Notes under the pieces: model-generated
The model's database searches: none
What the model was told of the DNA's origin: nothing
Seen by the model: only the letters and a program-made list of their open reading frames with translations
Assembly (NCBI RefSeq): GCF_037126465.1
Contig: NC_088204.1
Coordinates: 72,849,807 to 72,913,806, forward strand
Direction: 5' to 3'
DNA length: 64,000 bases
Source of the DNA: Ornithodoros turicata
Lineage: Eukaryota; Arthropoda; Arachnida; Ixodida; Argasidae
Part shown: positions 1 through 64,000 of the stretch, in pieces
How the letters are laid out: each line of letters starts with the position of its first letter
Position numbering within the stretch: position 1 is the first letter of the stretch
Translations under genes and position numbers: made by a program

Positions 1-11
1 CTTCCACTTAC

Positions 12-149
12 CGTTGACTGATGACGATACTGGCATAAAGAAATACGTCAGATATTTGTGAAATAATCACATATGAATTACTGCAGAGAAGGTGCAAAGG
101 AAAGTGTTATAAGAGACTCACCTATCAGACATAGTAGAACGGGAAGCAT
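12..149 (-). CDS. G0: 5' part of a secreted defensin-like gene, cut by the window edge
   Basis: Two coding exons are visible. Exon 1 (122-149, 28 nt) reads MLPVLLCLI and ends in phase 1 at a GTGAGT donor. Exon 2 (12-29) is an 18-nt micro-exon between a CAG acceptor and a GTAAGTGG donor; it adds VSSSVN and stays in phase 1. The intron between them is 92 nt. Together they make a typical signal peptide, MLPVLLCLIVSSSVN, closely matching the leader of G1 (micro-exon VLSAVN). The last exon, which should hold the mature cysteine-rich domain, would lie left of position 1 and is not seen. The call as a cluster member rests on the exon plan and the leader similarity. A non-defensin secreted peptide using the same leader is possible. 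Confidence 0.6.
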
Positions 150-1742
150 CGTCTGTATATGATCTCTTCCGGATGGTACACGTCAAACTATGTTTTTTTG
201 CTACCGGGATCGCCTGTACATTTAGAAGGGCAGTTAAACAACAACAGATGGCTAAGTGCGCACGCTGTAGAGGAGGATAGACGGCGGTTAGGCCCAGTGC
301 GACGTCACGGACGCCCATTAAAAACGCGAGGGCTTTATAGCTTTTGTTCGTGCGTGATTCTCGAAGATACGTTCTTCGACTTGTTGAGCGTTTGAAGCGA
401 AAATATAGCCATTGTAGGTCTGGTTAGTAACAGTAGTGTCGTTCTTGAGGTAATAAAACATATAGGCGTCTTTTGAAAACGTAGGGCCGTGCAACGAGAG
501 AAAGCACGATATTATAGCTGTATATCGGTTCACACCTTCACACTTTCACACGCCGTACCATGCTTTGTCATCTCAGCATAGCTCAACTATTTGTCGGCTA
601 TATCTCACAATCATTCTAATAAAACTGAAGTGCGTCTCTTCTCTGAATCACTTAACGTGTTCCGACACTCCTATATTTGCTCGGTTTTAGACGTTCTGTT
701 GTGTTATGGTTCTTATTTGTGTTACGTACCACCCACAATTTCAATTACAAAGAATTAAAAATCCCCAGTGTTGAGTAGGACAACGAGGGAGAATAAAAAC
801 GACAAAGACCGACATTGAACTGCAAGTGGCAGTTCAGTGCCGGTCCTTGTCGATTTTATTGTCCGTCCTTGTCCTACCTAGCAAGAAGGAGTGGGGGACA
901 GGGGGTTAGTATGCGTCCGGGGCCGACTTCAGGGGGAACTGTGCCGACATTCGTCGTCCTCGGATATTACAGCGTATTGTTTCGTGTTACTGTCTTACCC
1001 ATGGAAGACATCATGAGTGGGATTATGTATACTTACGCTGCCTGAGCTCGGCCACAAGGGAGCTCCGTTCTCTAATGGCGTGCTACAGTGACGCTTCTAC
1101 GTATCGATGTGCATGTATATTGATATGCTCATTACAAATTGAGCAACACTACGAATAAACGAAAATTCATAGTGGCACTGAAAGTTGGACATATTACTGT
1201 AGGGTTCCGCGCTTCCGGCATTTCGGAAAAAAGGCGAGAAACACTAGCCGAATATTTTTCGCGAAATTCGGCATGTTCCGAAAATACCGGTACCTGCATG
1301 GTCGCATATTTGTTCCTTCGGGGAATCACATTCTTAGTTTTTTCTTCACCTCGTTTTCATATGAAATGTGTGGAATACCGCCCTCCTTCCCCTATAAGGC
1401 TTTGGTCAGTGGGTGAATTAAGAGGGTTCAAGTACACGGGGAACCCTTCCTCCACCTCAAGCTGCCCTCCTTCCATAGGACTTCTCCTTTGTGATTACAG
1501 CTGCCGATATTGTGGCTTCCATTTTTGGCACGAACGTTCTAAAATGCCGAAAATATCCGGATTTCTCAAAACATATCAATGCCGAAAAACACTCGCCAAT
1601 TCTTCCGAAGAATAAATGCCGAAAACGGACCATTAGCATCCTCAACGACTACAGAAAAAAAAAAAAAAGAAGAAGAACGTTCACAACGTTCAACGTGTTC
1701 GACGAAGGATAATACATTCACACCGCTTGAATTTGCTGTTCT
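150..1742. other. intergenic, decayed repeats, no gene recognised
   Basis: Short ORFs here are unsupported. The stretch 1190-1640 has many copies of a GCCGAAAA-like motif in both orientations, which suggests a worn transposon split by an insertion. The palindrome at 775-877 and a SINE tail at 880-960 are listed or described elsewhere. Confidence 0.5.
775..877. repeat. near-perfect palindrome of about 100 bp
   Basis: The arms starting GTAGGACAA (775) and ending GTCCTAC (877) pair almost completely around a short centre near 825-833. It abuts a plus-strand stretch (about 880-960) that matches the tail of the tRNA-derived SINEs elsewhere in the window (GGGTTAGTATGCGTCC, then GGCCGACTTCAGGGGGAAC). 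It is probably a hairpin-type transposon end. No coding sense is seen. Confidence 0.6.
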
Positions 1743-1745
1743 CCT

Positions 1746-1751
1746 TTTATT
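1746..1751 (-). promoter_or_regulatory. poly(A) signal of G1
   Basis: AATAAA on the minus strand, about 90 nt past the G1 stop codon. Confidence 0.6.
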
Positions 1752-1842
1752 GTGACAAAATTTACACGTTCCAGTCGCGACAAAGTTCCATTTACACGAC
1801 AAAGTTCCAGTCGGGCAGCGTAGATTTTCACTCGGATTTTCG

Positions 1843-4494
1843 CTAGGAACAAACGCACTTCTGCTTTGACATGTTGCACCAGCCGTGCGTGTGCCTGAAT
1901 CTTCTGCAGACCCAACTGCAGTATTCGTTTGGAAAAGGGGTGTTGCAGGGCCCGAGAACCACATGGTCTCCTGGAGGGAGCGGGAGGTCAGGGGACTTTC
2001 CCCACGGTCTCCTGATGATCGTTATTGGTTCTGGTGGCTCTGGATGGCCAGGGGATGTTCCTTCGGGTACTCTTGGTACCCCCGGTCCATATGAGTGCGG
2101 GTGGTCAGGGAGTGTTCCCACGGGCATCTTTGGTACCCTCGGCCCAGATGAGTACTGGTGGTCAGGGAATGTTCCCACGGGTCTCCCGGGTACTCCCGAC
2201 CAAGTTGGGATTGTATGATGTGGGTACTGTAAGCTGGGAGTCTTGGGGACTCTTCGTCCTTGGTCGTGCGGAACGTAAGGACCGGGTTCCTCGAGCGCCA
2301 GTGATGGATAATAATCGTACGGGTACGCTGCATGTACAGAAAGAAATATATGCAGTGGCGTCGAGTGCCGGTATTCATAGGTAATTACACTGTCGTAATT
2401 ACGTAACCCTGAGAAGAGTTCGAGATGTAGAGTTGCCAGTTTAACAGCTACTTGCTACTGCACCCCTCAAGTGGTCTGCCATTTTTATGGTCAGTTTTCG
2501 AAAATGAAACTGTACTTCCGGTGAACTTCGGACGCAATGAGCATGTCTGCTGAAGTTACTCGTATTGGGGCGGCACATTTAATTGTGAAGAGTTTAGCTT
2601 TGGCGCCACTGTACTTGGTATGAAGATAATTATTCATGTTCTCAACGATAACGATAAGATTATGTGAACTGTTTTTTGCACTAGAACCTGGGAATCAATA
2701 GCGCTACTGTGAAACTTTTGTAGGTTGTACGGTGCGCTGGTACGTTGAGGACATCTTTTGCACGACGTTTCGAATTGCGTGAATTGTGCTAAGGGGCAAG
2801 TTTGTAACAGAGGTTATGTTGATCAATGACCGATGGATGACGTCCGTTTTGCTGTCAGGAACTTGTTGGTCTTAACGCGTGGCAAAGTGAGCGGGAGCAA
2901 AAATATTAATTACTTGGATATTAAGCTGGGTAGCCCTAATTTCGGATCATTATCTTTCCCGGAAACATCTGTATCCCAATATAGCTTCACTGCGATGTAT
3001 TGTAGCTGGAGGAGCACTGCTAATACACCATAGCGATACCTCCTGTTGCGATTGCCCCTCGGGCTAATGACCATAGACCAAGTTACAAGAGCTCTGGACG
3101 TTTTTTTTTTTTCGTTTTCTTTTTTTAAGGAAGACACGATACACCTCCATATGGACAAGGGTGACGATACCCATGTAGAAGCGCGAGCTTTAGAATAATT
3201 TGTGAATAATAAGATAAGAACCGTGTTCGTGGACTCACGAGAGCCACGGTGATGGGGGTTACATTTCTGATTACATTGTAAGCGGGATATTCAAAAGCGT
3301 CAGTAAGAAGTGGCGTTAACGTTGCGACTTGCGTGCTCCGCCTGCGAGCCTCTGCAATACAGGGTGACTGTGTGTATCGTGGAACGCCAAGTTGCCATTG
3401 GAAGTGGCTTAGAGCTGACTCCGCTTAGTCACGTTGGATGATGCTGGATTAATAATAATTCGTGCACGTTGCGACACAACTATGATAATCAGCAACGACC
3501 CAGTGGTCGGTTTCTGGATCTACTTTTGCCCACCTGCAGAGTGCTCTTTAAACACGCGCTGAAATCACAATGCACTGCACACCGCGGAACCCGGTGTGTC
3601 AAACCATGTACCCTGTCACCAAATTGGTGGCGTCCATGGCGGGGTACGAACCCGCAACCTTGGGATGAGAAGGAGCACACGCTACCGCTGTGTCGCCAAG
3701 GCCGGTAATGCTGGATTTAGGTAACGCTGGTAAACGCTGTAAGAGCTCTGAACACTCTTTGGATCGTTGTAAATATAGGTGGCATCATGTACGATGGCTT
3801 AGACACGCCGTCTTCCGCGAGGGACGTTAAATACGGGGTGCCGTGTGATGAGCTTCCATTGCACGTTAAAAGAAACCTCAGGTGGGCAAAAGCAATCCAC
3901 AGACCGACCGCTGTGGCGTCGCTCATGATCTCAGTTGTCTTGCGACATAAACATCCGATTATTCTTATTATGTACGATGGTGACAAGATTCCCCGCCAGA
4001 GCGTCATCTTTGCACAATCCCCACTTTCTTTTCTTTCTTTTTTTTTTCTATTCCGTCGACACTAGTAGGTGATGCAGGTAAGTCGGCCACGGACGCATCA
4101 TCCAATCGTACAGTACCGTCTACGTCTTTCTCCTTCTCTTTTGCTGTTTTGGCGCGAAGAGATTCTACCATCTCACAACGTGCAGAAAAATTCTCGCGTC
4201 TCCACTACGTCCCCACCTTCCCGTCCCCACCTTCCCGTCCCCACCTTCCCGTCCCCACCTTCCCTCCGCCCCAGCACTCCTAAACAGCTGCAGAATTACG
4301 AGGGTTCAAAATATGACTGCGAATTATACTTGTGCATCTACTTACCGTTTACTGCTGATAGAACTAGAAGGAAGAAAGAAGCAACGTGTCCTGCGTGTTT
4401 ACGCTCGAATGGTTCTGCGGTATCTGTACAAGGTTCCAAGAGAAAGTGTCAGCAACTAACCTGTGACACATAGCAGAGCAAGGGATATCTTCAT
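1843..4494 (-). CDS. G1: secreted proline-rich/defensin chimera, 178 aa, three exons
   Basis: Exons: 4461-4494 (34 nt, MKISLALLCVT), 4346-4363 (18-nt micro-exon, VLSAVN), 1843-2327 (485 nt to a TAG stop). Donors are GTTAGT and GTAAGT, acceptors are TAG and CAG, both junctions are phase 1, and the sum is 179 codons. After the signal peptide the mature chain starts near AYPYDYYPSL. A Pro/Gly-rich region follows, with three degenerate 19-20-residue repeats built on VP..P.GT.PDH.YS.GP. The C-terminus is a six-cysteine CS-alpha-beta domain, spacing C-x8-C-x3-C-x9-C-x6-C-x1-C, the same pattern as arthropod defensins, with a basic loop (RRFRHTHGW). No furin site is seen before it. A defensin fold is very likely; antimicrobial activity is inferred from the family. 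Intron 2 is long (2.0 kb). Confidence 0.85.
3590..3705 (-). repeat. tRNA-derived SINE head in G1 intron 2
   Basis: Read on the minus strand, a box-A-like stretch (GGCGACACAGCGGTAGCG) is followed at normal tRNA spacing by a box B (GGTTGCGGGTTCGTACCCC). The rest is not tRNA, and the unit continues into non-tRNA sequence, so it is a SINE and not a tRNA gene. Confidence 0.55.
4209..4263. repeat. 14-bp tandem repeat, about four copies
   Basis: The unit CGTCCCCACCTTCC is repeated almost exactly. It lies in intron 2 of G1, roughly 80 nt downstream of the micro-exon. Confidence 0.8.
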
Positions 4495-6147
4495 GACGCT
4501 AGCTCGAGGGCGACTCCACGTCAGATTGCGCCGCGATGCATACGCGGAAACGGCTGCATTGTGAGAAAGATTGAGAAGGGGAAGCAGGTCACTGATCAGC
4601 ATAATGTTGATAAGGGCTCGGGAAGCTTTCAAAAGCTGTAAACTTTTCAGTACTGTTAGTAATTGTTGCGGTAGTAAGTAAGTAGTGACAGCAGTGTAAC
4701 TGAGGGTAGTCTGCGTATAGAAAGGGAGCGTATAGGTGGCGCCACCGGCTTGCGGTCACGTTGTAGGCGTTCATTAAAATTACAGACGAGCTCACTTTCA
4801 ACAGTTTTGCAATTGTGAAGATTTTGAATGCGAGAAAACCGAAGTTGACCCTGCCATAAATGTAGTAGCCTTCTGAAAGCGAAAATTCCCGGCACCTGAG
4901 CAGCGCCCACTAATAAGCACACGCGAATATGTTCGCGTCCGGTAGCAATGAGGCTTAAGTGGAGTGACGTCACGTTTGGTCACGTGACATGGGAACAGGG
5001 AGGGGGTAAGTGAGGCTCGAGGTGAGCATAGGGCCTTGTATGTGTCACGTTACCTGAGAATGCTGAGAGCTGGTAGGTTTCAGCCCTATACCACCGGCTG
5101 CGCTGTCTTCTATAGGCGGATGTCGCACAGGGCCCTATGCAGCCGGAAGCAAAGACATACTAACCGGTCCCCCGAGCTTCACTTTCCGCACCTTGCTGCT
5201 CACCCCCATCCAGTCTGGACAAGTCCTTTTTAGGACAAGTCCTGGAGCTTGATCTTCAATTTCGGATACTCCCCAGCCAACTCAACATCGTAAATTCAGC
5301 GTAGAAAACATGTTGCATGGTCAACCAAATGAACGCATAACCATTGAGAGCGAACCTTGATTCGATGTAGCAAATGTCAACGTTTCAAAACGCGTCATAT
5401 TCTCAACGACTAATCAACGCACATTCAACGTAATCGAAACGCGGCTCGTACGTTAATACAACGTGTACGAATGTTGAAAAAGCTCAAACACAACATATAA
5501 GGCACACGTTTTCAGTAGAAATCATCATTTTTCTTCGAGTTTTTTTTCTTTTTCTTCTCTCTCTCTTCCACCACAACACGCATTTTCTTCTGCTTCAGTG
5601 CTTTTTTGTTTGTGTCCCGGACTTCCCATAACGAACTTGCAGGAAAACGTGTGCAGAAACAACGTTGTTATTTTCATGTCTGCGGTTCCGTTAAATTCCA
5701 GCATAATTACCGATGCGGTCATAACGTGCGCCATTCCACTGCCGGCATGTATGAGTGTTGAATCTGCGTGGTATCCTGGTACTACAACTCCGATGTTGAA
5801 TTTTTCATGTACGATCTGGGTTTCACATACGCACTATAAGGATACTCAACGTGGATTTTTCATTCTATTAACTATCTGTGTTGACTGGGTCAGTCGACTA
5901 GAACTCAGTGGCGTCACTAGTTTGTGAGAGGGGTGCGATCCACACTGGGTGACGTGACGGGAGCGGGTGACGCGCCACACCAGTGCCGCCGCTTCATTTC
6001 TTTCTGTGCACCCCATGACACCAAAAACGTCACCTTTGGATGTGATACTTCCCAGCGTGCAGTATGATTTTATTACTTACCGCGTAGAGAGGCACGAACA
6101 GAGATCCATTATTGGAGGGCGGGGGCGGCCCAAAGAACTCCTGTACA

Positions 6148-6490
6148 CTATAAAAAGAGGACTTAACAGCACGGCAAGCTGTGCACTAACCATTGCCGCG
6201 ATTGATAGGGCTGTAGCTTCTGATTCGATGAGAGAGCGGCGTGCACCTTTTTGTATCAATTTGCACATTTCCCCAGGGCGTCAGTCGTGACGTTGCCCAC
6301 ATACGTGAGGCCGACAACGGCAAGCCCTTTCACCATCACCACCACCACCAACCGTATCAATTTGAGTACGTGGCAATTGACGCAAAAAGGTGTACGCCTC
6401 CTGCTCCATTCGAATCAGAAGCGAGAACGAAATCAATCGTCGCAATGGTTGGCGCACAGCGTACTATGCGTTGACGTTAAGTTTTTCTGA
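6148..6490. repeat. CACTA-type MITE, copy A
   Basis: The left end CACTATAAAAAGAGGACTT is inverted relative to the right end near AACGTTAAGTTTTTC. The arms share GTTGGCGCA/CAGC-type sequence in inverse order. It corresponds to the better-kept copy at 11,619-11,864. A polyhistidine-like CAC run inside is simple repeat. Confidence 0.5.
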
Positions 6491-6818
6491 CACCACCGAT
6501 AGGGCGCCATATGTCGTTCCAATCCCCCCTCTCCTTTTTTCTGAAACACACATTGTGCTATTTTGCAAATGTAGTGTCGGAGGTTATGGTAAAACGTCGT
6601 ATCATCGTGATCATGTATTTCTCTCTCTCTCTCTCTATGGTAAAACCGAAGTCTGAGAAATTTAGTTGCCATTCGTAGGTATTTCTTGGTTCATATAGAA
6701 CGAAGGGTGATATTTGCAACCAAGCCAACTCTCAGATGGAGTGTCAACTTTATCATTGGCTACACGTCTGCTATACGGCAAGCAAAGAAAACTTCGTAGT
6801 ACCAGCGTAGCCCAGGTA

Positions 6819-6824
6819 TTTATT
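6819..6824 (-). promoter_or_regulatory. poly(A) signal of G2 overlapping its stop codon
   Basis: The minus strand reads TTAATAAATA. The TAA stop (6823-6825) and AATAAA share bases, so the 3' UTR may be very short. G3 has the same arrangement. Confidence 0.5.
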
Positions 6825-8286
6825 AATTTCTCAAACACTCGCACATGTGCGTACGCAAGTTGCAGTATCCGCGTAGTTGAAAGGCGCTTCTGCAAAATGC
6901 GTCGCAAGGACCGTGTGGATTCCCAGGAATAGCCGTGCAGCCCCACCAACCATGACCCCGGGTCGGGTCACCGAATGGCCCTCCGGGTACTCTGGGTACT
7001 CTGGGTTCACGTGGATACGGATATGGGCTTCTGGGTTCCCGTGGGTATGGAATGCCACGGTCATATCCCCCAGGCTGCGTCGGTGCTCTTGGTTCTTGGC
7101 CTGGGAACCGAGGGCCACCGACGGGTGGTGCTCTGGGTCGCTTGGGAGCTCTCGGTCCAGATGGGTACCGGAAGTCTTCGTATGATCCTTCGGGACTCTT
7201 TGGTACGTCCGGCTCACCTGGGCGCGGGTAGCCGCCATGCCAAGGTTTTCCGGGGTATCCAGCTACGAGTAGTCTGCAGGTAAGCTCATGGCAATTGTAT
7301 GACCCCACACGAGACTTTGAACTCGTGAGTCCGTGAATCCACAAGTGCAAGTGATGGATGTGTGTTGTACCTACACTCTAAAACAAAGCTTCACAGCATA
7401 GCACACGCCTTGACAACCATGGTCCCGAATGATATCGTTCGCTTCCTAGATAGGATGCAAACGGGCGTACGCCATTTTTATTTTTTTATTTTTTTGCAGT
7501 TTATGTACTGCATAATGCCAGAACAAAGCCTTACGCATCCCGTTTTCATCAAGTCAGGGGAAACAACGATATCACTTGGGATTATGTTTGGCTAGGAGCT
7601 AGCTATGTGGTGAAGTTCATTTTTTGGTTCACCTTGAATCCTTCAACTTTCTTCTTCCCCCCGTTTTTTTTTCTTTTTTCTTTTGCTATAGTCGTGACGA
7701 TGCCGACTTGTGTGCGGCAAACAACGGCAAGCAATTTTGGAATCACCTGCCCCGCCCCTTTGTATGCGCTATAGGTGGTTACATTTTCAACACTGTAATT
7801 GTTTCGCTATTATAAAAGTATTGACAACGAGCAGTTCATTCTTCATTATTCCCATCAGCTAAGGACTAGCTTGATTTCGTCTGATGGCGAAGGACACGTA
7901 GACTGCACACGTGGCACTAAGCCCTTTGAGTTCTGTCTCCTCCATGACAGTTTACTGATTCTTTCTGCAGTGTCAGCCGAGATTGACCGATGTCCATAGT
8001 ATCAAATCACCTGATCCACGTTAAATCAGCGCATATTCGTGAAGATGGCACAATCGTCAACAGCACCAGTGCAGTGACCCCACATGTAGTGACAAAATTG
8101 TAGCGATATAACTCACCGGTCACACTCGCAAGGACTGAAAATAGAAATAGAGACAGAGGAAATCCCATCATCATGTAATTTCATTCTGATCTCGTCATGA
8201 GAAAGAAGGTACGAACACACACTGCAAAGGATATTTTTTGAAGACCTACCGGTCATACAAATCACGATCGCTGCTTCCTTCAGCAT
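6823..8286 (-). CDS. G2: secreted proline-rich/defensin chimera, 164 aa, three exons
   Basis: Exons: 8250-8286 (37 nt, MLKEAAIVICMT), 8117-8134 (18-nt micro-exon, VLASVT), 6823-7262 (440 nt to TAA). Donors GTAGGT and GTGAGT, acceptors CAG and TAG, all phase 1, 165 codons in total. Introns are 115 and 854 nt. The mature protein begins near AGYPGKPWHGGY and runs through about 100 residues rich in Pro, Arg, Gly and Tyr with PR.P motifs (for example PRAPKRPRAPP and YPYPREPRVP), like proline-rich antimicrobial peptides. A six-cysteine domain follows: C-x10-C-x3-C-x9-C-x6-C-x1-C, ending in CLRN. A longer open frame reaches position 7350, but it runs through the splice acceptor into the intron, and I prefer the spliced start because of the leader and promoter. 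It is the sister gene of G3. Function is inferred: secreted immune effector. Confidence 0.87.
7374..7627. repeat. CACTA-type MITE in G2 intron 2
   Basis: The left end CACTCTAAAACAAAGCTTCAC and the right end GTGGTGAAGTTCATTTTTTGG are inverted versions of each other. Both arms contain the GCACGC/TAGGAGC and ATCCCGAATGA-type blocks seen in the 35.5- and 36.6-kb elements. An internally deleted version sits at about 12,825-12,990 in copy B. Confidence 0.6.
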
Positions 8287-8339
8287 GATGCTCGATGAGA
8301 TGGGGTAGTCACTCTCCAGTTACGGCAGACTTCTGTCGC

Positions 8340-8347
8340 TTTATATA
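8340..8347 (-). promoter_or_regulatory. TATA box of G2
   Basis: The minus strand reads CTATATAAAG, 54 nt upstream of the ATG. G3 has the same box at the same distance. Confidence 0.75.
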
Positions 8348-8744
8348 GGTAACGCAGGAAGACTCTCCAATTGGCTGTCTTCTACGTCGTAAAAATTACC
8401 CAGGCTCAAGACTCTTGAAGATCACGACGTTGCTAGGCGTTGTGACGTGTACAAACCCCATTCCTCGATCTATACTTGTGCATTCTAATTGCCCCTGTGT
8501 GAATAGACGGTCGTGTGTGTCTTAAGCAAGACACATTGTAGTACAATAACGTCTTTGGAAATGAGAAACCATTCATGTCAGCTGTTGCATCTTTCCGAGG
8601 TGTGATGGTGATGTTGAGTTGTGGTGTTGGTGGTGGTGAGGTGCAATGAGGCTTTCTGAACAGCTTCAGCACATAAAACAGAACAAGAATAGTTGCATTA
8701 ATGAGTGCCCACATGTCGTACTTTCAAAACTTTCTTTACTTTCG

Positions 8745-8835
8745 TATTAGCGCCGCGAACCAACTGTGGCTATGCGTCCGGGGCCGACTTCAGGGGATAC
8801 TGTGCCGACATCCGTCTGGAAAGTCTACTTTCAAA
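8745..8835 (+). repeat. SINE tail remnant
   Basis: The block CCAACTGTGGCTATGCGTCC followed by GGCCGACTTCAGGGG matches the 3' part of the SINE at 22.92-23.2 kb. A matching remnant lies at 13,970-14,105 in duplication copy B. Confidence 0.6.
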
Positions 8836-11618
8836 ACGTGGGAGCATGTATGGGTTCATTCATTGAAAGCTAAAGTGTTCTGGAGGAAATACGGTTTCTA
8901 TTATACGGCTAATACCGAAATACGGGTTCTGTTACGACTACCCTTGGAACCTAACATCTCATCAGTCTGATTTCGCAAGCTTTGTTTGATGCATTTTCAT
9001 TTCTCCAAACTTGCAGCAGTGATGTAGTTCATGCATCCCGTATATACCGTTACATATACCGTACGTACACTCGCAATCAAAGCGATTTTTAGCACCGAAA
9101 AGTGTCACCATTTAGTGAGCACGGTTATTGCGCCCCGGACACCATGGTCACTCTATACAGTGTCGCTCGGCTATGGGTGACGTGCCCATCATGCATGCGT
9201 CGCTCCGAATTGCACAAAGACTTCTACTTTCTCCGTTGTGGCAAGTGTTGTGGGTAAGGCTAAGTGACACAGCTATTGTTTCATGCTCTCCCAGCGTTTT
9301 AGGTCTGAGGTCACGTGAGATCACTCGTACAACGCCACCATCCGTACCGTAACTGTTGTGGTGCTACAGTTCCCCCCACTCGAGATGCCCATAGAATTGC
9401 CGGTGCCACCTGGCTTATTAACCATCCGGGTTAATTTTTACGATGTCATAGTGTGCACAGGGCGTTTGCTCTAACGTGTCCGGAAATTATATTTAAGGCT
9501 AGCGATAAAAGAAAAGCAAGTCTTACTTTTCTGGTACTTGAGTAGGAAACATGTACTGCTTCACTAGTAGCACCTGTTTCTTAGTCAAGCAGGTAGCTGA
9601 AAAGTAGCGCTCGTTTATCTTTTATCGCTCGCTTTAAATAATATTTCTGGACACGCTAGAGCAAATGCCATGTATACTACTATTTCAGCACCCGCGTTCG
9701 GCAGCGTGCCATATAGTGCAAACACTCTGCATATTACATGTCGCATTTGTGTTGCCGCATGTGCGTCATGACACATAACGAGCATGGTAATTAGAGACAT
9801 CATATAGTGCATCATTGTACGTCAGCACATACGCCCGTGCAAAGAGAGAGAGAGAGATTTGGGAGGCCCCGCTGATTGGTAAAGGTAGTGACACGTGTGC
9901 TGGCACAGAGTATCACACTATCGAAGAGGGAAAGGGAATTCCTGCTGGAGAAATGAAGATGGTTTTACAGTTCATTAAAATGTTGAAAGTGTATAGTGCT
10001 GTATGCTGTGTGTCGTCTGTGTTTGTCTCTTTTAGCGCTGTTATAGTCAAAGGGGGGGGGGGGGCAAGCGACGCATGAATAGGGGACAAGTTGCAGCTGC
10101 CATAGGGTGTACATGTGTCATGTTACCTAAGAATGGTGAGAGCTGGTGGGTTTCAGCCCCATACCACCGGCTGCGCTGTCTTCTACAGGCGGATGTCGCC
10201 CAGGTCCCTATGGAGCCGGAAACAAAGACATACTAACCTGTACCCCGAGCTTCACTTTCCACAACGTTGCTACTATCCCACATCCAGTCTGCTGACGTCA
10301 CTTGCCAAGGCCACAATTGTTTCGCGACGCTAGCATAGAGTAAATAAACTGTACTCTGTTGATTACGACACCTCCTCACATTCAAATTCCTCCCTCGGTG
10401 TGTCGAACTCGCTGTCACTCCCAGGAGTTCAGCTAATCTTCATCGTTGAGCTACTACGTTGATCGATTTTAGGAAAGAGGGGCGCCATACCGTATATTGC
10501 CCCGTACAGTGTACGCACGGAAAAGGTTCTGGACAGATCTTCAACTTGTGCACAGTGGGCAGACGTCAAATTCCAGCCTCGATGTGTCAAACTATAGCCG
10601 TCAGTCACGTTAACCTTTCAACCTAATCTTCCTCGCCCTAGCGCTCCTTCATTAGCAGACCTAGACCATATCGATTCACGGGTGCTGTACGCCGGAAAGT
10701 ATTTTGTACAAGTCCTGGAGGTACATCCGCAGCTTGGGATATTTCCAGTCAGCTCAGCATCGTAAATTCAGCGTAGAAAACATGTCGCAGGTGAAACAAA
10801 ATGAACCCATGATCAATGATGAGAGCGAACCTTGATTCGACGTAGCGAATGTCGCAGCGAAAACGCGCTATATTGGCAACGACTAATCAACGTTATCGAA
10901 ATGCAGCTCATACGTTAATACAACGTATACGAATGTTGAAAAAGTTGAAAAGCAACATATAAGGCAAACGTTTTCAGTAGAAATCAGCATTTTTCGTCGT
11001 GTCTTTTTTTTTTTAACCTACTCTTGCACCACCACGCGCCATTTTCTTCTGCTTCAGTGTCATTTGTGTGTCTGTGTGTGTGTGTGTGTGTCCCGGACTT
11101 CCCATAACGAATTTCCGTGAAATCATGCAGGAAACCGTGTACAGAAACAACGTTATTAGTTCCGCGGTTGCGGTTCTCGTTAAATTCCAGCATAACTAGC
11201 GACGCGGTCATAACGTGCGCCATTCCACTGCCTGCAGGAATCTATATGATATTGCATCTGCGTTGTATCATTGTATTACAAAAGTTGAAGTTTTCATCTA
11301 CGATCTGTGTTTCACATATACGCACTACGATACTCAACTTGGATTTTTCATTCTGTTAATCATCTGAGTTGACTGGGTCGGTTGATTACAGCTCAGTGGC
11401 GTCACCTGGTGGTGAGAGGGGGTGCTTTTCCGCAGTGGGTGATGCTCCACGCCGGTGCCGCCGCTTCCGTTCTTTCTCTACGCCCCATGACACCAAAGAC
11501 GTCATCCTTTGGATGCGATACTTTCCAGCGTCTCGTATGTTTTTATTACTTGCCGCGTAGAGAGCTACGAATAGGGATCAATTATTGGAAGGCGGTGGTG
11601 GCCCAAAGAACTCCTGTA

Positions 11619-11864
11619 CACTCTAAAAAGAGAACTTAACAGCATGGCAAGCTGTGCACCAACCGTTGCCGCAATTGATAATGCTGTCTCTTCTGATTCG
11701 ATGAGAGAGGGGCGTGCACCTTTTTGTGTCAATTTCAATACGTGGCAATTGACGCAAAAAGGCGTACGCCTCCTTCTCTGTTCGAATAAGAAGCGATAAC
11801 GAAATCAATCGTCACAATGGTTGGCGCAATGCATAATACGCGGTGAAGTTTTTTTTTTAGAGTG
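11619..11864. repeat. CACTA-type MITE, copy B
   Basis: The ends CACTCTAAAAAGAGAACTT and (right, inverted) CACTCTAAAAAAAAAACTTC are inverted repeats. The arms continue with related GCA/GTTGGCGCA sequence. The length is 246 bp and there is no coding sense. Confidence 0.6.
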
Positions 11865-12219
11865 TGCTGTCTGACATCACCGACAGGGCGCCACTTGTCG
11901 TCCCCCCCCCCCCCATTTTGCGAAACACACATTTTGCTATTTTGCAAATGCAGTATCGGAGGTTTCGGTAAAATCTAAGTAGGAGAAATTGAGTTGGAGT
12001 TGGACGGACGAAAAAGGAGAAATTGAGTTGCCATTCGTAGGTATTTGTTTGTTCACCCCAGGCCATAGTCATGATTTAGTTGTTGTTGTTGTTGTTTGTT
12101 CATGTAGAATGCAGGGGATATTTGCAACTCTCAGAGGGATGGCCAACTCCCACTCGTTGGCTACCCGTCGGCTATATGGCAAACAAAGAAAACTTCGTAG
12201 TAGCAATGTAACCCAGATA

Positions 12220-12225
12220 TTTATT
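12220..12225 (-). promoter_or_regulatory. poly(A) signal of G3 overlapping its stop codon
   Basis: The minus strand reads TCTTAATAAATATC. The TAA stop at 12,224-12,226 shares bases with AATAAA, as in G2. Confidence 0.5.
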
Positions 12226-13504
12226 AAGATCTCCAGCACTCGCAATTACGCGAACGAAAGTTGCAGTATCCGCGCAGTTGATGGTCTCTTGTGCAAATTG
12301 CGTCGCAACCGGCGTGTGGATTCCCAGAACCAACCGTGCAGTCCAAACCATGGCGACGCCGGTACGGGTCACCGAGTGGCCCTTCGGGTACTCTGGGTTC
12401 ACGGGGGTACGGGTATGGGTTTCTGGGATCACGGGGGTACGGGTATGGGCTTCTGGGATCACGGGGGTACGGGTATGGGTTTCTGGGTTCCCGTGGGTAT
12501 GGAATGCCACGGTCATATCCCCCAGGTTGCGTCGGTGCTCTCGGTCCTTGGCCTGGGAACTGAGGGCTACCGACGGGTGGTGCTCTGGGTCGCTTGGGAG
12601 CTCTCGGTCCAGATGGGTACCGGAAGTCTTCGTACGATCCTTCGGGACTCTTTGGTACTCCTGGCTCACGTGGGTGCTCGTAGCCACCATGCCGTGGTTG
12701 CCCGCGGTATCCAGCTACGAATAGTCCGCAGGTTAACTCATGGCTATTGTATGACCCTTCACGAGCCTTTCAACTCGTAAGTGCGTGAACCCCCAAGTGA
12801 AAGTTATAGATATGTGTTCTACCTACGCTCCAATAACAGAGCTTCACAGCATATCATGCACCTAACCAACCATCGCCCCGAATGAGACCGTTCTCTTCCT
12901 TGATTTGATGAAAACGGGCTTGCGCCATTTTTATGGGCATTTATGAACTTCATAATGCCAGAACTTTCTGGCGCTATGAAGTTCATGCGCTATAGGTGGT
13001 TACATTTTGAACACAGTAATCGTTTCGCTATTATAAAAGTATTGACAACGAGCAGTTCATTCTTCATTATTCCCATCAGCTAAGGACTAGCTTGATTTCG
13101 TCTGATGGCGAAGGACACGTAGACTGCACACGTGGCACTAAGCCCTTTGAGTTCTGTCTCCTCCATGACAGTTTACTGATTCTTTCTGCAGTGTCAGCCG
13201 AGATTGACTGATGTCCATAGTATCAAATCACCTGATCCACGTTAAATCAGCGCGTATTCGTGACGGTGACACAATCGTCAACAGCACCAGTGCAGTGACC
13301 CCACATGTAGTGACAAAATTTTAGCGATAACTCACCGGCCACACTCGCAAGAACTGAAAATAGAAAGAGAGACAGAGGGAATCCCATCATCATGTAATTT
13401 CATTCTGATCTCGTCATGACAAAGAAGGTACAAACACACTGCAAAGGATATTTTTTTGAAGACGTACCGGTCATACAAATCACGATCGCTGCTTCCTTCA
13501 GCAT
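12224..13504 (-). CDS. G3: secreted proline-rich/defensin chimera, 181 aa, three exons
   Basis: Exons: 13,468-13,504 (37 nt, MLKEAAIVICMT), 13,336-13,353 (18-nt micro-exon, VLASVA), 12,224-12,714 (491 nt to TAA). Donors GTACGT and GTGAGT, acceptors CAG and TAG, phase 1 throughout, 182 codons. The true last-exon frame has no ATG, so simple ORF finding reports only shadows here. The mature region starts AGYRGQPRHGGYEHP and shares a 30-residue block with G2 (VPKSPEGSYEDFRYP onward). It then carries three copies of a ten-residue unit DPRNPYPYPR, where G2 has one. The C-terminal domain is C-x10-C-x3-C-x9-C-x6-C-x1-C, ending in CWRS. Its cysteine domain differs from G2 at nearly half of its positions despite near-identical leaders and introns. 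It is intact and probably expressed. Confidence 0.87.
12393..12490. repeat. 30-bp coding tandem repeat inside G3
   Basis: A 30-bp unit (plus strand starts CACGGGGGTACGGGTATGGG) occurs three times almost exactly. On the minus strand each copy encodes DPRNPYPYPR or the S variant. G2 keeps a single, less pure copy at the matching place (about 7000-7045). Confidence 0.85.
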
Positions 13505-13557
13505 GGTGCTCGGTGAGATGGGGTAGTCACTCTCCGGTTACGGCAGACTTCTGTCGC

Positions 13558-13565
13558 TTTATATA
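13558..13565 (-). promoter_or_regulatory. TATA box of G3
   Basis: The minus strand reads CTATATAAAG, 54 nt upstream of the G3 ATG, as in G2. Confidence 0.75.
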
Positions 13566-13964
13566 GGTAACACAGCAAGACTCCAATTGGCTGTCCTCTA
13601 CGTCGTAAAAGTTGCTCAGACTTAAGACTCTTGAAGATCACGACGTTGCTAGGTGTTGTGACGTGTCCAAGCCCCATTCCTCGATCTATACTTGTGCATG
13701 CTAATTGCCCCAGTCTGAATAGGCGGTCATGTGTCTTAAGCAAGAAACACACCTGGACTACATTTTAGTACCGTAACGCCTCTGAAAATGAGAAATTATT
13801 CATGCCAGCTGTTGCATCTTTTCGAGGTGTGATGGTGATGGTGTGGTGTGGTGGTGGTAGTGAGGTGCATTTTAAACAGCCTCAGCACATAAAACATAGA
13901 ACAAAAATAGCTGACGTAATGAGTGCCCACATGTCGTACTTTCAAAACTTTCTTTACTTCCGTA

Positions 13965-14105
13965 TTTGCGCTGCGAGCCAACTGTGGCTATGAGGACGTA
14001 CAGACGTGGGCAGATAGACAGAAGGAAGGAGGGAGGGAAAAAGGGTTTAGTATGCGTCCTGGGCCGACTTCAGGGGGAACTGTGCCTACTTTCGTCTTGA
14101 AAGTC
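13965..14105 (+). repeat. SINE tail remnant
   Basis: GAGCCAACTGTGGCTATGAG, a GA-rich stretch, then GGGTTTAGTATGCGTCCTGG and GCCGACTTCAGGGGGAAC, as in the SINE at 22.92-23.2 kb. Confidence 0.6.
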
Positions 14106-14440
14106 TACTTTCAAAATGTGCGAGCATGTATGGGTTCATTCACTGAAAGCTAAAGTGTTCTGGAAGAACGAAATGCGGTTTCTATTATATATGGGTAATG
14201 CCAAAATACGGGTTCTCTTATGACTACCCTTGGAACCTAACATCTCATCAGTCCGATTTCGCAAGGTTTGTTTGGTGCATTTTCATTTCTCCAAACCTGC
14301 AGCCGTGATATATCCCATGCATCCCGCTAAGTTGTGCACTGTTAGACATACCGTACGTACACGCAGAATCAAAGTGATTTTTAGCTCAAATAACGTGTCC
14401 CCATAGAGTGAGCACGGCTAATGCGCCCTGAACATCATGC

Positions 14441-14877
14441 CACTGTAAACTTTTTCACATCTTTAAAGGTGTGCGCTATGCACATTCAACCTGGTTGCGT
14501 AACATTGTATCTCCAGGATGATATTTTACAAAATTCGGAAAGCATTACTAAAGATCAAGTGTCAGTGCAAATCTTGCTTTCATTATGTCTTAGATAACTT
14601 AGGTACGAGCTAATGCATATATGCATCGCTACCGAAAATCGTTTGCAATAAACCTATATCCCCCCCCCCCCGAAAATCATGCACGCGCAAGTGTCTACAA
14701 TGCTGTTGAACAATGTTGAGATGTTGCTAGACTAAATGTTTGGTTGGACAGACAACACTCGAGTAAAGAAAATTTGTGTGAAACCGTGCTCCATTATGAT
14801 GTTGCCAAAATTACACCAAAAAAGGCGTACGCCGTGCACGTTATTACACCTTTAAAGGTGTGAAAAGATTTAGAGTG
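14441..14877. mobile_element. non-autonomous CACTA-like (En/Spm) transposon, 437 bp
   Basis: The terminal inverted repeats begin CACTGTAAACTTTTTCACA (left) and CACTCTAAATCTTTTCACA (right, inverted) and continue through TCTTTAAAGGTGT. A 3-bp direct repeat TGC flanks it (14,438-14,440 and 14,878-14,880). CACT ends with a 3-bp target duplication are the hallmark of the CACTA superfamily. Duplication copy A at about 9,150 has the uninterrupted site, so this inserted after the duplication. It has no transposase. Confidence 0.8.
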
Positions 14878-15149
14878 TGCTCACTCTACAGTGTCGCTCG
14901 GCTATGGGTCACGTGCCCATCATTCATGGGTCGCTCCTAAATGCAGAAAGATGTCCTCATTTTCCGCTGTGGTAAGTGTTGTTGTAGTGGCACAGCTATT
15001 GTCTTATGTTCTCCCAGCGTTTTAGTACACCCGCGGTTAGTTACTGCGGCGACCGCTCTGAGGTCACTTGAGTTCACACACTCAGCTCACTTGAGCTCAC
15101 ACACTCGTACAACGCCACCATTCGTACTGTGGTGCTTGGGAAAGGGCTA

Positions 15150-15375
15150 GTCGTTGTCGGCCTCACAAATGTGGGCAATGTCACGACTGACAATGGGGGA
15201 ATATGCGTCCTCAGCCAACTTCTACGGGAACTGTGCCGACATGTGTCTGAAAGCGTCTGAGGAAAGCCCAGGGAAAACCCCAAGCAACACACCGGGCACC
15301 GGGATTCGAACCCGGGTACCTCCCAATCTCGACTTGACATGGCCAGTACTCTAACCACTGAGCCTCGGGGGCTGG
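15150..15375 (-). repeat. Ruka-like tRNA-derived SINE
   Basis: Read on the minus strand from 15,375: box A region GGCTCAGTGGTTAGAGTACT, then box B GGGTTCGAATCCCGG, then the body ending CAGTCGTGACATTGCCCACA and GTGAGGCCGACAACG. The whole matches the tick SINE type known as Ruka by general architecture. It is absent from the matching place in duplication copy A. Confidence 0.75.
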
Positions 15376-15569
15376 TCACCATCTGTACTGTTCGGCGCAG
15401 CGTGATCTGTGTTATCCTTGCGCCAGATAAATACAAAATGAAATGAAATTATCCGTACTGTAGCTGTGCTATATATGTACTGCTATTGTACTACTACTAC
15501 TACTATTGTATTGTACTACTAATATTGTATTCTACTACTACTACTATTGTATGTACATGTACTGCTATT

Positions 15570-16060
15570 TTTTCACCCGTGTTCGGAGGCGTGCCGTATC
15601 GTGCACACACTGTACATGTACTCAATTTGTTGTACATGCACAGTGTTTGCACTATATGGCACGCCTCCGAACGTGGGTGCAGAAATAGGAGTACACATGC
15701 TATAACATAGTAAAAAGTAACCTGTGTGATTAATAAGTCAGGTGGCACAGGCAGTTCTATAGGCATGAGGAGTGGTGGGATTTGTAACACAACTATCTGC
15801 ACTGTAACTGTTGTAGTGCGACTAATCCCACCACTCGAGATGTCTATAGAACTGCCCGTGCCACCTGGCTTATTAATCATCCGGGTTAATTTTTGCTATG
15901 TTATAACATATGTACTACTATTTATGCACCCACGTTCGGAGGCGTGCCATATAGTTAAAACACTGTGCATGTAGATCAAATGCGACATGTTGCACATGCA
16001 GTGTTTGCATTATATGGCACGCCTCCGAACGTGGGTGCAGAAATAGTAGTACATATGCTA
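15570..16060. repeat. nested hairpin repeats with GTTCGGAGGCGTGCC ends
   Basis: Two long hairpins (about 15,570-15,700 and 15,915-16,050) have arms GTTCGGAGGCGTGCC / GGCACGCCTCCGAAC. A third hairpin (about 15,740-15,875) with arms GGTGGCACAGGCAGTTC / GAACTGCCCGTGCCACC lies between them. Part of the same unit is at 9,380-9,720. Confidence 0.65.
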
Positions 16061-16067
16061 TAACATT

Positions 16068-16460
16068 GTGATGTTCTGTTTCAGAAGTAATCGTGATGCT
16101 GGCTGCACTAGCCGTTCTGACGTGTACAAACATTTTTCTTCAACCATAGTCGCCTGTTTTAATTGCTCAGCCACGTAAAAGATAGTAAAAGAGCGAATTC
16201 TGCGCAAAGGAAAATAAAATAAAGCGAGGTTCTGTTTCAGAAGTATACGTGCTGCTGGCTGCACTAGATGTTGTGACGTGTACAAACATTTTCCTTCAAC
16301 CATGGTCACTGTTTTAATTGCTCAGCCACGAAAGAGATTGTAAAAGAGCAAATTCTGCGCAGAGAAAAAATAAAGCAACATGCTGTTTGAAAAGCGTTCG
16401 TGATGCAGGCTGCGCTATATGGTATGGCGTATACAAACATTTCCTTTAATTGCCCGCGTC
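16068..16460. repeat. tandem repeat, about 150-160 bp x 2.5
   Basis: Units start GTTCTGTTTCAGAAGTA (about 16,072 and 16,231), and a third diverged unit begins near 16,378. Each contains GCTGGCTGCACTAG, GACGTGTACAAACATTT and CAATTGCTCAGCCACG-like parts. It is not CRISPR: the units are long and there are no spacers. Confidence 0.7.
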
Positions 16461-16989
16461 TAAACACAACGTGGACGTGTGTTTCTAGTAATAAAAAAAT
16501 CTGGTAGTAAAAGCTGCCTTTGGTTAGGCTATGGCAGTGAAATCCACCTCGTAAAATCCTGCTGCTTACGTGTGCATTCAGTTGCTCTCTTAAGACAACA
16601 ACAGCTTTAGACTTCAGTAATTACGTGCTCCGGCAATGGGAGCTCTCGGGCAGGCATAATGAGGCTTGACGTGTAATGTCCTCACGACTCTGTATGCATC
16701 TTCAGCACATAAAATTGGAGATAATACTTGCAGGTCTAACGAGCACAAATGTTCCGAACTTTCAAACTTTGCAAGGATCTACAGGTTCCTTGTAGAATTA
16801 TTGTAGACATCTGAAATATGTCGATCTCCTGAAGTCTTTTAGGGACTCATGAAGGTCACAAATGTTTCAATGCCGCACACAAAACAATAATTATGTAGGA
16901 ACTACGCTTTCAACTGAGTGCCATCTTAACTGATTTTTTTCATTTCCGTTCAGTTTCAATATTTCTTGAGTCTTATTGAGGGCAGGAGA

Positions 16990-17585
16990 TCGTGAAGTGC
17001 GCAAGGGAGACTCCGAAGTTGCGTATGCTGTATTTATTCGCACAATATTGTTATGTCATTCTCGAGTGTTATTTTGCTGGCATTTCACTCGTTAACGTTT
17101 TCGATAAGGTTCCTCAAGGGTTTCTACTACTAACAATATGCAAGCTAAAGCTCTTGCCACCAGCGCTCGCCAAGAATGTCTGGAGTTTTTTCTCACACAC
17201 CGTGAGCAATTTGTCACCGCTGACGACCTTCTTCCTTGCACTCGGTGCCTTCAGGAGACGTTAGAGGCATCGTCAGTGGTTGCCTGGAACCATACTGACG
17301 TTATGCCACTGCTACCCACGTGGTGCCAAGGATTTGTATTAATCAAGGATAATTTTCACTGTTTGGCCTGAAGTGCCATAAAATTAATTTCTACCTTCGA
17401 GAAGCATGACGCCGAAATGTGCGCACTCTGCCCTTCGTCTGACGACATTGTTCCTCAAAAGTTGCTTTATGACTCCTCAACTGTGAAGCGGGCAGTCTTC
17501 CAAACTAGAGCGGACACCAGGAAGGTGTGTGCTCTTATGCTGAACAAAGAAAACAGGGAAATATATTGTTATTATTATTATTAAT
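16990..17585 (+). pseudogene. fragment of an unidentified coding sequence
   Basis: The reading frame 17,138-17,371 (start QAKALATSARQECLEFFLT) has convincing amino-acid composition with a CTRC motif. A second frame at about 17,405-17,580 (HDAEMCALCPSSDDIVPQKL, then a basic stretch) looks like its continuation after a frameshift or intron. No family is recognised, and it may be a decayed transposase. There is no nearby promoter or splice site that I trust. Confidence 0.3.
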
Positions 17586-17589
17586 GTTG

Positions 17590-20500
17590 TACTGCAAGGA
17601 TGCAGGGCGCTGGTAGAATCTCCGATGTGGGTAATTTTGTGTCGTGATCACGCTACCTAGCACTGCTATTGTTTCGCAATTACCAGTAGTAATAAATGAC
17701 GTCTGGTTGCTACGTTACTGCAGTTTTGCGCTCACGACACGTTGGATTGACCGTGCTATATTTACGTGCATGTGCACGAGAGACAGTATGCATTTTTTCA
17801 TCCTTCCGTTCGCCATTATCTTCTCACCCGCGTACTCTTCCTTAATAGGGCTGATCATACCCTTAATGTTGGGCCCCTACAATGTCACACTGTTTCACCA
17901 TCCCATTGTACTTCACATCAAAACTCAATCTGCTGCAAAACTAAAAAGTGTTCAATGCAGCCTTGCTAGGATGTCATTGGGCAAAGCCAGAGGCTGACGT
18001 CGCCTGTCTCTTCGCGAATCCGGGACTTGTAAAGGGTACTTACGGACTTACAAAATATGTGTTAGAAATACAAACCTTTCATTGACATTGTTTTTCCTCT
18101 GTTAAAAGTGGAGCATTCGAGTGATGTTGTTTGTAATAGAAATCAATATAGATCTCCTTTATTCCACAACTGGCCTGTAATAACTGAGCCATTGCACATA
18201 GGTGTCTCAATGGTGTATACGTTACAAAGTCTGGAAGCTCATGTCAGTGCCCACCTCATTGCCCACAGTGCCCCTCATTGCCCATTGCCCCTCAGTGTCC
18301 ACTCATCCCGTCATCATTGATTTAGTTGTTGTTCATGTCAGTGCCATTATCATGCTATGCGGTAAGCCTTGTTCAGTAAACTATAGAACTTGGAGGGGAG
18401 TCTGACAGGAAAGTTGACAGAAGATAAAGTGCCATAAAAGCAGTGACTGTGGCATTGCCTGCAAATGCAAGCGCTGCTGGTGCATTTAAAGGGGCGCAAA
18501 GGGCAATAAAAGGAGTACACTTTTTGCTACAACCAGAATACTATGTTGCCAACGTTAAAATGCATTGGCGCACAAAGGTACATGACGTCTGCAAACAAAT
18601 GAAATACTGCACTTTTTTACATTCATGGTTAGCCTTGTGACGCTCTGCTGACAATAGCCACGCGTCAACCATGTCAACCAGTCAAGGTGTAGAACTCTTA
18701 TGCGTTCATTTGTTGCATTATAGAGAAGTGCAATTTTAAATGAATTTCCTCCATAAAACCTCAAACTATCACGTTGAAATCGTAATAAAGGCCCACAATG
18801 TTGCATTTCATGTGTTCTCTGTTTTCAGGGTCATATGGCTCTCGAGGTCGCACCAAGTTCCCACAAATGTACTTCCGCGCGTCGCGCCTTCTCTCAACAG
18901 GGCCCTTTATTGGCTAGTATGCCCTCACTGTCAAGTGCCTAGAATGCAGAATTGCTACATATGGATACATTGTGATGTAGCTCAATTGCAAGACGTAGGA
19001 GAGATGCACTTTTTGGATGGTGTTGTTTCTTGGTAAGTACAAGTTGGGTCAAAAGTTAATGGAACACGGCACTGGTATATGTCTCTGTCTAAGTGGGCTC
19101 CAGGTAGATATCAGGAAGAGATTGGAAAAAAACGAGTGACCGGCAATTCTATTTGAGTCTCAGTATTTGTGTCTGGTCTTGTTTGCTGCTATTGTGTCGC
19201 TCCAACAGAGAAATGCGGCACCGCTGTGTCCCATAAAATTTTGTCACAAGCTGTACACGAGCTAGAACTAAATAATCGGAATACAGGGTATTAGAACGTG
19301 AACTGTCTGATCCCCCTGGCAACATTTTAAGGTGCTACCCATCACATTGGTAAGACGGGAAGAAAAGACAGAGAGGAAACACGAAAAAAGCATTACTTAC
19401 TATTGAAAAGCGTACTGTTTTTATTACGCGAAGACACAGGTGATGCTTTGTTAGCGTGGCAACGAAAGCGTGCAATACCTTCTGTAGTCGAACACAACGA
19501 GTTAGCCCGACCTGAACTTTTTGCGACGCAAGCAGCGAGCCATAAGCGGAGAACCAATTACTGCCTTCTATGAGTGCGTATTGGGGTACATTTTCTCGGC
19601 GCGAGATAAATTTGAACGTGGCCGCTGCTTAAAACATGGAGTGAATAGACGTGGAAAGAAAGAGATACAGGTTTCATTTCACTTTCGTTTATTTGTTTAT
19701 CGTTCATACCTTAAAGACTTACCACTGAGTGGGTATAGCATTCATTCAAACTAATGCCGGACTGCAAATTCGATATTTGTGCCATAACACTTCATGGACA
19801 GGGACATCATGAAAAGTGCATGTTGGCCGACACTAGTGGTGTCCACATGTATGTGAGCAGTACAAAATAGAACAGGATTGTACAGTGTGGGACAAAAGTT
19901 TAAGAAACATGCTCTGGTACATTCCCCCCTCCGAGTGGCACGCTAGCAGCTAATGGGACCATACAGACTTAGACATGAGCATAGGTAACCACGTCACCTG
20001 CACGTAAGTCCATACGGTACCATTTGCTCCTAGCGTGTCACTCTTCGGAAGGAACGCGCTGCATTTCTGCAGCACTGTACAAGATACACAGAAAAATTAT
20101 TTAAGCTACTAAGTACCAGACAAAAAGAGTCACAGAGTAGAACACTTAATACTGGATCTCAAAAAGTATAATAGATGGTGTATTAAATCCTCTCAAAACT
20201 CTCAAGGTACTTTGGTATTAAAGAAATACAAATAACGTGAACGTGAAAATAGTATTGCAAAAAAGCCTTATTAACTCACCAGGAGCAACAGCTTTTACTA
20301 ACTGATAGCCTGCCCCAGTTTTTTTATAGACATTGCCCACGATACTGAACAGGGTCTCTATGCAGATGCGAATGAATGCTGTAGAGAAACGACAGAATTT
20401 ACTGTCATTTTTCTCCTTATGATTGCTTTAGCCTCATGAAGAGTTACAAATACTTTACGTGCCCTCTCTCGATCGCTATACTGCTTTCGGCATGGGCCTT

Positions 20501-20750
20501 CTAACCTGCCTGATAGGGGTATCAGTGATTTACCCACCCACCCTTCAGGACAACACAAAGCTCCGTGGAAGCCATGGTCCAAACCCAGAGTGCAGCACCA
20601 CTACCCTTTCCTAACATCAACAACCCTTTCCCAAGGGTGGCAGGGATGTCCCCAATATTCCAGACCCTAAAGCATTACCCGCATATTCCAGAACCGAAAT
20701 TCCAGTCCGCATATTCCAGACCCTAAAGCAGCAGACCCGCAAGCAGCTGA
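17590..20750. other. intergenic, repeat-rich, no gene recognised
   Basis: No supported gene. The stretch 19,885-20,080 is an imperfect palindrome, with the TGGCACGCTAGCAGC arm facing GCTCCTAGCGTGTCA. The stretch 20,640-20,735 repeats the unit CATATTCCAGACCCTAAAGCA. Confidence 0.5.
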
Positions 20751-20779
20751 CGTTTTTCCAACGGAACCCATCCCGGCAA

Positions 20780-22800
20780 CGATTTTAATGAATTAGAGCA
20801 GACATATGGCGAATAGTTGTTCGTAACAAACTTTGCAGCCTGAATTTGGACTGTTTTTAATTGAAACTGTAAACCTATCTCTGCAGGATCCCAGACAGCA
20901 CTTGAATATTCTAAAATTGGTCGAACATAGACAGATAGACGATCTCCCTAATGTCTCTTGGGGCACACTTGAAATTTCTTCTAAAAAAACCTAGACTCTT
21001 ACGAGCCTTATTAACAATAGCATCAACATGTTTATCCCACTTTAAGTTACTGCTAATAGTGACTCCCAAATATCAGTAATCGTCCACTGTTTCGAGAATG
21101 ACATTGTTTAATTTGTAACCAAGAATATGCTTTGATTGGGAAAACGCGATTCATTTACACTTGCTAGTTTTCAAAGTCATGCCCCAGCTCTTACACCACA
21201 ATTCTATCTTTCCCAAGTCATTCTGGAGGATATGAACTCTTTTTTGACGGGTCTCTACACTATGCAGTCATCTGCAAATAAACTAATAGATGAATCACAT
21301 ATGGTATCGAGATCGTTTATAAAAAATATGAAAAGAAGTAGGCCTAGAACAGACCCTTGAGGAATGCCTGACGTTACAGCAGTAGGGGACGACACAGATC
21401 CATTGATCACAACGCATTGCTTTCTATCTCTGAGGTAATCTTCGAGCCAAAGTAAAACTGCAGAATCCAAATGCATAAGAGGTAACTTGTATAGCAGCAA
21501 TCTGTGGTGAACAGCATCGAAAGCTTTCCTAGAGTCAAGAAATATGCAATCAGTTTGAATATGAATGTTGACAATATATGCTAGGACGTGACAGAAACGA
21601 GTCAGTCGCGTAGTGCACGAATAATTTCTATGCAAACCAGGCTGAAATAGAATTAGAAAACAGTTGAGGGACAGGAGATTCATTATATTAGAGTAAACAA
21701 TGTGTTCAAGAATTTTCAGTGTGGAATTTCCTAAATCTCCGAAATATTTCCAAAATAGGTCTATAGCTCTGTACACACAAGTTGTCACTGCCTTTAAAAA
21801 TAGGTACAACATGAGTAAACTTCTACTCCAACGGGCCCTTGTCCAAATGCAGTGAACATCGAAAAAGTATAAGCAAGTAATCTGCAATCGCAATAGCACA
21901 TGCCTTCAACAGAACAGGAGAGATTCTGTCGGGGCCGCTACTCTTTTCAACGTTCAGGTTGGAAAGTTGGTTGATGATTCCCTGCTTCAGCAAAGCAATA
22001 GTAGACATGGGCCATGGTAAATGTGACTGAAACCCTGGGTAGGATATAATATCACTACTAGGAAACACTGATTTGAAGTAATCATTTAGGAGACAACACT
22101 TTTCAGCATCCTCGGTTACCGATGCTTAATAACGGGGATTCCCGAGGTCATTTTGTTAACAGATTTGGTATGTTTCCAGAGTATACCTTTGACTCACAAC
22201 CTCATCTACGGCTTAGCCTATTGAGGTAAGTTCGCTTCTCGATACGAATTGCTTGATTAAGGCGCTCCTGCACTGCCTTTGTCATAATTGCTTGAGGTTC
22301 TGTCTTTTTGTACACAGAAAAAAAAAACTTTTTCTTAAGTTTTACGAGCCTTGCAATGGTTCTTGTGAAGTACGGCATTTCTTTTTGCTCCTAATTAACC
22401 TGATAGGTAGACGTTTCCTTACATGAGTGTTCCTTTCAACTGGCGCCATAGATTGTCGATGTGGCATATTTCGCTGAGGGCTAGAAGGTTAGGAAAGTGA
22501 TCATTAAGGCCCCTGTTAATTGCCCCAAAGTCCTATTATAAACAAATACCTCTTTTTTGGCGTTGGGCGTTACTTACTTCATAACAAGCTGATATCTTAC
22601 AAGCAAACGCAATGTGGTCAGAAATACTAGGAACAACCGAAGCACAGGAGATAACATTATCTTGGTTACACAAAAGTGAGTTAAATATATTGTCTCCGCA
22701 GATAGGAAGCGTGACAAATTGCTGAAAACAATAATCGGCCAAGAAATCGTCACAGGCCTTGTACACTTATCCATTGTTCACCCTGACATGTCCCAAAGTG
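20780..22800 (-). pseudogene. decayed non-LTR retrotransposon (LINE): endonuclease to reverse transcriptase
   Basis: Read on the minus strand the order is right for a LINE. An endonuclease C-terminus with SDHIAF lies at about 22,600-22,770, and a pre-RT segment (SSGPDRISPVLLKACA) at about 21,890-21,960. RT motifs follow: LDSRKAFDAVHHRLL, TSGIPQGSVLG and LFADD (21,255-21,560). A thumb-like segment (YLGVTISSNLKWDKHVD) lies at about 21,030-21,080. Several frameshifts and stops separate them. The closest general type is the Jockey/CR1-like group; the clade is not settled by eye. Confidence 0.75.
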
Positions 22801-22914
22801 TCCCATTCGTAATCGGGAAGATTAGAATCACCAGATATTATTGCAATGTCATCGGGTACCAAGGACACCTGTTCAAACAGTTTAATTATTGGGTAATTGT
22901 TACTACTTGTTTAC

Positions 22915-23205
22915 TGCATGTTAGCACCGCAAAGCAACTGTGGCTATAAGTGGCGTACAGACGTGGACAGTTGGAGAGGGGGCAGTGGGAAGGAGAGGGG
23001 GACAGGGGGTTAGTATGCGCCCTGGGCCGACTTCAGGGGGAACTGTACCCCCTTCATCTGGAAAGCTCTCTGATAACTAAGGGAAAAACCTCGTACAACA
23101 CAGCCGGCGGTAGGTTTCGAACCCACCACCACCCCCCAATCTTCAGCACGGCCTTGGCTACCACCAAGGAGCGGACGCGATAACCAACTCGGCCACGCCG
23201 CTGGT
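22915..23205 (-). repeat. complete tRNA-derived SINE
   Basis: On the minus strand from 23,205: box A GTGGCCGAGTTGGTTATCG, box B GGGTTCGAAACCTACC, then a body with CAGTTCCCCCTGAAGTCGG, and an end near ATAGCCACAGTTGCTTTGCG. It matches the shorter remnants at 0.9, 8.75, 13.97 and 59.5 kb. Confidence 0.75.
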
Positions 23206-23350
23206 ACTTGTTACTACTAGGTGGGCGATACAAAGAACATAGTGCAACGGATGACGCTTTCAACAACAGGCGACACCATACAGATATTGTATATTGTATA
23301 CAGAATATAGAAATGTTGTTAGTGTATACAGAATGTAGAAAGAAGACGCC

Positions 23351-23356
23351 TTTAAT
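23351..23356 (-). promoter_or_regulatory. possible poly(A) signal of G4 overlapping its stop
   Basis: ATTAAA, a common variant signal, overlaps the TAA stop on the minus strand. Confidence 0.3.
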
Positions 23357-25120
23357 ACACCTGGTCTATGGGATACTCGTCGTCTACATGACCCATATTC
23401 CATTTTTCGCAGTAGCATTTATAGTCGTGAGCGCAGATGCCCCGATTTCGAAACATTTCTTGGCACCGCGCATCACAGATGGGGTCCTGGAAGGGTTCTG
23501 CGCACGTGATCACATCTTTAAACGTGTACTCTTTCCTTAGGTCCTCCAACGTCCCAGGGTAAGGGGTCCCTCTAGGAGGGAACGTGTAGTCCTGCGGCGG
23601 CATCACGGTGATTGGGTCTTGTTCAAAGATAGGAGGAACGGTTGTGTTCCAGGGCATCGCCTTTCCTACGCCTGCAAGCAGAAGGGTAGCGACAGATATA
23701 GAACGGCAGTCCCAGGAGGATGTAGCAGTTTTTTGTTTCGAGGGAGGTCATAATACTGGTTATGTTGCAAGAGCTTCACGTATAATAGTGTAGACTTGGT
23801 GGGCAAGTTGGTGAAGGTTTCTGAAACACGAAAACGAGGCAGAGACGAGAGACAAGAGAGAAGGACACAAACCTGTTGTGTCCTGTATCCTGTTTGTATC
23901 TTGTCTCTCGTGTCTGCATCTCTTTCTTGTTTTGTGGAGCTTTATGTATCATTGCCGACAGGTGTGTAAAGCTAAAATAACGAAAGCACACCTGTAGGGG
24001 GCAGGGGCAAATTAAAGCAGGACTCGACATGTTGCAGAATATATGGGGGTTTGGTGTAGTGGAGACTGGATATATCAGTGGATGAAGATCTACGCAGTAG
24101 TGAGGCAAAGGGTTCTGAAAGTACAGTACGTTGTGCCAGAGGGTCTTTATCAGAAGTACTCGCGCTCATAGAAGCCCTTCCTGGAAGATGAGTATAATGG
24201 CGAGATGAAGTTGGCATATTGTGTTAAGAGGGAGGTCGCGGTGGATGAGCTTTCGTACGAGTGGCACAATTGGTTTCGTGAAGAATCAACCTCTCGTTCT
24301 TTTTGTATTTATTATTTGCTCATTTTTATTTTCTGTATTCTACTAGCCGCGCCGCCTTTCGAACGTAAGGCGAAACTCTCTCACTTGCGCGAGTTAATAC
24401 AGCTGTGCTTCACTTCGCTCACGCCGCTGCAGGTGGCAGAGCTGTCGACTTTGAAAAAGAGTAACAAAACAACAAGAAAACAGAAGAGTGCGTATTTTTT
24501 CCTTTTACCTCTTTTTGCTCATAGACAACGTCTTCCATTGAGCAAAATTGGGCAACGAAGAAAAAAAAGAAACTGAGCCCAGTCATTGAGAATATGGAGG
24601 ACCAGCTTACGCTATGGCGAATCCCTGATCTAATCTGACCCTGTAGGTTACTTCATTAAAAGATTGACTGGAACTATTACTAGTACAATTGTTCTGTTGA
24701 TGTTAGAAGTTTTTGGTATTAATCACTAGTGTATTGCAACTGTCCACAATGTTTATGTTCTTAAACTCGCTGTGACTGCTTGTAGAAGACCAGGTTCCTC
24801 GTCAGGGATCTTAATCCCTTTTGTACCTGGCCCTCATTTCCTTTGGAAATAAAGAAGAAGTGAACTGAAAAAAATCACCATAAAATTAAGTATGTAAGCA
24901 GACAATATAAAAGTTTGCCTGTCGCTGGACTGTTGCGGCATTGAGTATTGGAGTAGCCATGGGTAGCCCATGTACCGTTTAAGTAAAACATTAGCGCTGT
25001 TTCGCAGTGAAGTCGACTAACGAAGAATGATTCCCCATGCTGCATGCTGTCATGTCGCTCATCTGACATACCCGATGACATACCCGATGTAATAATTGGT
25101 AATAACGTTGTCAATGTCAT
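23352..25120 (-). CDS. G4: secreted defensin-like protein with acidic ends, 118 aa
   Basis: The last exon (23,352-23,671, stop TAA) begins after a CAG acceptor in phase 1 and reads GVGKAMPWNTTVPPIFEQ, a Pro-rich linker, then C-x8-C-x3-C-x9-C-x5-C-x1-C (ITCAEPFQDPICDAR onward) and an acidic tail with DDEYPID. The proposed first exon (25,084-25,120) is 37 nt, reads MTLTTLLPIITS and ends at GTATGT in phase 1; the total is 119 codons. A second identical donor lies 12 nt further on and would add four residues. I found no micro-exon in the 1.4-kb intron, so the exon pairing is a best guess, while the cysteine exon itself is firm. It is acidic, unlike cationic defensins. Confidence 0.65.
24640..24880 (+). 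repeat. probable 3' end of a retroelement
   Basis: A tail with TTTGTACCTGGCCCTCATTT, a GGAAATAAAG signal and then a GAA/TGAA/A-rich end at about 24,850-24,875. It lies inside the proposed G4 intron. Confidence 0.35.
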
Positions 25121-25762
25121 TTTCTACAGCTATGAATGTAGAGGTGGTAATATTATTTCCATCTAGTAACATCACATAAAAACAGTTGAAAAAAATGAAA
25201 ATGATAAAAAAACAAAAAGTTGAAAAAGAAAAGATGGTTCACCGCATTTTCCTGCTTCACGAGGTTTGGCTGCGCACATAGTCATTAAAGCAAACCAACG
25301 CATGCAAGGGCTGAAGCAGCCATGTGACAGAAAAATAATATATCGGCACAACACTATGTCACTTGCTATCTCTCTTCTTACGAAACTTTGAAGTACTTGC
25401 CCAACAGCCACGAAGTAGCCAGCAGGATTCTCAACATTGTTACTCTTCGCTGTCCAACGACGCGTCTGCGACTAACAGCTGGACTATACTACTACTACTC
25501 ACAGCCCTTTCGCGTCAATTGCCCGAAAACGTAAAGCTGACTTCTGTTTGCTCTCTTTCCCTCAGAGCCGTCCGAAGGTGCTGGCGTAATTACCATTATC
25601 AACAAAGAAAATACATTGATTGTGAGAAGAAGGCGATACCAAACACAAGACCGCGTCTGTCCCGATGTGCAACAATAAGAAAGCGCTTACAGGGCGATTT
25701 ATTGAAACCACACTACGGAATCTGTTACGGAAGTCATCCCCATATCATCGTCATCATGTATT

Positions 25763-25788
25763 TCTCTCTCTCTCTCTCTCTCTCTCTG
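25763..25788. repeat. (CT)n microsatellite
   Basis: About 13 CT units. Similar runs lie at about 6,618-6,636 and, as (GA)n, at 28,190-28,201; all three sit next to a CATCATGTATTT-like flank, so they may belong to one repeat family. Confidence 0.8.
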
Positions 25789-26551
25789 TTACGACCGGCG
25801 GCGTAGGGTAGGTGGTTCCCTTGCGTCCTGTCGCCCTGCAGTCAAATTAGTCGCCACCCATATGTTAAAAAATCAGGACAGTGGTATCTATAGTCGACTC
25901 TCATCAGCATTACAGGTAGCACCATGCAATTAATATGCCATCCACAACGGGTGGTTGACAAACACTCTTGGGCTTGGAATGATCGCTGTTCAACCGAATA
26001 TTACTCAATGCAAAGTTTTAAATTGCTGTACGAAGGACTGAAAAAAAAAGAAAAATTAAATTGGACATTGGTTAGAGGTAAACACAGGTTGGCAACCGCA
26101 GACTCGTCAGTGCAACGGGAAATGGCTGGCCGGAGTGTGTGTGTGTGCGTGGGGGGGGGGGGGTGTTCTATACCGAATAAGAACCGTTCCCGCAGCCTCG
26201 TATTTATGCACCGTCTGGTTCGGCCGATCTTCCCACATCTTAATGGGATTCTAACGACTACGTTCTCACGGCATCCTATACACAGTGTTGTTTGTGCTTG
26301 ATTCTCCAGCCTTTATCATCCACTTCCTGGGTGACCTTCCGGCATAACTGCACCAGCTTCATAGGGACAGACGGAACCAGGGCAGCATTGTGTCCCCTCC
26401 CGATTAATGAAGCACGATTAAAAATGCTGGTGTCTAGGGGCACGACTGGTAACATTTAGTTTATACCAGTATACCTCTGTATACTCGGCAAGTCAACAGA
26501 CCAAGGCACCACCGCTTAAAGACCCCTTTTACTGACATACACTCGCGCTCT

Positions 26552-27723
26552 TTATACACAGTCGTCCCACTGAGATGGACACTGGTTCGTGGTCCCACGT
26601 GATCGCCCGCAGGCTTCATTACAGCTGCAACTCTGCGTGATTGGTCTTGGGTTGTCGTAAGGACATGTACCAGAATATGCCCGAGACAGTGTATAGTGTC
26701 GCTGCCCCCTTGGCTCCTCGAGAGGAGATTCCTGCACGTTTGCGTAGTCCATATATTCTGGCTGAGGTCCGTCCGGGTTTGACTGCGTTTCAGTGTCTTC
26801 GAGACCGTACTGCGGAAACTGTACTTCAGAGGGCGGGGGTTCTGAGGTAGTCGCTTGCGTCACTGGTGCAGCCGGCTTGTACGCCCACGGTTTCTTCGGT
26901 TCATTCTGTGGATCCTGCGGGTCACCGAAGGCTGCGCCGAGAAAAAAAATATGATTTTCATGAAGATGAGGTAAGTAAGTGCAGCCTCTTGCTTTCCCAA
27001 TGTGCCTTGGAACATGAAATTAGTTCGCTGAGACCTGGAATAAGATTGTCATTTTCGCGGACACTGTACTAGGATGTCCCACATGGTGCAATGAATGCAA
27101 AGCTTTTAGCATCGTGTCCGATGTCTTTGAATCAAAGAAATTTGTTTTTGAGTGAGCCTAAGCTTGAATAATTTTATCATGTTCCGCAGATTTTTATCGA
27201 TTCGTGAGTATGCTCGAGTAATGTGTATAGTGCAATAACTACAACATAAGAGGGCGAAAAACTTTGCTAAGGGGCGATAAACGTTTGCCCCAAAAAGACA
27301 CTCACGTCGATGTTGATGTTGAGGAAAAAAAATAATAGTGTAGATACAGTTTTTTTTATTTATATACATTGTCTTGTATGTTGCGATCCTGACCTTCAGC
27401 ATTGCTTAAATATGCAATGCGGCCATTGCTGCTCTTGTAGCGAAGAGGGCAATCCAAACGGCGTTATGTTGAACATTGACGTGCCTTTGAGCAGTAAGTG
27501 ATTAGGGTAATACAACGCGGCGCGCACCCTAGACACACACGTGCATAGTATACCTTGTACGATTTGTATGATATGTAATTCATGAATTATTTTGTAAGAA
27601 GTGGAAACAGCTGTGTAACACATTCTGTCACTGTAACGAAAGTAATGACACCTGACGTGTGCCCGGTTTTTCAAAATACATACCGTTGATAGTAAGCAGA
27701 AGAAAAATCACTTTCTGCAGCAT
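26552..27723 (-). CDS. G5: divergent secreted cysteine-rich protein, 139 aa, two exons
   Basis: Exon 1 (27,684-27,723, 40 nt) reads MLQKVIFLLLTIN and stops in phase 1 at GTATGT. Exon 2 (26,552-26,931) follows a CAG acceptor with a long pyrimidine tract and continues AFGDPQDPQNEPKKPWAYKP. The total is 140 codons. A long polar, acidic, Pro-rich middle leads to the C-terminus C-x10-C-x1-C-x3-C-x9-C-x6-C-V-stop. The CxxxC, x9 and x6 spacings are those of the other members, but the final C-x-C is cut short: the stop replaces the last cysteine. An extra cysteine lies two residues before CxxxC, keeping the total at six. No micro-exon was found. The pairing of disulfides is unknown. Confidence 0.7.
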
Positions 27724-27844
27724 CTCTGAAGGGACCCTAATGTGAGGCTACGCCCTGTTGACAGAAACATCAAAAGTGATACTAAAATAGAGTGTTTTAG
27801 TGCCATGGCTCATACATGCACTATCCGCAAAACACCTAAACTGG

Positions 27845-28738
27845 TAAAAACTAATCTAACTGGCGGCGTACACGCCGGAGGATTGTGGGACTTTCGCCAA
27901 TTGCCTTCTGCAAACTTTTGCCACCAGAGGGAACCCTTTGGACAATTTTTAATTGCGGGAAACTTATTTATGACAATTGAAAAAACATTGAAAATTGCCA
28001 AGCGAACCTCATTTCTTTAGAGAAATATTATGTCCTCCATGGACGCAGACCGAACAAAAACCATGCGCAGTATCGCAACACAAATGGTCGAAAAAAAAAA
28101 AAAAAAACAGTGAAAATTAAGCTTTAGCCCCGCCTGCTTGATTTTCGCAAAGAAGCGCACGTGAAATGTGCGTCTAGAGGAGGAGGAGGAGAGAGAGAGA
28201 GATACATGGTGACGATGATATGGGGATGACTTCTGTTCACTTAGCAGAAGGAAGGGGCAAAGAGCAGGAGGAAGTGTCCCCGCCTGCATTTGTTTTGCCT
28301 TCTTTGTGATAAGACGGTTTTCACCAACAAGGTGAAAGAGGGAAACAGAGGTAAAACAAGAGGGGAACACTACCTCCTCTTCCCGTATCTTCTGTGTGCT
28401 CTTCTTTGCGACACTCACGCAGGCGAGGCTAAAGCGGAATTTTTCCTTTTTTTGCGACTCTTTCTGTTGCGGTAGTGTGCATGATTTTTGCTCGCTCTGT
28501 GGTTATCTGTGGAGGACTTCATATCTTCGTAAAAAAAGTGAGGTTCACTGGGCAATTTTCAAAGTTCAATTGAAAAAATCAATTTCCCTCAATTAAACAT
28601 TGTACAAAGCCTTCCTACATGGCGGCAAACCTTTCCAGAAGGTAATTGCAGAAAGTCCCACAATCCTACGGCGAGTAGAATTAGAGTAGTTAGTAGTAGT
28701 AGCGAGAAGTAAGAATTTTTTATCACTTTAGATGAAAC
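27845..28738. mobile_element. foldback element of the GGTGAAACACCC-ended family, copy 1
   Basis: The left arm (27,850-28,110) and right arm (28,480-28,740) are inverted copies: GTGGGACTTTCGCCAATTGCC against GGTAATTGCAGAAAGTCCCAC, and CTCCATGGACGCAGACCG against TCTGTGGTTATCTGTGGAGG. The right end reads CACTTTAGATGAAACACCC. The middle has GA-rich and simple sequence. It is non-coding. Confidence 0.6.
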
Positions 28739-29589
28739 ACCCAGCATATCTCCACCACTTGATCTATGATCGTTAATGGCTCTGAGCTATCACAAGCATA
28801 GACTGAAGTACGGGTACCGTTCAGTCACTCACCTGAAGCACCCAGCACTAGATGACGTGGCTATATGTTCACTTCTGGACCGTCGACTGCCTTGGACACC
28901 CATAAATGCAGGGCCAACTCAGCTCTTGTAGCGCTCATTAAGCGGGTTATAGGCTGAAAATGACTGCGCATAAAAGAAAACGTGCCGTTCTACGGTGTCT
29001 ATGCCGTGAGCAGTCACGAAGTGTTTGCGTGGAGGAGCAGGAATAAAAAGATCACCGGCTTTGAATCAAGTTTTTGCGCTGTTTGCATGCCTACTATCCT
29101 TTTGTAGACATGTCCATGCCCAGTCTTTGATGCCTACAGTCAAGCTACTGTTTGCATGCCTGGAGTGCGTCGGTTGATGCCTTGAGGCATCGCAGGAGTC
29201 CTAAGCTGACGCTAAGCATCGTCACCCCAAGCTAACTCGACGCGAAGCTGTGCATTAAGCATCGCACGTTGTGGTGACGACGGGGATAGGGGACTGCTAA
29301 GGCTCTGCCTCCATGTTTATGATATGAATGACTATATCTGATCAAAAAATAACCAAGAATGAAAGGCCTTTCGCGACACAACAGCAGTGAAGTCCTTATA
29401 AGGACATGTGTTAGGGCTATTCTGCTGAATGTACGTACGCGTTTCTTCCATTTGTGTACTTCAACTTCTCCTCCACTTCCTCACCCTGGTGATAACCTTC
29501 TTCTTGTTATTTCGGATCTAGATTTCGTCAACCTTCTGAACTCCAAGAGTGCTGCTCTCGATCCCGTCTTTGGAAGCTTGTGAAGATGC

Positions 29590-30664
29590 TAGAGTATCTG
29601 ACCTTACCTTCTGGGAACCTTTGCCGCCATTTAGGATGACTTTGGACGATTTTCAATTCAAATCGATTTTTGCAATCGAACTTTTAAAATTGCCACTTTT
29701 TCTTGTAGAGGTATGAAGCTCTCCATGGATAACGACAGACCCGACAAAAACTATGCACAGTAGCCTCGCCTGCTACTGCCCCGCCCGCCTGCTGTTGCAA
29801 TATCCCAACAAAAATAGTAAAAATCCCGCATTAGCACCGCCTTCTTGATTATCGCAAAGAAGAGCGCACGGAAGGTGCGGTGAAAGGAGGAAGTGTTCCC
29901 GCCTCTTGTTTGCACCTTTCTTCTCCCGCTTTGACCTTGAAACTACTGACAACAGTCTTATCACAAAGAAAACAAAAGAACCGTCTTATCACAAAGAAGG
30001 CAAAGCAAATAAAGGCGGGGACACTTCCACCTCCCCCGCGCCCAGTGGCGTATCTAGAGCTACCTGCGCCCATGAAAGCGCCCGTGTGACAGGTACAGCA
30101 GCCACTGTGTGCTTCGATTCAAGTGTAGTACTTTGTTGAAACTGCTGAACATGGTTAACATGATGTCCTTGGGGATGCGTTTTCGTGCGGTCCGCACTAA
30201 GATTCACACTACAGCGTCTCTAATGGCGGGTGCTCTAGATCATTTATGAATGTGCCAGGTTGAGTGCCCGACCTGGCACATTCACACCCGACCACATAAT
30301 GGCGCCCCTGTTCACCTGGCGCCCATGGCACCTGTCCACACCTGTCACACCCTAGATACGCCACTGCCCGCGCCGTCCGTGCGCTCTTCTATGTGACAAT
30401 CAAGCAGGCAGGTCTACTGTGCATAGTTTTTGGTACGTCTGTGGTTATCCGTGGAGGACTTCATATTTCTGGGGGAAAAAAGTGATGATTGCTTAGCAAT
30501 TTTGAAAGTTGAATTGAAAAAAAAAATTTCCCGCAATTCAAAATCGTCTAAAGCCTTCCTTAATGGTGCTAAAAGTTTCGTGAAGGTAATTGCCGAAAGT
30601 CCCGCAATCCTCCGACGAGTACATCGGCACTTCAAATTTTTATCACTTTAGGTGAAACACCCTG
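29590..30664. mobile_element. foldback element of the same family, copy 2
   Basis: Left arm about 29,600-29,770, right arm about 30,420-30,664, ending CACTTTAGGTGAAACACCC then TGTA, a mariner-like terminal sequence. The inner part (about 29,800-30,070 with TTGCGATAATC-type text and its inverse) is partly duplicated. ORFs inside are not believable genes. Confidence 0.55.
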
Positions 30665-31085
30665 TATGTAATGCTTCTAGTCTGTTAGATGTACAGACAA
30701 CCATTTGAACCATCTGTCCTAAAATTTGAGGCAATGTCCCGTTCTCCTCCTATCCATCCTTTGCTCAGCAAAAGCCTTCGAAAACTAGATACTTTAGGCG
30801 AGGAAAGCATGACAAGGCAACATATCTGGTGTACATGAAACACCACCTCGTGCCTGCGGTTCTGGACAAATCACTACTTCGAAGTAACCTAGGGTGGGAG
30901 TCGTCCGTTCCTTTGACAACATGTACTGCGTAATGCGAAGACTACAAGTATAGCAAAAGATGCATTTGATGTGTTTTAATTGAACTGTGCTTCCTATAAT
31001 TATCGTCATCGCCTCCGTCAATTGCACTGTTCTTCGTGAATCCTCGTGTTATCCTCTACAGCTCAGATTCTGGTGTGGTGGCGAT

Positions 31086-32643
31086 TCAGTACGAGGAACA
31101 CACGCAGACTCCATGACTGCAACCGCCTCCACCAGCGTCCACAGCTTTCCTGCAGTATCTGTCGCAGAACACATGTCCCGCTGCTGACGTGGTGCACTCC
31201 TGTTCTTCGACGAAACGCCTACGTTCACCTGCATGACCGCAGAAAACATCGTTGGAAGATCTTATGGTTTGGGATGCGCACTAACAGCTCTTCAAGCAGA
31301 AAGAGAGAAAGTGAGGCTTCCGGGTGGTTGTGTTTCGTTAATGACACGCGTCGCCAGAGCCGTTCCAATAGGAGGGGCGAGAATGGGCAGCCTCCCCGGG
31401 CGTTTTCCACAGAGGGGGCGCCGGGCGGGAGGCTCCGCTAGAGCTATACTATATATCGGGTGAGCGGGAAAAGATGTGAGAAACAAAAGAACTGTGCGAT
31501 CGGAGCTGCATATGAGCTTTTCCTTCACTTTCTATACAGTCGTCCTGGTGGGGGTGATGTGTGTGTGTGTGTGCGTGTGTGTGGATGGGGGACTTGGCGT
31601 AATCATGCCCCTGGCGGAAGCTCGCCCCGGGACGGCTCTGGGCAGCCCTTAAGACGGCCCTTAAGAGTTCCTAACTCTTCGCACGACGGCACCACGTTTT
31701 TACGGATAAATATGAAACATGATTACTGGTATCGATGTGGACCTGCGCTCCAAGTTTTAAGCACAGTCCGTTCACACTACTGTCCCCACGTGGTGTTGTC
31801 TCTAGGTGTTCTTGACGGAGTATCATGACCGAGTTGCGCCGCGTCCACGGAGACAACTTTTCAATGGCGTATCACACCTCTTCACGCCAGGAAGTCGAAC
31901 TGGGCTTCCAACGTCACGTCGCGCCGGTTACAAGAAAACGTTCAGCAAAAATATTTTGCATGTTTCCTCTTGATGTAATGTGTAAAGAATCAAGTAAATG
32001 AAGCAGGGCAGCGATTAAAATTAAATGCTATTCCATTGCAGAATTTAAAAAAAAAATTAATGCTGATCATTGGGAGTCTCGTCGGCAGGGGTGATACTGT
32101 CCACCATTACTGCTGGAAGTGCTGTGAAATGGAACGATAAGTCTCCTTACAATTAGGACCAAAGTCCTACGGTGCCCAAAAACTTTAGATCTGCTTTTAG
32201 GGTGGAGCGTTTTACAGGCTGGGTTTGTCTATGGACGAAGGAATTTTGACATAGTTGAGAGGACGACAGTGGAACAGATCTGACTGAGGTACGCTGGAAG
32301 TGTGGTTTTGACAGGTTGGGAACACGGGCAATGGTGAAGTATGAGGTCTAGCTGTATTGTATACAAAACTTATTGTAACTGTCAAGAGAAATATGTGAAA
32401 TACATACGTGTCCACCCTGCCTCGACCAGTGCTAAACGAGAGAGAGAAAATGACAACTTAGGCTTGGCATACCCAACGCATACAAAGGCTTCCTGCGTAT
32501 GGAAGACGTGGAAACTTTTAGCAGCCGCATGTGCTTGACTCTTAAGCAACGAAAATAAGCGACAATCTCTACTCCATTTTAAGGTGAATAAGTAACCAAA
32601 ACTTACCACTCACGCAAAGCACAAGCACCAAGAGCTTGATCAT
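31086..32643 (-). CDS. G6: short secreted defensin-like peptide, 59 aa, two exons
   Basis: Exon 1 (32,607-32,643, 37 nt) reads MIKLLVLVLCVS and ends phase 1 at GTAAGT. The last exon (31,086-31,228, stop TGA) starts after a CAG acceptor and reads GERRRFVEEQE, then C-x9-C-x3-C-x10-C-x4-C-x1-C, ending CSSY. The total is 60 codons. The short n-loop (x4) and glycine-rich turn (AGGGG) resemble compact defensins. RRRF just after the leader could be a processing site. With only these exons the signal peptide is short (about 13 residues), so an unseen micro-exon in the 1.38-kb intron is possible. A rival terminal exon at 32,212-32,378 is described among the findings. Confidence 0.68.
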
Positions 32644-32719
32644 CTCCTTCTGTATCTCCTGAGACTACAACTGTAACTAACATCTGTGGGAAGAAGTGTT
32701 ATCCAACCGAGCCTGTGAA

Positions 32720-32727
32720 ATATAGTT
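32720..32727 (-). promoter_or_regulatory. possible TATA box of G6
   Basis: The minus strand reads ACTATATTTC, about 77 nt upstream of the ATG. It is weaker than the boxes of G2, G3 and G7. Confidence 0.35.
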
Positions 32728-33859
32728 TTGTGCAGAAGACTCGACATTTTATGCGGTCCCTCACACACTAAAAACGATAAACAATAGCACAATGGGGCGA
32801 TTTGGTGGCCTGAGCCTTTGGGAGTCATGTCGTATCTCATGAGCCGACAGATCGCGTGACAACGCTCTCAGTGCTAAGAGCCTTTTCGACTCGAGCACCC
32901 AATGAGTTTGATGGGCTGTCACGCGAGTGCTCTCACTTTATGAAAGAAAGAATGTAACACATGACGTGTTCAGCCATTCGGCTACGTTATTCACCATTCT
33001 TTAGCGCATGGGGGACAGTGTTTCCGAGAACAGCGAATGGAATATATAGACATCGTAAACATGACTAAACGTACACGAAGCTGACGCTAGAACACACGGA
33101 GGAAAAAATGACACAACCCGTTTATTGCACAGGGACCGTGATGTATTGAATGAGGCAGAAAAAAAAATAGAGAAAGACAAACGTTGGACCGTAGCAGGAC
33201 CGCAACCAACACGTCTTGATTGGTGGTCAACGACGTTCATCGCTGTGCAATGATGGTAGCCTGTTAAACAGACGCACGTCTACATCTGGGAGAACGCATA
33301 AGAAAGAGTGTGTGCCTGTCCTGTAGAACCGAAAGAAGCACCTTGAAAAGTCGTTCGGCTCTCGCGCCAGCGTTGTAAGACGCTCAGAGCGTCAAGCCAG
33401 CAATCAAGACGTGTGGATACGAGTTCTGCACCTAATAGACAAGTGAATGTGGTTGTGCTTTCATGCAAGTCGCTCGTGAGATCACATGCGTACATTGTTG
33501 TGAGGGGCACCAGCACTGGGCAAAAATATTTTTCTGCGTATTGAACTTGCTTGAACGTATTTTTTCTAAACACACGACTGCGCCCAACGCTGACCTCACA
33601 GGATTCAAATGGAACAATGAATGATGATGATGATGATGATTGAAAGAAAAAATGGGGAACAATGGAACAATGAAAACGTTGTTGCAATAACGTTTACAAT
33701 GCAAGTACGTTCACAAGGCATGATAGCATGATAAACATAACGCGATAAAAATAGGAAATTTTCATTTGCTTGCTATTGCTATTGGTTATCTGGAGTACCT
33801 AGCCTCCCCTGCTGCCTCCTCATTGGCGGTGATGGCTTTCCTGACGTTACAATCCGATA

Positions 33860-34060
33860 AACTACCCCGGGTACCCGGCTTCGAATCTCGGTGCTGCTGT
33901 CTGGGGTTTTTTCTGGGTTTTCCTCAGACGCTTTCGGACATATGTCGGCACAGTTGCCTTAGAAGTCAGCCCAGGACGCACATTCCTCCAGGGCGTCAGT
34001 CGTGACGTTGCCCATCTCTGTGAGGCCGACAACGGCGCCCTTTCACCAGCGCGACAACCA
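33860..34060 (+). repeat. Ruka-like SINE, 5'-damaged
   Basis: Box B region GGCTTCGAATCTCGG, then TCTGGGGTTTTTTCTGGG, TCAGACGCTTTCGGACAT, CAGTCGTGACGTTGCCC and GTGAGGCCGACAACGG. This is the same body as the 15.2-kb SINE, but on the plus strand and without a clear box A. Confidence 0.7.
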
Positions 34061-35454
34061 CTCCGATAAATGTCGGCATCCGTGTGACAACCTGTAAAAG
34101 TTAAAACGGGAGTTCGCATCATTATAAACAACCAGTCATTTACATTTACCCGTTCTAACTTGAGGCGAAGAATCACGGCTATAGGGTCACCACCCAGTCG
34201 GTGTTTAGGCGGTAAGGTGGGTTGTTTCTTGACGGCTGTGCTTGAAAGTCTATATCAGCAACGTTTTGTCGGTGTCTTACCACGGAAGCCGTTCCACGAG
34301 AACTTTCGGCAAATTCCGTAAGCCCATCCAACGAATTTGGAATGTGTCCAAAGCTGCCGTGGTAGTAATATCCATTTTTTTTGTCCAAGTAAAATAAGTA
34401 ATATCCAAGTCTTGTTTTTGATCTGTATGTTTACGTCTGTGTACGTTTTCCATCCAATACAACAAGGACAAAAAACAGTTTGACATTTTGTCCACGCTGT
34501 TGAATGAGTGCTTTCTCTCCTGTTGCTTTTCTCTTTCTCCTGTGCATTACTCTCAGTTTCCCTCCCCATTCTTTTTGTCTTTTTCATATCCCTCTTGGTC
34601 TCATTTACTCAGCCGTCAGCACCTCTTGTCACTTCCTTTACAATTCCCATTTGAAAGGGATCGTCCACATCCTTATTCGCAGGTTCAGGTTGTTGTATCC
34701 CTATTCAAATAATCAGTACAGGAAGTCTATCTATATATCTGCTCCCACCGGTAGCGTGGCGACTTTGGGGAGGGGGGTCGAGCCCCACTTCCTGTCACGG
34801 GCCGACCCACGCAGATCGTGCTAACCCCACGGAAAAGTACGTATACAAGAGGGGTCCAGTGGTCCATGATACCCCATATGTAATCGCATTAGTAAACGTT
34901 CCAATACTCTACATTTTCAACTCTTTCTCATTTCACTGTACGCCCAGGTATGCATGTATTGGTGCTCTCAGGATTAGACTAGGGGGGAGGGAGGGGGAAC
35001 CGAGGTGGGTTTCCGAACCCCCCCGAGACATACACGCACACACATTGGAGGTTTGGCTACGCCGCTCTGCACACTGTTGCTGCAGTAGCTTTTACAAAGC
35101 ATGTGCGTTCACAAAGCTCGATAAACATAGCGCTACAAAAATGGGATATTTTCTTGGCGAGGAGGAAAGAGCTATCATACGGCCATATATGCACGGCTTG
35201 CGTCTTTCAATATAGGAAGCACGCGTCGTTTTCTTGCTCCAACATGCATTTTTAAATGAGAATCCAACGTGCGCTGATCCCAAAGATTGGCGTTTCCATC
35301 TCGGACGAGGATGGCAGCAGCAACTCGGTGGCAGAGTACAAGTTGGTCAGACACGTTGCCTTCTTCGAGAGACGTCAAAGAATGTGTTCCCCTGCTCTGC
35401 TCTGGGATTTCAGCGCACTTTAAAGAACGCTCACGTATAGGTAAAATTATTACA

Positions 35455-35618
35455 CAGGCTCTTAAAAAATGAACTTCAACGCATAGCACGCTCATAGCAT
35501 AAGTGTCAAAAGAACGGCGTATGCCTCCCGTTTTCAACATATCAGGGCGGATAACGATATCATTCGAGATGATGGTTGGCTATAGGAGCGTGCTATGCGG
35601 TGAAGTTCATTTTTAAGA
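35455..35618. repeat. CACTA-type MITE, short copy
   Basis: The arms CTCTTAAAAAATGAACTTCA and (right) TGAAGTTCATTTTTAAGAGTG are inverted, with AGCACGCTCATAG / GGAGCGTGCTAT inside. It belongs to the same family as 36,591-36,828. Confidence 0.65.
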
Positions 35619-36590
35619 GTGCGGAAAGACCACTGTGGCATCGCTCATGATCATGGTCAGGTCTGTTTGGATTTAATCCACATGGATTTTATCCGGTGGA
35701 TTTTTTTGGATTTTGTCCACACAGTTTTATCCGGATTTTTTTTAGAGATTTTCTCCAGATGTGATGTGAAAGTCAATCTGAATTCAACGTCACACGGAAG
35801 ACTCCCGCTTTATTTTCTTGTAGTGTTGGCTAGCTGTTTGAAAAAGCGCGGGTGCGCGCAACATTAGCTCTTAACTTTTGAACTGATAATTTTTCAGATT
35901 TAACTTTTTCCCGCTTTCTTCTACTTCTGCCCAATCAGGGAGAGGCTTTCTTCCGCTAACTGAAGTGCGCCGAAACACGATAGCTAATCCAGGCGTGTAG
36001 GATCCACACCATTCAATCACGCGTGCATGAAACTCCACTTTTCGGAAAACAATAGAAACTGATACAGTGTTGCTGGGACAGGCAGTTCCGTAAACAGAGA
36101 CTCTGAGAGGTCACACGAAATCAGGAACAGCAAAGCACATTTGTTTATACTATGTTAGCCTTGATTTTATTGATGAACTTGAGTTTATTGATAGCCTTGT
36201 ATATGTTCTCCAAAAATATCCAAAAGTATCAGCGTTTTATCCAAAAAAAGCCCACTGGAGAGGATCTTTTTAAAGATATCCGGATTTTTTTCAACCCTGA
36301 TCACAGTTTTCTCGCCATCTAAAGCTACGAATTGTCAATTAGCGAATGATAGCTCCACTGCATAGCACACTCCTAACCAACCATCATCCTGGTCATGACG
36401 TCATTCTCCCCTCTGATCTGTTGAGAACGGAAGGCCCGCACATATTTCTGACACTTGCGTACTTGTGCTGATTTTCACGAAAGGCGCGCAGGCTCTGCGC
36501 TTTCCACAAATCAAGAGTGATAACAGTATCGAAGTGTAAAAGGTTTAGCCTTGAGCGAGTTATGAGGTGAAATTCTGGTTTTAAATCATA

Positions 36591-36828
36591 CACTCGTTGA
36601 AGTGAACTTCACCACACAGCACGCTCCTGGCCAACCATCATCCCGAATGACAACGTTCTCGTCCCTGATTTGTCGAAAACTGGAGGCGGAGCCTATTCTG
36701 TGCCGTGCATAATGGCAACAAAATAGGCTCCTCCTCCCATTTTCAACAAATCAGGGGCGAGAACGTTGTCATTCGGGATGATGGTTGACTAGGAGCGTGC
36801 CGTGTGGAGAAGTTCATTTTTAAGAGTG
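36591..36828. repeat. CACTA-type MITE, nearly perfect hairpin, 238 bp
   Basis: The arms run from CACTCGTTGAAGTGAACTTC to the inverted CACTCTTAAAAATGAACTTC. They stay almost fully complementary through GCACGCTCC, AACCATCATCCCGAATGACA and ACGTTCTCG. A related, more worn copy lies just left (about 36,345-36,590). Confidence 0.75.
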
Positions 36829-37098
36829 TACTTGCTACCTCCTGTGGGAGCCGCGTGGGAGAAAGTGGCGGCATCGCCCTCATCTTTGTCAGAGTTTCCA
36901 TGTTTAATAATTTCCCAACGGGATATCACACCGATATCGGCGTTGGCACATTAATAAATTAATAACGAGAGTATGTATATACATTAAATAAACCTCCACA
37001 TGTTCAACCGCTACTCCTTCAACAAGGGGAAGAGTCAAGTGACTACCACTCTGACCAAATGAGAACCTTAGGCGACATGCGCGACTTTCAAGGTTGGC

Positions 37099-37104
37099 TT
37101 TATT
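37099..37104 (-). promoter_or_regulatory. poly(A) signal of G7
   Basis: AATAAA on the minus strand, about 74 nt past the G7 stop. Confidence 0.55.
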
Positions 37105-37177
37105 TTCTTTTATTCGCCATGCCCAACGTATCCATTTGTTTGACAGCAGTAGATAGCCATATATGTCTGACGTGGCC

Positions 37178-38260
37178 TCACTCAAGAGAGGCGCACATGC
37201 AGTATAATCCACTCTCCGGAGTATCCTCGGATTGGACGCAAGCGCCTCCACCGTACCCTTCGTCTTTGCAATGCTGTTGGCAATCCTCGTTGCTGTTTGG
37301 GTTGTCACAACTGGGTGCATCTGCATCTGGTAAGACATTTTAAAGATGGACACAAAAAATTTACGCTCGGTCAACTTGTCTGAAAACAAATCAAATCAAA
37401 TAATATACATAAATAAATAAATGAAAAGGAAAACCGTTTTCTCTTATCGTTTACAGTGGCTTATATAATCTCCAAGTCTCGTGCGGAGGAGATGATCGTG
37501 GTTTAGTAGTGGGCTAACCTTTCTTACGACATCAATTATTTTCCTGCAGTTTTCAATTTTGCACGCATCATTTATTTATCTATTCATTTATTCATTACAC
37601 GCTTGTCCCACGGTATGTTGGCTCACGTCTCCATATCCCCCTATTCCATCATCGTCATAGCATGCAATGGTGTTGCTTCACGTCTAGTAAACACGCATAG
37701 CAGGACTTATTTCGAACGGCAGTGTCCCGTCAGGTTTACACAGGAGACATGTTCACGAATGTTTCTTTCCTTTCGTTCGTTTTCAGAGACTGTATATGAG
37801 CCCCTCTTACATGTCAAGAGCAACATAAAGTTAGTACTTACCTGTCCCTACTATCAGAACTGAAAGAAACAGAAGGGTCACTTCAACGCCGCGTTCAACG
37901 CAAAGTGTATGGTCTCATCGCAAGTAAAATTCTGGGATAATCAATAAATTATACTTGCTCGATAAACTGCAACGTTAAGTCTACTAATTTCAGTATTAAT
38001 GCTACTGAGTTTAATACTACATTTTTATTACTAAAAATAGCACTTAGTCAACAACAGCGCTTAATATTAAGCATGGAACCCAGACTCCAGTCATATTTTC
38101 AGGAACGCGCCTAACGACGAACTACAAATCTGGCGTTTCCTGCTGTTGCTTATTACGAAAACTCCCCACTAGGGGAAATCACAACCCGCATGCCTAAAAT
38201 CTACGAAAGCTTACCTGAAGCACAAAGGAGAAGCACTAGCAGACACCTCATTTTGAGCAT
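37178..38260 (-). CDS. G7: short acidic secreted defensin-like peptide, 70 aa, three exons
   Basis: Exons: 38,215-38,260 (46 nt, MLKMRCLLVLLLCAS), 37,842-37,859 (18-nt micro-exon, VLIVGT), 37,178-37,326 (149 nt to TGA). Donors GTAAGC and GTAAGT, acceptors CAG and CAG, phase 1, 71 codons. Starting at the second ATG (38,251) would make exon 1 exactly 37 nt, as in G2-G4, G6 and G8; either start gives a good signal peptide. The mature chain DADAPS is followed by C-x8-C-x3-C-x9-C-x12-C-x1-C, ending CASLE. The x12 loop is long and acidic (VQSEDTPESGLY), and the whole mature peptide is negative, which argues against simple membrane-active killing. No open ATG frame shows this gene; only splicing does. 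Confidence 0.87.
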
Positions 38261-38311
38261 ATTAAACGTTTTCAACAGGAACGTCTGCACTTGGATTTGT
38301 GGAGCGCGCCG

Positions 38312-38320
38312 CTATATAAA
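38312..38320 (-). promoter_or_regulatory. TATA box of G7
   Basis: TTTATATAGC on the minus strand, about 55 nt upstream of the first ATG; the same bases read TATATAAA on the plus strand. Confidence 0.6.
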
Positions 38321-39289
38321 GGTGACGGGAGACTGTTAATACAACCAAACCAGTAAGTGACACCCATCACGCGTTCAGAGAAAAAGAATGGCATCGGCGC
38401 ACTTCTCCTTTGAAACGGACACGCAATTAATATATCGTGATACTTGGGAATTGCTGCCATATATCGCTATCGAAGCGACGCGAAGAGAAAAACGCTTCCA
38501 GCTGGGCTCTGCTGTTCTTGGAAGAATTGGTCCCGAGAGAATATTACAAACGTGACTGTTGCGAAGAATGGCTTCGTGAGCTTCATTACGCATCTTCTGG
38601 GGGATTGTTCTTGGTAACGATAAAATCTACGACTTTCTAAGTAACGTATGCAAACAGACTCGCAGGATGTCATGCAACTTATGTGTTAGGCAGTCGTTTG
38701 ATCTTGAATGTAAGAATCAACAAATCGGAGGAAACGGCAAAGCTTGACATTTAACATAATCCCCCACATCACATTACATCATCAACCACATCATCATCCC
38801 ATTTATTTGTGTGTGTGTGTGTGACATTTAACAACGTGTGCCGGAGGAAGTCGTGAGATTTGACGGTGGTTTCGGTAGTTGCCTACCAAGTGTTGCCTAT
38901 ACATGTTTCACACATATTTGGTACCACTGCACTGGTAGCACTACGTTGAAATTGTGCGCTCCAATGGCTTCTTGTGACGGTACATAGGATCGCCATATCA
39001 CGAGCTGGGAATCCGTTCCTAATTTAATAATCCCTCCTCTGCTAACGGATGTGTCACTGCGCATTGCAGTATTGATAATAATCATAACAATAATGCTTCT
39101 TTGTTACGTGCCCATGAACAGCCTCGGGGGCCTTGGTGTTGGCGCAAGCTGGCAAACTTCTAAATAATGCCGGAAACGACAGATAACCCTGGTAATGGAA
39201 AATATACTCAAGTAACGCACACGTGCGTCGCCGAACATACAGGGTGAAGGTGATAAATTAATCACCTTCTAATAAATATAAATAAATAA

Positions 39290-39364
39290 TTCTATATATA
39301 TAATTATTATAATATAATTATAATAATATTATAATTATATATATAATAATATAATTAATATTGA

Positions 39365-39417
<53 letters not shown>

Positions 39418-39420
39418 ATT
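39290..39420. repeat. (TA)n-rich microsatellite at the 5' edge of the Penelope-like element
   Basis: About 130 bp of almost pure A/T including 20 or more TA units. It directly joins the truncated coding region. A second (TA)n lies past the 3' end at 41,681-41,702. Confidence 0.85.
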
Positions 39421-39506
39421 TATCGCCAGCTGAACACCGTAGCCTTTCCGACCTTCAAAGACGTGATGATCTGGTTATAAAAAAAGCTGATAAAGGTGGT
39501 GCAATT

Positions 39507-41288
39507 GTGGTAATGAACAAAACTGATTATATTAACGAGGGCATTCGGCAGATATCATGCACATCATTTTACAAAGTCCTCGAAGCTGACCCTACGGAAC
39601 AGATCACTGCTAATGTTATCCGTAGCTTGAAAGATCTGAAAACCAGGAAAAAGATAGACACCACCCTGTACGAGTACTTACTCCCTAGAGATCCCGTGCC
39701 AGGCAGATTTTACATGCTCCCCAAGATCCATAAACCTGGGAACCCAGGGCGCCCGATAGTTTCTTGTAACGGTACAGCTACCGAAAATATTTCCAGCTTT
39801 GTAGATTATCTTCTTAAAGATATACCCCCAAAACTTCCATCCTACATTAAAGATACAAATCACTTCCTGGAAATATTAAGTCAGTGCCAACCACCTCCCT
39901 CAAGTTTGCTGGTCACGCTAGACGTTTCTTCCCTCTATACCAACATCCCCCACGAAGATGGCATTGCTGCAGCTCAAAGGGCGTTTTTAAAATATTCGGA
40001 CAACTCATACGATCCTTGTGTTCTATTCACATTCCTTAACCTTATTCTGAAAAATAACAACTTTGAATTTGATGGTAAACATTACTTGCAAGTCAGTGGC
40101 ACGGCTATGGGCACTAAGATGGCACCAAATTATGCAAACATCTTTATGGGTAATCTGGAGGAGGCATTTCTATTCCAATGCGAGAAAAAGCCGACGTTGT
40201 ACAAGCGTTTTCTGGACGACATCTTTATAGTTTGGCCATATTCGGAGGACGATCTGAATATATTCATTAGCAATTTTAACCAAGCACATCCGTCTATCAA
40301 ATTCACCCATTCTTACTCAGCTCTAACTGTTAACTTCCTAGATGTCCAGGTAAAGTTAACGGACGGGGTCCTAACTACGGACCTGTTCCGTAAACCTACG
40401 GACTCCCAGCAGTACCTAGCTTTCAAGAGTTGCCACCCGCGGCACACTAAACTTGCTATCCCCTACAGCCAGGCACTTCGTTATAGACGCATCTGTTCCA
40501 GCGACAGTGATCTGGATAGAAATTTGAACCAACTCAAGCAAACATTCATCAGTCGCGAATTCCCACCTAGTTTAGTTGAGGACGCAATAAGGAAGGCCCG
40601 CAGGGCAGATCGCAAAGCTCTGTTCCAAAACCGCAACCGCAAATCAGACAATGGTTCCGTCAACCTCGTTGTAACATTCAACAATAATGTTTCCAACATC
40701 AACAGTATACTTAATCGCCACCACGGTATTCTTTGTCAGTCAGAGCGCATGCGACAAATCTTCCCGGAACCGCCACGTGTGACCTACAGGCGCTCGCAAA
40801 ACCTCCACGATAATCTAGTCAGCTCCAAAGTGAACCGACCAACAAGTCCGACGGCAGGCTGCCACCCGTGCAATGGCCGCAGATGTCAAATATGCAAACT
40901 AATGCGAAGTGCCCACGTGCTTAACAGCACAAATTCTAATTTCTTCGTCAAAATTCATGGTGACTTTGACTGCAATTCATCCAACGTCATTTATGCCATT
41001 CAGTGCAACGCGTGTCAAGCACAATACGTAGGTCAAACCAAAACATCTTTTCGGATCAGATTCAACAACCACCGGTCGGACGTTAATAAAAAGCCAAATC
41101 TTCCTGTTTCTCGTCATTTCAACCAACCTGGTCATTCAATAAATGACGTTGCCCTTTTTATTCTTCAATCAAACTTTAGCTCCGATAGAGGCAGGGAACA
41201 ACGCGAGTCTTACCTCATTTACAAATTCCAATCAATCATTAACGAAGATCCCGGTGTACTTTCAACAGTAAGGAATCTGGTCGTCTAG
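39507..41288 (+). CDS. Penelope-like reverse transcriptase with GIY-YIG endonuclease, 593 aa, 5'-truncated
   Basis: The enzyme copies element RNA into DNA at a nicked target. The frame continues upstream without a stop through KKADKGGAIVVMNKTDYI to the TA repeat at 39,420, so the native start is missing and 39,507 (GTG) is only where the given frame begins. RT motifs: LVTLDVSSLYTNIPHEDG (about residue 135), the catalytic FLDDIFIVW (about 234) and FLDVQVKLTDG (about 275). A cysteine-rich linker (CHPCNGRRCQIC, about 452) leads to the GIY-YIG nuclease VIYAIQCNACQAQYVGQTKT (about 494) with conserved R and H residues after it. The stop is TAG at the end of RNLVV. It is unbroken, hence young. This is a transposon gene, not a host gene. 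Confidence 0.9.
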   Translation: MVMNKTDYINEGIRQISCTSFYKVLEADPTEQITANVIRSLKDLKTRKKIDTTLYEYLLPRDPVPGRFYMLPKIHKPGNPGRPIVSCNGTATENISSFVDYLLKDIPPKLPSYIKDTNHFLEILSQCQPPPSSLLVTLDVSSLYTNIPHEDGIAAAQRAFLKYSDNSYDPCVLFTFLNLILKNNNFEFDGKHYLQVSGTAMGTKMAPNYANIFMGNLEEAFLFQCEKKPTLYKRFLDDIFIVWPYSEDDLNIFISNFNQAHPSIKFTHSYSALTVNFLDVQVKLTDGVLTTDLFRKPTDSQQYLAFKSCHPRHTKLAIPYSQALRYRRICSSDSDLDRNLNQLKQTFISREFPPSLVEDAIRKARRADRKALFQNRNRKSDNGSVNLVVTFNNNVSNINSILNRHHGILCQSERMRQIFPEPPRVTYRRSQNLHDNLVSSKVNRPTSPTAGCHPCNGRRCQICKLMRSAHVLNSTNSNFFVKIHGDFDCNSSNVIYAIQCNACQAQYVGQTKTSFRIRFNNHRSDVNKKPNLPVSRHFNQPGHSINDVALFILQSNFSSDRGREQRESYLIYKFQSIINEDPGVLSTVRNLVV

Positions 41289-41536
41289 ATGGGATATACT
41301 TTCCCATTTTTTTCCTTTTATTTTTCCTTTTTTCTTTCTTTTCTTTTCAGCTATGGCCTCAGTACAGCTCACCCTGAGCTGGCTCCCCAAGAAAGGTGAC
41401 ATCACCACCCGGACTTGACCTTGCGGAATGTTCCAGAATATGACTCAGACAACTGCCACGTGGCATACTTGCACCGATTGTGACGTCACCCAGGAAACCT
41501 ATTTAAGCAATATGCAACCCTTGTACCTCTTTTGTC

Positions 41537-41570
41537 CTGACGAAGACAGTGCCACTGTCGAAACGTCGAC
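41537..41570 (+). ncRNA. candidate hammerhead ribozyme of the Penelope-like element
   Basis: The core CTGACGA is followed by a hairpin (GACAG / CTGTC with a 5-nt loop), then GAAAC and GTCGAC. This order fits the minimal hammerheads reported in Penelope-like elements. Stem III is short and its exact pairing is not certain by eye. Confidence 0.5.
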
Positions 41571-41729
41571 CATTCTTTTTTTCTTTTTTTTTAATCTATG
41601 TGTTAAATTGCCCTATAAATAAATTAGTTGTTGTTAACGTTCCTGTAATCTGTAGTCCAAGTCTTATTATTTCACTTTTATATATATATATATATATATA
41701 ATAATTCAATAAATAAATTCTAACTGGCG

Positions 41730-41990
41730 ACGTACTCGCCGGAGGGTTGTGGGACTTTCGGCAATTACCTTCTAGAAACTTTTGCCGCCATTTAGGAAGA
41801 CTTTGGACAATTTTTAATTGAGGGAAATTTATTTTCTTCAATTGAAATTTGAAAAGTGCCAATGAACGTCACTTCTTTTTTACAGAAATATGAAGTCCTC
41901 CACGGATAAACACAGACCCAACAAAAACTACGCACAGTATCGCAACAGAAATAGCCGAAAAAAAATCAGTGAGAATTACTCTTTAGCCCC
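41730..41990. repeat. single arm of the foldback family (as at 27.8 and 29.6 kb)
   Basis: GGAGGGTTGTGGGACTTTCG, then GAAACTTTTGCCGCCATTTA and GAAGTCCTCCACGGATAA match the left arms of the other copies. No right arm follows. Confidence 0.6.
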
Positions 41991-41999
41991 GCCTACATG

Positions 42000-44074
42000 A
42001 CTTTGCAACATTTGTAACATTCATGTACGAGCGACAGATTGATCTCCCTAGAAGAAGACAGATATCTTCACTGCAAACCGATGATGATGATGATGGAGAG
42101 AACATACAATTTATTAGCAAAAAGACAATGTCAATGGAGTCTTGCCGTGTGGACTTCCGGGTTCCGTTTTGTGCCTCTCTTTTCGTTCACCCTCATGGAA
42201 ATTGCACGTTCTTCGAATTTACCCCATCTTGCTTGCACCTCAACTTTGCTAATGGTCAGCTTTGGTTCGTGTACGTATACTGTCGCTGCGAGGCCACTTG
42301 AAGAGATGTACCTAGCTTCGGAGCTCGACCACCTCCTGACTATCAGCACAAGCAAAGTACTACGACTATTAACTCAAACAGTCGCATATATGCGTGTACC
42401 ACAATGTATTCCTAAAACTAGCACGTGGAACCTCCCGGCTACAGACGACGAAAACACCACGAAGCTTCTGATATTCAGTAATCAGCTCTTGCAGACAGGA
42501 CAGCTTTGATTGGAACGCGGAACGCTTAGGCCAGAACACAATCATCAGAACATAATATCCCACGTCTCCGCCCACCCAGATGCAGGCCTCAGAATTTGTC
42601 GTTCAAAAGAGGTCGTCGTGTGCAGTCCAGTATGTTGACTCACTTTTCGCTCTACTCCTGTAGCAGAGATCGCTTGAAATCGAGGTCTGAGCTGTGGCAA
42701 CCCCGTGACAGATATTATTATGGCAAGCAACATACACACACGCATAAATGGGGTGATGATGTGGTGGGTTATTCTCCGCCGTCATGGCGGTAAACTGCCC
42801 CGTTGCTCTTGTAGAGGGGATGTGGAAGGGAGGGCAAGCAACAGACATGCTTTGCGATATGGAAAGGGGGTTGGTCACGTAAAGGGCAATACGTGTAGGT
42901 GTACGAGGTACACAGACACACTTGGAAGCGCAGAACGCCTGGAGGAGGCTAGGTTCGTAGATATATCCCTTGACATCTGGCGTAAATAAAAAAAAATGTT
43001 AACACGAATTGCAAATAAAGAATCTTATTAACAATTAGAAGACTAGGAATTAATTACGAACATTGAGAACCTATTGCAAACAACTCTTATATCGAGGCAG
43101 AATCAGTTCAGTGAATTGGAATTGGAAAAGGAAGAAAAATATGGAGAGGTTCGTCCCGACTTAGTCAGAACTGGCTACTCCAAATATAATACAATTCAGT
43201 GCATAGGTTTTCTGTTAGATGTGTCGAAGTTCCGGCTTTCCGGCTTTCAGTGTGTCCCAGTAACTTCCTCTACTATAATGTAAGCCGTAATGTAATATGA
43301 GATATTGGAAACGAAGAACTAGAATACGCAAGACATCACGGGACGCATCGTGTATATAGTGCTGTTTGCTATTGCCAATGTACATCGTCTAATCACTCCA
43401 GCTTTCTACGCTAACTAAGAGGACGCTCTCCAGCAAACAAGATGAGCTTTCAATGAGTTTGTTTGTTTGTTCCCTACGCATTTTTTGTTTTTCGGAACAC
43501 AGCTTACCTACAATAAATGAGTGCTGAATATTGACGCACAGCAGAAAACCGGCAAAATAACCGCTGTCCTTCTTCTCTTTCTAAGCAACTTTGTTGCGAA
43601 GATGCATTCGTTCACCTAACTGACTCCCGCACTTCAAAAAGCGCCTCAAGGACGCTGGTTGTTAACATCTGCCGTAAGAGCCCAGTGAGAATTCTCCCAT
43701 CCACCAATGCACCCTTTAATTCGTCGCCCCTAAACCTCAAAATGTATCACGCCAATGATGAGGACAATGCTCCGAACAAGAACAGACTCTGTTCGAAATA
43801 TCGGCGTCCTCGTGCTGACCCAAGGAACACAACATCGCGGCCAAACATTGGCTGGACATTGGACCAGTATTGCCGATACTCACCCAATATTTGGCCAATA
43901 TATTACGCTACCTTTTATTTAAAAAAAACGGACCGTGTATTTCGAGTAGTATTTTTTTTATTTTCTTTTACAGGGTTCCTTCATCAAACTGAAGATGTGA
44001 TGGTCAGCTCAGTCCTGGTTAAAAAGTGGGGTAGGAGAACTGACGTCATTGTTGGTATGCTGAACGGTGATGTG
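42000..44074. other. intergenic, no gene recognised
   Basis: Only weak ORFs. A frame at 42,705-42,989 ends in a stretch with CRCTRY but lacks the other defensin cysteines. Poly(A) candidates for G8 lie at 43,914-43,919 and about 43,958. Confidence 0.45.
43914..43919 (-). promoter_or_regulatory. possible poly(A) signal of G8
   Basis: AATAAA on the minus strand, about 156 nt past the G8 stop. Confidence 0.4.
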
Positions 44075-46046
44075 TTAATCAACCTTGCTGACGCGGACAC
44101 ATGAGCAAGTTGGACTCGGATCAATCTCACTTGGGACACAGGTACCCCTAGTAAATCCCACGGCCGTGCAAACTTCGTGACAGTGCTTGTCGCCAAGAGT
44201 TCCTAAGTCACAACTGTACTTGGATCCGTCGAATGCTTCCGCTCCTGGTGTGACATGTTGAGATATAAGCAATGGAGGATTAGCACAGTAAAACACACCT
44301 CTCTCAGGTTGTTCTCAAAGAAGAAGTGACGCCCTCCTCGATAATTTATTCCTTTATTGGCTCGTTGCGTATTGCGTTGGGTGTATTGCACAACAAACAG
44401 CACGTGCTCTTGCACAAGAACGGCTCTGATAGCTGACCTGTAGCGAACGCGAGAGGGCTTCGATGTGCGCACCCTTTAGAGACCCCCGACGTTCTCAGAC
44501 AGCCCGAGCGGTGCTGACTTCGGCCCACGACGTGGAGAATATCACACGCAGCAAGCGAATGCTCGGTGAGAAATAAGGCCTCGCGGCTGCTCCCACCACT
44601 AGTGCTATATAGTGCTATTTATTACAACGACCTGATTGCGTCACGCCAGGACATCGGGTCGGGTCCTCAAGGTGGTGCCGCATCGCTTAGGGTTGTTTTC
44701 TCTAGGCATTTTCCTAAATTTATTTGCGCGAGTGATAAGATATAGTGCAGCGAAAATATTGTACATGCTGCCTACCACAAAAGGTCGGTTCCGAGCAGTG
44801 CTAGACGTGACTTCCTTGCTGGTGTAGGGAACCCCAAGCATTGTTTGTTCTTTTGTTCTTTTGATTTCCCTGTGGGCCACACCAGTTAGTACGCATGGCC
44901 GAGCAAAGCGCTGTGATCAAAATGGAGATCTAGGTCGACTTGCCTGCCCATCCCGTATCTGCCTGCAGCTGTCTACTTCAGTTGAGGCACAGGCATTCAC
45001 CTGCACGATTGTATTCTAAAACGATCCTCCACTCGACGCCTCCCTCCGCCTTGAGAGTCGTGAGCGGCGGAGGAGCCATTTAATGGAAGGGAACACCAGC
45101 ACCGCCGTGTAATACTCAACGAAAGCGCGGAAGGGGTTCCTTTGATCGGGCGTGGGCTTCAATCGGCTCTAGGTCGACGTATGAAGTGCCAGCGCCGGCG
45201 CCAGGTACCGGCGTCGGGGCAGCAGATCCAGTCAACGGTCATTTAAAAATCGCCAGTTAGTGTACTGCACTGTTTCAACCTCGCGTAGCCAACTGTAGCC
45301 AACCGGTTCGCGTAGTGATAGAGCTGTCTTTGCTGGCAATCCTCATCATTTTTAGACAACTCCAAAGGACGGTGTACGTAGGTGATGGTACATCGTTATA
45401 TCGTTTGACATGCCCTTACCAGGTTTTACATTATGTTGGGACTACATTATCTAAGCGAAACTTATGTATTCCACTATATTGACATCACCACCTCAGCTGA
45501 CACTCAGGCTTATGCATGCTATCCCCCGACGCCCTAATTTTTCGCAATCGTTATTGATTCTCTCAGAAACACCCAAATTGAATAATTCTCTTCACGGCGT
45601 GCAATGTTGAGTCATGGCTGCAATGTGGCTACAATTTTATGACGTATTCGGATCAAGCATAGTACTTCACAGTCCCAGATCATTAAAAAAAAACGGTTTT
45701 GGGTATAATGGGCGTAAACTAAGGGCACGCAACGCCGACAGACATCAGCGATTATCAGGAGGACACTTTGACATTGCCTAGAATGTGCGCGTTATATCCG
45801 AAGCTTAGCGCCTACCGGGCAATAACATCAACTAGAAACTCACCTGTCGCTGCTACCAAAGCTGAAAAACAAAATGAAAACCTAATATACCTATATTAGA
45901 AGAACGCTGTACCTAACGCCTTGTTTTCATAGCAACTCAGGAATCGTTAATCATAATTAATTCAGTAATCTAAAAAATGTGTTGAAGCGTGAAAAACGTG
46001 CCTACTTACCTACGACGGAAACCAAAAGCATCATATTCCTTCTCAT
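44075..46046 (-). CDS. G8: secreted defensin-like peptide, 74 aa, three exons
   Basis: Exons: 46,010-46,046 (37 nt, MRRNMMLLVSVV), 45,844-45,861 (18-nt micro-exon, ALVAAT), 44,075-44,244 (170 nt to TAA). Donors GTAAGT and GTGAGT, acceptors CAG and CAG, phase 1, 75 codons. A longer open frame up to 44,296 crosses the acceptor and is not the real N-terminus. The mature chain GAEAFDGSKYS precedes C-x9-C-x3-C-x9-C-x10-C-x1-C and a tail CVRVSKVD. The x10 loop (VPSEIDPSPT) is longer than in classic defensins and resembles G7. Introns are 148 and 1599 nt. It is the last cluster member seen; to its right the window is transposon-rich. Confidence 0.87.
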
Positions 46047-46111
46047 TGTCGTTAATTACGCCGAGTAAGGAACCCCTGCCAGGAAGTGGAGGAAGCGAAC
46101 GCCACATTATG

Positions 46112-46120
46112 CTATTTATG
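46112..46120 (-). promoter_or_regulatory. possible TATA box of G8
   Basis: The minus strand reads CATAAATAG, about 66 nt upstream of the ATG. Confidence 0.45.
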
Positions 46121-46330
46121 CGCTGGAATGCATAATCGATGTTTACAGACCGTAGGTCTCTGACAGCCATAACGCCTTTGAAAGTGTCGCGTGCGACAAC
46201 GACAGGCGGCTGTCGCGTGATGTGACATTCTCAGAATTTGTGTCCCCATATATTATGCGCTACATTGTTTGCAGGGTGAGCTTTAAGCAGCTTGATGTCG
46301 TATCCACACAGGCACCACGCAAATGTAATA

Positions 46331-47187
46331 CAGTCGAACCTCGTTAATATGACACTGGTTAATGCGACATTCCGTCGCTTTATGGCCGTTTTTCTCGGGA
46401 ACCGTTTCCTCTTAATGACCCCCGCATGTAACATTTCTTCGTTAATACAACACTCCCTAATACGGCATCCCTGCTTTATGACCGTTTTTCTCTGGAACCG
46501 TTTCCTCCCAGTGGTCCCCACATGTAACACTTGTTCGTTAATACGACATCCTCGCTTTATGACCGTTCTTCTCAGGAACCGTTTCCTCCCAATCGTCCCC
46601 ACATGTAACACTTGTTCGTTAATACGAAATTTCGTTTCTACAACAATGACCGGTATTTTCCGCACATCTAGGGCTGTACTTTACCCTCGGTACTACGACC
46701 GTTGGTCACTGAACCGGTGGGTCTCCTGACCTATAGTGGCCAAAACGCGGACCCGCTTTCAGTGTAACTCACGATGGCCCTGTCTGACGTGCTTAAAAGA
46801 GCAGTGTCCTTGATCATATGGTCATAGTGACCTGCTGTAGTCGAACGACATTCGACCATTACCTTGGGAGTACCTTGGGAGTCTTCGACCATTTCCTTGG
46901 GAAGGAGCGCAGACGAACAGAGCTGACTGCCGGAAGGAAGAAGCGTGTATGCGTCAGCTTCAATGGGCGACCAAGCATACATACATTAAATCCATACATT
47001 ATTTTAAACAATGCTTCATTATTCGTATTCTGTTACCAGCTGAAGCAATTTTCTACCTTTCGAAGCTTACGTAAACGCTATAGTGCGACCCGTATAACAC
47101 GTGCATGGTGTTCGTTAATATTGTAATTCGCTTTATGATAAAAAAATCCTCGGGAACGGCCGTGGTCATATTAACGAGTTTCCTCTG
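46331..47187. mobile_element. Tigger/pogo-like non-autonomous transposon with internal tandem repeats
   Basis: The left end is CAGTCGAACCTCGTTAATATGAC and the right end, inverted, is CAGAGGAAACTCGTTAATATGACC; CAGT...CTCGTTAAT ends are typical of pogo/Tigger. A TA precedes the left end. From 46,345 to 46,640 a unit of about 85 bp (TTCGTTAATACGACATCC ... GGAACCGTTTCCTC) repeats three to four times. Opposing frames across it are repeat translations, not genes. Confidence 0.6.
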
Positions 47188-47689
47188 CATATATGTATTT
47201 ATTTTGTGTCGGTTGTAACCATATTCTATACCCCTAATAAAACCACAGTATACGCCAATTAAGTAATAATAATAGTAATAATAACATTTTTTATTACATG
47301 CCCAAAAACGACCTCGAGGGCCTTGTCGTGGGCGCACGCTCAAAAAATTGTACATAGTGCTGAAAACGACAGAGGAGATATACGAGTACATTACACGCAC
47401 AGTTTTCATAATACGCACATAATCCACGGAGCCGATATACAATAATATCGTTGGATAGATTGCTTATATCTAACATTCTATGCACGACTCGCATAACGTA
47501 TTGCACATTACAGATACGTGAAACTGTAGGAGTAACTATATGAGTAAAAGAGAGCAGAAATTATATGCAATACATCGGAGACACTTCGGAATATAAAATA
47601 AAAAAAAATGGCACAATGAAAATGGATGAAATTCACAAATGGAAAACTTTCGATACGACCTCTTTGCGTAAAACGGGAATAGATTAAAA

Positions 47690-48188
47690 AAAATCACATG
47701 ACAGCGAGTTTATGACTGTCTTGCCTCGCGAGGTAGGGTTTCCTTTACATACATTTCGGTAAAAAAATGTGGGGTGCTTTCGTAAGAACACACCAGGAAC
47801 AGCAAAATGCAGAGATCCTAGTAACTTTGGGCAGTCAATTTGAGAATAAATGCATTTGTACAAGAAAATGGCATCAGTAATGTCGCTAACATGGTGGAGT
47901 AGATGTCCGTAATTGTACGACTGGAGTCCCGGGGACTGACCGAAATACAGACAGTGCAAGTTCTTGGGCAGCTTCTAGGCGGTGAGACTTAGTGTTACTT
48001 AGACAGTTCCATATTAATGATACGTAGACGAGACGAGGCTGAACATAGACCTGATGTAGGCTAGCAAAAACATCACGATTTGGGAACATCTTGCACTTGT
48101 ATGTGAGCAATCCTAGAGTGCGCAATGCGGAAGAGTGTACAAGAGCATACATGTTCACTGAAGCATAATCTCGAATCGAATGTGGCAC
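47690..48188 (-). pseudogene. C-terminal fragment of a LINE reverse transcriptase
   Basis: The minus frame reads LRTLGLLTYKCKMF, then LHQVYVQPRLVYVSLIWNCL, a typical thumb/post-RT block of non-LTR retrotransposons (V.P.LEY.S.VW). A second frame at 47,684-47,959 carries the following C-terminal segment. It is truncated at 48,188, where a plus-strand GIY-YIG fragment begins. Confidence 0.6.
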
Positions 48189-48207
48189 CGAGATACTATT
48201 ATCACGT

Positions 48208-48483
48208 GGAGTATGCTACGTCGGGCAAATTGCGCGATGTGTTCTGGAGCGCTTTAGAGAACATTCCTTAGCTGTTAAGAATTGTGATAGAACGTCGGAA
48301 AACGTCAGGCATGTGCGAGGGCTTCGAAATTGTGCTCTCTTGTTCAACGAAACTGAGTGCGTATATCAGATAAAAGATACACGTGTCATCATGGAAGCGG
48401 CATACTTGGCCCGCATACTGGAAAGCGCTACTAACCCCTCTACCGATCTAAAACCTTCTCACCTTAAGGTTCTTTCCCTTTGA
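48208..48483 (+). pseudogene. orphan GIY-YIG endonuclease C-terminus (Penelope-like)
   Basis: GVCYVGQIARCVLERFREHS is a GIY-YIG core, with E and R residues following at expected places, and the frame runs to a TGA at 48,481. No reverse transcriptase precedes it; the preceding DNA is a minus-strand LINE fragment. It differs from the 39.5-kb element. Confidence 0.6.
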
Positions 48484-49273
48484 TGCGCTTGTATTGCGAA
48501 AATTAAAGCTTCGTTGCTGGTTCTGAGTTAGTGGAGTTACGGCTGTCCCTTTGGTCCTCCTCAAACTCGAGGTAAGATCCCTCAGTCCCTGTCATACCAG
48601 ATAGCTTGCCTCATTCTCCTTTCAACTCTATAATTTTATGACAAAAGCGCACGAACATAACAATGAGGAATGGCGGAAAGCTGTCCTCCTATTTTCTAGG
48701 ACCGTAGCGCTCTCAAGCATAGAGGGAAGCAACGGTCTCGAGGATCTAGATGTTTTGCAACTGAGACAACATTTTTGTTCCTTCCACAAGAAGAATGGCC
48801 CTGTGTTGTCAATTGTGTTGCCCACTAGGCCAACTTAGTCGCTTGGTGCTTTCGTTGCCTATCCACGCCGGCTCGAGCACACTGCCGCGCCGGGGACCGC
48901 TTCCAGTAGGCACGGACTGCTCAAGACAGAAGCGACACTTCCGCCATTTGCCTTAAGTAACTGCTCACCCCAGATAAGTAAACCACACTGAGTCTCCCGT
49001 CGCTGCTTTCGTCATCGGAATGAGGCATTCTACAGTTGTGCACAAAGTTGCAAAGCGGTTCAGGAAAGTGCAGACAGGTTCACCTTTCGTGCCTAACATG
49101 GACACTTGCTGGTGAACCCATTGTTTTGAAATATCTAACAGAAGCAAAAAGGCACGCCAATGCGTTCTGCCACGAAGCCAATAGGGCGAAAATAAGTCTC
49201 CCAGAAAAGAAAAAAAGTGAAAAAGAAAGCGCATCGATTCTACTTGTACACAATCAAGAGACTTCTTATACAG

Positions 49274-52141
49274 CCCTACTGAAAAATCCTATATGTAGAT
49301 CCTCATATGATGTTATTGGATATAGGACCTATAAGTGGTGTAGGTTCCACAGGAGTTATAGGTTTTATAGGAGCAATATAGGTATTATAGGAGATGTAGG
49401 ACCTGCGTCTCCTATATGATCTGTACACTGCGTGTATGGGGACACGGTATGAAATTTGGCTGTGGCGATACATGCATACACATGCAATGAACAAAAATAA
49501 TAAGAGAGGAGTACAATAAAATACCATCTACTTCCCTTTATTTATTAATACCATTCACAATTTTTTACATTCAAGGACACAGCTGTAAAAGCTTGCACTG
49601 CCGTGGAGCAGATGACGGAGTTGCATGGGTGAGGCGTATGCCTCATCTGTTTCACAGTAAACACAAATCAGTGAAGAGCTCTGCAACGTACTTTGACGCG
49701 ACTTACTTGATGTCTTTCAACATTTCCGTGACGTATCTGTTCATTTTCCCACGTCGTGTGTGTGCTGGCTCATCTGCGTTGTTCACGAAAATCGATCCGT
49801 GAAAAACATCTGAAATTCACAAATTCGTCGTAAGTAGCGGGGCCACTGGAGCATCACATGTGACATCTTAACCCTGATAAGCGTTGGAGGTTTACCAATA
49901 GGGACACTGAGCTAACAGATAGAAATAAGGTAATAGGAATCACAAGGGTAATATTCACACTGAGAGCATAAAGTAGGAGGAACCCACATGCTGCAAAGGA
50001 TACCGAACAAAAAGCACGAAACATGACACTACTGGCACGCAACTAACCTTTACTTCACCAAATCGAAGGGCTTCTGGACGTATCTTCCAACACGCACACA
50101 AGAAAGCACGTCCAGGCATCACCTGTAGAGCAGAATAACACATCCACAGCAGTTCGGTGCACCAGATGGGCCCAGAGCCACAACGAAACGCGAAAATCCG
50201 GATGCGAGAACAAACGCGTCCGACCTCAACGAACTTTGCAAGCGAAATGAACGCCAGAGCGCCAGAGCCCCGCCTGGTGGCGGCGGTGGAAGGGAAGGAA
50301 GATGCACGCTGTTCAGGCGCTCCTCGCACTATGGCAAGAGAACGGAAAGTCGCGCGAGGACGGGACTAATACTATCGGAAAGAGGACGCTTTCCCCGTCA
50401 AAAAGAGACCTCAATCGCGTTTCTACGCCTACAAAAACCCGATATCGAGAAAAATGCCCCGGTCCTATGTATAAGAGGGCCGCCGTTGCCACGGTGTCCT
50501 AACTCGGGAACGGAGAGAGATAGAAAGGTGCCGCAAGTTTCTACGCGTTGCCTATATCGAGTGCGTTTATCCATTAAAAGGAAATTCGCATCCGCCGCGG
50601 GATTGAAACCTGAAAACGGAGACAAAGTCAGGAAATGGTGGTCGGTGTCAGGAATTTCGAGAATGACGCCTTAACCGCTGGAAATGGACGGATGGTTTGA
50701 ATGAGAAAGTTGTAGATCAGAGAACAGAGCACATGCTCACAAAATTTCAACTGAATCGGACGTCGGGTATGCGAGTTAAGACTCCGAACAGTGGGAAGCG
50801 TTTCAGAGTTGCGTTAGCCAGACTGGTCGCCTCGTCATACTCTCAAGCCGATATCGCGAGAACGGAACGTCGCGCGTCTACGGGATCAACGCTGTTCGAA
50901 AGAGCACATCGAGACTGTCACAACGAAGGGAAACACGACAATGTCGCAACAAGGGGAACGTTTTGGGGGGGAAAAGCCGTCGGTCCCATGTACTGGGAGG
51001 CCAGTAAACGCGGAAACCTGTAACTCGAGAACCGCTAAAGTTGGAAAAGTGTGGTAAATTTTACCACGTGCACCGCGTCGATAACAGTATGCTCTCCAAA
51101 GATACATCATGTCCGACTCGAGCTTATTTCCGAAAAAGGGCCCCGAAGTTCGAAAAAACGGCGTTTCTAACGCGTCTCCTCGTACAACTTCTAAACCACG
51201 AGATCAGCTGCTAGTGTGATTTGAGCGATCGTAGAACTATTCCAGACCTGTTCGGACCTAAATTTTGGTCTCGATCCGATAAACGGGGCGAGAGGTACGG
51301 GACTTTGGAGGTGTCGGAAGCACTGGCGGCGGCCTTGAATTTCCAAATATCTCGGCAACTGTCAGGATTTCTCACAAGCCACGAGCATGCAAGCGAAGGG
51401 GGAAGAAACGGGAATTCGTCACAAAAAACCGCGTCCCGATATGACAGCTGCAGGCCGAGATATTAGACCCGGAAACCCATCGAGCGACAAAGCAATATCG
51501 CTGGATGGGGTTCAACAACCACTGGACGGTTGAAAAACGCCAAGTACTGTAATGTGCCAAATGTGTGCATGGAACGCACGCATCATTTTATGTTTGATCT
51601 TTGGTCGATCAGTAATTGACTTGTATGTATGTTCCAAAAATGAATCGAACACATCATGAAATGAAACACATATCAGCCCTCCTAAAATCAATATAAAATT
51701 TTTACATGTAAATATTTTATATTGATTTTAGGAGGGCTGGTATGTGTTCCTGCACGTTCTTACTTGTTTCAGGGTTTCAGGGACTTATAACTGGCCGGCA
51801 AAGAATGACTCCTATGTGGCCGTATGTGACCCTGTATGACTCCTGCATGGTCTACATATAGGACCCGTGTAACTCCTACATCCTCAGTGTAGGAACTTAT
51901 GGGTCCTGCATGGTCCTACATGACTCCTGCATGGGCTCGTTTAGGATCCCATAATGGCCTACACAGGAGTTATATAGGACCTTATGGCTCCTACATGACT
52001 CCGGCATGGACTCGTACAGGATCCCATAATGACCTACACAGGAGTTATATAGGTTCCTAAATAACCCATAAGGATCCTGTAGCATCCTATATAATTTTAC
52101 ACAGGACCTATATGAATTACTTATGGGTTTTTTCAATAGGG
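49274..52141. mobile_element. 2.9-kb DNA element with CCCTA(C/T)TGAAAAA ends and subterminal repeats
   Basis: The left end CCCTACTGAAAAATCC is inverted at the right end CCCTATTGAAAAAACCC. Both subterminal zones (49,290-49,410 and 51,790-52,120) are dense in TAGGAC/GTCCTA and GGAGTTATA motifs. The right zone contains a direct duplication of about 90 bp (TCGTTTAGGATCCCATAATG / TCGTACAGGATCCCATAATG). The middle (50.1-51.5 kb) is GC-richer, with repeated CGAGAAC-like motifs and no good ORF. The superfamily is not recognised. Confidence 0.5.
51672..51760. repeat. near-perfect hairpin
   Basis: The arms ATCAGCCCTCCTAAAATCAA and TTGATTTTAGGAGGGCTGGT are complementary across an AT-rich centre (TTTTTACATGTAAATA). 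It is nested inside the 2.9-kb element. Confidence 0.75.
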
Positions 52142-53017
52142 AGGGTGTCCCAGAACTTGTCATTGACTTATAATAAAAAAACTACGCCACCTAGAATCAT
52201 GCGGTCAACGGCATTTGTTCTTATTAGGTTTTTGCCACCTTGTAAAGTTAATGTCATGTACCCCAAGTTTAATGATGCAAATACTTGCGAACTGAACTCA
52301 GAAATTTGCCAAGGGAAGGTCACTTTTTTACCTCACCAATATGAAGAGCGTGCCGAATTCACTCAAATTTATGATAATTGACAGTGATATTCATGAGCTA
52401 TCCCATCGGAAAAAATCGCCTAATATCATGCTTTTCGGAGCACCGGACCATAACGCGCGATGTCTTTCTGATTGCAATCGCTCGCAGTCTGACGAAAGGA
52501 GGTTCCGAAGCCAGCCCACAGAGTGATAGTAGAAAAAAGTAACAGTTCCTAAAATTGGGAGAGGGAAACCATTATCCCAGCGAAAGTCGGACGTGATAAG
52601 CAATGCCTGCGTTATCTCTTTCTGTGATGCAGAGGTGGGCTGGGTTTCCAACCTCCTTTCGTCGGACTGACACAGATTGTGCTGGAAAATTCATCGTGCG
52701 CTATTCTGTGCGACCTCCGTAGAGCACGATGTTCGGCTATTTTTTTCCGATGGGATAGCTCCTGAATATCCCTGTCAATTATCATTAATTTGAGTAAATT
52801 ATACACGCTCTTCACATTGGTGGGGTAAAAAAGTGACCTTTGCTAGGCAAATTTCCGACTTAAGCTCGCAAAAATTTACATAATTAAACTTACGTTACAC
52901 GACATTCACATGAGGAGGTGGCAAAAACCCAGTAAGAACAAATACCGTTGACCCCATGACTCTAGGTGGTGTGGTTTTTTTATTATAATTCAATGACACG
53001 TTTTCTGAGACACCCTG
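52141..53017. mobile_element. foldback mariner-like MITE, copy 1
   Basis: The ends GAGGGTGTCCCAGAAC and, inverted, CAGGGTGTCTCAGAAAACG. Long inverted arms (CACTTTTTTACC...CACCAATATGAAGAGCGTG against CACGCTCTTCACATTGGTGG). The two copies at 52.1 and 62.5 kb share order and most bases. It sits exactly at the right end of the 2.9-kb element. Confidence 0.75.
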
Positions 53018-56000
53018 TATACACACTTAAGTGTGTAAGCTTCTTTCTAAAGCTCGAGGTCAACGGATATTCTAACAAAACCTTGTGGGCTGCATTGCTT
53101 CGCTTCAGGCCGGCGAGGAGGTGGTGTCCCAGGATGGGCATTAATATGTTTTTTGAGTATTTAAATATAAATGCGAAATACTTTGTTGAAAGAGGTATTT
53201 AAAGGGACTCTGACCAGAAGTTCGACAAATCTTTCGTTTGCATCTATTACGAAGGTATAATATGCCTCCAAGCCACACGCGAAATATTTTGGCTGTGCGC
53301 GGAGGCAAAGTTTGCCAAACGGGGAGCTGAAAACCGGCTTCGCTTTTCCCCCTCAACTCGCGCAATCGGAGCCGAAATCTAGCCTCTTTGCAGTGGACAT
53401 CCGCCAATTTCCGTGTGCGTGACGAAATCACGAGGGCCACGTTTCATTGGGCGCCCGGACCGGAAGTTCTGTTGTTAGTGAGTTTGTGAGAGCGCCGGCA
53501 TCCGTCCGGAGAGCGATCTTCAATATGGACGTCGAAGGAAGAAATGCGGAGACTTAGAGCCCGGAACTTGTTCCTGATCTTTCTGCGATTCCAGAAGAAA
53601 ATTCTGCGTGCTGAACAGCTCGGTAGGCTTTCGAAACGTCGCCGATGCCGCGAATGCGAGACGAAGTTAGAGCTCTACGAACATCAGTCACAGATGAAGC
53701 AAACCGCATGAGTCGCCTGTCTTCAGGTAAGCGATGAGCTTTTTAACGCACACTGTGATCGAACATGTAAACGTTCTCAGAAATTTCGTGTTCTGATATC
53801 TAATGCGCACTTGCTGTTCATGGTGCCGGTGTGGCTGGTGTGTCATAATGCCGAAGGAGGTCGAATGCTTGTGCTGCAAGGAGCTCGAAAACACTGCCGA
53901 ATGACTGCAGTATGAGTGCATTACAACCCACAAAGATTTCCAACTTCTATTCTTCAATATGACTGTCCTGAAGGTCGCATATTGAACTCCGTGGGCAGCG
54001 CTAACCTATGAGCGACTATATTCACAAGTAAGTCACATGTGTCCTTGTCGAACGATGTTAAAATTTGGGCGCCCAAAACTGGTTTGGTCCTGCAATAAAG
54101 TCGTTAAAAACTCCAGTACAGGGCGCAGCACATAAAAGGCTATACAGTACACGACTCTGAACTGGAGAAAACCAATATAGGCAATTTTGTAATTGTCAGT
54201 GTGCTGTGTCCTGAGTCACGTTTTTATGTATTGCCCTGTGCATAAGGTTTTAGCGTAGGTTTTTAGCGATATTGAGTGTTCTTGATTGTCGATTCGGTGA
54301 AAAGTAAAACAATGCTGGGTTCTAAAAGAACACAACATGTGTAGTAATGTACAAGGTGTGGGCATGTAAACTGCAGTTGCTCTCAGGTACATGTAGAAAC
54401 GACATTGCACACACACTGTACTGTAACCGGTTACCTATTTGCCTAAACTATATTTTATGTACATCTGTGTAGACGATGCAGTGCGTATCGCCAGTTTCCA
54501 AGGTGAGTATGGCACAAGCTTGGGAAAAACAAGATCATGGTCATCCCAGCCTGTGCAGTGAAGAGGGTCTGGCAAGCCTTTCCCACAGAAAATGCCACAA
54601 GCTTCAAGTACCCAAGATCCTAACTGGGGGTACCTCTTCGCACAGCTCGTCCATCACATTTAAGATAATTCAGCATCTGTATTTAGGATGATCTATAGCT
54701 CTCAGGATGATGCATGGTTCATGAGTTCAACATGTTGTGTTGAAACACAACACTAGTCCTTTTTAATGAGTCTTGCGGGATGATAGATGAGCACTCCTTT
54801 CGTGACATTGTGTACCATTGCTACAGTGAACAATTTCTTCACCAAGACTGATGAACGAACAAAAAATAGAGTCTTGTCTTCCAAAAATGTATGTTCCTTG
54901 TAACTTCCGTATTTGTTAAGTGACCCATGTTGATGTCCCCCCTCATGTAATGCCTGCAGTGGTCTTTGAGATATATTCATAAATAAATAAATTTCAAAAC
55001 CGGAAAAAGATGTAACACGTATCCTCTCTTTGTGTGAATGATACATAAACATTCTCAGAAGATTTGTACATAGTCACACTTTGCCTCATTTTGCATAAAG
55101 CCTAGTTCCACCTCTTACATCATCTCCACGTCTTCAATCTCCAAAGCAGTACAAGGCTAAAGTAATCAGCTACTACATAAAAAGAAGGGGGGGAGGAAAA
55201 CAAACGCTGGCACAGAAGAAACCCTGGTACTTTCACAGGGCTACTCACGGCTCAGTGCTGGATCAGATCCCGATGGAAAACAGCTCCAGTGATAGATTCC
55301 ATTGATTGCACTGACTGTGAGGCACAACTCATTGGCTTGGTGGCAAGTGGGCTTGCGTCTGATAGTAAGATTTGGAAGAAAGGGAGCAAGGAACATCTCT
55401 CTTTGGTCTTAAGAAGGATATCAACATTACCTGTCAAGGTACAGAATTTCATGTTGCTTTCAGTAGGTACAACACTCCTCATAGCAGTTACCATTCGTGT
55501 TGGGAAAGCATGCTGAAGTTAGCTCGGGCAGTGCATCCAGAACTGTGAATTGGGTTCATAGAGAGCACCTGGTGAGAGGGACAGCAACAGTGTCCAGTAA
55601 AGACTCTCCAGGAATTTTGTGCAGGTTTGGGGGACACAGCTTTTAATAGTGTTGATGGAAAGCAGGGTGTCTGAAACACTGACTTCTGGTAGATGAATTC
55701 TTGTTATTTATAACCAGGTACCCATGTTCTAGTAATCTAAAAAAAGCCTTGGCTCTCTTGGAGGAAATTGCTAATGAATCTGAGTGTCTTTTGTGGAAAC
55801 AGGTTGTAACTGCCTTTTCTATCCACCCTTCTTAGTTGCCCTAGCAAAAGCAAATATGTAATGCTGTACACCATATCTGATGCTAGCACACTAATTGCTT
55901 TGAGTGTTCTCAGGCTTCTGAAATGGAGCTACCCCGTACATACGCTGTGCCATGTCGGCAAGAACATAAATCAGACTGCCTTTACTTTTTAAATTGGCCC

Positions 56001-56191
56001 TGCAGTGCTTCATGTGACTGCAAGAATGGCACCCCCAAAACAATAGGCAACAAGAATGATTTCTGCAATGTATTGAGCTTTGTAAAACAACAACTTTATT
56101 TGAAAATATATTCCAAAAGCCGGGTGACAACCTGATAATGTAGCGTCCTTTACTGCAAACACCGCTCAACACAACGAATAAAAACAGAGCG

Positions 56192-56575
56192 TAAACGTTT
56201 TGTCGCCTATCCGGGTGGCATCATCAGTACAACAGAGGCCAAAGATGAGCACATCAGCCTATCTAAGAGGGAATCTTACACATCCGATAGGGGGTCACGG
56301 TATGTATTACAGGCTGAAGCATCACACCTGATAAAGCAGGATTCTAAGAACTTTCTAGGGCCCCATCGCTAATCATGAGCAAAGGTTACTGCACCATCAA
56401 AATATATGTCCCTTAGGACAGCAGTGGTAGACTGATTCGGTCCTGTTTAGTTAAGCTAAGCATTAGTAGCCCTGGCAACTGGCTCTTTTAGTCTTGTCCC
56501 ACGTCTTTTGTCTACCTCGCCAATGTAGGTTGCATCACATTCTATGCACTCAACTTGATATGCACAGTCAAAATG
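56192..56575 (-). pseudogene. Penelope-like 3' remnant: GIY-YIG and hammerhead-like tail
   Basis: The minus strand reads CAYQVECIECDATYIGEVDK (about 56,510-56,570), the GIY-YIG start of a Penelope-like nuclease, then decays with stops. About 250 nt on comes CTGATGA (56,221-56,227) followed by a TGCC...GGCGA hairpin and CAAAACG, a hammerhead core with one changed base. A related plus-strand tail (GATGATGCCACCTGGATAGG ... GAAACG) lies at 56,683-56,720. Confidence 0.55.
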
Positions 56576-57109
56576 CCTGATGGGCACAGTGCCGCCCAAA
56601 TAGCGTATGAAATAGGTTGGATGAAAGGAATGCGGACCACCGATTTGACTCCTTTGATGTTGTTTTTGATTGTTCTCTGTTGGAGGGATGATGCCACCTG
56701 GATAGGCAATGAAACGTTTACCCTCTTTATTCTTAATTGTTGTGTTAAGCCGGTGTTCTGAGTAAAGGATTTTACATTATGAACTTTGTTTGAATGATGA
56801 TTAGTGGCGAGCTCATATACCCTGGGCCACTACTCTAACAACTGCTTGTGGTAGTGTGGTGAAATGGAATAACGAGCCTTGTAAGACAATTTACTTGGCA
56901 ATATATTTATTTATCTCTCATAGGTTGAAGAACCCAGTGTGGTGTTACATAACGGAGGGGCATGTAATCATACAAGACCGATCACCAAAAGGCCTTGCTT
57001 TTGACTAGATTAAAATTTGAAGCGATTGTAACATAAGAAATGCTGCATGGTGGCGATACGATAGGTGCTCCTCACGAGTTGTCGCCACAGTTACGGTTAG
57101 TTGAGAAAC

Positions 57110-57480
57110 TGCATATCCAGGTAGCAGGATCAAATTTTAATTAGGCTACTTTAGCCAACACGCGAGCATAGAGCACAGTGTCAAAAGCCCTTACAAAAGA
57201 AAAAGAATACTACATCTATGTGGACCCAGAAATCAAGACAGTTTGAAAGGCTGTGAACGAATTCCACTACGTTAGTTTTGCCTGAATACCCTTTTCTAAA
57301 GCCATGCTGGAATTTAAAAAAAGAAATCGACAGACTCAACTTGGTTGACAACGTGGTAGTACATGATGTGCTCCATTAGTTTACAGGGAACCCTAAAAAG
57401 TGGAGCTGGTTAATAGATAGAAGGAGCATAGTTGTCACCTCTTCTGAAGACAGGAATAAGCTTGAGACCTATGTCCTCGA
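57110..57480 (-). pseudogene. short reverse transcriptase remnant
   Basis: The minus strand reads FQHGFRKGYSGKTNVVEFVH and WVHIDVVFFFCKGFDTV, the usual RT motif with the catalytic aspartate region (D.VFLDF.KAFDTV) partly worn. Several stops follow. Confidence 0.55.
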
Positions 57481-59489
57481 CTCGCATACATACTAAGAAC
57501 CTTTGACACAGATTAACGTATCTTCATTCCAGCTCTTTCAGTTTCAGATGTTTATCTCTGTTGAGTGGTCTGTCATTCTTGTAATACAGATTGGAATTGA
57601 AATGCAGGTGCATAAGGGATGCTCTGAAAGAAAAGTGTTTGGTTTTAGTCCTCTTAATGTTTCTGAAAACGAAAACAAACTTCACGGTGACTATTCTTCT
57701 GAAATGAGCAATTCCAGGATGACAGCAAAAAAATATATCTCGCCATATCATTATATCCACCTGGCACATCAATTGAATAATGGCAGTTGAGGATGATTCA
57801 ATTTAATGACACATAAGCAACTCGGGCTATAGTGCGCCAAAACCATGGTAAAACTGTGACTTGTTAAATATCAGACGATTATACTAAAATAATATACTTT
57901 GTTGGTTGGTAAATTGAGATATAGACAAAAACATGATATGATAAAAATAAGCAATTGAAGAAAAAGCAATTGTTGGCTTTGTGTGACTGATGTCGAGTTT
58001 GCCACACTACGTGTTGAATAATAATGTATGCTGATACGCTGTAGCATATAAAGTACAATCATACACACGCTCAATATGTGGTGGATATGTGAAACCAATA
58101 TACACATACTTACATTTTAAACTTTCTTGAAAAAGGCAGTCCAAGTCTGTCGGATTTGCCAGACTCTATACAAAGCCAGTAAGCACAGTGTGGAATGACT
58201 GATTCATTTTTCGAAGGCAGAGGTGCAGCTACCACGACGCTTCGTCATCCCAATGCTTCGGAGCCGCATAGCCTAGTAAGAAGCCATCAGAAGGGTCTCA
58301 TAAAGATAACTTGGTTGAAAAAGTGGAGGGTTCTGTGGGATATGTAAGAAAGCATACGCGTTACACAACAGCTACGAGAATGATCGACTGCACCTGCATG
58401 GTTTTCAGTACGTAGACTTGGAACTGAAAAATAAGTGTGCTAACCTTGTTGATACTACTTTTCCGTCAGGACCACACGAGAGCACATTTGGTTTCTTTAG
58501 TTGAAGGTATCATCAGGTCCCCATGCTCCTTTGAGATGCAGCAGAGAGAAGTTCGCTGAGGCGAGTGACTGCCGTTGCGGTTCGTCGCTTCGCAGCAGAT
58601 CAAGAACAGTACACCGCAACGATAGGTGAAACGTTCAGAATATGGTGACCAACTCCAACACCAACCCAATGACCCGAACAAAGAGGATGAACCGGGAGTC
58701 ACACAAGTTCGCAGTTCGCAAGCTCGGCATACGGCATCCATTACAGCTGACCGGATACGGAAGCATATATCGAACGCCGTGTACAGATTGAAAAGAAAAT
58801 CGTAGAAACTGTTGCAGGTGATAAATGCAGGGTATATTTTTCTTTTTGAGGCTCTGTAACAAAAACATATTAACGTAGAAATGCCATTTCATGAAGGAAA
58901 TTGACAGATATTGCGTGACCACGTGACGCGTTTGAGCCAATTGTGGAAGTTGCGAGTGGCCCCCGTGTTGACGTCATCTTGATGGTGGGCCGGGGTGGAT
59001 ATTCTATATAAACGTATGTTTTCTCGGTTTGACGCTAGGCGTGCTGCACTCGGATGAAGTCGAATGTTTAAAATTCGAATTTAGAGAAACCGTGGGGTTT
59101 TAATGCGTGAATTTTCGCATGGAGAGTCCTTGTTGGGTGCTTTATCGACTACAAGTACGAAAGAGCTCCCACAGTTTCTGGTCAGAGTCCCTTTAAATAC
59201 TCTACATAAATACTTTTCAATATGATCATTTAAATACAAAGTAAAACACCCACATCTTCTGGATTTCCATCGTATAAATACAGTAGTTAAATATCATAAC
59301 CACTACCATAAATACTATGAGGAAGATGTCATCTGGAATCGCAAAAATAATAAAGATCATAGCAACATATTAGCAAGGAAGAATAGCATTCATTCGTTAC
59401 TTATCATGGCGATTTCTTTAGAAGTTTCTAGAAGACTGCGTCTTCTATATATATATTCTGTTCGGCCCTAGAATCACATTCACAAGTAC

Positions 59490-59630
59490 GAATGTCGACA
59501 CAGTTCCCCCTGAAGTCGGCCCAGGACACATACTAACCTCCTGTACCCCGCTCCTTCCTGTTGTCCTCTCTCCATCTGTCGACGTCTGTACGCCGCTCAT
59601 AGCCATAGTTGCTTCGCGTCGCTAACACAC
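59490..59630 (+). repeat. SINE body/tail remnant
   Basis: GTTCCCCCTGAAGTCGGCCC, then ACATACTAACCTCCTGTAC and GCTCATAGCCATAGTTGCTT match the SINE at 22.92-23.2 kb in inverse orientation. A further scrap (CAGCCATAGTTGCTTCGCGG) lies at 60,209. Confidence 0.65.
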
Positions 59631-59889
59631 ACACAAAAAGACATTCGCAGGGGAAAACACCTGTCAACAGGTGCCGATGTAGAAAGGCTCGTATTAAATT
59701 TGGCGAAGATGGTTCGTACAACAATGTAGTCGGGTAGTCCAGACCGTTGTCCGCAGCAACAGTGAAAAACTGGCCGTAATGGTTTGTCGCATGTGCGTGC
59801 TTGCGAGAACACGTTATAAGCCTGTAACTGGGTGGCTCTCCAAAGTCTGCTGAGCTCTTCTTGCCGGAAGGTCAGATGCAAGTTAACTA

Positions 59890-60085
59890 AGATATGACTC
59901 AGTATCTTACGTATTTAGAAGTATTTAAAAGAATTTACAAAAATAAATATCGAAAAACAGGTATTTAAATGTAATTAAGAATACATATTTTAAGTCTGTA
60001 TTTAAATACAAAATATCAATAGACATATTTATATTTTAAATACTATTTCAGTTACAATGTATTTAAATACTGCCCATCCCTGAGA
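59890..60085. repeat. AAATAC-rich inverted-repeat element
   Basis: Many ATTTAAATAC / GTATTTAAAT motifs in both orientations, ending AAATACTGCCCATCCCTG. Related text recurs at 61,310-61,470 and 61,960-62,120, bounded by ATACTTGTAC / GTACAAGT. Confidence 0.5.
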
Positions 60086-60892
60086 GTGTCCCGCAATTCG
60101 GAATTGAATTTGATCAGCATACCTAATACTGTCGCCTCCTTAATTGTATTGTTTATGATGAGAACCTTCGAAGGTACTTACTGTATTTGACATGCTCGAG
60201 TACAATACAGCCATAGTTGCTTCGCGGCGCAAACGGGGAATTAAAAAAAAAACACCTACAATACATCCTCATAATGTGTTCTCGTCATTTCAAGTGACAA
60301 AGTTCGCGAACGCTTAAGTGAATTTTGCGCGAGTGTAATTTTATCGGCATTTGGATATCGCCACCTGGTGGCCTTCAATATTGACGAAAGCTGGTACAAT
60401 TAGTTCGCGAGTGTGTTTCAATGCGTTCCATGTTGTGAGACAGACTCGGCCTTGGGTACGGTCTGTTCGTTCAGCAATATTTGCAGCGTTATTTTCCAAG
60501 TCTTATCAGCATCAATATTTCGGGATAGCGGTAATTTATCTCTCTATTCTATGGAGGGGTATAATTTCGAACGTTCCATTTTGTTCGACGGCACGAATGG
60601 ATTTCATAATGGCAGCCCCACAAATATTTTCAACGTTGAATGCGCCTTAGCATGTTTATGATTCCAACCATGCAGCGTTCGAGCAACTGCGCACTTTAAC
60701 CGTCGCAGAATGGAAAATGGCTGATGTACACCCTCAGACAAAGATATCACCACCTTCTGTCATTGTTCTCGCAAGTGAAAGTTCTGGAATACAAGACAGC
60801 AGTTACATAGCGCACAGCCTACGTGGCGAATCACTTTCAGTTTGAATCAGTTTGAAGTCAGGGCAAGCGACGTTGTTTAACTACAGAAAATC

Positions 60893-60991
60893 ATGTCGTA
60901 CCCTGTAACCAACACAAAAGAGCTCACCTACAAACAGATGGAAACGGTGACCAAGGCTCGCAACGAGAGCGGAATCCACATCATGTTCACA
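60893..60991 (+). CDS. candidate first exon of an unrelated gene, rhodanese-like at best guess
   Basis: ATG at 60,893 opens 33 codons: MSYPVTNTKELTYKQMETVT, then KARNESGIHIMFT. It ends at a strong GTAAGT donor in phase 0. Composition and codon use look coding, and there is no signal peptide. The pattern ELTYKQM...ARNESGI..MF resembles the start of rhodanese-type sulfurtransferase domains, where an IDVRE motif would follow in the next exon. I could not find that exon before the window end. Treat the family as a guess. Confidence 0.45.
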
Positions 60992-61309
60992 GTAAGTATT
61001 TAATTCTTGGAAGCTTTCTTTATGTGTTGTACATTATACGGGTGAGCATAGGGTTGCTCGTAGTCGACGATAATATTTTTGTAGGTCTGTGCGAACGTTC
61101 ATCTTAAAGCCTTAGGTCAGATTTTCTCTTCAGGAGGTAAGAAAGCTTTGATTGGCTTCGAAATGGGATGATCAGTGATGGAACCAAAATAACAAGAAAA
61201 GTGAACTAACTGTCTCAGACGCCTTTGGTCGCGCGTTCGCTTACCCTGACTGACTGATAGAGTACTCTCCTCATCCAGAAAGATAAAAATGTGCCGTGCT
61301 CGAATCATA

Positions 61310-62120
61310 CTTGTACGTATCTTGAGTACGTACTCAAAATACAGTATTTTAAATACTTTTTCCGGTATTTTGGTACTCTACTCAATACTTTTTGTGAGAA
61401 GTATTTTTAATGTATTTAAAATACTTTTTTCGGTATTTGCTACTCAGTACTCAAAATACTTCCCTTTCTCGTCAAGCCATATCCAGCACGCTTCCCGCCG
61501 TGCCGAGATTTTCAGCTCACTGGAATTTAACCCCCTTTTTCTTCTTTTTCTTTTTTTCGGGAATTCGCGAATCTGTCATTTATCCTCTTGTACAATAGGC
61601 TGGTCCCAAGCCTGGCCCTGCTTGTCAATAGCCAACTTCGTCCGAAACCCGTTCCTATTCATATTGCCAGGTGAATCACCAGGGGATTAGGTACAAGATA
61701 ATCCCGGCATTTATTTCCTTGGTCATCAAAGCAATAAACACGTGCCAGAGGTTGAAAGACCCGAGCCGACATACAGGAGGGATTACGAAGTTTTGGGTCA
61801 GAACATATCAACAAAGTTTACTTGGGTTCACCAAAGTTCACCAAGCATTACTTGACACCATGACGTTGCAAATGAAAGATATGCATGACTGATGAAGTTA
61901 ATTCCTTTCATTTGTAAGCCCACGTTCAGAATACGCGTTTCACTTACTGCTAATACTAAAGTACTTTAAAGAGTATCTTAAATACTTCTTAGAGTATTTA
62001 GTACTCTACTCAAATTACTTTCAGTTTTGAGTATTTTGTACTCTATTTTAAATACTTTTTCTGTGGAGTATTTAGTATCTTATTTTAAATACTTTTGCGC
62101 AGTATTTTGTACAAGTCTGG
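61310..62120. repeat. inverted-repeat element with AGTATTTTGTAC-like arms
   Basis: The left end TCGAATCATACTTGTACGTA and the right end, inverted, TCGAGCCAGACTTGTACAAA. Both arms are filled with AGTATTTAAAATACTTTT motifs. The middle (61,470-61,920) is unrelated, with weak ORFs only. Confidence 0.5.
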
Positions 62121-62519
62121 CTCGAATGACTAAAAGCATTCCAATTAAGGACGAGTCCTTTTCCAGCATGTGTCCACAGCGAGGTTTCTCCGATTATTAG
62201 CGAGTGTTAGTAGCAGTGCAGCTGATTTCCTGTGAAGGCAAATAGGCACATTCACTTATCTCCAGCTCAGCTCCAGCTCAGCTTCGACCTTCATCAGGAA
62301 CAACAAAACCGTATTCATTTCGCGCGTGCTTGCTTTGAATCCCACATCCCACATCATCATAATTCATTCATCTATGTTGTTGTTGTTGCTTTGAATCATA
62401 CTACGCACTGAGACCGCACACGGGTGCTTTAGGTGTAAAATCAGGTCGCGACACAGGTTCTGGATGTGGGTCGTACGACCCACATATAGAAAAGTTGGTT
62501 CTGCATGCACGGAAGTATA

Positions 62520-63406
62520 CAGGGTGTCCCAGAAAACGTGTCATTGAATTATAATAAAAAACTACACCACCTAGAATCGTGCGGTCAACAGCATTTGTTC
62601 TTATTAGGTTTTTGCCACCTCCTAATGTGATGTCTTGTACTCCAAGTCGAATTATGTAGATATTTGCGAACTGAACTCGGAAATTTGCCAAGTAAATGTC
62701 ACTTTTTTACCCCACCAATATGAAGAGCATGCCGAATTCACTCAAACTCATGATAATTCACAGTGATATTCACGAGCTATCCCATCGAAAAAAAAAAAAA
62801 AAAATAGCCGAATATCATGCTTTTCGGAGCACCGGACCATAGCGCGCGATGACTTTTTGAGCGCAATCGCTCTCAGTGCGACGAAAGGAGGTTCCGAAGC
62901 CAGCCCACAGAGTGATAGCAGAAAAAGTAACAGTTCCTAAAATTGGGGGAGGGAAAGCATTATCCCAGCGAAAGTCGGACGTGATAAGCCGTGCCTGTTT
63001 TATATCTTTTTGTGATGTCGGGGAGGGCTGGGTTTCCAACCTCCTTTCGTCGGGCTGACAAAGATTGCGCCGAAAAATTCATCGTGCACTATTCTGTGCG
63101 ACCTCCGTAGAGCATGATGTTCGGCTATTTTTTCCGATGGGATAACTCCTGAATATCCCTGTCAATTATCATTAATTTGACTAAATTATACACGCTCTTC
63201 ACATTGGTGGGGTAAAAAAGTGACCTTTGCTAGGCAAATTTCCGACTTAAGCTCGCAAAAATTTACATAATTAAACTTACGTTACACGACATTCACATAA
63301 GGAGGTGGCAAAAACCCAGGAAGAACAAACGTCATTGACCGCATGACTCTAGGCGGTGCAGTTTTTTTTAATTATAATTCAATGACACGCTTTCTGGGAC
63401 ACCCTG
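62520..63406. mobile_element. foldback mariner-like MITE, copy 2
   Basis: The ends CAGGGTGTCCCAGAAAACG and, inverted, CAGGGTGTCCCAGAAAGCG are flanked by TA on both sides, as for Tc1/mariner elements. The arms of about 350 bp are inverted copies. The length is 887 bp and it is non-coding. Confidence 0.8.
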
Positions 63407-63477
63407 TATATCAGTTTCGAACAGGGTAATCGTCCTGTGAGCAGTGATACACAACCTAGGCACTTAGCCACCAGCAT

Positions 63478-64000
63478 ACAGGGTGGTCCACCAACCGTGA
63501 TACAAACTCATAGTAAAAAACGTAAGCCCTGGAGAGACATGTGGTCAAGGGATTTTTTCTGCCAATAACTTTTGCCATATATTGGTGAGATTTTTAATTC
63601 ATTTCAGTTGACGGAAAGTTAATTTCTTGAATTGAGCTCCGAAATTTTCCAAGGCAACCCACCGTTTTTGCGCAAATGGGCTCCCCGTGGTCATTTTACT
63701 CAGTACAGCACATAGTGCCACCCGTAATGCAATGGCAATTGCCGAAACAAATTCGTGGAAAATCCAAGGTATATACACGGTGTTTCAAAAAACGTGTCGT
63801 TCGGACTTTATAAAAAAAAAAAAAAAAAAACGGGGCGACGGAAAAATACGGGGTAAACGGCACTTGTGTGGCAACCGAATTTGCCATCTTGCAAAAATAT
63901 TTTCATTTCATTTTAATTAAAAGAAGTTGAATTTCTTTAATTGAACTTCAAAATTTCCCAAGTCAGCCTCACGTTTTTTTTTACAGAATTAGAGAGCCTG
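63478..64000. repeat. further mariner-like ends
   Basis: TACAGGGTGGTCCACCAACCG (63,478) and TACACGGTGTTTCAAAAAACG (about 63,774) are left ends of related CAGGGTG elements, apparently nested. The text after the second resembles the foldback arms at 27.8 and 41.7 kb. Both run past or close to the window edge. Confidence 0.5.

Follow-up and report, generated by a model that had tools for sequence, protein, structure and literature searches.

The window analyzed here, the whole 64,000-nucleotide stretch C4:72,849,807-72,913,806 of the 1.07-Gb Ornithodoros turicata genome, carries nine minus-strand loci, at the positions given by an earlier sequence-only reading; G1 is cut by the left edge and the other eight are complete. 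The gene models are listed below in window coordinates, negative values lying to the left of the window.

G1 (5' part), 12..149, minus strand: signal exon 122-149 and 18-nt exon 12-29, last exon at -1258..-987; 105 aa overall
G2, 1843..4494, minus strand: exons 4461-4494, 4346-4363 and 1843-2327; 178 aa; proline-rich arm and six-Cys domain
G3, 6823..8286, minus strand: exons 8250-8286, 8117-8134 and 6823-7262; 164 aa; proline-rich arm and six-Cys domain
G4, 12224..13504, minus strand: exons 13468-13504, 13336-13353 and 12224-12714; 181 aa
G5, 23352..25437, minus strand: first exon 25401-25437, six-Cys last exon 23352-23671; 118 aa
G6, 26552..27723, minus strand: exons 27684-27723 and 26552-26931; 139 aa; modified cysteine pattern, microexon not found
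G7, 31086..32643, minus strand: exons 32607-32643, 32408-32431 (24 nt) and 31086-31228; 67 aa; compact
G8, 37178..38260, minus strand: exons 38215-38260, 37842-37859 and 37178-37326; 70 aa; compact, acidic domain
G9, 44075..46046, minus strand: exons 46010-46046, 45844-45861 and 44075-44244; 74 aa; compact

The modified cysteine exon had been attributed to G5; it actually belongs to the sixth locus by position, G6 (26558-26665). The same reading had named three genes with no usable ATG frame for the mature domain. This feature is real and more widespread: among the eight complete window genes, the five genes G3, G4, G7, G8 and G9 all lack an in-frame ATG upstream of the first domain cysteine. 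A TATA box is found 61 bases ahead of the ATG in G3 and G4, and 58 bases ahead in G8. Scans of the window for tRNA and Rfam families found nothing, and its ten other open frames gave no Pfam match at 0.01.

Exon structure and extent of the array

The strict six-cysteine pattern identified five exons on the minus strand of the window and none on the plus strand. A loosened pattern, applied to the window and 100 kb on each side, gave 17 matches, all on the minus strand, of which 16 fall in the array and one is an outlier 98 kb to the right. With thirty dinucleotide shuffles, the mean was 0.17 matches and the maximum 1. The locus does run on leftward of the window, as had been proposed: nine further same-strand last exons were found there, one being the missing end of G1 and the others belonging to eight further genes (H2-H9), out to -58.9 kb. 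The cluster thus exists as described, but its true extent is about 105 kb with 17 models and not about 46 kb. Searching the genome for the last exon of H8 returned seven places at E <= 0.3, none outside the array locus; as 10 of the locus's own 17 models escaped this search, distant members may lie elsewhere in the genome.

Three coding exons with two phase-1 introns, the first within the signal peptide, were modeled in 13 of the 17 genes. Exon 2 is tiny in all 13 and measures exactly 18 nt in 12 of them; among the nine window loci, it has 18 nt in six and 24 nt in one. No recognizable microexon was found in H9, H2, G5 and G6, which were modeled with one intron, the acceptor being shifted in H9. 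Canonical splice sites, claimed earlier for every model, do not extend to G5, which needs a GC donor (GCAAGT) and whose first exon is less secure. The microexon was located by a weight matrix, after a tight DNA pattern had matched nothing. In a leave-one-out analysis from which close paralogues were also removed, run against both strands of 264 kb (263,961 positions per strand), nine of the twelve held-out 18-nt exons scored above every non-member position, and the other three were each outscored by a single position. In all 17 models, a hydrophobic first exon follows the ATG, pointing to a signal peptide on hydropathy only, and the last-exon frame is open up to a stop past the domain.

The cysteine domain and its probable place among defensins

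All models except the modified G6 (16/17) share the spacing C...CxxxC...C...CxC. Across the 16 aligned domains, the six cysteines and the glycine of the GxC motif (gamma-core) are the only invariant columns. The profile of these domains matched defensins among solved structures at 2.9e-7; one cysteine-preserving scramble gave 0.0024, and the cysteine spacing alone accounts for part of the match. The six best matches were 2nz3, 2e3g and 2ny8, which we take to be Anopheles defensin and engineered forms, together with lucifensin, insect defensin A and sapecin. Beyond the cysteines, these share little identity with the array domains and, to our knowledge, none has a proline-rich arm. On 7,400 frames of fetched DNA, whose canonical defensin loci had been chosen for their Defensin_2 match, the top three non-input matches of the array profile were canonical defensin exons (best 1.3e-4).

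None of the 14 models or last-exon frames scanned against Pfam (all but H4, H7 and G6) reached the cut-off, and the matches below it were weak, chiefly to Defensin (PF24552), Gamma-thionin and Toxin_3. Across the genome, Pfam Defensin_2 marked 22 places, none within the array locus. Because Pfam gave weak matches only, we argued family membership from the profile, its control and the gene structure.

For the latter, the same reading method was applied as a positive control to the OtdA locus on C1, where it rebuilt the published protein (71 of 72 residues in one reading, the last one seen separately) and showed an exon 2 of 57 nt between two phase-1 introns. The OtdC locus on C7, which shares 91% identity with the last exon as published, also has two phase-1 introns, with a 42-nt exon 2. 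Both genes are built like those of the array in their introns, whereas the array lies on C4 and has an 18-nt exon 2. The four defensins OtdA-OtdD come from the same species and have the six cysteines in common with the array; unlike most array models, they carry no proline-rich arm. According to PMC7232577, OtdB-OtdD resemble most array models in having no furin motif. The array profile scores the published Otd defensins poorly (OtdA 0.15, OtdB 0.45, OtdD 0.91, with OtdC unlisted up to 5). A tree of 22 domains placed OtdA-D and two canonical domains in a group of their own (90/98) and did not resolve the array; since 13 of its 19 inner branches are open and long branches meet, it was not used for history beyond this separate Otd group.

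The invariant cysteines and GxC glycine, the profile match read with its scrambled control and the two phase-1 introns all point to the CS-alpha-beta defensin type that the sequence-only reading had proposed. Judged on these features, the array is probably a form of the tick CS-alpha-beta defensin family, new by its proline-rich arm. A large expansion of defensin genes is also described in another tick, Ixodes scapularis, with 25 scapularisins and 21 scasins (Wang and Zhu 2011, as cited in PMC9208123 and PMC4269947). According to the latter, furin motifs occur in scapularisins 3 and 6, whose precursors measure 70-74 aa, while the array is largely devoid of such motifs.

Scorpion toxins belong to the same fold family, and the genes could instead encode CS-alpha-beta peptides of a salivary or venom type, which would act on channels, proteases or clotting of the vertebrate host and not on microbes. 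Two smaller array profiles match scorpion toxin chains best, although weakly (0.0075 and 0.0091), published OtdC lies just above the cut-off of the scorpion toxin Pfam model, and 7 of the 16 six-Cys domains have a net negative charge. According to PMC8678048, the soft-tick defensin-like peptide OPTX-1 is an inhibitor of a viral protease, and its effect on clotting was also assayed. The 16-sequence profile, in contrast, puts defensins first and toxins lower, and a host-directed role appears rather unlikely.

Divergence and public records

The proposed fast divergence of the locus was borne out as rapid change. The dN/dS of the Cys domain reached 1.70 and 1.51 in the two closest pairs (G3/G4 and H7/H8, respectively), and 1.82, 1.09, 0.92, 0.89, 0.68 and 0.59 in the other six of eight pairs, while that of the signal peptide stayed below 1 in each of the eight. 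Positive selection was considered and is neither demonstrated nor claimed: the excess of nonsynonymous over synonymous change, pooled over G3/G4 and H7/H8, gave p = 0.27, and neighboring non-coding DNA is about equally diverged, nonsynonymous change in G3/G4 being no greater than adjacent non-coding change (p = 0.34 and 0.88). Fast change, a tandem arrangement and charge diversity would also fit secreted cysteine-rich proteins of the same fold that act in reproduction, eggs or development. We consider this quite improbable, given a gene structure like that of tick defensins.

A search of public proteins with the eight complete window models, by a method that needs exact 5-residue words in common, returned two of the eight. 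The G4 model, built blind, is identical to an O. turicata protein named "protein lifeguard 1-like", a name that is a misnomer. Isoform X2 of LOC135393467 (212 aa) consists of 34 extra residues followed by the exact 178-aa G2 model. These two proteins, both from O. turicata, were the only matches, and no homologue from outside the species was returned for these eight queries. The expectation that automatic annotation could lose such genes thus stands for six models, which were not found, and fails for the two that are present. That the array is decaying and made largely of pseudogenes seems highly improbable: the unclear microexons of H9 and H2 with the shifted H9 acceptor, the GC donor of G5, the modified cysteines of G6 and a G3/G4 Cys-domain change close to local non-coding divergence would suit it, whereas every last-exon frame is open with a candidate signal exon, the signal peptides show the low dN/dS given above, and public annotation already contains two of the genes, one of the entries being a numbered isoform that comprises three member sequences.

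Proposed processing and function of the two-domain models

Upstream of the cysteine domain, 14 of the 17 models have an arm of 12-28% proline, replaced in the three other genes by a short spacer. We found no report of this layout in ticks in the open-licence literature searched. The arm, the common 18-nt exon and the presence of two genes in public records under different names all go beyond the sequence-only reading. The full furin motif R-X-[KR]-R precedes the mature domain in one model only, G7 (RERR), and for this reason the chain past the signal peptide most likely remains whole in most members. Since five further models (H9, H6, G3, G4 and G6) hold a minimal RXXR site, cleavage of the arm may nevertheless occur. 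In the G3 and G4 arms, REPR or RDPR sites are spaced ten residues apart.

From these sequence features, the locus probably holds tandemly arranged genes for secreted immune effectors that belong to the tick CS-alpha-beta defensin family. Exon 1, with the tiny exon 2 where present, encodes the predicted signal peptide, and the last exon the spacer or proline arm followed by the six-cysteine domain, which has a modified pattern in G6. With its GxC loop, the disulphide-locked domain would bind a target on microbial surfaces; the extended arm may add binding or reach, by analogy with the two-domain penaeidins of shrimp. Many binding surfaces, ranging from strongly acidic to basic ones, would have arisen as genes duplicated in tandem, partial gene conversion acted on the region of the signal exons, and the last exon changed fast.

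Shrimp penaeidins and stylicins are likewise secreted peptides with a proline-rich N-terminal and a cysteine-rich C-terminal part, and duplication diversified the penaeidins (PMC11678341). In the same source, the crustacean penaeidin-1 has the cysteine arrangement CxC...CC...CC, which differs from the CxxxC...GxC...CxC of the array. The resemblance is thus most likely one of layout only, and convergent. More tentatively, a soft-tick effector with a proline-rich arm and a CS-alpha-beta domain may have arisen from a tick defensin gene, whose exon 2 shrank to 18 nt and whose mature exon recruited a proline-rich stretch. It could then have spread as a charge-diverse array working like penaeidins by convergence; the arm would possibly act alone, and the REPR/RDPR sites of G3 and G4 could release short proline-rich peptides.

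Relapsing-fever spirochaete infection persists for years in soft ticks, according to PMC7232577, which covers four O. turicata defensin genes. With the array locus, 17 candidate effectors join these four; public records returned no match for six of the eight that were looked up and misname one. It also brings to ticks a putative two-domain layout known from crustaceans, and the 18-nt exon offers a simple handle for finding such genes in other tick genomes.

Extent and gene models of the array

The window corresponds to C4:72,849,807-72,913,806 in an assembly of 1,071,346,672 bases and 379 contigs. The sequence-only reading had proposed nine minus-strand defensin-like loci in an array continuing to the left, and both points were confirmed. 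Reading of the minus strand, together with a scan for first exons that are hydrophobic and end in a good donor and for short phase-1 second exons, yielded nine models (G1 to G9, with G1 cut by the left edge of the window). Within the window, the strict six-cysteine pattern was found in five exons of the minus strand and in none of the plus strand. Examination of 100 kb on each side revealed nine more last exons at -1,252 to -58,880 relative to the window start, all on the minus strand, the first of which completes G1, so that the array totals 17 models over a span of ~105 kb. In 264 kb, a loosened pattern matched 17 times, always on the minus strand, whereas 30 dinucleotide shuffles averaged 0.17 matches and never gave more than 1; these same-strand matches are not 17 independent events, because tandem copies inherit their orientation. 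When the whole genome was searched with the H8 last exon (H8 is a model left of the window), eight places came back at E <= 1. The seven best all lie within the array locus, and the eighth is on C1 (E = 0.83, containing a stop); since 10 further models of that locus were missed, this search speaks only for close H8 relatives. Two candidates lie on genomic pieces further out:

L031 922-1290 (+), 129 kb to the left of the window: open frame, threonine- and proline-rich, array-profile E = 0.014, with a similar cysteine pattern at its end, on the strand opposite to the array
L028 8249-8581 (-), 98 kb to the right of the window: variant form with eight cysteines, accompanied by a microexon-like site whose donor is GC

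The first is a possible further member, its first exons falling outside the fetched DNA, and the second may likewise belong to the array.

In six of the nine window models, the second exon is 18 nt long and flanked by strong acceptor and donor sites; that of G7 measures 24 nt, and the scan for short phase-1 exons found none in G5 and G6. Across the array, exon 2 is 18 nt in 12/17 models, 24 nt in one and not found in four. Scores of the six window exons run from 36 to 44 bits, while 20 simple shuffles reached no more than 16.8 and the rest of the window no more than 16.5; this is no test of the microexon, because the same six exons built the weight matrix. A leave-one-out test was therefore run on the 12 known 18-nt copies of the whole array, each being withheld along with its close paralogues. 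Nine of the held-out exons beat all non-member positions across 264 kb on either strand; for each of the remaining three, a single such position scored higher.

It had also been anticipated that annotation could lose such genes, which holds for six of the eight complete window models: G3 and G5 to G9 were not returned by public protein searches with queries including them, while G4 and G2 are present. A protein search showed that G4 is 100% identical over 181 residues to one public O. turicata protein, 'protein lifeguard 1-like'; O. turicata is one of the soft ticks (Argasidae), so the tick origin assumed in the sequence-only reading is correct. The entire 178-residue G2 model forms the C-terminal part of LOC135393467 isoform X2 (212 residues), whose first 14 residues match window 5357-5398. 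The blind splice models were thus right wherever checkable (2/2), and the numbered-isoform name given to the G2 protein may point to transcript support. The absence of an in-frame ATG ahead of the domain in five of the eight complete models helps explain why frame finding misses them.

Cysteine domain, proline-rich arm and gene plan

In an alignment of 16 domains, only the six cysteines and one glycine are invariant, with the spacing C8-13 C3 C9-10 C4-12 C1 C. Against solved structures, the profile of these domains best matched the defensins 2nz3, 2e3g and 2ny8 (2.9e-7 to 1.6e-6), which we take to be an Anopheles defensin and engineered forms, followed by lucifensin, insect defensin A and sapecin. 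With a single scrambled version that kept every cysteine in place, the best value was 0.0024, so spacing accounts for part of the defensin match, not all of it. When 7,400 open frames of the fetched DNA were scored, canonical defensin exons took the top three places outside the profile set (best 1.3e-4). The published O. turicata defensins, however, matched poorly, at 0.15 (OtdA), 0.45 (OtdB) and 0.91 (OtdD), and OtdC was not among the matches listed up to 5. None of the 14 models or frames scanned passed a Pfam cut-off. Net charge of the 16 domains ranges from -8 to +7 (seven negative, one neutral, eight positive).

The domain is preceded in the last exon by a proline-rich arm in 14 of the 17 models, counted at 39-124 residues and 12-28% proline, the lowest value being that of G1 and the G6 stretch being chosen arbitrarily; G7, G8 and G9 are compact. 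By motif count, G7 alone among the 17 harbors a full furin motif, and a minimal RXXR occurs in H9, H6, G3, G4 and G6. The G4 arm contains a 30-base tandem repeat (3.6 copies, window 12392-12499) giving REPR/RDPR sites spaced ten residues apart.

As a positive control, OtdA (sequence of PMC7232577, Table 2) was rebuilt from its genomic locus. Three exons make up its gene, the second (57 nt) holding the furin propeptide and the third the mature part, with both introns in phase 1. At the OtdC locus (C7:51.76 Mb), where identity to the published last exon is 91%, exon 2 measures 42 nt and the phases are again 1/1. The simplest reading of this comparison, which covers the OtdA and OtdC loci, is a single gene plan for tick defensins, with exon 2 in the array reduced to the last part of the signal peptide. 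Loss of the furin motif is not peculiar to the array, since PMC7232577 describes OtdB-OtdD as also lacking it. Genome-wide, 15 of 22 Defensin_2 places lie over ~6.6 Mb of C1 (G000:C1:157.1-163.7 Mb), on both strands; in six of these that were examined, the mature exon is nearly the same.

Divergence within the array

Between G3 and G4 (window 7817-8286 and 13036-13504), divergence is 4.4% in intron 1 and 2.0% over the opening 300 bases of intron 2, but stands at 9.8% in the 300 bases ahead of the ATG and at 18.6% in the final 200 bases of intron 2 (intron 2 contrast, p = 1.8e-10). Gene conversion acting around the signal exons best accounts for this mosaic. Signal peptides are conserved, with dN/dS < 1 in all eight pairs compared. 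In the cysteine domains, dN/dS reached 1.7 and 1.5 in the two closest pairs and 0.59-1.82 in the other six, in keeping with the fast divergence first proposed; a test for positive selection pooled over the two closest pairs gave p = 0.27, and adjacent non-coding DNA is about as diverged. The domains thus change rapidly, without proof of positive selection.

Repeats and putative mobile-element sequences were also observed in the window:

39372-41288 (+): open frame of 638 codons matching reverse transcriptase and GIY-YIG, located on the opposite strand in the interval that separates G8 from G9; from this pairing of matches, presumably a Penelope-like element
21255-21905 (-): another reverse transcriptase fragment, in the G4-G5 gap
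52142-53021 and 62521-63410: two ~890-base repeat copies, 90% identical, matching each other and themselves in reverse, perhaps a mobile element
882-955, 8771-8816, 14025-14096, 22989-23049 and 59488-59560: dispersed repeat family of ~45-75 bases

Proposed working and relation to known systems

At the level of sequence, the array is made up of open models of predicted secreted proteins with a defensin-type domain and, in most, a proline-rich arm, arranged in tandem. In most mature products, arm and domain would remain joined; the domain may bind microbial surfaces, and the arm could contribute extra contacts, as in penaeidins. The acidic members argue against one membrane-lysing mode for all. 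Penaeidins, as described in PMC11678341, share the arm/domain layout but differ in cysteine pattern.

Defensin expansion in a tick is already known from Ixodes scapularis, with 25 scapularisins and 21 scasins (PMC9208123 and PMC4269947), as are four O. turicata defensins; PMC7232577 adds a fifth candidate, excluded because its cDNA failed to align to known defensins. Three features are new as far as searches of the open-licence literature can tell: the combination of arm and domain in a tick protein, the 18-nt exon, and how large the array is.
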